35,215 bases of DNA from Hellea sp. (lineage in GTDB: Bacteria > Pseudomonadota > Alphaproteobacteria > Caulobacterales > Maricaulaceae): assembly GCA_020631215.1 (NCBI GenBank), contig JAHDHS010000025.1, positions 1-35,215 of the forward strand, given 5' to 3'. Of the stretch, positions 1 to 35,215 are shown piece by piece. Position numbers and translations under genes: made by a program. The notes below the pieces were generated by a model. The model worked only from the letters and a program-made list of their open reading frames with translations. It did no database searches and had not been told where the DNA came from. The stretch's first letter is position 1, and each line of letters begins with the position of its first letter.

Positions 1-784
1 AGCTAAGCTGCGCGATCAGACGGGTGAAATGCGCGCTCAGCGCCATATTCGTGCTAATCCAGTCTTCACCGCTTTCTTTCAAAACTGCGTCTTTCAGGCG
101 TTTCACGTCTTGCGGCGTGAAATGTATGGCGACGGGCAGATTATAATGCACACTCCGGTCCATGGCCCGAATGATCGCCCCCTTGATGAAACGCCCCGGC
201 CATCCCTTTATCGGGATAGGCTTGGGCAGGCCGCGTTGTTTCAGGTCGCGCCGGATATCTGGTTTGCTGCGATTGCTTCCGAATTTGAAAACATCCAGAT
301 GATGGGTGAACGGGGCAGGGGGCGGCGCTTTATCCTCTGACAGAGCCGTATAAATCCCGGCCAGATGATGCATGATCTTATGATAGCCCGCCGCATCGGT
401 CAGCACATGACTGATCGCGATACCCAGCGCGCAGCCTCCATCTTTGAACGTCGTGAGTGTATAGGTTGAGAGATTGGTGCGGGCTTTAAGAACATGCTTT
501 CGGCGGGGCTGCTCTATGAAATCCGGCCGTTTCGATATGTCCAGCCAGTCCTTAGCCGATCCGTCGTGTTGCCGGGTGCTGAGTTTGACATTTTCGCCTG
601 CCATGACTTGGCTGGATAGGGCATCATACCGCCCGGCGAGAGCCGGAAAGTCATCGATCAACTGCGCGACTGCGCGCACCAAAATCCCGGTGTCCAGCCC
701 GTCAGAAAACAGATATTGCAGCCCAATATAATTGCCATATAGCAGGTGGTTTTCGTCAATCGGGCTGACGGGATAAGGAATCAC
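1..784 (-). CDS. BAHD-type (HxxxD) acyltransferase, partial, cut by window edge
   Basis: Reading the minus strand, one frame stays open from a GTG at 784 to the left edge, giving at least 261 residues. Two hallmarks of the plant-type transferase family (PF02458) are visible: FPALAGRY near residues 46-53, equivalent to the usual YPLAGR, and SHVLTDAAG near residues 125-133, which supplies the catalytic HxxxD (His126, Asp130). The family uses an acyl-CoA to acylate a hydroxyl or amine. The C-terminal half, where the DFGWG motif should lie, is outside the window. The GTG lies 5 bases after the stop of the dehydrogenase gene upstream, so the two are probably co-transcribed. A hydroxyl acyltransferase beside a hydroxysteroid-type dehydrogenase suggests a sterol or alcohol acceptor, which is inference. 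The start codon is uncertain because the frame is also open a little upstream. Confidence 0.72.
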   Translation of the reverse strand, partial: MIPYPVSPIDENHLLYGNYIGLQYLFSDGLDTGILVRAVAQLIDDFPALAGRYDALSSQVMAGENVKLSTRQHDGSAKDWLDISKRPDFIEQPRRKHVLKARTNLSTYTLTTFKDGGCALGIAISHVLTDAAGYHKIMHHLAGIYTALSEDKAPPPAPFTHHLDVFKFGSNRSKPDIRRDLKQRGLPKPIPIKGWPGRFIKGAIIRAMDRSVHYNLPVAIHFTPQDVKRLKDAVLKESGEDWISTNMALSAHFTRLIAQLS

Positions 785-789
785 AGGCC

Positions 790-1551
790 CTAGAAACCAT
801 CCGGACGAAGCTGCGCATCCGTGCCGCCATCCACATAAATCACGCTGCCTTGCATGTAATCGGCAGCATCGGAGAGCATGAACTCGATAACGCCGGCGAT
901 TTCGTCCGGATCGGCATAGCGGTCTTTGGGGATCGGAATCATCTCCACGCTTTTACCGATTTGCGGATGATCCGCCGCGCCGCGAAACATGGGCGTCTCC
1001 GTCATGCCCGGCGCAATAGCGTTTAGCGTAATGCCTGCCTTGCCCCACTCAGCCGCCCGGCGGCGCATCGCGCGTGACAAAGCGTGTTTGGAATTGGCAT
1101 AAACCAACGCCCCATGGGCATCGCCAATATATTGCATCGTCTGATCTTCTTTGCCTTCCAGCATAGAGCGCACAATGTCACCCTTAGGCTGCACGCGGCT
1201 TTGCGCGGAATTGGAGGCAATAATAACAACGCGGCCAGATGTCTCTTCCAGCGCATCTTTAAACCCATCCAGCAGTTCCACAGCCCCGAAATAATTCACG
1301 CGGGCGACCAATTGCCCGTTATCTATATGTCCGCCAAGACCCGCAGCCAGAACAAGACGGTCAATTTTACCGCCGCTCATCTCTAACGCCTGATCAATCG
1401 CGGCCTGACGCCCCTCTTGGGTCGATAGATCCGCCTCTATGTCAGCGTTTTTCAGGTCAATCCCGATAATCTCAAGCCCTTGCGCTTTGAGACGTTCTGC
1501 GCAGCATGCGCCGATACCCGAAGCCGAGCCTGTCACAACAGCAAATCCCAT
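790..1551 (-). CDS. Short-chain dehydrogenase, 3-alpha-hydroxysteroid dehydrogenase-like
   Basis: A 253-residue classical SDR. The nucleotide-binding motif is TGSASGIG (residues 7-14), Asp32 after the second strand suggests NAD preference, and the catalytic Ser113, Tyr151 and Lys155 (YANSK) are present. Several stretches closely match, from memory, the Comamonas testosteroni 3-alpha-hydroxysteroid dehydrogenase/carbonyl reductase: ADLSTQEGRQAAI, VNYFGAVELLD, RRRAAEWG and the end YVDGGTDAQLRPDGF. The likely reaction is NAD-dependent oxidation or reduction of a 3-hydroxyl or ketone on a steroid-like substrate in the cytoplasm. It starts 3 bases after the NTF2-like gene and is followed 5 bases later by the acyltransferase, so the three form an operon. 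The family is certain; the steroid specificity is an inference strengthened by the neighbours. Confidence 0.88.
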   Translation of the reverse strand: MGFAVVTGSASGIGACCAERLKAQGLEIIGIDLKNADIEADLSTQEGRQAAIDQALEMSGGKIDRLVLAAGLGGHIDNGQLVARVNYFGAVELLDGFKDALEETSGRVVIIASNSAQSRVQPKGDIVRSMLEGKEDQTMQYIGDAHGALVYANSKHALSRAMRRRAAEWGKAGITLNAIAPGMTETPMFRGAADHPQIGKSVEMIPIPKDRYADPDEIAGVIEFMLSDAADYMQGSVIYVDGGTDAQLRPDGF

Positions 1552-1554
1552 GAT

Positions 1555-2025
1555 CTAATCCTTTATCCATTTGGCCGTTAGGCCATCATCTTTGAGTGTT
1601 CCGTCAATAATGGCGCGCGGTTCAGAGCGCGTATAGCTGATCCGCCATCCCATATCGGTTTTGACATATTTGTCGTGATAGAAACTGGAGAGCAGCCTAA
1701 AGCCATTATCATCCGGGTTATAGGTGGCAAATCCCAAATTCCACACGGCTTGGGCGGTGTCACCGTCAATCTCGATCTCGCCATTATGCCCCTGATGCAC
1801 ATCGGTAATGGGCGTATTCACGGCCATTTGCGTGAAAATCCCGACCAGCCCGTCCAGGTCAAACTCCCCCAGAGGCGGAAAATCAATGACCGCATCCGGC
1901 GTGAAACAGGATTTCATCGCCTCAACATCCTTGCGGTCGCATGCATTCAGATACCGGGCCTTCAGCCGTCGAATATCGCTTTCGGCTTCCAATTTAGCAA
2001 TGCGATCTTCTAGGTTCATAGACAT
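1555..2025 (-). CDS. NTF2/SnoaL-like domain protein
   Basis: A 156-residue protein of the SnoaL_4/NTF2 superfamily. An N-terminal helix (EDRIAKLEAESDIRRLKARY) is followed by the typical acidic segment CFTPDAVIDFP and a conical alpha+beta barrel ending in GWRISYTRSEPR. Members of this fold include ketosteroid isomerases, dehydratases and polyketide cyclases, but many have no known activity. An enzymatic role on the product of the adjacent dehydrogenase is possible. Two in-frame ATGs, at 2025 and 2019, are candidates, and neither has a clear Shine-Dalgarno sequence. A perfect TATAAT lies 15 bases upstream on this strand, so the transcript may be nearly leaderless. It is the first gene of the minus-strand operon with the SDR and the acyltransferase. 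Confidence 0.82.
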   Translation of the reverse strand: MSMNLEDRIAKLEAESDIRRLKARYLNACDRKDVEAMKSCFTPDAVIDFPPLGEFDLDGLVGIFTQMAVNTPITDVHQGHNGEIEIDGDTAQAVWNLGFATYNPDDNGFRLLSSFYHDKYVKTDMGWRISYTRSEPRAIIDGTLKDDGLTAKWIKD

Positions 2026-2039
2026 GTTTCATGTGAAAA

Positions 2040-2045
2040 ATTATA
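2040..2045 (-). promoter_or_regulatory. Candidate -10 box of the minus-strand NTF2-SDR-acyltransferase operon
   Basis: Read on the minus strand this is TATAAT. The -35 position 16-18 bases upstream has no TTGACA-like hexamer and is occupied by one of the TTGCGTAG repeats (2061-2072). That arrangement suits a promoter controlled by a protein bound at the -35 region. The predicted start of transcription would be about 8 bases before the ATG at 2025. Confidence 0.45.
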
Positions 2046-2060
2046 TGTGAGGCTCGCCTA

Positions 2061-2135
2061 TCAATTGCGTAGATAAATAGCAAGAACACTACGCAAATCG
2101 AGGAAATTTGGAAGCATATAGCATCAATTGCGCAG
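2061..2135. promoter_or_regulatory. Candidate operator array: three CAATTGCG(T/C)AG elements
   Basis: TCAATTGCGTAG at 2061-2072 and CTACGCAAAT at 2089-2098 form an inverted repeat with a perfect 8-base arm (TTGCGTAG/CTACGCAA) and a 16-base spacer. A third element, TCAATTGCGCAG, lies at 2124-2135 in the same orientation as the first. All three sit in the divergent region between the SDR operon and the sulfatase gene. The spacing suggests binding sites for a dimeric regulator controlling both directions. This sequence differs from the dyad beside the TetR gene, so a second regulator, not seen here, would be needed. Confidence 0.45.
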
Positions 2136-2173
2136 CAAACTGTCATTTACTTGCGATTCGCTGGATTTCTGCC

Positions 2174-2202
2174 TTGACGGCTGGGGTCCATATTTCTAAC
2201 AG
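2174..2202 (+). promoter_or_regulatory. Weak candidate promoter for the sulfatase transcript
   Basis: TTGACG at 2174-2179 is followed after 17 bases by TAACAG at 2197-2202. The -35 matches well and the -10 matches poorly (3 of 6). It is listed because any promoter for the sulfatase must lie upstream of the hairpin at 2246-2272, and this is the best -35-like hexamer in the leader. Confidence 0.25.
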
Positions 2203-2245
2203 AGTTGTAAGAGATATCGGGACAGAACCCTGGGGAGAGGGGCAC

Positions 2246-2279
2246 ATGCGGGTCGTCAGGGGCGGCCCGCATTTTTTTT
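2246..2279 (+). terminator. Intrinsic terminator or attenuator in the sulfatase leader
   Basis: ATGCGGGTCG (2246-2255) pairs with CGGCCCGCAT (2263-2272) to give a 10-bp stem with one G-U pair and a 7-base loop. It runs into eight consecutive T residues (2272-2279). The T tract ends 18 bases before the sulfatase ATG, and the sulfatase ribosome-binding site (AGGGGA, 2286-2291) follows directly. A terminator here has no upstream plus-strand gene to terminate, so attenuation of the sulfatase transcript is the likelier role. Confidence 0.7.
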
Positions 2280-2297
2280 GGTTTAGGGGACGGCAAT

Positions 2298-3902
2298 ATG
2301 ATCAATTACAGGCGGGCAGTCATTAAAAGCATGGCCGTGCTGTCTGCCTTGGCATTTTCGGCCTGCGGCGAGAAGACCTCAGACTCATTACAAGTGACTT
2401 CAAAAGTGACTTCCGAGACGGCGCGAGCCGCAAATACGCCAGCCGTCAAAGCCCCAGAAAAGAGTTCAGGGCAGCCAAATATCCTGATCATTCTGGCTGA
2501 TGATTTGGGCTGGGCCGATATGGGCTTTCGCGGCAGTGATATTCAGACGCCCAATCTGGACCGTCTCGCGGCGGAAGGGCTGGTGCTGAACCGCTTTTAT
2601 TCCATGCCCATCTGTACGCCAACGCGCTCCGCCCTAATGACCGGGCGTGACCCGATGAAACTGGGCTCTATTTATGCAGGGTTTCAGCCATGGCAGAATG
2701 GCGGCGTCTCGCCGGAGGAACATTTCATGCCGCAGAGCTTTCAGGCGGCGGGCTATCAGACCGCCATGGTCGGCAAATGGCATCTGGGCCATACGACCGA
2801 ACCGCTGACGCCCAATGTGCGCGGCTTTGATCATTTCTTCGGACATCTAAATACGCAGATCGATTATTTCGATTACACAGTGGCGGATGGATATGATCTT
2901 CAGGAAAACGGAGTCTCGGTGCAGCGCGAAGGTTACGCAACGGATGTCCATGCCGATGAGTCTGTGCGTTATCTGACTGAGATACGCGACCGGGAAAAAC
3001 CCTTCTTTTTATATGTGCCTCTGCTCGCCCCCCATTCGCCCATGCAAGCCAAGGACGAAGACTTAGCCAAATACCCAAAGCGCCGTAACCTGCCGGCCAC
3101 GAAGAAAACTTATGCTGCTATGGTCGACAATATGGACCAGGCAATAGGGCGGATTTTGAGCGCGCTGGACGAACAGGGTCTGGCGGAAAATACACTGGTT
3201 TTCTTCTTCTCCGATAATGGCGGGCTGGAGGCTTTCGGGGCGGATAACGGCCCCTATCGCGGAGGTAAGCTGGAGACATTTGAAGGCGGGATTCGCGTGG
3301 CTTCCGTCATGCGATGGCCCGGCCACATCGCGCCGGGAACTCAGACAGATGACGTGGTGTCTGTCGTGGATATCTTTCCCAGCTTCGCAGAAGCTACGGG
3401 TGTGGCCATGGGGCATGAGAAAAAACTGGATGGTCAAAATCGCTGGCCGGCTTTGACAAATTCGGGCCCTGATAAACGTGATGGTGATTTATATTTTGCC
3501 TCTAACTCCCCGATTTATAACAAGTTTCATGTCAGCCTGATCGAAGATAAATGGAAGCTCGTGCAAATTATCGATCATGATTGGAATGAATTAAATATTG
3601 AAAGCTTCCTTTTTGATTTACCAAATGACCCGGGCGAGACAACCAATTTGGCCGAAGCCAATCCGGATGTCGTCAAACGCATGGCGGGCAAAATTCGCAA
3701 ATGGCAAAGCCAGCATCCGATCAATGGGGTGCGTGTCTCGCTCGCCCCGCATCCTGGCTGGCGTGCGCCAAAAGATTACGCCAAATCAGTCATCCCGACA
3801 GAGGATTTACGGGAAGATTATCTGGACAGTTACACTTCGGGCATGCGCGGAAAAATTCTGCAAAGACGTCATGGGGATAAAGGAAAGCTCAGCTATGAGT
3901 AA
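2298..3902 (+). CDS. Formylglycine-dependent sulfatase (arylsulfatase family), probable lipoprotein
   Basis: A 534-residue sulfatase. The N-terminus (residues 1-23) is a signal sequence ending in a lipobox-like FSAC, so Cys23 is probably lipid-modified and the enzyme is outside the cytoplasm. ILADDLG (Asp68, Asp69) supplies metal ligands, CTPTRSALMTGR contains the cysteine (Cys106) that is converted to formylglycine, and FSDNGG holds the second metal-binding Asp-Asn pair. The family hydrolyses sulfate esters; the cysteine type requires a formylglycine-generating enzyme, which is absent from this window. The gene overlaps the next one by 8 bases (ATGAGTAA), implying translational coupling to an alkyl-sulfatase-like protein. 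The start at 2298 has AGGGGA upstream; an internal ATG at 2331 would also keep a signal peptide. Desulfation of a sterol sulfate or a polysaccharide are both possible, and the neighbours favour a small lipid substrate. Confidence 0.93.
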   Translation: MINYRRAVIKSMAVLSALAFSACGEKTSDSLQVTSKVTSETARAANTPAVKAPEKSSGQPNILIILADDLGWADMGFRGSDIQTPNLDRLAAEGLVLNRFYSMPICTPTRSALMTGRDPMKLGSIYAGFQPWQNGGVSPEEHFMPQSFQAAGYQTAMVGKWHLGHTTEPLTPNVRGFDHFFGHLNTQIDYFDYTVADGYDLQENGVSVQREGYATDVHADESVRYLTEIRDREKPFFLYVPLLAPHSPMQAKDEDLAKYPKRRNLPATKKTYAAMVDNMDQAIGRILSALDEQGLAENTLVFFFSDNGGLEAFGADNGPYRGGKLETFEGGIRVASVMRWPGHIAPGTQTDDVVSVVDIFPSFAEATGVAMGHEKKLDGQNRWPALTNSGPDKRDGDLYFASNSPIYNKFHVSLIEDKWKLVQIIDHDWNELNIESFLFDLPNDPGETTNLAEANPDVVKRMAGKIRKWQSQHPINGVRVSLAPHPGWRAPKDYAKSVIPTEDLREDYLDSYTSGMRGKILQRRHGDKGKLSYE

Positions 3903-5292
3903 GGTCTTAAAAATTCTGGCACGACTGATCGGATTACTGGTTGTTGGTTTTGCTATTCTGTATTTATTCTTTCCGGGCTTCAAGAAATCGCTTCAGTTAA
4001 AAGCCGTAGATAAGATGGGCGATGTCGCGGTTAAGCGTATGTCGGAGAACCCTGATGCGGCTGGATCTGTCGCGGCGGAATTTATCAATATTCCGATTAA
4101 GGCGCGGGAAATATCCGGCGGTGTTTGGCAGGCGACCGGCGTCGGCAATGCCCATCTGATCACGACGTCGGGTAAGGATGTGCTCTTCGATACCGGGTTA
4201 TCGACTCAGGCGCCCAAACAAATCAAAGCCCTTAAAGACGCCGTTCCGGATTTGGAGCTTTCCCACATCATCACATCACATTCCCATGCCGATCATGCAG
4301 GCGGCGTGAAATTCTGGGATGAAGACGGGATTGATATTGTCGCCCATGCCGAATTTGTGGAGGAACAGCGTTATCTAACCGAATTGCAGGATTATTTTTG
4401 GCATCGTAACCGGACTCTTTTTCCCTTTATGCCTGAAAGCCCGCCCACGATCGGCCTGATCGCCTATGGCGGTATTGAACCGACAATGACCGTTGCCAAT
4501 GGTCAGCCCTTGAAAGTTACGCAAGGCGGCGTGGAATTTGAACTTTATGCGCTGCCGGGGGCGGAAGGGGCGGATAATCTGGTTCTGTGGCTGCCGCAGA
4601 AGAAGATATTATTCTCCGGTGATTTCTTCGGGCCTTTATTCCCGCAATTTCCCAATATTTTCACTATGCGCGGTGAGAAAATCCGTAAACCTGTCGAATA
4701 TGTCAATTCATTGGATGTCATCATTGATCTTGATCCCGATATGATCGTCCCCAGTCACAAAGATCCCATCACCGATAAGGCCGTCATTCGCGAGGGTCTG
4801 GTGAAAATGCGCGACGCCACGAAATATGTGCATGACCAAACGGTTGAAGGCATGAATGCCGGAAAGAAGCTGGAGCAGCTTATGGCTGAAATTCAGCTGC
4901 CTGCAGAACTGGCCCTGACTCAGGAACATGGCAAGGTCAGCTGGGCCGTCAAATCGATTTGGGAATATTACGCGACCTGGTTCCATTTTGACAAAACGAC
5001 GGAGCTTTATCACGTGCCTCAAAGCGCGGTTCATTCTGATATTCTCGAATTGGTGGACGGGGAAGCGCTTGTGAAAAAGGCGGCAGATTATATCGCGCAA
5101 GATAAACCCCTGGAGGCTCTGCATTTGCTGGATATTGTTGATGGCGGAGGCGTTGATAATACGGCCGTCTTGGATGCGCGGATCAACGCGCTAAACATTC
5201 TGAAAAGCCGTGCCGAAGCAGGGGAGAAAAACAGCTATGAGATATACTGGCTGAATTACCGGATCAGAGAGACCGAGGCGAGGTTGCAATAA
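3895..5292 (+). CDS. MBL-fold metallo-hydrolase with alkyl-sulfatase-type C-terminus, membrane anchored
   Basis: Start chosen at 3895, inside the stop region of the sulfatase, because it gives a protein (465 residues) that opens with a clean membrane segment (residues about 7-27). The frame is open further upstream but that part lies inside the sulfatase gene. Residues 129-134 (HSHADH) are the zinc-binding motif of the metallo-beta-lactamase fold, and FDTG (98-101) and PSHKDP follow as expected. The segment after about residue 290 (VHDQTVEGMNAGKKLEQLM, then WEYYATWFHFDKTTELY) resembles the dimerisation region of SdsA1/BDS1-type alkyl sulfatases. It probably hydrolyses an ester, perhaps a sulfate ester, on the outer face of the inner membrane. 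It is shorter than typical 600-residue alkyl sulfatases, so the substrate may differ. Confidence 0.85.
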   Translation: MSKVLKILARLIGLLVVGFAILYLFFPGFKKSLQLKAVDKMGDVAVKRMSENPDAAGSVAAEFINIPIKAREISGGVWQATGVGNAHLITTSGKDVLFDTGLSTQAPKQIKALKDAVPDLELSHIITSHSHADHAGGVKFWDEDGIDIVAHAEFVEEQRYLTELQDYFWHRNRTLFPFMPESPPTIGLIAYGGIEPTMTVANGQPLKVTQGGVEFELYALPGAEGADNLVLWLPQKKILFSGDFFGPLFPQFPNIFTMRGEKIRKPVEYVNSLDVIIDLDPDMIVPSHKDPITDKAVIREGLVKMRDATKYVHDQTVEGMNAGKKLEQLMAEIQLPAELALTQEHGKVSWAVKSIWEYYATWFHFDKTTELYHVPQSAVHSDILELVDGEALVKKAADYIAQDKPLEALHLLDIVDGGGVDNTAVLDARINALNILKSRAEAGEKNSYEIYWLNYRIRETEARLQ

Positions 5293-5293
5293 T

Positions 5294-5421
5294 CGTCACA
5301 CCGACGCAGGCGAAGCCTGCCCGGTGCCCATGTCTAGCCCGTTCCACGAACGCGATATCGAATAGTTTGAGAGATTCAGGCGTGGGTTCCGGGTGACGCT
5401 TTGCGTCACGTCGGAATGACG
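5294..5421. repeat. Intergenic inverted-repeat element with a hairpin in each arm
   Basis: CGTCACACCGACG (5294-5306) is an imperfect inverted copy of CGTCGGAATGACG (5409-5421), matching 10 of 13. Each arm also contains its own hairpin: GCAGGC-GAA-GCCTGC (5306-5320) on the left and GTGACGC-TTT-GCGTCAC (5393-5409) on the right. Each hairpin is followed, in inverted orientation, by a CCCGGNNCCCA segment. It fills the gap between two convergent genes. It resembles the dispersed CGTCATTCCGAC-type intergenic repeats common in alphaproteobacteria and may end transcription from both sides. Confidence 0.7.
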
Positions 5422-5422
5422 A

Positions 5423-6283
5423 TCATGAGTGTTTTTTCACCCACCCATCTAATCGCTCACATAATAAGCTTATGGATTGAAAGGCGAAATGATTATGGCC
5501 TGTGTCCGGCAAGATAATTAATTCATGACTGGGCGCATTGATATAGTCTTTAGGGGCGTCTTCGGGTGGGATGCCAATGTCATGATCGCCAAAGGCAAAA
5601 AACATTGGTTTATCAATAGCTTCGACCTCAGCTCTAAAGCTACCGCGGACCATGCTCATCATGCCGCCTGCCGCATAAAGCGTGCTAGTGATTTCACGCA
5701 GCCTTTCAGTCAGTTCCGGGGTCTCGCCGCCAAAAGTGATCGACTTTCCGCTTGGGCCCTGATTGGGATATTCGATAAAATCTGAGCCGAATTTATTCAG
5801 CGTCAGTTTCTTGATGTCGCGCTCAAGGGCTTCGGGCTTTTCAATATAAGCTCGTTCGTCATCAGACAGCCCCCAATCCAGACCGCCCGCGCTGGAGCCG
5901 AATAGGCCGATGGCTTTGAACAGATTGTGGCGCGCTTGGATTAGAGTGATAACCATGCCGCCCATGGAATGACCAATGCCGATCATAGGCGTTTTGATGT
6001 TCATAAGCTTAATCGCTTCGGCGAGGAGGTCGGCGGCTTGGCGGGGTTTGAGAAAAGGATAATCTTCGGGCAGCGGATTACTGGCTGTGCCCGGATGATC
6101 CATCGTGATGACGCGGTAGCCGCGTTTCGTCATGCGCTGTGCAAAGCTGTGATCGGGGGTCAGGTTAAAAAGTTCATCCGTCACGCCGCCGCCCGGGAGG
6201 CATAGCAGTGTGATGTTTTTGAGATCACCCAGAGGCGCATAGTCATGCGCCGTAAAGTCTATGCCCTCGGCCTTGACGGTCAG
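5423..6283 (-). CDS. Alpha/beta hydrolase, non-canonical start
   Basis: An alpha/beta-fold hydrolase with nucleophile elbow GHSMGG, a later GDHDIG segment supplying the acid, and DTGHNH supplying the catalytic histidine. The only ordinary start codon (GTG at 6184) would remove the first strand and the oxyanion-hole LPGGG. The same frame continues upstream without a stop through TVKAEGIDFTAHDYAPLGD and NITLLCLPGGG, which looks like genuine coding sequence. There is no ATG, GTG or TTG in that extension. A CTG at 6283 would give 286 residues, a normal family length, and an ATC is another option. The gene follows the ferredoxin on the same strand, 23 bases or less downstream, so coupled translation is plausible. 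The substrate is unknown; ester or thioester hydrolysis is typical of the family. Confidence 0.8.
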   Translation of the reverse strand: MTVKAEGIDFTAHDYAPLGDLKNITLLCLPGGGVTDELFNLTPDHSFAQRMTKRGYRVITMDHPGTASNPLPEDYPFLKPRQAADLLAEAIKLMNIKTPMIGIGHSMGGMVITLIQARHNLFKAIGLFGSSAGGLDWGLSDDERAYIEKPEALERDIKKLTLNKFGSDFIEYPNQGPSGKSITFGGETPELTERLREITSTLYAAGGMMSMVRGSFRAEVEAIDKPMFFAFGDHDIGIPPEDAPKDYINAPSHELIILPDTGHNHFAFQSISLLCERLDGWVKKHS

Positions 6284-6306
6284 GATATCAGGCGAGCTGC
6301 GGATGA

Positions 6307-6621
6307 TTAGGCTTCTGGCGCGATTTCTATGGCTAGGCCGTCATGCTCTACGCCGATTTTGATCTGGCAGGAGAGGCGGGAGCCCTCTCTGATTTCGACA
6401 AAATCCTCCAGCCCTTCAAGCATATAGCCTTCATCTTCGGTGCGTTCTCCGGCCTTGGCCGCATCCGCGAAATAGACATGACACGTCCCGCAGCTCGCCA
6501 CGCCGCCGCATGTGCCCTCAACCAGGCCCGCGTCTCGCAGGGCATCCATCATCGGCGTGCCTTCCGGCGCCTCAACCGTTTGGGATTCACCTTCAAGGGT
6601 CGTGATGTTCAGTTTTGCCAT
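6307..6621 (-). CDS. Adrenodoxin-type [2Fe-2S] ferredoxin
   Basis: A 104-residue ferredoxin with the four cluster ligands Cys38, Cys44, Cys47 and Cys85 in the C-x5-C-x2-C ... C arrangement of the adrenodoxin/putidaredoxin group. This group carries single electrons to class I cytochromes P450, so the P450 at 15171-16571 is the obvious partner; the Rieske oxygenase is an alternative. No ferredoxin reductase is present in the window. It is divergent from the CoA-transferase operon across a 100-base region that contains a dyad matching the one beside the TetR gene, so its expression is probably co-regulated with that operon. Confidence 0.93.
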   Translation of the reverse strand: MAKLNITTLEGESQTVEAPEGTPMMDALRDAGLVEGTCGGVASCGTCHVYFADAAKAGERTEDEGYMLEGLEDFVEIREGSRLSCQIKIGVEHDGLAIEIAPEA

Positions 6622-6665
6622 ATTTGTCCTCTTTTGGGTTGACTGGATGAGTTCAAAAGGTATTT

Positions 6666-6680
6666 TCGAACAGCGTTCGG
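6666..6680. promoter_or_regulatory. Candidate TetR operator, copy A
   Basis: TCGAAC-AGC-GTTCGG is one mismatch from the perfect dyad CCGAAC-AAC-GTTCGG found directly in front of the TetR gene at 14453-14467. It sits midway between the ferredoxin start (6621, minus) and the CoA-transferase start (6722, plus), so one bound dimer could control both directions. Confidence 0.72.
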
Positions 6681-6721
6681 AAAGTCTCTAGCGCCAAGTA
6701 ATTATGATAGCAAGGTAGAAG

Positions 6722-9136
6722 ATGGCGGGTGTTTTAGACGGAATCAAGGTGTTGGATTTATCCTGGGGGATTGCCGGACCCATGACAGGCATGTTGCTGG
6801 CTGATCACGGCGCGGATGTCACGCGGATTGAGCGCCCCGAAGGTGATCCGTTTGACGGCATGCTGGGCTATAAGGTCTGGCATCGCGGCAAGAAAAACGC
6901 TGTTTTGAACCTGAAAACCGTGGGCGATTTGGGCCTGTTTAAAAAGCTGGTCGCGGATGCGGACGTTCTGATCGAAACCATGACGCCGGGAAAGATGGCG
7001 CAGTTGGGTTTGAATTACGAAGAGCTCGCCAAGATTAACCCCAAGCTGATTTATTGTTCTATTTCCGCTTATGGCGATGATGATGCGCGCCCGGCCTATG
7101 ACGCGCAAGTCGCAGCCGAGAGCGGCCTGCAATGGGAGCAGCGCGGCTGGCCGGAAGGGGCGCTTTATCACATGGCGGGGCGTGAAGACCCGTTCGCCGA
7201 AGCTGTCGAAATTGATCCCAATCATGTGCAGGGCGCAAACCGGGAAGGCCCGCTGCATCTGGCGTCCAAATGGCCGAGCCTGGGCGCGTTTTTCTCGGCG
7301 ATCACAGGTATTTCCGCCGCGCTCTTTGCCCGCGAAAAGACAGGGCGCGGCCAGAAGGTCAGCACCAGCCTGTTGCAAGGCGCGATGGCCTGCGGCTCGG
7401 GTGTCTGGCAGCGCGCCGAAGATATTGATGCGCCCGGATTTAACACCTGGATCATGGGCAGCGCCTCGCCCAAAGGCCACTTTAAATGCGCGGACGGTAA
7501 ATGGCTGCACAATTGGGTGCCCAATCCACGCTTCATCTTAGAGGCTTCCAAAGGCGATAAGCTGGATGCATCCCCCGATCTGACGGTTCAGAACGACCCG
7601 GACCGTTTCGGCATAGGCCCGGAAGAGCTCCTTGTGATGGCGCATTATCAGCCCATTCTGGCCGATGCCGTCGCCAAGTTTAACTGCGATGACTGGGTCA
7701 AGGCGGCCTCAGACGGGAATATGACCATGCAGCCTTGCCGCTCTATCGAGGAAAGCCTGACCGACCCGCTGCTGCTGGATGATAATTGTGTCGCAACCGT
7801 CAATGACCCGGAGCTTGGCCCGATCAATCAAGTCGGCATCACTTACCGCCTGACCCATTCGCAGGGGCAAATTCAAGGCCCGACCCGCGCGAGCGGAGCC
7901 GACACAGAGGCTGTCAAAGCTTATGCCCAAAGCCTGCCTGACCCCCATGTCGAGAAAGTCCCGGCGCAGCCCACGGGCAAAGGCCCGCTGGACGGTATTC
8001 GCGTGCTGGATCTCGGCCTGGCGATTGCGGGTCCGTTCGGGTGTCAGCTTTTGGCAGATATGGGCGCAGATGTGATTAAGATGAACACGCTCTGGGACAG
8101 CTATTGGCATAAGACACATATCGCCGCCATGGCCAACCGCAATAAGCGCAGCTTTGCAGTGATGTTGAAACACCCCAAAGGCATGGAGGCGCTCAAGAAA
8201 GTCATCGCGACTTGTGACGTGGTACAGCACAATATGCGCTATCCGGCCACACAGCGTTTGGGTCTGGATTATGACAGCCTGAAAAAAGAATTCCCGCGCC
8301 TTATCTATTGCCACTCCCGCGGCTTTGAAGAAGGCCCGCGCAAGAACCTACCGGGCAATGACCAAACGGGTGCCTGTCTGTCCGGCGTACAGCACGAAGA
8401 CGGCGCGCTTTATGCGGGCGGGGATACACATCCCGTCTGGGCACTGACCTCTCTGGGCGATACCGGCAATGGCTTCCTGACCGCCGTCGGGATTTGCAAT
8501 GCGCTGATGGAGCGCGAGCGCACAGGCAAGGGCCAGTTTGTGGATACGTCCATCATCAATGCCTGCCTGCTGAACTCAAGTCATGCCGTCGCAAAGCCGG
8601 ATGGATCGGCTGTGGACAGGCCGATGCTGAATGCTGATCAAACGGGTTACGGCGATTATTACCGCCTCTATCAATGCGCGGATGGAGCGTGGATACAAAT
8701 TGCAGCGATCCGCCCGGAACAAAAAACCGCCTTTGACGCGCTGGCAGGGGATGACAAAATTGCCGCCTTTGCCGGACGCGGATCGGCGGAATTGCTGGCT
8801 GATCTTGGCAAGGCCGGTATTCCGGCATCTTTGTCTGACGCAGAGGCCTCCCGCCGCTTATTTGATAATGCGGATTACAAGGCCAAAAACTGGACGGCGG
8901 AATATCAAGACCGTTATGTCGGAAAACTTGAGCAGATCGGCTTGACATATGCCTTGTCCGATACGCCGGGCGTGATTGGCGCGCCGCCGCTCATAGTAGG
9001 CGACAGTACCAAAGCGATCTTAGAGGAAATTGGCTATAGCGAAGAAGAGATTCTCGCCATGGCCAATGAAACCGCGATCCTGTGTGATCCGCCGGTGCCG
9101 GGACAAAAAGAAATGCAAAATCCATGGGGCTTGTAG
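6722..9136 (+). CDS. Fused double family III CoA-transferase (CaiB/BaiF type)
   Basis: An 804-residue protein made of two tandem CaiB/BaiF units. The first begins at residue 3 (LDGIKVLDLSWGIAGP, then LLADHGADVTRIERP) and the second at about residue 420 (LDGIRVLDLGLAIAGP, then LLADMGADVIK). A single unit is about 400 residues, so this is a full duplication-fusion. The family moves coenzyme A between carboxylic acids without ATP. Fused double forms are frequent in actinobacterial and proteobacterial steroid or lipid gene clusters. It opens a tightly packed operon of six genes and ends 1 base before the GTG of the DUF35 gene. Its promoter region carries the TetR-type dyad. The acid substrate cannot be read from sequence; a steroid side-chain acid fits the neighbours. 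Confidence 0.92.
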   Translation: MAGVLDGIKVLDLSWGIAGPMTGMLLADHGADVTRIERPEGDPFDGMLGYKVWHRGKKNAVLNLKTVGDLGLFKKLVADADVLIETMTPGKMAQLGLNYEELAKINPKLIYCSISAYGDDDARPAYDAQVAAESGLQWEQRGWPEGALYHMAGREDPFAEAVEIDPNHVQGANREGPLHLASKWPSLGAFFSAITGISAALFAREKTGRGQKVSTSLLQGAMACGSGVWQRAEDIDAPGFNTWIMGSASPKGHFKCADGKWLHNWVPNPRFILEASKGDKLDASPDLTVQNDPDRFGIGPEELLVMAHYQPILADAVAKFNCDDWVKAASDGNMTMQPCRSIEESLTDPLLLDDNCVATVNDPELGPINQVGITYRLTHSQGQIQGPTRASGADTEAVKAYAQSLPDPHVEKVPAQPTGKGPLDGIRVLDLGLAIAGPFGCQLLADMGADVIKMNTLWDSYWHKTHIAAMANRNKRSFAVMLKHPKGMEALKKVIATCDVVQHNMRYPATQRLGLDYDSLKKEFPRLIYCHSRGFEEGPRKNLPGNDQTGACLSGVQHEDGALYAGGDTHPVWALTSLGDTGNGFLTAVGICNALMERERTGKGQFVDTSIINACLLNSSHAVAKPDGSAVDRPMLNADQTGYGDYYRLYQCADGAWIQIAAIRPEQKTAFDALAGDDKIAAFAGRGSAELLADLGKAGIPASLSDAEASRRLFDNADYKAKNWTAEYQDRYVGKLEQIGLTYALSDTPGVIGAPPLIVGDSTKAILEEIGYSEEEILAMANETAILCDPPVPGQKEMQNPWGL

Positions 9137-9137
9137 C

Positions 9138-9527
9138 GTGAGACCTGATCCGATCCAGCGTATCGACACGGCGTTTTTCTGGGACGCCTGTGAGCGCGGC
9201 GAGTTCGTCGCGCAAAAATGTGAACCTTGTAATAAGCTCTGGCATCCGCCGCGCCCGATGTGCCCGGACTGCCACAGCCTTGAAAAATCCACGCAGACAT
9301 TGTCCGGCAAAGGTAAGGTTCTCTCTTGGGTGCGCCAAGTCCGTCCTGCCAGTTTTGGTTTCAAGGAAAGCCCCATCGTGATTCTGGTCGAACTCGAAGA
9401 GGGCCTGCGCATGGTTTCCAATTTGGCCGGCGATGAACCGCCCGAAATTGGCGATGCGGTCACAGTTGATTTTGAGAAAACCTCGGGCGGTAAGGCCGTG
9501 CCTGTTTTTAAGAAAGCCGGTGCGTAA
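9138..9527 (+). CDS. DUF35 protein: Zn ribbon plus OB-fold, thiolase/aldolase partner
   Basis: A GTG at 9138, one base after the previous stop, gives 129 residues and removes a 36-residue upstream stretch that lies inside the CoA-transferase gene. Cys28, Cys31, Cys42 and Cys45 form the zinc ribbon, followed by an OB-fold (GKGKVLSWVRQVRP ... VSNLAGDEPPEIGDAVTVDF). Proteins of this type (DUF35/OB_aCoA) act as obligate partners of thiolase-like enzymes; in actinobacterial cholesterol catabolism the DUF35 part of ChsH2 binds the aldolase Ltp2. The stop (TAA) overlaps the ATG of the next gene, a thiolase homologue, by one base, exactly the pairing expected. Confidence 0.88.
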   Translation: MRPDPIQRIDTAFFWDACERGEFVAQKCEPCNKLWHPPRPMCPDCHSLEKSTQTLSGKGKVLSWVRQVRPASFGFKESPIVILVELEEGLRMVSNLAGDEPPEIGDAVTVDFEKTSGGKAVPVFKKAGA

Positions 9528-10684
9528 TGGCTGATCGATCGAACCAGGCCTGTATCGTCGGCATAGGTCAAACAGAATTTTCAAAGGCGTCCGGGCGGTC
9601 CGAGCAACAACTCGCCGCCGAAGCCATATTGGCAGCCTGTCAGGATGCGGGCATCAACCCGTCTGACATTAACGGCATGACCACCTTCAGTCTGGATAAT
9701 TCCGATGAAGTTGATGTCATGCGTTCTTTGGGCGCTAAGGAAATTAAATATACGACCCGCTTGCCGCAAGGCGGGGCGGCGTCAGTGGCCACAGTCGTAC
9801 ACGCCAAAAATGCCGTCGAAAGCGGGCTCTGCGATGTTTTCGTCATTTGGCGTGCCATGAATGAACGCAGCCAATACCGATTTGGGCAGCCGCATTTCAA
9901 TATTTCACCGGACGCGCATAGCTCGACCTTTATGGAATGGTGTTTCCCTTTCGGCGCGCAGACACCTGCGGCATGGGAGGCGCTGTCCTGCGGGCCATAT
10001 CTGCACAAATATGGTGTCACATCCGAAGACCTTGGCCGGATCGCCGTAACATTCCGCAAAGCCGCCGCGACTAATCCGAATGCCTGGTTCTATGGCAAGC
10101 CTATCACATTGGACGACCACCAGAACAGCCGCTGGATTGTTGAGCCGACTTTGCGTCTGCTCGATTGCTGCCAAGAATCTGATGGCGGCGTGGCCTTGGT
10201 GATTACCCGCGCGGATCGCGCCAAAGACCTAAAGCAAATGCCGGTGCGTATTATGGGCGCGGAATATTCCATGCTCTTCAATCATGAAATTATTTCTGAC
10301 TTCTATGCGGGCGATCTTATCCGAACCGAGAATAGCGAGATTGTCGCCGACCGCCTCGAAGCTGCAGCGGGGATTGCGCCCAAGGACACGGATGTCGCCA
10401 TGATCTATGATAACTTCACGCCGCAAATTCTGCGTCAACTTGAAGGCTTTAAATATTGCAGCATTGGTGAGGCAAATGATTATGTTAAAGACGGTCATCT
10501 GGAACTGGACGGCAAAACGCCGCTTTCGCCCAATGGCGGCCTGATGGGTGAGGGTTATATTCACGGCATGAATAATATTACCGAAGGTGTTCGCCAAATT
10601 CGCGGCACGGCCGCGAATCAGATTAAAGATGCTAAAACGGCGATGCTGGCCTCTGGTGTCGCCGGCGCGATAATAGGAGCGTAA
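9527..10684 (+). CDS. SCP2/Ltp2-like thiolase-superfamily protein, probable retro-aldolase
   Basis: A 385-residue thiolase-fold protein of the lipid-transfer-protein/SCP2 group. It begins ACIVGIGQTEFSK, and SEQQLAAEAILAACQDAGI and GGLMGEGYIHGMNN are typical of that group. The nucleophilic cysteine of true thiolases is missing: the matching segment reads PQGGAASVATVVHAKNA (residues 80-96). The same loss is seen in Ltp2, which performs a retro-aldol cleavage of a 17-hydroxy steroid C22-CoA rather than thiolysis. With the overlapping DUF35 gene upstream it probably forms an Ltp2-DUF35 complex that releases a short acyl-CoA from a side chain. Substrate assignment is inference. Confidence 0.87.
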   Translation: MADRSNQACIVGIGQTEFSKASGRSEQQLAAEAILAACQDAGINPSDINGMTTFSLDNSDEVDVMRSLGAKEIKYTTRLPQGGAASVATVVHAKNAVESGLCDVFVIWRAMNERSQYRFGQPHFNISPDAHSSTFMEWCFPFGAQTPAAWEALSCGPYLHKYGVTSEDLGRIAVTFRKAAATNPNAWFYGKPITLDDHQNSRWIVEPTLRLLDCCQESDGGVALVITRADRAKDLKQMPVRIMGAEYSMLFNHEIISDFYAGDLIRTENSEIVADRLEAAAGIAPKDTDVAMIYDNFTPQILRQLEGFKYCSIGEANDYVKDGHLELDGKTPLSPNGGLMGEGYIHGMNNITEGVRQIRGTAANQIKDAKTAMLASGVAGAIIGA

Positions 10685-10685
10685 A

Positions 10686-10991
10686 ATGGGTCAGGTCTAT
10701 AAACCCGGAACGAAACTTTCCAGCACGGTCTGCAAGACACAGATCATGGCCTTGCGCGTCCCGGCAGAAGAACTGGAAATCACTTGCGGCGGCGCGCCCA
10801 TGCAGATCGGCGATCCGGCGGAGCTCGGCGCCATGAGCGGAGAGAATAGCGGCACTCTGGTTGGCAAACGCTACACGGATGCGGAGGAGACGATGGAATT
10901 TCTTTGCACGCGCGGCGGTGACGGGACAATTGCGGTCGAGGGTTATGTGATCGATATTAAGGCCGCCAAAAAACTCCCGAGTTCGGATTAG
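10686..10991 (+). CDS. Small conserved-looking protein of unknown function
   Basis: A 101-residue soluble protein with no signal peptide or membrane segment. It starts one base after the stop of the thiolase homologue. It has three cysteines (VCKTQ, ITCGG and LCTRGG), hydrophobic strands such as IMALRVP and the segment GTLVGKRYTDAEETMEFLCT, suggesting a small beta-rich fold. I cannot assign a named domain with confidence. Its position, sandwiched between the thiolase/DUF35 pair and two CoA-ester enzymes in one operon, suggests an accessory or third subunit of the CoA-ester machinery. Confidence 0.75.
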   Translation: MGQVYKPGTKLSSTVCKTQIMALRVPAEELEITCGGAPMQIGDPAELGAMSGENSGTLVGKRYTDAEETMEFLCTRGGDGTIAVEGYVIDIKAAKKLPSSD

Positions 10992-10996
10992 GGCAT

Positions 10997-12190
10997 TTGC
11001 AAACGCATCACGCGGCAAATTACGCCAATCAGATTTTGGCTGATTTGGGCGAAACGGCTCGGATCGATGTCGTCTCGGATGCGCCTGAAATTGTTTTTTA
11101 TCGCAGTGGGCTTGCAGAATTAAGCCAGCCATGTCCGGCGCCAATTGCGGCGGCGGCCAATGGCGTCATGCTGGCGCTAAACTCACTCAGTCCTGATCCG
11201 AAACTTTTGCCTGAAAACGGGGCGGTGCTGTTGGGGGAGCGGGCGAGGCTTTTGGGCCTGCAAGGGCAGGGCCGGATATCAGCGAATGGGTCATGCCGGC
11301 TCATCGATGCCTCGGATGGTCGGCTTGCTCTGAATATGGCCCGGGACGATGATTGGGATTTGATGTCGGCTTGGCTGGAAACCGAAGCGTCTGATTGGGA
11401 CAGCATAATTCCCGTTATTGAGAAACGCTCTGCCATCGAACTTGTTCGGCGCGGGCAGGAGATGGGGCTGGCGGTTAGTCTGGATGAATTCCCGGAGCGA
11501 CCAGCGCATTTTTTTAAAGCGCAGAGTTTTGAGGCAGCCAAAAATAACCAACCGCCTTTGGTGGTTGATTTGTCTTCGCTCTGGGCGGGGCCGCTTTGCG
11601 GCAGCCTGCTTGGCATGATGGGCGCACGGGTGGTGAAGGTCGAAAGCCAAACCCGGCCAGACGGGGCGCGGCGCGGCAATATAGATTTTTACAATCTGCT
11701 GAATGCGGGCAAGGAGGGTGCGGTTTTTGATTTCCAAAATGATGTAAGCCTCTCGGAGTTGAAAACTCTTATTGAGTCTGCGGATATCGTGATCGAAGCC
11801 TCTCGCCCCCGCGCTTTGCGGCAATTGGGAATCATCGCCGAAGATATGCTGACCGCGAAACCGGGCAAAGTCTGGCTGTCGTTCACCGCTTATGGGCGGC
11901 ATGTGGATGCAATTGGTTTCGGGGATGATATAGGCATTGCCGCCGGACTCACGCGCGTCATAGAAAATGCCTATGGGCCGCCATCATTTGTGGGTGACGC
12001 CATCGCCGACCCGCTATCGGGATTGCACGGGGCACTGGCGGTTTGGAGCCTTTGGCAGCAGGGCGGCGGGGTCTTGATTGATCTATCGATGAGAGATGTT
12101 GTGAGATATGCCATGGGCAATGATTTTACATTTGCCAAAATGGTCAAAGGCAAAACACTCTACCCGATGAGAGCCATTCCAAAATGCTGA
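10997..12190 (+). CDS. Family III CoA-transferase homologue with permuted segment order
   Basis: A 397-residue protein starting at a TTG, 5 bases after the previous stop, with AGGG just upstream. The canonical N-terminal Rossmann segment of CaiB/BaiF enzymes (VVDLSSLWAGPLCGSLLGMMGARVVKVE) appears only at about residue 189 instead of residue 5. The preceding segment (SCRLIDASDGRLALNMARDDDW ... WDSIIPVIEKRSAIELVRRGQEMGLAVS) looks like the small domain that normally comes last. The protein then ends roughly 208 residues after the Rossmann start. This is either a circularly permuted enzyme or a relic of a double fusion that lost its outer quarters. CoA transfer is likely but the active-site aspartate is not certain. 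It overlaps the amidohydrolase start by 7 bases. Confidence 0.8.
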   Translation: MQTHHAANYANQILADLGETARIDVVSDAPEIVFYRSGLAELSQPCPAPIAAAANGVMLALNSLSPDPKLLPENGAVLLGERARLLGLQGQGRISANGSCRLIDASDGRLALNMARDDDWDLMSAWLETEASDWDSIIPVIEKRSAIELVRRGQEMGLAVSLDEFPERPAHFFKAQSFEAAKNNQPPLVVDLSSLWAGPLCGSLLGMMGARVVKVESQTRPDGARRGNIDFYNLLNAGKEGAVFDFQNDVSLSELKTLIESADIVIEASRPRALRQLGIIAEDMLTAKPGKVWLSFTAYGRHVDAIGFGDDIGIAAGLTRVIENAYGPPSFVGDAIADPLSGLHGALAVWSLWQQGGGVLIDLSMRDVVRYAMGNDFTFAKMVKGKTLYPMRAIPKC

Positions 12191-13479
12191 TCAAAAATGT
12201 CGAACTGAACGGCGAGGTGGTCGATGTCCGTTTGGCCGAAGGCCGGATCGCCGAGATTGGCCGCCTTCAGGGCGCGGCTGATTTTGACGGGCAGGGCGGG
12301 GCGCTACTGCCCGGATTGCACGATCATCATATCCATTTAAACGCGACCGCTGCCGCCATGAATTCTGTGCGCTGCGGCCCGCCGGAGGTGACGAATGAGG
12401 CTGAGTTGATCGAGGCGCTTGACCGGCCCGGAGGCGGCTGGCTTCGGGGGGTCGGATATCATGACAGCGTCGCGGGGGAGATTGATCGGAACTGGCTGGA
12501 TCGGCATGGCCCGGACCGCCCTGTCCGGATTCAGCACCGCAGCGGGCGGCTTTGGGTCATGAATAGTCTGGCGATTGAAAAATTAACCTTAAATGGCTCG
12601 AAAATCGCCGAAAATGAGCAAAAAAGCGGGCGGTTATTGGATATGGATGACGCCATTCGGGCAGGGCAGGATTTTCCGGATTTAGGCCCGCTTGTGCAAA
12701 AATTGCTCAGCTACGGCATTACGGGCGTCACCGAGGTCACGCCCAGCAATGGCTTGGCGGAGCGGGCGCATTATTTTCGGGCGGCTAAGCCACTGAAAAT
12801 ACAGGTGATGGGGAAGATTGAACTCCCGGACGGGCATTTGAAGCTGCATTATCATGATCATGATTTGCCGCCCTTGGAACGCTTGGCCGGTGAGATCAAA
12901 GCGGCCCATGATAAGGGGCGAAACGTCGCCGCCCATTGCGTCACGCGTGCGGAATTAATGCTGACTCTTGCGGGGATTGAAGAGGCCGGGTTTCTAGCCG
13001 GGGATAGGATTGAGCATGCTGCGATTGCGGATAGAGCCGCCATCGATTGGATGAAACAAATAGGCGTTATTGTTGTGACGCAGCCTAATTTCATCGCGGA
13101 GCGCGTGGAGGCTTACCGCGCTGAAATTCCGGAGGCGGAGCAAAAAAATCTGTGGCGGCTGAAATCTTTCGAAGATTTACCCTGCGCGGCGGGCAGTGAC
13201 GCGCCCTTTGGCGACCCCAGCCCATGGGCGGCTATGGCGGCCGCTGTCGCCCGTCCGCGAGGATTCGATGTCGAAGCGATTTCACCTGAGGCGGCTTTGG
13301 CGCTCTATACGAAGCCTGCAAAGGATGCGGGCCAATCCCCTCGAAAAATAGCTGTGGGGGCCGTGGCCGATTTGTGTTTGCTGGCGCAGCCATGGTCTAA
13401 AGCTATGAAATCATTCAAAGATGTCACAGTCAACGCGACATGGATTGATGGCGCGTTAGTCTATGATCGCATCAATTAA
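12184..13479 (+). CDS. Amidohydrolase-superfamily protein (Amidohydro_3 type)
   Basis: A 431-residue metal-dependent hydrolase. The first metal motif LPGLHDHHIHL (residues 42-52) holds the HxH pair His49 and His51, followed by AAHCVTR, DRIEHAA (the two later metal histidines) and GSDAPFGDPSPW (the catalytic aspartate). A C-terminal beta-strand segment (GAVADLCLL) closes the small composite domain. The overall pattern matches the Amidohydro_3 group, which hydrolyses amides, lactams or cyclic esters in the cytoplasm. Its ATG overlaps the end of the CoA-transferase gene by 7 bases, so it is the last gene of the operon. Its 3' end overlaps the convergent crotonase gene by 24 bases. The substrate is unknown; a lactone or ring-cleavage product is one idea. 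Confidence 0.87.
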   Translation: MLIKNVELNGEVVDVRLAEGRIAEIGRLQGAADFDGQGGALLPGLHDHHIHLNATAAAMNSVRCGPPEVTNEAELIEALDRPGGGWLRGVGYHDSVAGEIDRNWLDRHGPDRPVRIQHRSGRLWVMNSLAIEKLTLNGSKIAENEQKSGRLLDMDDAIRAGQDFPDLGPLVQKLLSYGITGVTEVTPSNGLAERAHYFRAAKPLKIQVMGKIELPDGHLKLHYHDHDLPPLERLAGEIKAAHDKGRNVAAHCVTRAELMLTLAGIEEAGFLAGDRIEHAAIADRAAIDWMKQIGVIVVTQPNFIAERVEAYRAEIPEAEQKNLWRLKSFEDLPCAAGSDAPFGDPSPWAAMAAAVARPRGFDVEAISPEAALALYTKPAKDAGQSPRKIAVGAVADLCLLAQPWSKAMKSFKDVTVNATWIDGALVYDRIN

Positions 13480-14442
13480 GCCCCATTCCAGCGCGGTCTT
13501 GGCGCGGATTTTTTCCATAGATAACGCCATATAGGCTGTGCGCTGCCGTCCTATTCGGCGAGGAATAATGACAGTTCCGCCCGCCCCGGGGATTAGGCCA
13601 TATTTCAATTCAGGCAATTGAAACCAGGCATTGGAACTCGCGGAAACAAAATCTCCAAAGGCCGCGATTTCCACACCTGCGCCAATGGCTGCGCCGTTTA
13701 CATGGACGTTAAATGCCCCCTTAAATTTCGCCAGACGCCAGGCAGGTAAGCGAAGTGACCTGATCCAATGCGCAGTCGCCGGGTCAGACACCTCTCCAAA
13801 TTCCTCGATTGCGCCCCCCACTGAAAAGGCGGAACCGCTGCCGGTTAAGTGAATTTTTTCAATGTCATCATCCAGCAATGCCAGATCCAGGGCTTCTGAC
13901 AATTCATCCCGCATCTCTACGCCGATTGCATTATGTGTATCAGCGCGATTGAGGGTTAAGGATAATGTGTCATTCTTCCGGCCTGCCAGGACATTCTCTG
14001 CGTCAGAGGCGGGTAAAGCGCTTTGTTTTGAATAGCTTAGCCAGTCCTGAAATTCAGGCCCGTTTTGAACCGTGCTATAGGCAAAGCTTTCGGCCGTCAG
14101 CGCATCCGGTAAGGACAGGCTCTGGCTCGCCCTTAAATGCTGCACAAAGACCATGGCCGCGATAGGCGCACGCCTTATATTCTTTGAAATCGCCGCCAGC
14201 CTCGCCCCGTCCGCCAATACCACATCACATGCATCTTTTAACGCCCCGTCTCCGATGCCGATCACAGGGCAGGGGAGCGTGCAGAGCCATTCTGACATGG
14301 CGCGTTTGGATCCGGTCAAATCGAAAGCCAGATAGGGATAGGGTGAGTCAGGCCCGAAGCTATCTACGGGCGGCTTGGAAGCGCATAAAGCATCAAGTTG
14401 CGCGAATGTCAGCGGGTTTGGCATTGACTCTATCCCTATCAT
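13456..14442 (-). CDS. Enoyl-CoA hydratase/isomerase (crotonase) with N-terminal extension, permuted layout
   Basis: A 328-residue crotonase homologue. The core begins only at about residue 150 (DTLSLTLNRADTHNAIG), continues through the oxyanion-hole segments SAFSVGGA and NGAAIGAG, and retains both catalytic glutamates of hydratases (GAGVEIA and QLPEL). It ends at EWGLIDAIID, without the usual roughly 60-residue C-terminal helices. The first 150 residues contain a degenerate crotonase-like stretch (LPCPVIGIGDGALKDACDVVLADGA) followed by helices (LPDALTAESFAYSTVQNGPEFQDWL) that resemble those missing helices. Two starts are possible, ATG 14442 or ATG 14424. The dyad at 14453-14467 lies 10 bases upstream of 14442, so it is controlled together with the divergent TetR gene. 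Hydration or isomerisation of an enoyl-CoA is the expected reaction. Confidence 0.85.
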   Translation of the reverse strand: MIGIESMPNPLTFAQLDALCASKPPVDSFGPDSPYPYLAFDLTGSKRAMSEWLCTLPCPVIGIGDGALKDACDVVLADGARLAAISKNIRRAPIAAMVFVQHLRASQSLSLPDALTAESFAYSTVQNGPEFQDWLSYSKQSALPASDAENVLAGRKNDTLSLTLNRADTHNAIGVEMRDELSEALDLALLDDDIEKIHLTGSGSAFSVGGAIEEFGEVSDPATAHWIRSLRLPAWRLAKFKGAFNVHVNGAAIGAGVEIAAFGDFVSASSNAWFQLPELKYGLIPGAGGTVIIPRRIGRQRTAYMALSMEKIRAKTALEWGLIDAIID

Positions 14443-14452
14443 AAGCGACTAT

Positions 14453-14467
14453 CCGAACAACGTTCGG
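14453..14467. promoter_or_regulatory. Candidate TetR operator, copy B (perfect dyad)
   Basis: CCGAAC-AAC-GTTCGG is a perfect 6-3-6 dyad. It lies in the 27-base gap between the divergent starts of the crotonase (14442) and the TetR gene (14470), so a bound dimer would block both, including its own gene. A one-mismatch copy lies at 6666-6680. Confidence 0.78.
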
Positions 14468-14469
14468 AA

Positions 14470-15171
14470 ATGTCAATTATGAAGAGTATGACAAGAAAAA
14501 AACACGTAAAACAGGGGGCTTACGGGCGCCCCAGGCTCCTGACGCATGAAGAGATACTTGAAGGGGCTGTTGAGTTGGGCCTTGAGGGCCTGACGATGAA
14601 GAAACTGGCCGACAAGCTGAATGTCGGAACTGCCACGCTTTACCAATATTTCGACAGCCGCAAATCTTTGATGCGCGCCGCCGCTGTTCATTCACTGTCG
14701 GACGTGCCGCTTCCCAGCGATAAAGGACAGCATTGGTCAAAGCTTGCGCGGGACTATGTGTTCAGCATCCAAAACCTGCTCGCGGAAAACCCGTCATTTA
14801 TCTACAGTCACCAACACAGCGATTATGGCTTTGAAGTTCACTTTCGCCTGATCGAACCCTTTTTGGCGTCCATGAAGGCCAGAGGGTTTTCCGCCTCTGA
14901 GGGCATGGAAGTGTTTAATATCGTCGGTATGGCCGCTTTTTCCGGAGCCGTGGAGACGGTGCGGCAGAGAGAATTCGAATATCAGGACGAAACGATGCAA
15001 GTCGTTGCTAGGCGCCAATTTGATCGATTGGATAAAAAGAACTTCCCGCTTCTCAAAGAGGCGTTTGAGACATTCGCAATGACCCCCGAGCATAAGGTCA
15101 ATGCCCTTCTTCTGGCTGCCTTTACGACAATCGCGAAACAGCGCGGAGAAGATCTGGAGGGTATTCTTTAA
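14470..15171 (+). CDS. TetR/AcrR-family transcriptional regulator
   Basis: A 233-residue protein with an N-terminal helix-turn-helix of the TetR type (residues about 21-67): EEILEGAVELG, then TMKKLADKLNVGTATLYQYF, then DSRKSLM. The remainder is an all-helical ligand-binding and dimerisation domain with no recognisable ligand. ATGs at 14470, 14479 and 14488 are all in frame; none has a good ribosome-binding site at proper spacing, and the first follows the dyad by 2 bases. It overlaps the P450 gene by one base (TAATG), so regulator and P450 share a transcript and the P450 is probably autoregulated with it. The likely inducer is a pathway acid or its CoA ester, by analogy with KstR-type regulators. 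Confidence 0.92.
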   Translation: MSIMKSMTRKKHVKQGAYGRPRLLTHEEILEGAVELGLEGLTMKKLADKLNVGTATLYQYFDSRKSLMRAAAVHSLSDVPLPSDKGQHWSKLARDYVFSIQNLLAENPSFIYSHQHSDYGFEVHFRLIEPFLASMKARGFSASEGMEVFNIVGMAAFSGAVETVRQREFEYQDETMQVVARRQFDRLDKKNFPLLKEAFETFAMTPEHKVNALLLAAFTTIAKQRGEDLEGIL

Positions 15172-16571
15172 TGGTTGCGCGCGTTGATGATGAAATGGTG
15201 ACCGCAAAAATTCCGCGGGTGAAAGGTATTCCATTTATTGGCAGCACTTTGGAAATGGCCAAAGACCCCGCCGCTTTTTTCGTGAGAGCCTATCGCGATT
15301 ATGGGCCTGTATATCAGGTCAATGTTTTCGGCAGAAAGCAATATGTCATTGCCGGAGTCGAGGCGGCAAAACTAATGTCCACCAAGAAAGGCCGTGACGG
15401 TCTTCGTTCCAAAGAGTTTTGGCAGGATTTCGTTGATCATTTTGGGGCGTCGAAAACGCTGACACAAATTGATGGGGATGAGCACCGAAAGATGCGGGCC
15501 ATAATGCGAAGGGGGTTCTCACGTGAAGCGGCGTCCGGTCGGTATCATTTGCTGACTGAAATCGGTGATAAATCCATCGCCCGTGACTGGCGTGAAGGCG
15601 AGAGCATTCCGGTGGTGGAGGCCTTTCAATATATGATCGTTCAGATGATCGGAGAGATGATGAGTGGTGATGCGCCGCTTGAATATGTCAAGGATATTCG
15701 AACTAATATTTTGTTTCTTCTCAATACTTTAGTGGCGCGTGTTCGTCCGAAGTTCTTCTTGCAATCACCAAAATTCAAGAAAGCCAGCAAGCGGGTTGAT
15801 GAATTGGGCGAGAAATTAATTGCGCAGTTCAAAGCCTATGCCGACACGGGGGAATTGCCGGATAATTTGTTAGGCGATGTCTATCAGGCCCATATTGATG
15901 ATCCGGAATTTGTACAGGCGCGGGATCTAAGTGTTCTTCTGACGGGGCCTTATGTTGCAGGTCTGGACACGGTCGCCAATACGGTTGCGGCCTGTACTTA
16001 TGGCATTTTAAAAACGCCCGGCGTGCTGGAAAAAGTTCAAGCCGAAGCAGATGCGCTTTATGCGAAAGACACTGTGACTGAGGCTGACATTCGCGGACTG
16101 GATTACATTCAGGGCTGCCTAAAAGAGGCCATGCGGTTATGGCCAATCGCCGTGGCCCAAATGCGCACGACCAATCATGATTTGGAATTTGAAGGGCATA
16201 CCATCCCGAAAGATGAGTTAATTTTCATTGGCACGTCTGTCCCGCATTTCATGGAAGAATATTTTCCTGATCCTTTCAAATTCGATCCGGAGAGATTTAA
16301 CGAAGAACGGCGTGAACATATGAAACCCGGTGTTTATGCGCCATTTGGGCGCGGCCCGCATAGTTGCCTTGGTCAGAATCTGGCGGAAGTGCTGATGGGC
16401 GTGATCATGGCGCGTTTATTCCATCGCCTAGATTTGTCGCTAGACCCGCCAGGTTATGTGCTCAAAACCAAGTCCGCCCCGACGCCGGGGCCGTCCATGA
16501 GCTTCGCTGTGAAAGTCAAAGGCGAGCGCAATCCCGCAAAAAACCTTATACCCGAAGTGCTAGAAGAATAG
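15171..16571 (+). CDS. Cytochrome P450
   Basis: A 466-residue soluble bacterial P450 without a membrane anchor. The oxygen-activating I-helix motif is AGLDTVANT, the K-helix ExxR is KEAMR, and the heme loop FGRGPHSCLGQ places the heme ligand at Cys399. It opens with the proline-rich IPRVKGIPFIGSTLEMA segment typical of the fold. The enzyme inserts one oxygen atom into an unactivated C-H bond, taking electrons from a [2Fe-2S] ferredoxin; the adrenodoxin-type ferredoxin at 6307-6621 is the likely donor. The next gene begins 15 bases downstream and encodes a Rieske oxygenase, so two oxygenases are produced together. The substrate is unknown; a sterol nucleus or side chain is consistent with the cluster. 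Confidence 0.95.
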   Translation: MVARVDDEMVTAKIPRVKGIPFIGSTLEMAKDPAAFFVRAYRDYGPVYQVNVFGRKQYVIAGVEAAKLMSTKKGRDGLRSKEFWQDFVDHFGASKTLTQIDGDEHRKMRAIMRRGFSREAASGRYHLLTEIGDKSIARDWREGESIPVVEAFQYMIVQMIGEMMSGDAPLEYVKDIRTNILFLLNTLVARVRPKFFLQSPKFKKASKRVDELGEKLIAQFKAYADTGELPDNLLGDVYQAHIDDPEFVQARDLSVLLTGPYVAGLDTVANTVAACTYGILKTPGVLEKVQAEADALYAKDTVTEADIRGLDYIQGCLKEAMRLWPIAVAQMRTTNHDLEFEGHTIPKDELIFIGTSVPHFMEEYFPDPFKFDPERFNEERREHMKPGVYAPFGRGPHSCLGQNLAEVLMGVIMARLFHRLDLSLDPPGYVLKTKSAPTPGPSMSFAVKVKGERNPAKNLIPEVLEE

Positions 16572-16586
16572 AAAAAGGAGATCGTT

Positions 16587-17609
16587 ATGAACGCACCTGT
16601 AAACCCCGATCACATTCAAACCGGAGACGAGCTTGAACGTTGTCCGTTTCCTATTCCCTATGGCTGGTACAATGTCCATTTCAGTCATGAGCTGAAAGAA
16701 GGCGACATCAAAATCGAGAAAGTCTTTGGCAAGGAGTGGGTTCTGTTCCGAGGCGAAGATGGCAGTGTAGGCATGACAGACCCGTATTGCCCACATCTTG
16801 GGGCGCATTTGGGCAAAGGCGGCAAAGTCGTTGGCAATAACATCCAGTGCCCTTTCCACAATTGGGAATTTGACTCTGAAGGATGGTGTAAGAAGATTCC
16901 ATATGGTAAAGTGATGCCAGGGATTGCCCGGAAAAAAGCCATTCTGAAAGCCCTACCGGTTGTCGAGAAATATGGCGCGATCTGGGCGTGGTACCATCCG
17001 CATGGCGAAGAGCCGATGTGGGAGATCCCGGTCGTTCCCGAATTTGAAGACCCTGATAATCACGTCGAAGTCAAATATCACTTCTGGGATATTGGCACCT
17101 GTATTCAGGAAATGGGCGAAAACTCTGTTGATACGCCGCATTTAAAATTCCTGCATGGCGCACCGATTATCCCGAGTGTTGAAGCCAAGGCTGAGGGCCA
17201 TATCTGGCACTATGATATCATGGATGGATATATCGTTGGCGAAAGCCACGGGCCCGGCATTCCGCTGAACCGTCATACCAAGGACGGCGTGTCCATGTTG
17301 ATGTTTGCCACGCCGACACCGACTGATGAGGAAATGTCGCGCGTGCGTATGATGTTTACATGGAAGAAATATCCGGAGGGTTCCAAAGAAGCCGCTCTTG
17401 GGCAACATCTTTATGAGCATTCTATCGGAGAGGCCGAAGGCGAGGAGTCTGCTGGTTTTGAATCCGTGGATTTGATTGTCTGGGACAATAAAAAATATCG
17501 TCCTAAACCACTTCTGTGTGATGGTGACGGCCCGATTATCGCTTGGCGGAAATATTTCAGGCAATTCTATGTTGATCTGGATGAGACTGATCCGGCGGTT
17601 GCAATTTAA
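16587..17609 (+). CDS. Rieske non-heme iron oxygenase, DAF-36/Neverland/KshA-like
   Basis: A 340-residue Rieske oxygenase with a strong AAGGAG ribosome-binding site. The Rieske cluster ligands are Cys68-x-His70 and Cys88-x2-His91 (YCPHLGAHL and CPFHNW). The catalytic iron motif is GENSVDTPHLKFLHG, giving Asp182, His185 and His190 with Asn179 in front. The pattern E-N-x-x-D-x-x-H-L-x-x-x-H is closer to the animal cholesterol 7-desaturases DAF-36 and Neverland than to ring-hydroxylating dioxygenases, and bacterial 3-ketosteroid 9-alpha-hydroxylase KshA is a relative. The likely role is hydroxylation or desaturation of a steroid ring. No dedicated reductase is nearby. It overlaps the following dehydrogenase by one base. 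Confidence 0.92.
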   Translation: MNAPVNPDHIQTGDELERCPFPIPYGWYNVHFSHELKEGDIKIEKVFGKEWVLFRGEDGSVGMTDPYCPHLGAHLGKGGKVVGNNIQCPFHNWEFDSEGWCKKIPYGKVMPGIARKKAILKALPVVEKYGAIWAWYHPHGEEPMWEIPVVPEFEDPDNHVEVKYHFWDIGTCIQEMGENSVDTPHLKFLHGAPIIPSVEAKAEGHIWHYDIMDGYIVGESHGPGIPLNRHTKDGVSMLMFATPTPTDEEMSRVRMMFTWKKYPEGSKEAALGQHLYEHSIGEAEGEESAGFESVDLIVWDNKKYRPKPLLCDGDGPIIAWRKYFRQFYVDLDETDPAVAI

Positions 17610-18397
17610 TGGGACGACTTGAGGGCAAAGTTTGCATCATTACCGGTGCGGCCCGCGGTATGGGAGAGGCGACAGCCCGCCTATTCGCTGCCGAGGGCGC
17701 TAGGGTCATATTGACAGATGTTCTGGAAGCAGAAGGTAAATCTGTCGCCGCCGACATAGGCGAAAATGCTGAGTTTCATACTTTGGACGTCTCAAATGAC
17801 CAAAGCTGGTCAGAGATTGTGGGCGCCGTCCAAGGCAAGCACGGCACCATTGATGTTCTCATCAATAACGCCGGGCTTGTTCATTTTACGCCAATTGAGC
17901 ATTTTAATCCCGATGATGCCGGTAAAATTCTCGGCGTGAATACGGTCGGCCCAATGTTGGGGGCGAAAAATGTCGTGCCCGTGATGAAGGCTGCCGGAAA
18001 AGGCTCTATTGTTAATATTAGCTCCGTCGACGGGCTGCGCGGCTGTAACGGGCTGACACTTTACACGGCGTCCAAATGGGCGCTCAGGGGGTTGACCAAA
18101 TCTCTGGCTTATGAGCTCGGTACATCGGGCGTTCGCGTCAATTCCGTACATCCCGGAGGTGTTGATACACCCATGGGCAATGCGCGCGGCTTGCCACCGG
18201 ATCAGCTCAACATGGCTTTTCGGCGCGTGCCGCTGCAACGGATTGGTCAACCGGATGAGGTCGCACAAGCCTCGCTGTTCCTCGCCAGTGACGAAGCCAG
18301 CTATGTTACGGGGGCAGAGCTCGCCGTCGATGGCGGTTGGGGCGCAGGCTATTTTCAACCTGTCCTGCCCGGCGCACCGGAAGGGTTGCCGCCCTAA
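17609..18397 (+). CDS. Short-chain dehydrogenase, 3-alpha/20-beta-hydroxysteroid dehydrogenase-like
   Basis: A 262-residue classical SDR with TGAARGMG (residues 12-19), Asp37 suggesting NAD use, NNAG (86-89), and the catalytic Ser139, Tyr152 and Lys156 (YTASK). The segments ELGTSGVRVNSVHPGGVDTPM and YVTGAELAVDGGW closely match, from memory, Streptomyces 3-alpha,20-beta-hydroxysteroid dehydrogenase and its mycobacterial FabG3 relatives. It overlaps the Rieske gene by one base and so probably oxidises the alcohol made by one of the two oxygenases. Fold and NAD-dependent dehydrogenase activity are secure; steroid specificity is inferred. Confidence 0.9.
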   Translation: MGRLEGKVCIITGAARGMGEATARLFAAEGARVILTDVLEAEGKSVAADIGENAEFHTLDVSNDQSWSEIVGAVQGKHGTIDVLINNAGLVHFTPIEHFNPDDAGKILGVNTVGPMLGAKNVVPVMKAAGKGSIVNISSVDGLRGCNGLTLYTASKWALRGLTKSLAYELGTSGVRVNSVHPGGVDTPMGNARGLPPDQLNMAFRRVPLQRIGQPDEVAQASLFLASDEASYVTGAELAVDGGWGAGYFQPVLPGAPEGLPP

Positions 18398-18407
18398 ATT
18401 GATGAAG

Positions 18408-18521
18408 TGTCATCCCGGACAAGCCGCTTTCGGCGCGATCCGGGACCTCGTCTTAGTAGAATGGTGGGTATAGAGGTCCCGGCTCTGCGTCCTTCGGACT
18501 GGGCCGGGATGACAATTTTTT
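18408..18521. repeat. Nested inverted-repeat element ending in a T tract
   Basis: TGTCATCCCGG (18408-18418) pairs with CCGGGATGACA (18504-18514). Inside it, CCGGGACCTC (18440-18449) pairs perfectly with GAGGTCCCGG (18473-18482). Six T residues follow at 18516-18521. The outer arms are typical of the TGTCATCCCGG intergenic repeats spread through many alphaproteobacterial genomes. The location, 10 bases after a stop codon and with a T tract, would let it act as a partial terminator before the next gene. Confidence 0.75.
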
Positions 18522-18534
18522 GTAGGAAAATGAA

Positions 18535-20118
18535 TTGCTTAAAAAGCTACTTAAATTTCTAACCATCTTACTCGTACTGCTGATTGTGGCACTGCTTTTC
18601 ATTCGCTGGAAGATCGATCATGACCCCGCAGCGGTCACGCCCCTGCCTATGAGCACGGAAGGGGTTGATCTAACACCGAGCATCGATGCGGATTTTACCC
18701 CGCAAACCTTGCCGCCGACGGGTGAGCCGCAAAATCCCTTTATGGCAGAAACTGATCAAAGCGTCATGCATTCGGGCGGCTGGGAAAGCGATACCCATCC
18801 GGCGGCAGCGGTGATGTCAAAAGATGTCAAAATCATCTCCCGACGTGTTGGGGGCTCCGCAGCGCGGCAATGCGCAACGTTTACTTTCACCTCCCAAGGC
18901 TATCCGCTGGCGCTCTGCGGCGGTTTCACAAGCTTTCAGTTGCAGCTATTCGATCCCGATACGCTGGAGCGTCTCGCAAAATTTGACTTGCCTATGCGGC
19001 CTTCGGGCATTGAAGCTATGGTAAAAAAAGACCCGGAAATTATCTTCTCAGACACCTCCAGTGCCTATGTGTATCTGGATGATGAGGACCGTATCATTAT
19101 TGGCGATAGCAAGCAGCGCATTCGCCGCATAGGCCCAATTAAAGACGGCAGCAAGTGGACGTTCAAGGTGTTTGATAGCTGGGATATGACTCCGCATTTA
19201 CCGCGTGATTGTTTTACCCTAGCCAATCAAAACCCCGAAGGCGAATGCGACGCGCTAACCACCGTTATGCCGGACTATGCTGGCCTGCTATGGTGGGTAA
19301 CACGCAATGGCCGTATTGGCTCACTTGATCCTGACTCAGGGAAAGTCGTCGCAACAGATTTCGGCGGCGAGGAAGTCCAGAACTCTTTCGCGATTGATGA
19401 AAGCGGTGCTTATGTTGTGACCGATCATGCCATGTACAGGCTAGAGCTTGTGGATGGTCTGCCAACCCAAAGATGGCGTATCGCTTATGATCGGGGAACG
19501 GGCCGGAAAGTCGGCTCTATCAATCAGGGCAGTGGAACGTCCCCCAGTATTTTTGGCGGCGGGAAATATGTTACTTGGACGGATAATGCCGATGATCGCA
19601 TCGCCTTGATCGTGGCACATACCAAAGATTTGCCGGAGGGCCGGAACCGTCAAATATGCCGGGTGCCCGTTTTTGCCAGCGGGGGTAGCGCGACTGATAA
19701 TTCTATGATTGCCTATGACCGTTCTATCATTCTGGAGAATAATCACGGCTACACAAATGCCATCCAGCATAAGGATTATAACTCCGTGACGGGCGGGGTC
19801 GTCCGTGTTGATGTGCGTGAGGATGAGAGTGGCTGCGATGTAATCTGGGAGTCAGATTTGAAAGTGCCGTCTGTGGTGCCCAAACTCAGCCTAGGAAATG
19901 GCATTGCGTATTTTTACAGCTTTGATTTACTGGAAAATGGCGACCGTCTGTGGGCGCTGGTCGGTCTGGATTTTGAGACCGGCAAGGAAGTTGTCCGTAT
20001 CCCGACGGGCACGGGCGTGGCCTATAATAATAACTGGGCCAGTATTGCGATTGCGCCTAATGGCGATACCTATGTTGGTACGCGGGAAGGCTTGTTAAAG
20101 GTTTCTGATCATGACTGA
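18535..20118 (+). CDS. Membrane-anchored periplasmic beta-propeller-like protein, unknown function
   Basis: A 527-residue protein starting at a TTG with AGGA seven bases upstream; an ATG at 18530 is out of frame. Residues 2-25 form one hydrophobic segment after a lysine-rich start, so the rest probably lies in the periplasm. That part has repeated strand-turn units rich in Trp, Gly and Asp (for example LDDEDRIIIGDSKQRIRRI, YAGLLWWVTRNGRIGSLDP, AIAPNGDTYVGTREG), as in propellers of the PQQ- or NHL-like kind. I cannot name a family. It overlaps the VOC gene by 8 bases and follows the P450-Rieske-SDR genes on the same strand after a repeat element. A sensor, binding protein or periplasmic oxidoreductase are all possible. 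Confidence 0.8.
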   Translation: MLKKLLKFLTILLVLLIVALLFIRWKIDHDPAAVTPLPMSTEGVDLTPSIDADFTPQTLPPTGEPQNPFMAETDQSVMHSGGWESDTHPAAAVMSKDVKIISRRVGGSAARQCATFTFTSQGYPLALCGGFTSFQLQLFDPDTLERLAKFDLPMRPSGIEAMVKKDPEIIFSDTSSAYVYLDDEDRIIIGDSKQRIRRIGPIKDGSKWTFKVFDSWDMTPHLPRDCFTLANQNPEGECDALTTVMPDYAGLLWWVTRNGRIGSLDPDSGKVVATDFGGEEVQNSFAIDESGAYVVTDHAMYRLELVDGLPTQRWRIAYDRGTGRKVGSINQGSGTSPSIFGGGKYVTWTDNADDRIALIVAHTKDLPEGRNRQICRVPVFASGGSATDNSMIAYDRSIILENNHGYTNAIQHKDYNSVTGGVVRVDVREDESGCDVIWESDLKVPSVVPKLSLGNGIAYFYSFDLLENGDRLWALVGLDFETGKEVVRIPTGTGVAYNNNWASIAIAPNGDTYVGTREGLLKVSDHD

Positions 20119-20614
20119 TTTTGGCCCCATCACACAATTAGGCTATCTGACCGATGATTTGGATGAATCAGTAAAGCCATGGGTTACAGCTGGTATTGGC
20201 CCATGGACACGAATGTCAGGGGTTACAATGGCTGCCACGATGGACGGTCAGGCTGTCGATATAAAAATAGATTTGGCACTCTCCTATCAGGGCGACATTC
20301 AAATGGAATTGATACAACCAATTTGCGATAGCCCGTCTCCCTACCTGGCTAATAAGAAAGCCGGGATATGGGGCGCACACCATACGCAGTTCACTGTCGA
20401 TAATTTGGATGAAGCTATCAGCATCTGCGAATCGGCCCGTATGGAGATGGCCTGCGAGATCACATCCGGCGGCGGACGGTACATATACATGCGCGGCGCG
20501 GCGGGTTGGGTTGAACTGGTTGAGCCTAATCCGGGTCTACAGATCATGTTCGACATGATTAAAAAATCTTGCGAAGACTGGGACGGTAAAGCGCTTTGGA
20601 ATACGTTGGACTAG
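20111..20614 (+). CDS. VOC (glyoxalase/bleomycin resistance fold) family protein
   Basis: A 167-residue VOC protein with two beta-alpha-beta-beta-beta modules: ITQLGYLTDDLDESVKPWV near the N-terminus and GAHHTQFTVDNLDEAISIC at about residue 92. The second ends with WVELVEPN, supplying the metal-binding glutamate. The first metal position, usually histidine, appears to be Gln9, so the metal site may be altered or the protein may be a binder. Its start overlaps the propeller-like gene by 8 bases. VOC proteins in degradative clusters are often extradiol dioxygenases, epimerases or isomerases; this one is too short for an extradiol dioxygenase. Its stop codon shares the palindrome CTAG with the stop of the convergent pentapeptide-repeat gene. 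Confidence 0.85.
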   Translation: MTDFGPITQLGYLTDDLDESVKPWVTAGIGPWTRMSGVTMAATMDGQAVDIKIDLALSYQGDIQMELIQPICDSPSPYLANKKAGIWGAHHTQFTVDNLDEAISICESARMEMACEITSGGGRYIYMRGAAGWVELVEPNPGLQIMFDMIKKSCEDWDGKALWNTLD

Positions 20615-21519
20615 TTTTCAATCGCGCGCTTGGAATTCGTAATATCAGCGTGGATGCGCTGTAACTTCTTGCGCAGGGGCTTATTACTACGCGGCGTGGC
20701 CTCCATAATAATCTCTACATCGCGCAGGGCCCGTTCCAAGCGTTGCGCAGCCTTTGCCATTTCCGGGTCAAGGGCGGAATGATCGTGCTCTGCCTGAGCC
20801 GTCAAAGTGCCTTCGCAATAAGCGACAGACAGCCCGACAGGGAGTTGTGTGTTCATATCACCGCAAGCCATATCAAGCTGCTCTTGTTTCAGACCTTGAG
20901 CCAAAGATAAATCTGCGCCGGATAAATCGGCTCCGTCAAGCCGGGCCCCTAACATGATGGCATTGCCAAACCGCACTTGCCGTAAATTACTTTTCGTCAA
21001 TTGCGCGCCTTCTAGATTAACGTGATCCAAGCGGGCACCTTCGAAATTTGATCCAGAGAAATTAACATTCGGTGCTGTGGCGTTCACAAGATTAGCCGCC
21101 CGTAAATCATTGCCGGTAAAATGCGCCCGGGACAGGTCCGCCCGGTGCAGATTAATTTTTGGCATCGTTGAGTTTGATAAATTGGCTTCCGTCAGAGTCG
21201 CATCTTCCATAACGGCGCCTGCCATTTTAACGTCTTCGCCTTCTATGCGGTAAAGCAAAGCTTTGCGGAAATGCGCGCCTGTCAAATCTGATCCATGAAC
21301 CTTACCGCCCGATAGATTTGAGTTGTTAAATGACGACCCGGCGAAGTTAGCATTTTTCAGGGTCATGCCATTCAGGCGTTTGTTGGATAAATCACATTGC
21401 GCGCAGGAGCCCGAAGACGCATGCACACGGGCATCAACGCGCATCTGCGCATTGGCTGGCAAAGTGAACGCCCCCGCCACGATAAGAGCGGCGCTATAAG
21501 TGTATAGATGTCTCTTCAC
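20611..21519 (-). CDS. Exported pentapeptide-repeat protein
   Basis: A 302-residue protein with a cleavable signal peptide (MKRHLYTYSAALIVAGAFTL, cleavage near ANAQ). From about residue 45 to 215 it has continuous A(D/N)LxX pentapeptide repeats such as LKNANFAGSSFNNSNLSGG and ARLDGADLSGADLS, which form a right-handed quadrilateral beta-helix. The tail, from about residue 240, is helical and charged. Cys37 and Cys40 (SCAQCDLS) at the start of the repeats and two later cysteines could form disulfides. Its function is unknown. It is convergent with the VOC gene and probably outside the catabolic cluster. Confidence 0.9.
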   Translation of the reverse strand: MKRHLYTYSAALIVAGAFTLPANAQMRVDARVHASSGSCAQCDLSNKRLNGMTLKNANFAGSSFNNSNLSGGKVHGSDLTGAHFRKALLYRIEGEDVKMAGAVMEDATLTEANLSNSTMPKINLHRADLSRAHFTGNDLRAANLVNATAPNVNFSGSNFEGARLDHVNLEGAQLTKSNLRQVRFGNAIMLGARLDGADLSGADLSLAQGLKQEQLDMACGDMNTQLPVGLSVAYCEGTLTAQAEHDHSALDPEMAKAAQRLERALRDVEIIMEATPRSNKPLRKKLQRIHADITNSKRAIEN

Positions 21520-21600
21520 GGCCTTTATATAGCGCGGACAAGCGTGAAAACGTCATTAAATTCTCTGTAAGGTAACCGAAAATTACAGCTGTGTGACTTT

Positions 21601-24600
21601 TTAGGAACAGCCCGTTGTCGTGCCGCAACTGTCACATTTCAGGCAGGTTCCGTTGCGTAAAAGGGTGAAGTGCCCGCATTCAGGGCAGGGATCCCCGGTA
21701 TATCCTCTAAATCTCGCCGCGGATTGACTGGCCCCGCCCACCAGTTTTTTCTCGGCGGTGACATCTTCAAGCATTTCCTGATCATGGATAAGTTCAAGCG
21801 GGTCCTCTGTCTCTACATTGGCAAAAGGCAGAATGTTCGTATTGTCATTTTTCTTATGCGAAGCAGAGCGCGTATATCCGCTGGATATTTGGGCTGGGGT
21901 TTGCGTGCGTCCAAATTTACGTTCCGGCTCACCCAGACCTAACTCATCCGGCGTTGATGCGGAAGGGTCGGTATGGGCCAGATCATTCCAGCCCAAATAA
22001 GAAATACCGAGTTCCCGGAAAAGATAATCGAGAATCGAATTGGCAAATTTTATGCGGTCATTCCCGGTGACGCTGCCGGAAGGCTCAAACCGGGTAAAGA
22101 CGAAGGCTTCGACAAACTCTTCCAAGGGCACGCCATATTGCAGACCGATCGAAATCGCGATCGCAAAATTATTCATCAGACTGCGGAAAGCTGCGCCTTC
22201 TTTATGCATATCAATGAAAATCTCGCCCAGGCGGCCATCTTCGAATTCACCCGTATGCAGATAGACCTTATGGCCGCCGACGGAGGATTTTTGTATATAG
22301 CCAGTCCGGCGGTCGGGCAACCGCTTGCGCCGCGCCGGTTTTTCAACCACGCGCTCGACAACGCGTTCCACGATGTTTTGAGTGGCGGCTATTCCGGACT
22401 CGCCAAAACTTTCTTCAAGAGCTTCCAGGTCCATGTCTTCAAATAACATGCCTGACAATGGCTGGCTGAGTTTTGAGCCGTCCCGATATAGCGCGACGGC
22501 TTTTAGGCCAAGCTTCCAGCTTTGCTGATAAATGTTCTCGCAATCCTCAATGCTAGCGTGACGGGGCAGGTTCACGGTTTTAGAGATTGCACCGGAAATA
22601 AAAGGCTGTGCGGCGGCCATCATGTAGATGTGAGCCTGAGGCGATAAAACCCGTTTGCCTATGCGTCCGCAGGGCGTGGCGCAGTCAAAGACCGGCAAAT
22701 GCTCATCTTTTAAATGCGGCGCCCCTTCTAAGGTCATCGCGCCGAGCGCGTGAATATTTGCGGCCTCAATGTCGGCTTTGGAAAATCCGAGTAGCGGCAG
22801 AATATCATGACCGCTTCGCTCAAGCTGCTCATCTTTGAGACCCAACTCATCCCGGCATATATCGCGCCCGATAATGTCTACCGAGAAACAATAACGCAGA
22901 TCAAAGGCAGACGGAATTTCAGCTTCAATCGCTTTGATGGTCTCTTTGCTTAGGCCTAAGGTTTTCAGGCGTTTGCGGTTCAGGCGGCCATCCCATTTCA
23001 GGTTCTGATGTCCGAGCGCATAAGCCAGAATGTCTTCAATTTGGCCGTCCTGATACCCCAAAGAGCTCAGAGCTTCGGGTACGGATTGATTGATGATTTT
23101 GAAAAAGCCGCCGCCGGCCAGTTTCTTATATTTGACTAGAGCAAAATCTGGTTCAATTCCGGTCGTATCACAATCCATCAACAGGCCGATTGTCCCGGTG
23201 GGGGCAATGACGCTGACTTGCGCATTTCTATAACCTGCGTCTTGGCCTGCTTTCAAAGCTTCGGCCCAATATTTTTGGGCAGTTTGTATGATTGGACCCA
23301 AATCTGACGGACCAACTGCGCCGCTGGCGTCCTTATGTTTTTTGATGACCCGCAGCATGGGCTTGGCATTAGCTTTATATCTTGCAAAAGCGCCCAGCTT
23401 TACTGCCATCTCCGCCGAAGTCTTGTAAGATGCGCCTGATAAGAGGGCCGTGATCGCCGCTGCCGCGTTGCGGCCTTCATCACTGTCATAGGCCAGACCG
23501 GAGCGCATCAAAAGCCCGCCTAGATTGGCATAGCCAAGCCCCAGCGTTCTGTATTCATATGATTTCTCGGCAATCGCCTTGGACGGGAATTGCGCCATGG
23601 CGACAGATATCTCCAGGACAATCGTCCATAGCCGGACAGCATGGGTAAAGCTGTCGATGTCAAATTTACCGTCTTTGTAAAATTTCACGAGATTCAGCGA
23701 GGCAAGATTACAGGCCGTATCATCCAGGAACATATATTCGCTGCACGGGTTGGACCCGCGGATTGGGCCGTCTTCGGGACAGGTGTGCCAGTCGTTAATC
23801 GTGTCGTGAAACTGCAGCCCCGGATCGGCCGATGACCATGCGGCTTTGCCAATGGCGGCCCATAAGTCACGGGCTTTGACTGTGCGGCTAACCGCGCCAT
23901 CGACGCGCCGGATCAGCGTCCAGTCCTCATCATTGGCGACTGCAAGCATGAATTCATCCGTCACACGAACAGAGTTATTGGCGTTCTGACCGCTGACCGT
24001 TTGATAGGCGTGACTGTCCCAATCGGCGGTCAAATCAGAGATCTGAACTTTCGTGTCACCTTGCTCCGCCAGCCTTGTGATCCGGTCAATGGCTCCGCTC
24101 GGCACGCCGTCCCGCAAAGCAAGTTTGATCTCTCTGGCCAAGGCCGTGTTTTTATCCGGATCAAAACAGCCATCGCCTTCGCATTTATGGCAGGCATCCA
24201 TGATCGCTTGCAGGCGGCGTTTGATGACTTTTGTGCCCGCAACCAGAGCGGCGACTTTCATTTCTTCGGTGGTTTTCCAGCCGATAAACTCTTCTATGTC
24301 TGGATGGTCAATATCGACGATGACCATTTTTGCGGCGCGCCGTGTTGTCCCGCCGGATTTTATGGCCCCTGCCGCCGTGTCACCAATTTTTAGAAAGCTC
24401 ATCATGCCGGAGCTCGTGCCGCCACCGGAGAGGGGTTCACCTGCGCCGCGCAGGTTCGAGAAATTTGTCCCGGTACCGGAGCCATATTTGAACAGGCGGG
24501 CTTCGCGCTGCCACAAATCCATGATTCCGTTTTTGCCAATCAGATCATCATCCAGCGACTGAATGAAACAGGCATGGGGCTGCGGCCGTTGATAGGCATT

Positions 24601-25140
24601 CTCGGACAGCCTGGCTTTTCCGGTTTTGATATCGACATACCAATGACCTTGCGCGCGGCCTTCAATCCCATACGCCCAATGCAGCCCCGTATTAAACCAT
24701 TGCGGTGAGTTCGGGGCGGCCATTTGCGAGGCGAGCATGTAGCGCAGCTCATCGTGAAATATCCTCGCATCATCTTCATGATCAAAATATCCGCCTTGCC
24801 ATCCCCAATATGTCCAGCATCCTGCCAGCCGGTCAAAGACTTGCCGGGCATCTGTCTCTCCGCCCATTTGGGCGGATTTCAGGGGCACTTGGCGTTGCAG
24901 CCATTTAGGCACCCCGTCCTCTGCGATGGATTTGGTTTTATTCGGAACGCCCGCCCGCCGCATATATTTCTGCGCGAGAATATCACACGCGACCTGTGAC
25001 CAGTTTTCGGGGGCCATAAAGGTGATCGAATCACTGAGTTTGGCCCCGGATAAATGTCTGATCTCGCTTTGGCGTTTCGCAAAGGGAATGTCCGCATAGA
25101 CATCTTTTGACGTCGCCGTGAAATGACGCTGCATTTTCAT
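21601..25140 (-). CDS. nrdJ: Vitamin B12-dependent ribonucleoside-diphosphate reductase (class II)
   Basis: This enzyme makes deoxyribonucleotides using adenosylcobalamin. Recognisable parts are [18 protein letters not shown], the active-site segment [23 protein letters not shown] (catalytic cysteine near residue 464), [16 protein letters not shown], and a C-terminal four-cysteine zinc/redox tail CPECGHF ... CLKCDSCG. I chose the start at 25140 (MKMQRHF, 1179 residues) because alphaproteobacterial NrdJ begin with such a motif followed by the YADIPF segment. An upstream ATG at 25188 adds 16 residues of unlike composition and sits in a small GC-rich hairpin (25181-25195). No cobalamin riboswitch is visible in the short divergent region. 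No class I reductase is in the window. Confidence 0.95.
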
Positions 25141-25280
25141 GGGAGTAAGATAAGCCTTTTGGGCCCGAACAACAAGGGCAGGGGGCATAGCCCCCCGTTG
25201 ATTGCCATATTTAGGTCATATCCATGCTTTACGCGGACAGCTCTTCGGGGCATAACGCCGTGAAATTTGCTGAGGCTGAT

Positions 25281-25676
25281 ATGTCATTTATCAAACGGAT
25301 TTTTACCTGGTGGAACGGTTCGACCTTCGGAACGCTGCTATCATTACGCGGGGCCAAAAAAGTCGGCGAAGACGCCTTTGGTAATACTTATTATGAGGAC
25401 ACATCTAAAATGCTCGACGGGCGTCCGCGCCGCTATGTGACCTATAAAGGCTATGCCGATCCGTCCCGCGTGCCGGCGGAGTGGCATGGCTGGCTACATC
25501 ATTCCTATGATGAAACGCCGGATGAATTGGACGTAAAAATCCATGACTGGCAAAAAGAGCACCAGCCCAATCTGACCGGAACGGTTTATGCCTATAAGCC
25601 CAAAGGGTCGCTGGATAGAGGTGGAGAACGGGCCAAAGTTGCCTCTGATTACGAAGCCTGGTCTCCGGATGCGTAA
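25281..25676 (+). CDS. NADH:ubiquinone oxidoreductase accessory subunit, NDUFA12 family
   Basis: A 131-residue protein with the family signature SFIKRIFTWWNGSTFGTLLSLRG at the start, then EDAFGNTYYED and RRYVTYKGYADPSRVPAEWHGWLHH. It is the bacterial counterpart of the mitochondrial complex I subunit NDUFA12 (B17.2), found essentially in alphaproteobacteria. The ATG at 25281 is preferred since the family begins with it; the frame is open to 25224 but that 19-residue extension has no family likeness. It overlaps the DUF2155 gene by 8 bases (ATGCGTAA), the common alphaproteobacterial arrangement. Confidence 0.95.
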   Translation: MSFIKRIFTWWNGSTFGTLLSLRGAKKVGEDAFGNTYYEDTSKMLDGRPRRYVTYKGYADPSRVPAEWHGWLHHSYDETPDELDVKIHDWQKEHQPNLTGTVYAYKPKGSLDRGGERAKVASDYEAWSPDA

Positions 25677-26052
25677 AATTCTTTTCATGATGGCTGTTTT
25701 GGCAGTCTCTGCACCCGCACAGGCGGAAAACCGCATGGGCGAGTCAGTTGTCTTGCGCACGCTGGACAAAGTCACGGCAACGACCCGGGACTTTACGGTG
25801 AAAATTGGTGAAGATCTGGATTACGGATCGCTAAATATCGCGGTCAAACATTGCGAGAAAACGCCCCCTGAAGAAACGCCTGAAACCTATGCCTTCCTGC
25901 AAATCAAGGACAATCGTCTGGACGGGGAGGGGGAGCGCGGGGAGGCTGAAATGATTTTCTCCGGCTGGATGTTTGGTTCCAACCCCGCCATCAGCCCTTT
26001 AGATCACGGTGTCTATGACGTCTGGGTTATTGGCTGCAACGTCAAAAACTAG
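25669..26052 (+). CDS. DUF2155 family exported protein
   Basis: A 127-residue protein whose ATG overlaps the end of the NDUFA12 gene. Residues 1-19 are a signal peptide ending APAQA. The mature part holds the DUF2155 pattern: LDKVTATTRDFTVKIGE, YGSLNIAVKHCEK, PETYAFLQI, FSGWMFGSNPA and a final VWVIGC. The two cysteines probably form a disulfide in the periplasm. The function of the family is not established; the constant pairing with NDUFA12 suggests a link to the envelope or respiratory complex assembly, which is inference. The frame is open upstream to 25588 but within the neighbouring gene. Confidence 0.92.
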   Translation: MRKILFMMAVLAVSAPAQAENRMGESVVLRTLDKVTATTRDFTVKIGEDLDYGSLNIAVKHCEKTPPEETPETYAFLQIKDNRLDGEGERGEAEMIFSGWMFGSNPAISPLDHGVYDVWVIGCNVKN

Positions 26053-26058
26053 GCTCTC

Positions 26059-26589
26059 TTAGACGCCGCGCTTACGCCTGATCCAATATGTGATAGCGGC
26101 TATGACGATGATGATAGCCCCAAAGGCGGGCAGCATCATTTCAATTCGATCGCCAAAGACTTCGCCCAAGAGATGACAGGCCGCGAAGATGGCTGTGACA
26201 TAGAGGAAGGCTGTCAGGGCGATAATGGCGCAAAACATTATATATGACGTCTTGAAATACCCGCAGGCCACATAGGCGGGCACGCGCGCCAGCGGAACGA
26301 ACCGTGCCGTCATAAGCGTCGTCAGCAGGTTGGCCCGCACTTGGTCACGTAATTTCATGACTTTATCTTTTTCGGCAAAGCTGCGCGCCCGCGGATGGGC
26401 ATGCGCGGCATATCCAATCCAGTATTTCCAGATGTCAGAGAAAAAAAGTCCTGCCAATATTATGAAATATACAACTGGGAAATGTTCGGGGTCAGCCGCG
26501 CTTAGCGTGGCGGCCGCCAATACGGCGGCGTCCTCTTGGACAAAGGGGCCAACAAAAATCCCTAAATATAATAACCACGATGGGTCCAT
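26059..26589 (-). CDS. DedA-family inner-membrane protein
   Basis: A 176-residue polytopic membrane protein of the DedA/SNARE-associated type. The N-terminal re-entrant segment carries FVGPFVQEDAAVLAAATL, and the second conserved half is TARFVPLARVPAYVACGYFKTSYIMF, matching the G/ARFxPxxR motif of the family. It ends with a hydrophobic helix and RRKRGV. DedA proteins act in lipid carrier recycling (undecaprenyl phosphate flipping) and membrane homeostasis. It is slightly shorter than the usual 200 residues. It converges with the DUF2155 gene, with 6 bases between stops. Confidence 0.85.
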   Translation of the reverse strand: MDPSWLLYLGIFVGPFVQEDAAVLAAATLSAADPEHFPVVYFIILAGLFFSDIWKYWIGYAAHAHPRARSFAEKDKVMKLRDQVRANLLTTLMTARFVPLARVPAYVACGYFKTSYIMFCAIIALTAFLYVTAIFAACHLLGEVFGDRIEMMLPAFGAIIIVIAAITYWIRRKRGV

Positions 26590-26673
26590 AATGGCTTAGT
26601 CCTGCGCTTATGCGGTTAAATTCCTGTGAATGATGGCGGGTGAAATTTCCAGTGATTTCCTTAATAATCGCCG

Positions 26674-26702
26674 TTGCAAGCTGGCATCGGTCATGACATA
26701 AG
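26674..26702 (+). promoter_or_regulatory. Candidate promoter of trigger factor gene
   Basis: TTGCAA (26674-26679), 17-base spacer, CATAAG (26697-26702), 74 bases before the tig ATG. Spacing is ideal and the hexamers match 4-5 of 6. Confidence 0.4.
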
Positions 26703-26776
26703 GCGCCAAATTTTGAACCGACCGAATTGGTCCGGCGATTACGCTTGGCCGTTTCACAACCCGATGGATATCCGTC

Positions 26777-28117
26777 ATGAAAATAAAAGAACTTAAGGCC
26801 GAAGGCCTGTCGCACACATATTCAGTCACAGTCCCGAAAGAGGACCTGGCTGCCAAATTGGATGACAAGATCAAAGAGATGCAGCCGCAAGTCTCTTTAA
26901 AAGGCTTTCGTCCGGGTAAAGTTCCAGCAGCTCACATCCGTAAAATGTTCGGCCAGAGCATCATGAAGGATGTCGTCGAAGAGGTTGTCAATGAAACCAG
27001 CCAAAAGGCGATCAATGATAACAACATCCGCCCTGCGGGGCAGCCGCAAATTGATCTGCGCGCCAATGGCGAAGAGGTCACAAAAGGCGAAGCCGATCTG
27101 GAATATCAATTGACCGTTGAGAGCATTCCTGAATTTGAGCCGGTTGACCCGGAAAAGCTGAAATTCACACGCCTCGTTCACGAAGCTACCAAGAAAGAGT
27201 TGGACGAAGAAGTCGCTAAATTGGGCGAAGGGCAAAAATCCTACAAAAAGAAAGCCAAAACCGCCAAAGCCAAAAAGGGCGATGCGGTTCTAATCGATTT
27301 TGTCGGCACAGTTGACGGCGAAGCTTTTGACGGCGGCGCAATGGAAGGGCATCAGCTGGTACTGGGCTCAGGGACATTCATTCCGGGCTTTGAGGATCAG
27401 TTGATTGGTGCGAAAGCCGGAGATGAGCTGGATGTGAAAGTCACATTCCCCGATCCATACCAAGCCGAAAATCTGGCGGGTAAAGACGCTGTTTTTGCGA
27501 CCAAAGTCCATGAGGTTCAGGGTGAGCAGGACGCCGTCATTGATGATGAGTTTGCCCAAAAATTCGGTCTTGCCGATCTGGACGCACTAAAAGCGGCCGT
27601 TGAAGATCAGTACAAAGCGCAACTCGAAGGCCAATCTCGTTTGAAATTAAAGCGGGCGATTTTGGACGAGCTGGACAAAAAGCATAAATTTGACCTGCCG
27701 CCGGGTATGGTTGAGGCGGAGTTTGGCAATATCTGGCAACAGGTTCAGGCTGAGAAAGAAGCCGGGAATCTAGATGAAGAAGATGCCAAGAAGACAGATA
27801 AGCAGCTGGAGAAAGATTACCGCAAGATCGCCGAGCGCCGCGTGCGTTTGGGACTGGTTCTGGCGGAAATGGGCCAGAAGCATGAAATTCAGATAAGCAA
27901 TGAAGAGCTGCAACAGGCCATGGTCGCCGAGGCCCGTCAATATCCGGGACAGGAACAGCAGGTCATCGAGTTCTATCAAAAGAACCCGCAAGCCATTGCT
28001 CAGCTTCGCGCGCCAATCTATGAAGAAAAGGTCGTCGACCTGATCATCGAAAAGGCCAAAATGACGGATAAGAAAGTCGATAAAGACACATTATTCGAAG
28101 AAGACGGCATGATTTAA
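26777..28117 (+). CDS. tig: Trigger factor (ribosome-associated chaperone and prolyl isomerase)
   Basis: A 446-residue trigger factor. The ribosome-docking signature GFRPGKVPAAHIRK lies near residues 43-56. The FKBP-type prolyl isomerase domain spans about residues 160-250 (GDAVLIDFVGTVDGEAFDGG and GSGTFIPGFEDQLIGAKAGDE). The C-terminal helical chaperone arms follow. It meets nascent chains at the ribosomal exit tunnel. Family length is usually 430-460, so this is complete. It stands alone, followed by a strong terminator, and the proteases clpP, clpX and lon follow after two unrelated minus-strand genes; in most relatives tig is adjacent to clpP. Confidence 0.97.
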   Translation: MKIKELKAEGLSHTYSVTVPKEDLAAKLDDKIKEMQPQVSLKGFRPGKVPAAHIRKMFGQSIMKDVVEEVVNETSQKAINDNNIRPAGQPQIDLRANGEEVTKGEADLEYQLTVESIPEFEPVDPEKLKFTRLVHEATKKELDEEVAKLGEGQKSYKKKAKTAKAKKGDAVLIDFVGTVDGEAFDGGAMEGHQLVLGSGTFIPGFEDQLIGAKAGDELDVKVTFPDPYQAENLAGKDAVFATKVHEVQGEQDAVIDDEFAQKFGLADLDALKAAVEDQYKAQLEGQSRLKLKRAILDELDKKHKFDLPPGMVEAEFGNIWQQVQAEKEAGNLDEEDAKKTDKQLEKDYRKIAERRVRLGLVLAEMGQKHEIQISNEELQQAMVAEARQYPGQEQQVIEFYQKNPQAIAQLRAPIYEEKVVDLIIEKAKMTDKKVDKDTLFEEDGMI

Positions 28118-28158
28118 GCACAATTTGCCAAGAGGCGCGATAGCGCCGAAACGAGAAT

Positions 28159-28190
28159 AAAAAAGCCCGGTCATTTGGCTGGGCTTTTTG
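28159..28190. terminator. Bidirectional intrinsic terminator after tig
   Basis: AAAAAGCCCGG (28160-28170) pairs with CTGGGCTTTTT (28179-28189), with an 8-base loop and one G-U pair. The T tract on the plus strand serves tig; the A tract at the left serves as a T tract for the minus-strand DUF4419 gene that ends at 28216. Both convergent transcripts can end here. Confidence 0.85.
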
Positions 28191-28215
28191 TTTGATAAAG
28201 CATGCGTTTGTCGGG

Positions 28216-29502
28216 TTAGCTGACGCCTTCACGTATGGCCCAACCGATCTTTGGGCGAATAGCCAGTGTCGTGGGATCCTGTGTCGAGCCGATAAACCCA
28301 GCCAGTAGCTGCATCTGATACATAGTGTCGTAATAGTTCCATATCATGGGGGCGCTGTTTAATTTTGTTTTGATATCCCCGGTGGTCATGCCTTCCCGAT
28401 GGGTCATGTCCATGCGGCCTAAATAGGGATTACGCCGCAAAGTGTCTTTCAAGGCTCCGGTGTCTTCCTGCAGGCGGTCAGTAAATCTCTTAATACGTTC
28501 AAGAACTTGTTCCTCGGTAAGGCGGCCCATATAGTTCGTGTTTCTGACATAAACTTCAAAATCATTCACCAAGCGCTCTTTGGTGGGGCTTTTGCGTCCG
28601 AAATATGGGAATAGTACATTGACATGCCCATGTATGCGAACAGCCCCGCTGCCCGGAGCTTTAAGTTTGTAAAAGTTACACCAAAAATCCTTATCAGGTT
28701 TGCCGGCGGCTGCACCAACGAATTGGTCCAGAACCGGCAATAAATGCTTCGTCCACCATTTGAGATCATATGTTTCAAGCCGCGCCGCGCGCAGACGCAA
28801 GGCCCGCCAATCATCTTCTGAGCCTTCGAGTGTGATTTCGGGAAATCCGCAAGCTGTCGTCGCGGAATAGGCGAAATAGGACTGCATAGCATCCATGAGA
28901 GCGACATTCATAGCGGCCTGCTCGGCGGGCCCAGTCGTTCCAAAGCCGCTGGCGATCAGATCATGCGTCTCATCACCGATATGGCTGCGCATTTGAGAGG
29001 AGAACTCTGCAAATGCGCCCTCCCAATCATTGCCCGGATTGCCTTTTACAAATCCGTTTCGACGGATTTCGATAAGCTTTTTGCCCTCATGGGCGACAAA
29101 ATGTTGGCGAAGGGCTTCAGCATTGGCGTTCACATGACTCGCCAAGCCTTGCAAAATCTGCAACCAAATCATGTCCGGTGATAATATAATCGGGTAATGC
29201 TGATGAAAGGCCGTATTCAAAGCAGATAAAAACGGATGAATAGCGGAATATGCCGCCACAACGTGAGAGACATCGCGGCTCCAGCTTTCCAGTGATTTAT
29301 CAGGCGCACCTATGATGGTCTGAATCGCCCTGTTAATTGGCTGTGGTTTTAGAGCCTTGTTACCGCGCTTCACTTCATCGACGGTGAATGTAACGGACGG
29401 TATGCCAGCCGTTTGGGCGTGACTGATCCTCGTGATGCCGGGAAATTGAATAATCGCGGCAGAGGCAATCCCGGAGGCCAGAAGTTTACGGCGATTGAAC
29501 AT
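28216..29502 (-). CDS. DUF4419-family protein with probable Tat signal
   Basis: A 428-residue protein. The N-terminus NRRKLLASGIASAAIIQFPG has the twin-arginine pattern with a hydrophobic stretch and likely cleavage at SHAQ, so the protein is probably exported folded. The mature part matches the DUF4419 family from memory: LSPDMIWLQILQGLASHVN, then GNDWEGAFAEFSSQMRSHIG, FGTTGPAEQAAMNVALMDAMQSYFAY and ALRLRAARL. This family is best known from fungi and other eukaryotes and has no known activity. A good ribosome-binding site (AGGAG) precedes the ATG. It lies downstream of the GST-like gene on the same strand, 155 bases away. Tat export suggests a cofactor or metal, but none is evident. Confidence 0.85.
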   Translation of the reverse strand: MFNRRKLLASGIASAAIIQFPGITRISHAQTAGIPSVTFTVDEVKRGNKALKPQPINRAIQTIIGAPDKSLESWSRDVSHVVAAYSAIHPFLSALNTAFHQHYPIILSPDMIWLQILQGLASHVNANAEALRQHFVAHEGKKLIEIRRNGFVKGNPGNDWEGAFAEFSSQMRSHIGDETHDLIASGFGTTGPAEQAAMNVALMDAMQSYFAYSATTACGFPEITLEGSEDDWRALRLRAARLETYDLKWWTKHLLPVLDQFVGAAAGKPDKDFWCNFYKLKAPGSGAVRIHGHVNVLFPYFGRKSPTKERLVNDFEVYVRNTNYMGRLTEEQVLERIKRFTDRLQEDTGALKDTLRRNPYLGRMDMTHREGMTTGDIKTKLNSAPMIWNYYDTMYQMQLLAGFIGSTQDPTTLAIRPKIGWAIREGVS

Positions 29503-29657
29503 TTTAACTCCTCTGCTTTCACCTATGCGTTAATAAAACTGAACCAGCGATGAAAGGCGGCAGCACAGATGATATGTGGCGATGTTAGACCGAAGCGTCG
29601 AGATGCAGTGAGGAGCCCGGCTACTTAGCCGTGCTGTCATGGTTATCTTGTGCCGTT

Positions 29658-30365
29658 CTATTCGTCACCGAATAGGGTTTTGTCCATCCGGTCCAAATAT
29701 GCGGATAGAGCCTTGGATTGCGTTATGTAGTTCTGGATTGGCGTGGGAAACACCTTTGCCTGCATGCCATGCAGGAAAGCGTAGACTGTGGCGTCAACTT
29801 CCGCTGGCTTTGGGCCCAACATGAACTGTTTCTTTCCCAATAAAGTTTCTACGGTTTTGATGTCGCTGAGCCCTAATTGAAAGATTTCTTCATCAGTGTG
29901 ATGTCCAATACCATGCCCGTTCGCAGATTTTGCTACGCCCTTCGCGACTGATTTGAAGATGAACATCCGCAGAAACTTAGGAATTTCACCAAAAAATTTG
30001 TCGGCAATCATTTTATGATGCTCAGTCTTTACCCATCGGGGGTAAATCATCCCTGCCCAATAGGTGCGCTCTTCCAGCATAACGTTCAATGCGTGACCGA
30101 TAGCAAGACTCTCGGCGGTTAGCCCTTCGGCGAGCGGGTCTCCAAATTTGGACTTCAGGTGATCGATGATGAAGGTGGAGTCGCCAATCTCTACGCCGTT
30201 GTCATTAATATATGGGATTTTTTTCTTCGGGGCTTTGCGCGGATCTCCTTGGATGAGTTCTTGATGCGGAATATTGGCGAGGCGCATATAGGCCATCAAT
30301 TTCAAGGCAAATGGGCCGGGTTCACGTAATCCGAATGCAGGCCCGAATTTGTAAAGTTCAATCAT
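29658..30365 (-). CDS. Glutathione S-transferase-like protein (FAXC/metaxin-type)
   Basis: A 235-residue protein with a thioredoxin-like N-terminal half (IELYKFGPAFGLREPGPFALKLMAYMRLANI, then KKKIPYINDNGVEIGDSTFIIDHL, where IPYI supplies the cis-proline). The helical GST C-terminal half ends in PAEVDATVYAFL. The pattern fits the GST_N_4/GST_C_6 group that includes eukaryotic failed-axon-connections and metaxin proteins and many bacterial proteins of unknown substrate. No obvious catalytic serine or tyrosine of classical GSTs can be assigned. It is preceded by GAGGG at 30370-30374 on its strand and diverges from clpP across a 153-base region with a 14-bp palindrome. Confidence 0.88.
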   Translation of the reverse strand: MIELYKFGPAFGLREPGPFALKLMAYMRLANIPHQELIQGDPRKAPKKKIPYINDNGVEIGDSTFIIDHLKSKFGDPLAEGLTAESLAIGHALNVMLEERTYWAGMIYPRWVKTEHHKMIADKFFGEIPKFLRMFIFKSVAKGVAKSANGHGIGHHTDEEIFQLGLSDIKTVETLLGKKQFMLGPKPAEVDATVYAFLHGMQAKVFPTPIQNYITQSKALSAYLDRMDKTLFGDE

Positions 30366-30397
30366 ATCGCCCTCAACTTGTCTTAATTATGTAACCA

Positions 30398-30411
30398 TGC
30401 CTCATGAGGCA
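30398..30411. promoter_or_regulatory. Perfect 14-bp palindrome between GST-like gene and clpP
   Basis: TGCCTCATGAGGCA is its own reverse complement. It directly precedes the CTTGAA box of clpP (overlapping by no bases) and falls near the -35/spacer zone for the divergent GST-like gene. It may be an operator; only one copy was noticed. Confidence 0.4.
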
Positions 30412-30443
30412 CTTGAATTGCAATGCGAATATATCAATATAAC
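30412..30443 (+). promoter_or_regulatory. Candidate clpP promoter with CTTGAA box
   Basis: CTTGAA at 30412-30417 overlaps TTGAAT (30413-30418). An 18-base spacer leads to ATATAA (30437-30442). CTTGAA is the -35 motif of sigma-32-type heat-shock promoters, but the -10 looks more like a housekeeping one. Similar CTTGA(A/G) boxes precede clpX and lon. Confidence 0.4.
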
Positions 30444-30518
30444 AGTAACACTTTCTCGGGCAGGGTGGTGATAAACCGAATCAAACCCTGCTGATTTTGC
30501 GCTCAATAAGGATAGAAC

Positions 30519-31136
30519 ATGCAAGACCCACAAGATGTAATGATGAACCTCGTGCCCATGGTGGTCGAGCAGACTAGCCGCGGCGAGCGCGCTTTTGATA
30601 TTTTCTCCCGCCTGCTCAAGGACCGGATCATTTTCCTGACCGGCGTTGTTGAGGATGGCATGGCCAGCCTGATCACATCACAGCTGCTGTTCCTGGAGAG
30701 CGAGAACCCGAAAAAAGAGATCAGCATGTATATCAACTCGCCAGGCGGCGTAGTGACGGCCGGAATGGCGATTTATGACACGATGCAATATATCAAATCC
30801 CCGGTCTCGACGGTGTGTATCGGGCAAGCCTGTTCTATGGGATCGCTGCTGTTGGCGGCGGGTGAGGCGGATATGCGTGTGGCGCTGCCCAATGCGCGCG
30901 TCATGGTGCATCAGCCCTCCGGCGGCTTCCGCGGTCAGGCCTCTGACATAGAGCGCCACGCCAAGGATATTCTGGAGATGAAAAAGCGCCTGAACAATAT
31001 CTATGTCAAACATACGGGCAATAAATACGCCACGATTGAGAAGACGCTGGACCGCGATCACTTCATGAGCGCGGAAGAGGCCAAGGATTTCGGCATTGTT
31101 GACCATGTTTACACAAGCCGGGCCGACGCCAAATAG
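30519..31136 (+). CDS. clpP: ATP-dependent Clp protease proteolytic subunit
   Basis: A 205-residue serine protease, complete. The catalytic triad is Ser106 ([10 protein letters not shown]), His131 (MVHQPSGG) and Asp180 ([11 protein letters not shown]). The oxyanion-forming SPGG and the N-terminal axial loop segment are present. It forms the double heptameric chamber that works with ClpX or ClpA. An AGGAT ribosome-binding site precedes the ATG at proper distance. It is followed by clpX after 157 bases with its own promoter-like sequence. Confidence 0.98.
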
Positions 31137-31221
31137 TGAGGTTTTAACTTGCAGGCCCGCCGAAAACATGTCCTATGGTGATAGAGCGTAAGGGCGGGAT
31201 TAACATTTATGTCGTATACGT

Positions 31222-31251
31222 CTTGAGTTTGAGGCGTATTCGGCATTAAAA
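31222..31251 (+). promoter_or_regulatory. Candidate clpX promoter with CTTGAG box
   Basis: CTTGAG at 31222-31227 overlaps the -35 hexamer TTGAGT (31223-31228), which is followed by a 17-base spacer and TTAAAA (31246-31251), 42 bases before the clpX ATG. It suggests that clpX can be transcribed independently of clpP. Confidence 0.35.
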
Positions 31252-31293
31252 TTGCAATTACGTCTCGCAAACGGGCAGCAGAGAAAGAAGACC

Positions 31294-32556
31294 ATGAGTA
31301 AATCATCCGGAGATAGCAAAAACACGCTTTACTGCTCTTTTTGCGGGAAAAGTCAGCATGAGGTGCGCAAGCTGATTGCCGGGCCAACGGTCTTTATATG
31401 TGACGAATGCGTCGAGCTTTGCATGGATATCATCAAGGAAGAGGGCAAGGGCGCTCTGTCCAAGACTCAGGACGGCGTTCCGACGCCGCAGGAAATCTGT
31501 GATATTCTGGATGATTATGTCATCGGACAGCATTACGCCAAGCGTGTTCTGTCTGTCGCCGTTCACAATCACTATAAGCGCCTAAACCATGCCGCATCGA
31601 ACCCCGATGTGGAACTCGCCAAGTCAAATATCCTGCTGGTCGGCCCGACAGGCTGTGGTAAGACACTGCTTGCGCAGACATTGGCGCGTATTCTGGATGT
31701 CCCCTTCACTATGGCGGATGCCACGACGCTGACTGAGGCCGGTTATGTCGGTGAAGACGTCGAAAACATCATTTTGAAATTGCTGCAATCGGCTGACTAC
31801 AATGTCGAGCGGGCCCAGCGCGGCATCGTCTATATTGACGAAGTCGATAAAATCAGCCGCAAATCCGATAATCCGTCCATCACCCGCGATGTGTCCGGTG
31901 AGGGCGTGCAGCAGGCTTTGCTGAAAATTATGGAGGGAACGGTTGCGTCTGTGCCCCCGCAGGGCGGACGTAAGCACCCACAGCAGGAATTTTTGCAAGT
32001 TGATACAACCAATATCCTTTTTGTCGTTGGCGGGGCGTTTGCCGGGCTGGACAAAGTCATTTCCAATCGCGGTGAGGGATCATCCATTGGCTTTGGCGCG
32101 GCGATCAAGGAAGTGGATGAGCGCCGCGTCGGCGATATCCTGCAAGAGGTTGAGCCCGAGGATCTGCTGCGATTTGGCCTGATCCCTGAATTTGTCGGTC
32201 GCCTGCCGGTGATTGCAACATTGACCGATCTGGATGCTGATGCCCTCGTGACAATCCTGACCGAGCCGCGCAACGCACTGGTCAAGCAATATCAAACTCT
32301 GTTCTCTATGGAGAATGCCAAGCTGACCTTCACAGAGGACGCCCTGAAATCGATTGCGAAAAAGGCACTTGAGCGCAAAACCGGCGCGCGGGGGCTGCGG
32401 TCAATCATGGAAGGTATCTTGCTTGATTCGATGTATGACCTGCCGTCTTACGAAGGCGTCGAAGAGGTTGTCATCAATGGGGAAGTGGTCAGCGGACAAG
32501 CTAAACCGCTCCTGATCTATGCCGATGCGGCCAAGAAAGCGGACAAAGCCTCGTAA
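31294..32556 (+). CDS. clpX: ATP-dependent unfoldase ClpX
   Basis: A 420-residue AAA+ unfoldase. The start at 31294 is chosen because ClpX proteins begin just ahead of the zinc-binding domain; the frame is open 42 bases further upstream from a TTG. The zinc ligands are Cys14, Cys17, Cys36 and Cys39 ([13 protein letters not shown]). Walker A is GPTGCGKT, Walker B is [10 protein letters not shown], and the ClpP-docking loop and pore loop GYVGEDV are recognisable. It feeds substrates into ClpP. Confidence 0.98.
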
Positions 32557-32622
32557 AGGGCGTCCAAACCAAAAAAGATGTGAAAACATCGTCGGTGAAT
32601 GTGTGATTTAAGGGTGCAGAGC

Positions 32623-32653
32623 CTTGAATCGCAGGCCGTTGCATCCCACTTAT
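32623..32653 (+). promoter_or_regulatory. Candidate heat-shock-type promoter of lon
   Basis: CTTGAA (32623-32628) and CCCACTTAT (32645-32653) lie 16 bases apart and about 46 bases before the lon ATG. This resembles sigma-32 promoters (CTTGAA ... CCCCATNT), although the spacer is slightly long. Confidence 0.4.
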
Positions 32654-32699
32654 TGATTTAAACCAGAGCGGTATCGACCGGCTTTGGACAAGAAAAGAG

Positions 32700-35108
32700 A
32701 TGTCAATGACCGAGACCCAATTACTGCCAGTTCTACCCCTTCGGGACATCGTCGTGTTCCCGCATATGGTGGTGCCGCTCTTCGTGGGACGCGAGAAATC
32801 CATCAAAGCGCTCGAAGAAGTGATGCAAAATGAAAAACGCATCATGCTGCTGACGCAAAAAGACTCCGCCAATGATACACCGGGGCCGGATGACATTTAT
32901 GGCCGTGGCTGTGTGGCTAAAATTTTGCAGCTTCTAAAACTGCCGGACGGAACCGTTCGCGTGTTGGTCGAAGGCATTGACCGCGCGGAAGTCATAAATT
33001 TCAGTGATCATCCTGACTTTATAGAAGCTAATATCTCGATCCTGCCTGCGGAAGCCAAGGTTACGGATAAGGCGCGATCTATGGCGAAATCCGTCAAACA
33101 GGGATTTGAAGCCTTTGGCAAGCTGAATAAAAAAATCGCGGATGAGGTCGTCACCTCTGTCGCGGACACGACGGATCCTGCGAAATTATCGGATATAGTC
33201 GCCGTGCATCTGGACGCTGAAATTGCCAAAAAACAAAAACTCCTCGCAGAGCCGGATGTGGCTAAGCGCCTGAAATTGATCCGCGATTTGATTGACGGTG
33301 AATTATCTGTCCTGAAGGTTGAGAAAAAAATCCGCGGCCGCGTGAAGCGTCAGATGGAAAAGACGCAGCGGGAATATTATCTGAATGAGCAGATGAAAGC
33401 CATTCAGACGGAACTTGGCGGCGGTGACGGACCCGATGAGATGGCGGAAATTCAGGAGAAAGTTTCCAAGACAAAGCTGTCCAAAGAAGCTCTGGAAAAG
33501 ATCACGGCTGAGCTGAAAAAACTCAAACAAATGAGTCCGATGTCCGCCGAGGCCAATGTCTCCCGCAATTATATTGACTGGATGCTGTCTGTGCCATGGG
33601 GCAAGAAAAAGCGCGTGCAGCGTGATCTGAAAAAGGCACAGGATATTCTCGACGCCGATCACTATGGTCTGGACAAGGTCAAGGAACGGATTATCGAACA
33701 TCTGGCCGTTCAGACCCGCACGAAGAAAGTCAAAGGCCCGATCCTTTGCCTTGTGGGCCCGCCGGGCGTTGGTAAAACATCCCTGGGTAAATCTGTTGCC
33801 CGCGCGACGGGGCGGGAATTTGTGCGCGTCTCACTGGGCGGCGTTCGGGACGAGTCTGAAATTCGCGGCCACCGCCGTACCTATATTGGGTCCATGCCCG
33901 GACGCGTGATCCAGTCGATGAAAAAAGCCAAATATGTCAATCCTTTATTCCTGTTTGATGAGATTGATAAGATGGGACATGACCATCGTGGCGACCCGTC
34001 TGCGGCCCTGCTCGAAGTGCTGGACCCGGAACAAAATGATACATTTAACGACCATTATCTGGACGTCGATTATGACCTGTCTGATGTCATGTTCATCACA
34101 ACAGCGAACAGCTTGAACATGCCGCAACCGCTCCTCGACCGGATGGAAATTATTCGCATTCCCGGTTATACCGAGGACGAAAAGGTTGAGATCGCCAAAC
34201 GCCATTTGATTCCGGATATGATGAAGGAACATGGTTTGAAGACCGAGGAGTTTCAGGTGATTGAGGCGGCTTTGCGCGATGTGATCCGCTATTACACCCG
34301 CGAGGCGGGCGTGCGCAGCCTGAAACGCGAAATCGCGCGTCTCGGCCGCAAGTCCCTAAAGCAAATTGTGTCCAAAGAAATCGACACCATGACGGTCAAA
34401 CCCAAAAGCCTGGAAGACCTGCTGGGCGTGCGGATTTTCCGGTTTGGTAAGACGGAAACGGAAAACAAAATCGGCGTTGTGACGGGCCTTGCCTGGACCT
34501 CGGTTGGCGGCGACATCTTGACGATCGAGGCTGTCTCGATGGCAGGCCGCGGTAAAATGACGGTTACGGGCAACCTCAAAGACGTCATGAAAGAATCGAT
34601 CTCTGCCGCGAACAGCTATATTCAGGCCCGCGCGCCGGAATTGGGCATCAGTCCGCGCCAATTCCGGACAACGGATATTCATGTCCATGTTCCGGAAGGT
34701 GCAACCCCCAAAGACGGCCCCAGCGCCGGCGTGGGTATGATCACGGCCATGGTGTCTGTCTTGACCCAAATCCCCATCCGCAATGATATTGCCATGACAG
34801 GTGAGATTACTTTGCGCGGGCGGGTGCTGCCGATTGGCGGGCTGAAAGAAAAGCTTTTAGCGGCCCTGCGCGGCGGCGTGAAAACGGTGCTAATTCCCGA
34901 AGAAAACGCCAAGGATTTGGCGGAAATTCCGGATAATGTGAAATCGGCGCTCGAGATTATTCCGGTCTCGACGGTGGATGAAGTGCTCAAACATGCCCTG
35001 ACGACCAAGATCAAAAAGATCAAATGGACGAAAAGCGACGAAGCCGCGCTTGCCGGGCTATCTTTTGGTACATCAGGTGTTGACGTGCCGGGTCAATCAG
35101 CGCATTAA
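32700..35108 (+). CDS. lon: ATP-dependent protease Lon
   Basis: An 802-residue LonA protease, full length. The N-terminal substrate-binding domain opens with [24 protein letters not shown]. The AAA+ module has Walker A GPPGVGKT and Walker [11 protein letters not shown]. The protease domain has the Ser-Lys dyad, with Ser675 in [11 protein letters not shown] and the lysine about 43 residues later in the [10 protein letters not shown] region. It degrades misfolded and regulatory proteins in the cytoplasm. ATGs at 32700 and 32706 are both possible; AAAAGAGA lies upstream. It is followed 24 bases after the stop by a tRNA gene. Confidence 0.98.
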
Positions 35109-35132
35109 GCGCCTCGCTAAAACTATGGAATA

Positions 35133-35208
35133 GGGCGGTTAGCTCAGCTGGTAGAGCATCTCGTTTACACCGAGAGGGTCAGCGGTTCGAACCCGTTACC
35201 GCCCACCA
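35133..35208 (+). tRNA. tRNA-Val (anticodon UAC)
   Basis: The cloverleaf folds completely in 76 bases. The acceptor stem is GGGCGGT/ACCGCCC, the D arm is GCTC...GAGC, and the anticodon stem TCTCG/CGAGA encloses the loop TTTACAC with anticodon TAC at 35166-35168. The T arm has the loop TTCGAAC, and the 3' end is A-CCA, encoded in the DNA. Confidence 0.97.
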
Positions 35209-35215
35209 TATTTCC

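What the first reader, a model, noticed from the sequence alone, without database searches (positions are those of the whole stretch)
790..20614. Candidate sulfated-sterol or steroid degradation programme with an unusual enzyme mix
Within 20 kb there are a secreted sulfatase coupled to an alkyl-sulfatase-like protein, a P450 with a likely ferredoxin, a DAF-36/Neverland-like Rieske oxygenase, two different hydroxysteroid-type SDRs, an SCP2/Ltp2-like protein with its DUF35 partner, two CoA-transferases, a crotonase and a TetR regulator. The known actinobacterial and Comamonas steroid gene sets do not have this combination, as far as I recall. The substrate is not shown by the sequence: no ring-cleavage dioxygenase (HsaC/TesB type) or KstD is in the window.
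Basis: partly seen in the sequence, partly recalled or inferred. Interest (0 to 1): 0.8.

Follow-up and report, generated by a model that had tools for sequence, protein, structure and literature searches.

The report
Sterol-degradation gene island with sulfatases
This is one segment of a large gene island with which bacteria related to the marine genus Hellea probably take apart sterols, perhaps including the sulfated ones that algae make, using a side-chain enzyme set unlike the textbook one of mycobacteria.

Summary
The gene list is real, and the suspected ferredoxin gene exists (6307-6621, minus). The window is a whole contig of a Hellea-like alphaproteobacterial genome. KstD, HsaA/C/D and KshA homologues, absent from the window, lie on other contigs of that genome; in the type strain Hellea balneolensis they and the window's genes share one ~85-kb stretch. 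'Steroid degradation' is therefore well supported. The segment is a module of P450, ferredoxin, Rieske oxygenase, SDR, Ltp2-DUF35 aldolase and CoA-transferases with a TetR gene; a palindrome marks two of its promoters and, in two relatives, a third before alcohol/aldehyde dehydrogenase genes. Ltp2 keeps both catalytic tyrosines. The P450 resembles CYP51, not CYP125. The Rieske protein forms a clade apart from KshA. Two sulfatases accompany it in 11 of 18 carrier genomes: all 11 Hellea/IMCC14465-type, none of 5 other alphaproteobacteria and of 2 odd MAGs. A sulfated-sterol substrate is plausible, not shown. New variant of a known kind (9,10-seco steroid catabolism), testable in a cultured strain.

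The parts
2..784 (-). BAHD-type acyltransferase homologue, cut by contig end
   Evidence: PF02458 4.1e-7; window is the whole 35215-base contig C80; 57% to a 436-aa H. balneolensis protein
790..1551 (-). SDR (SDR1)
   Evidence: PF13561/PF00106; 74% in G001, 71% in G018, 81% in H. balneolensis
1555..2025 (-). SnoaL-like protein
   Evidence: PF13577 1.9e-28
2298..3902 (+). S1 sulfatase, lipoprotein-like N-terminus, C-T-P-T-R formylglycine site
   Evidence: PF00884; C-T/S-P-T-R in 15 of 15 aligned sulfatases
3895..5292 (+). Membrane-anchored metallo-beta-lactamase / alkyl-sulfatase-like protein
   Evidence: PF00753, PF14863; HSHADHAGG; SdsA-type PDB matches
5423..6184 (-). alpha/beta hydrolase
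   Evidence: PF12697; 58-59% in G001
6307..6621 (-). [2Fe-2S] adrenodoxin-type ferredoxin, likely P450 redox partner
   Evidence: C-x5-C-x2-C motif, homologues beside the hydrolase in G001, H. balneolensis, IMCC14465 C13
6665..6681 (.). Candidate TetR operator, 1 mismatch to TCCGAACNNNGTTCGGA, between ferredoxin and CoA-transferase genes
   Evidence: same place in G001 and H. balneolensis
6722..9136 (+). Double CoA-transferase (two CoA_transf_3 domains)
   Evidence: PF02515 3.3e-133, 2 stretches
9138..9527 (+). DUF35 partner of Ltp2 (zinc finger C-x2-C-x10-C-x2-C)
   Evidence: PF12172 + PF01796; PDB 6ok1_B 2e-20
9527..10684 (+). Ltp2-type steroid side-chain aldolase
   Evidence: PRK07855 487.3 bits over cut-off; PDB 6ok1_A 6.7e-117, Tyr294 and Tyr344 equivalents kept
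10686..10991 (+). Conserved 101-aa ORF of unknown function
   Evidence: homologues in G001 (75812), H. balneolensis and IMCC14465
10997..12190 (+). CoA-transferase III homologue with long N-terminal extension
   Evidence: PF02515 at residues 189-383
12184..13479 (+). Amidohydrolase_3 family protein
   Evidence: PF07969 1.1e-28
13456..14442 (-). Crotonase homologue with N-terminal extension
   Evidence: PF00378 5.9e-33 at 158-327
14452..14468 (.). Candidate TetR operator, perfect palindrome TCCGAACAACGTTCGGA
   Evidence: perfect in 12 of 16 crotonase/TetR gaps examined among the loci
14470..15171 (+). TetR-family regulator
   Evidence: PF00440
15171..16571 (+). Cytochrome P450, CYP51/CYP46-like by similarity
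   Evidence: PF00067 8e-56; best PDB match CYP51 2.9e-34; FGRGPHSCLG heme site
16587..17609 (+). Rieske oxygenase, KshA_C family, own clade
   Evidence: PF00355 + PF19298; tree
17609..18397 (+). SDR (SDR2)
   Evidence: PRK07231 247.6 bits over 215 cut-off
18535..20118 (+). Membrane-anchored protein, probable beta-propeller, no family
   Evidence: no Pfam/NCBIfam match; model mean pLDDT 63.5, Foldseek propellers
20111..20614 (+). Glyoxalase_4 family protein
   Evidence: PF13669 1.8e-10

Best explanation
[quoted passage not shown] Proposed order: outer-membrane import of sterols or sterol sulfates (TonB receptor, in relatives); desulfation in the periplasm by the lipoprotein sulfatase, helped by the membrane-anchored MBL protein (inferred); 3-OH oxidation by SDRs (inferred); hydroxylation of the side chain by the P450 with the ferredoxin, then alcohol and aldehyde dehydrogenases (in relatives) to an acid; CoA activation by a ligase and/or the CoA-transferases; beta-oxidation; final removal of the C3 side chain by Ltp2-DUF35; then homologues of KstD, KshA, HsaA-G and IpdAB encoded elsewhere in the island open the rings. 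The TetR protein represses the module through the palindromes (inferred). The Rieske oxygenase acts on the sterol nucleus or side chain at an unknown position. Shown: gene content, synteny, catalytic residues, palindrome positions. Inferred: substrates, order, regulation.
For: Type strain H. balneolensis: homologues of KstD, two sulfatases, the module, a KshA-like Rieske, HsaA/D/E/G/F/C and IpdA/B within C2:647-731 kb; family assignments made on G001 and own proteins. Own genome: HsaC-like on C20 (84% to G001), KstD-like on C51 (83%) beside a second sulfatase, HsaE/G/F-like + KshA-like on C67. In 40 relatives HsaC-like at E<1e-100 and KstD-like at E<1e-40 occur in the same 3 genomes, P450 (E<1e-20) in 2 of those 3 and in none of the other 37. 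G018, with the ring-opening set but without P450 or this Rieske, has no Ltp2 match at E<1e-40. Ltp2 keeps Tyr294/Tyr344 (residue roles from passages of PMC12329534). Palindromes at homologous promoters in three genomes, background mean 0.1 in 10 resamplings each. Sulfatases in 11 of 11 Hellea/IMCC14465-type and 0 of 5 other alphaproteobacterial carriers. FGE in the island of G001 and H. balneolensis and on an island contig of four more.
Against: No experiment. HsaA, HsaC, HsaD and KstD homologues of G001 score below the NCBI equivalog cut-offs (315/450, 220/450, 175/400, 544/789), and for HsaC the BphC model scores higher. No MaoC hydratase or acyl-CoA dehydrogenase sits beside Ltp2 in the window, unlike igr operons. 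Ltp2 also serves bile-acid degradation (PMC12502768). The island also holds a bile-salt-type side-chain locus. The own genome lacks the CoA ligase found beside the second CoA-transferase in relatives (only a 48% homologue), and has only a 51% FGE, not on a fetched island contig; 7 of 13 sulfatase-bearing genomes show no FGE on an island contig. SDR3/ALDH were not searched in the own genome. Croceicoccus has Rieske and Ltp2 homologues but no P450 match. Weak HsaC-family matches (30-32%) occur in two relatives without the module, G015 and G024.
Confidence: 0.65

Rival explanations
1. The module degrades bile acids, bile alcohols or other C24/C21 steroids (possibly sulfated conjugates), not C27-C29 sterols.
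For: Ltp2-type aldolases remove the propionyl residue in cholic acid degradation too (PMC12502768, abstract and passages); the island holds a CasG-like ligase + amidohydrolase_2 + Rieske locus in the order seen in Sphingobium TomTYG72.
Against: That bile-type locus is separate, and G018 has its homologues without P450, Ltp2, close sulfatases or this Rieske; bile acids already carry a carboxyl group and need no P450 (established knowledge); the DUF35 has the C4 zinc finger, not the C3H1 type of the bile-acid Shy (PMC12329534), though a C4 finger is the common state and so weak evidence.
Confidence: 0.17
2. P450 and Rieske remove methyl groups (14-alpha and C4) from lanostane or 4-methyl sterols, such as dinoflagellate sterols or echinoderm saponins, before ring opening.
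For: P450 closest to CYP51s in sequence and among the best in the fold search; NCBIfam SdmA (4beta-methylsterol monooxygenase) is the best model for the Rieske, 59 bits, far below its 600 cut-off; kin in a cyanobacterial cluster with a squalene-cyclase-type gene.
Against: Identity to CYP51 in the fold search is only 19-23%; the alcohol and aldehyde dehydrogenase genes of relatives share the palindrome, which fits side-chain acid formation; Rieske occurs without a P450 match in Croceicoccus.
Confidence: 0.1
3. The sulfatases and MBL protein serve sulfated polysaccharides or other sulfate esters and merely lie next to the steroid genes.
For: Best solved relatives are carrageenan sulfatases (6b0k iota-carrageenan sulfatase 1.2e-77), human steryl-sulfatase only about 1e-45; no palindrome with at most 2 mismatches was found upstream of the sulfatase.
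Against: In G000 and G001 both close homologues (E<1e-180) lie on contigs with steroid genes, one of them beside KstD; two matches accompany the module in 11 of 11 Hellea/IMCC14465-type carriers (in G052 one is a fragment); FGE on an island contig in 6 of 13 such genomes; no glycosidase or polysaccharide lyase among the 20 ORFs of G001 C12 scanned with Pfam (the rest of C12 was not scanned).
Confidence: 0.15
4. The cluster makes a modified steroid or triterpenoid rather than degrading one.
For: P450 and Rieske are related to those of a Planktothrix plasmid cluster with squalene-cyclase-type and squalene-synthase-type genes.
Against: No cyclase or synthase among the window genes; CoA-transferases, Ltp2 aldolase and the ring-opening homologues of the island are catabolic.
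Confidence: 0.03

Closest known systems
Actinobacterial cholesterol pathway (CYP125, igr operon ChsE1E2-ChsH1H2-Ltp2, KstD, KshAB, HsaA-G)
   Same: Ltp2 + DUF35 with both catalytic tyrosines; ring-opening homologues in the same island; P450 plus side-chain CoA chemistry
   Different: None of the 60 listed PDB matches of the P450 is named CYP125, CYP124 or CYP142 (60 of 430 shown); DUF35 stands alone; TonB receptor (in relatives) and sulfatases; no Mce search was made; own Rieske clade
Predicted CYP125-based cholesterol side-chain oxidation in Phenylobacterium zucineum (PMC8197338, passages)
   Same: Alphaproteobacterium, P450-started sterol side-chain oxidation predicted from genome only
   Different: CYP125 there, found in 1 of 599 species; here a CYP51-like P450 with Rieske, sulfatases and TetR
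Sphingomonad bile-salt side-chain loci (Sphingobium TomTYG72; Caenibius bsd I in PMC12882949, passages)
   Same: Alphaproteobacterial; ligase + amidohydrolase + Rieske; own C25 locus has this layout
   Different: That is a different locus of the island; the window Rieske is 38% identical to it and forms another clade
Comamonas testosteroni ORF40-44 and Shy-Sal
   Same: DUF35-dependent thiolase-like aldolases
   Different: MaoC-DUF35 fusion there; window DUF35 single domain; window aldolase YDNF + Tyr344 equivalent, not Sal's YDCY + Gln352
KshA, 3-ketosteroid 9alpha-hydroxylase
   Same: Rieske + KshA_C domains, iron-ligand motif
   Different: 29-30% identity, separate clade; a better KshA candidate exists on C67 (PDB KshA 2e-44)
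SdsA1 alkyl sulfatase
   Same: MBL domain and dimerisation domain, HxHxDHxGG
   Different: No C-terminal alkyl-sulfatase domain matched, membrane anchor present, best PDB match 2.9e-18

Membership tests
[quoted passage not shown]
   Own genome C51, C67, C20; contiguous in H. balneolensis
[quoted passage not shown]
   315/450, 220/450, 175/400, 544/789 bits; on own C67 the aldolase (TIGR03217) and acetaldehyde dehydrogenase (TIGR03215) models pass, the hydratase (TIGR03220, 363.5/408.8) does not
[quoted passage not shown]
   needs culture
Ltp2 (C3 side-chain aldolase) | Catalytic Tyr294 and Tyr344, DUF35 partner | tested here: met
   YDNF and GEGYIHG, 6ok1_A 6.7e-117; DUF35 6ok1_B 2e-20. His296 of TcLtp2 is Asn here
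Sal (C5 bile-acid aldolase) | YDCY motif, Gln352, C3H1 DUF35 zinc finger | tested here: not met
   YDNF, Tyr, C4 finger (features from PMC12329534)
CYP125/CYP142 sterol C26 hydroxylase | Closest sequence relatives are CYP125/124/142 | tested here: not met
   the 60 listed of 430 PDB sequences are CYP51, CYP46A1, CYP120, CYP3A, CYP102-type and others, none with those names, some only called 'cytochrome P450'; Foldseek's 50 listed alike
KshA | Rieske + KshA_C domains and iron-ligand motif | tested here: met
   PF00355, PF19298; D-x2-H-x4-H
KshA | Groups with characterised KshA | tested here: not met
   own 100/100 clade, apart from PDB KshA (100/100) and the C67 clade; the tool warns of long branches, deep placement unsure
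Neverland / DAF-36 | Groups with animal cholesterol 7-desaturases | not testable with these tools
   none named among the 31 PDB matches of the Rieske and the genome sets are prokaryotic; the likeness is recalled only
S1 sulfatase | C/S-x-P-x-R site, metal and sulfate-site motifs, FGE in genome | tested here: met
   (FGE is common: 37 of 40 relatives)
S1 sulfatase acting on sterol sulfate | Hydrolysis of a sterol sulfate | not testable with these tools
   needs assay
SdsA1-type alkyl sulfatase | MBL + dimerisation + C-terminal domain | tested here: not met
   first two only
TetR regulon | Shared palindrome at module promoters above background | tested here: met
   2, 3 and 3 sites (at most 2 mismatches) in three islands against a mean of 0.1 in 10 resamplings each; homologous positions. 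Binding not tested

The most novel reading that the evidence does not exclude
A TetR-controlled sterol-sulfate utilisation system of marine Alphaproteobacteria: lipoprotein sulfatases, in several genomes with a formylglycine-generating enzyme of their own, a P450 side-chain oxidase unrelated in family to CYP125, and a Rieske oxygenase of a new clade that carries out a sterol step absent from the known pathways, present even in small genomes (IMCC14465 type), so that ocean bacteria would consume algal sterol sulfates.
Probability: 0.25. Interest if true: 0.85.

Novelty: new variant of a known kind. Interest (0 to 1): 0.6.

Why it matters
[quoted passage not shown] Holert et al. 2018 isolated gammaproteobacteria that grow on cholesterol and predicted steroid degradation in Hyphomonadaceae, with Hellea-assigned hits in Cymbastela sponge metagenomes (PMC5790920, passages); the passages I saw give no genes for sterol side-chain attack there. 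One alphaproteobacterium with CYP125 has been predicted to oxidise the cholesterol side chain (PMC8197338, passages). This island offers a different, concrete candidate set (P450 + ferredoxin + ADH/ALDH + Ltp2) in a species with a type strain, and a candidate sink for diatom sterol sulfates (PMC6356472, abstract).

Tried and rejected
Rejected: (1) that the P450 lacks a ferredoxin: my first ORF list (>=120 aa) missed it, a motif scan found it. (2) That many sulfatase orthologues had lost the active site: my regular expression was too strict; the alignment shows C-T/S-P-T-R in 15 of 15. (3) MaoC hydratase in the island: a crude motif scan of G001 C12 printed none; weak evidence. (4) Reading the window Rieske as the KshA of the organism: C67 is the better candidate. 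(5) C67 as a full hsa operon: Pfam shows AtuA, carboxylase and other genes there besides the HsaE/G/F and KshA homologues. (6) Structure of the 18535-20118 protein: mean pLDDT 63.5, so 'beta-propeller' is tentative. (7) The P450 model (mean pLDDT 79.8, residues 390-398 around the heme site under 50) does not separate P450 families. (8) Plasmid search with the double CoA-transferase listed only ~30% generic hits (12 of 1205 records listed).

Dropped or partial: 18 of the 26 loci were used; the 8 left out are L028, L033 (the contig of G001 itself), L034, L035, L037, L038, L049, L050, for the most part short contigs. One search used 17 of those 18 (L042 left out) plus G000, G001, G015, G018, G024; one search used 16 of the 18 (L042 and L051 left out) plus G000, G001, G018. 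L042 (Opitutia MAG) and L051 (Thermoanaerobacterales MAG) look like a misbinned contig and a distant paralogue. The protein-family budget ended, so many island genes are labelled by homology to G001 only, and some G001 labels (FadE types, PaaK and so on) rest on my reading of homology or Pfam superfamily.

Full report
WHERE IT IS. The window is the complete 35215-base contig C80 of a 2.55-Mb, 96% complete genome in 81 contigs. The closest Rieske homologues (78-89%) are in MAGs named Hellea, Hyphomonadaceae, Caulobacterales or Sphingomonadales and in the type strain Hellea balneolensis DSM 19091. From about 20.6 kb on, the window holds a pentapeptide-repeat protein and mainly housekeeping genes (B12 ribonucleotide reductase, trigger factor, ClpX/ClpP, Lon, tRNA-Val).

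THE GENES. All classes named in the finding are confirmed. The ferredoxin is at 6307-6621 on the minus strand, upstream of the alpha/beta hydrolase and divergent from the double CoA-transferase. The sulfatase has a CTPTR site and a lipoprotein-like N-terminus (lipobox clearer in some orthologues). The MBL protein is membrane-anchored with HSHADHAGG. The 804-aa CoA-transferase is two domains in one chain; the second CoA-transferase and the crotonase carry long N-terminal extensions with no Pfam match.

THE REST OF THE PATHWAY. In the sister genome G001 (same genus) the 112-kb contig C12 carries most of the module's genes plus homologues of KstD (56.1 kb), HsaA, D, E, G, F, C (36.5-42.2 kb), a CoA_trans pair (IpdA/B-like), an NMO-family protein (IpdC-like), a KshA-like Rieske (5.1 kb) and a bile-salt-type locus (10.7-15.2 kb). 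HsaA, HsaC, HsaD and KstD score under the NCBI equivalog cut-offs, so these names rest on family, gene order and co-occurrence; for HsaC the best model is in fact BphC (TIGR03213, 251 bits, also under its cut-off; HsaC model 220). In H. balneolensis homologues of the same genes lie in C2:647-731 kb. In the window's own genome they are on C51 (KstD-like, second sulfatase, FadE-type by homology), C20 (HsaA/D/C-, IpdA/C-like and others) and C67 (HsaE/G/F-like, KshA-like).

CO-OCCURRENCE. In 40 relatives, HsaC-like at E<1e-100 and KstD-like at E<1e-40 are in the same 3 genomes (G000, G001, G018); weaker HsaC-family matches of 30-32% are in G015 and G024. P450 (E<1e-20) and this Rieske (E<1e-200) are only in G000 and G001, as are the two close sulfatases (E<1e-180); weaker sulfatase matches are in G010 and G024. 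If placed at random, both P450 genomes would fall among the 3 HsaC genomes with probability 0.0038, ignoring kinship. G018 has ring-opening and bile-type homologues but no match for P450 (E<1e-20), Ltp2 (E<1e-40) or sulfatase (E<1e-60); its Rieske proteins are at most 39% identical to the window's. Among 18 genomes carrying the Rieske homologue: HsaC-like 16, P450 15, sulfatases 11. The 11 are eight Hellea/Hyphomonadaceae and three IMCC14465-type genomes (PS1 clade and marine habitat are recalled); each has two matches, one of them a fragment in G052. None of G047 and G053-G056 (Sphingomonadales or unassigned alphaproteobacteria) and neither of the two odd MAGs (G050, G057) has them. Kinship is not corrected for.

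MECHANISM CLUES. (a) Ltp2: the residues equivalent to TcLtp2 Tyr294 and Tyr344 are kept (YDNF, GEGYIHG), the Cys of Sal's YDCY is not; every Ltp2 orthologue printed has YDNF where TcLtp2 has YDHF. The DUF35 zinc finger is the C4 type. By the passages of PMC12329534 this is the C3 side-chain type; the Comamonas Ltp2 shows that bile-acid degraders use it as well (PMC12502768). (b) Palindrome TCCGAACNNNGTTCGGA: with at most 2 mismatches it occurs 2, 3 and 3 times in the window, G001 C12 and the H. balneolensis 100-kb stretch, against a mean of 0.1 in 10 first-order resamplings of each; the positions are homologous: crotonase/TetR, ferredoxin/CoA-transferase, and, in the two relatives, upstream of SDR3-ALDH. 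With 3 mismatches the window gave 4 hits against 1.6 expected, and 8 of 100 shuffles reached 4, so only the sites with 0-1 mismatch are meaningful. In 16 crotonase/TetR gaps among the loci, 12 have the perfect palindrome, 1 (L033, the G001 contig) has one mismatch, and 3 (L039, L046, L050) lack it. IMCC14465 has a 2-mismatch site in the same gap and a 3-mismatch site in the ferredoxin/CoA-transferase gap. No such site precedes the sulfatase. (c) SDR3 and ALDH homologues sit with the Rieske and a sulfatase in IMCC14465 and beside the P450 in L039, which fits alcohol-to-acid oxidation after P450 hydroxylation. (d) An FGE lies inside the island in G001 and H. balneolensis, and on a contig with sulfatase or HsaC in G040, G042, G043, G045: 6 of 13 sulfatase-bearing genomes searched. 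In the other 7 (G000, G041, G044, G046, G049, G051, G052) the best matches are 45-54% and on contigs where no island gene was found. FGE homologues are common in relatives (37 of 40), so presence alone says little.

RIESKE AND P450. The Rieske tree of 43 rows puts 25 window-type proteins in one clade (100/100), apart from PDB KshA (100/100), the C67 KshA-like clade and the bile-type clade; the three Planktothrix proteins join the last two groups' neighbourhood with 89/92 support, not firm; the tool warns that long branches meet. The own C67 Rieske matches PDB KshA over 13-333 at 2e-44, the window's at 2.8e-30. P450: 77% mean column identity over 16 sequences; nearest solved sequences are CYP51 and others; none of the 60 listed of 430 is named CYP125, CYP124 or CYP142.

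WINDOW-SPECIFIC GAP. Relatives have a CoA ligase between the 101-aa ORF and the second CoA-transferase; the window does not, and the best own-genome match is 48%. In the window a SnoaL-like gene, and no TonB gene, lies between SDR1 and the sulfatase; G001 and H. balneolensis have a TonB receptor there.

PRIOR ART. The listings of searches showed no paper whose title names this module or bacterial sterol-sulfate catabolism with a 9,10-seco island; listings are capped, most subscription papers are not held, and PMC8552905 on Sphingobium side-chain degradation was not available. Steroid degradation in Hyphomonadaceae was already predicted (PMC5790920), and a CYP125-based cholesterol side-chain pathway was predicted for one alphaproteobacterium (PMC8197338). 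Verdict: a new variant of a known kind, interest 0.6.

Noticed in passing
L052 (NZ_LR882940.1, 36.5-57.8 kb): Planktothrix agardhii plasmid p2 carries a sterol- or triterpenoid-like biosynthetic cluster: squalene-cyclase-type protein, phytoene/squalene synthase, four P450 entries, three Rieske proteins, SDR, emopamil-binding protein, carbamoyltransferase.
   Followed up: partly
L086-L089 (IMCC14465, C5, C10, C13): A 1.9-Mb alphaproteobacterial genome (PS1 clade, recalled) holds ring-opening homologues with two sulfatases, P450, Rieske and Ltp2.
   Followed up: partly
window 10992-10996: The CoA-ligase gene present here in relatives is missing; only 5 bases separate the 101-aa ORF from the CoA-transferase.
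   Followed up: yes
window 2-784: BAHD-type acyltransferase homologue (family best known from plants, recalled) at the contig end; homologue in the H. balneolensis island.
   Followed up: no
L019 6416-11820 (own C67): AtuA and carboxylase genes of acyclic-terpene utilisation type lie a few kb from the HsaE/G/F and KshA homologues; possible link to branched side chains.
   Followed up: no
window 18535-20118: Conserved membrane-anchored protein with no family, probable beta-propeller.
   Followed up: partly
L042 (NZKY01000001.1): Contig of an 'Opitutia' MAG carries IMCC14465-type genes next to a 73% Rieske homologue; probably misbinned.
   Followed up: no
window 28216-29502: DUF4419 protein between trigger factor and a GST-like protein.
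   Followed up: no
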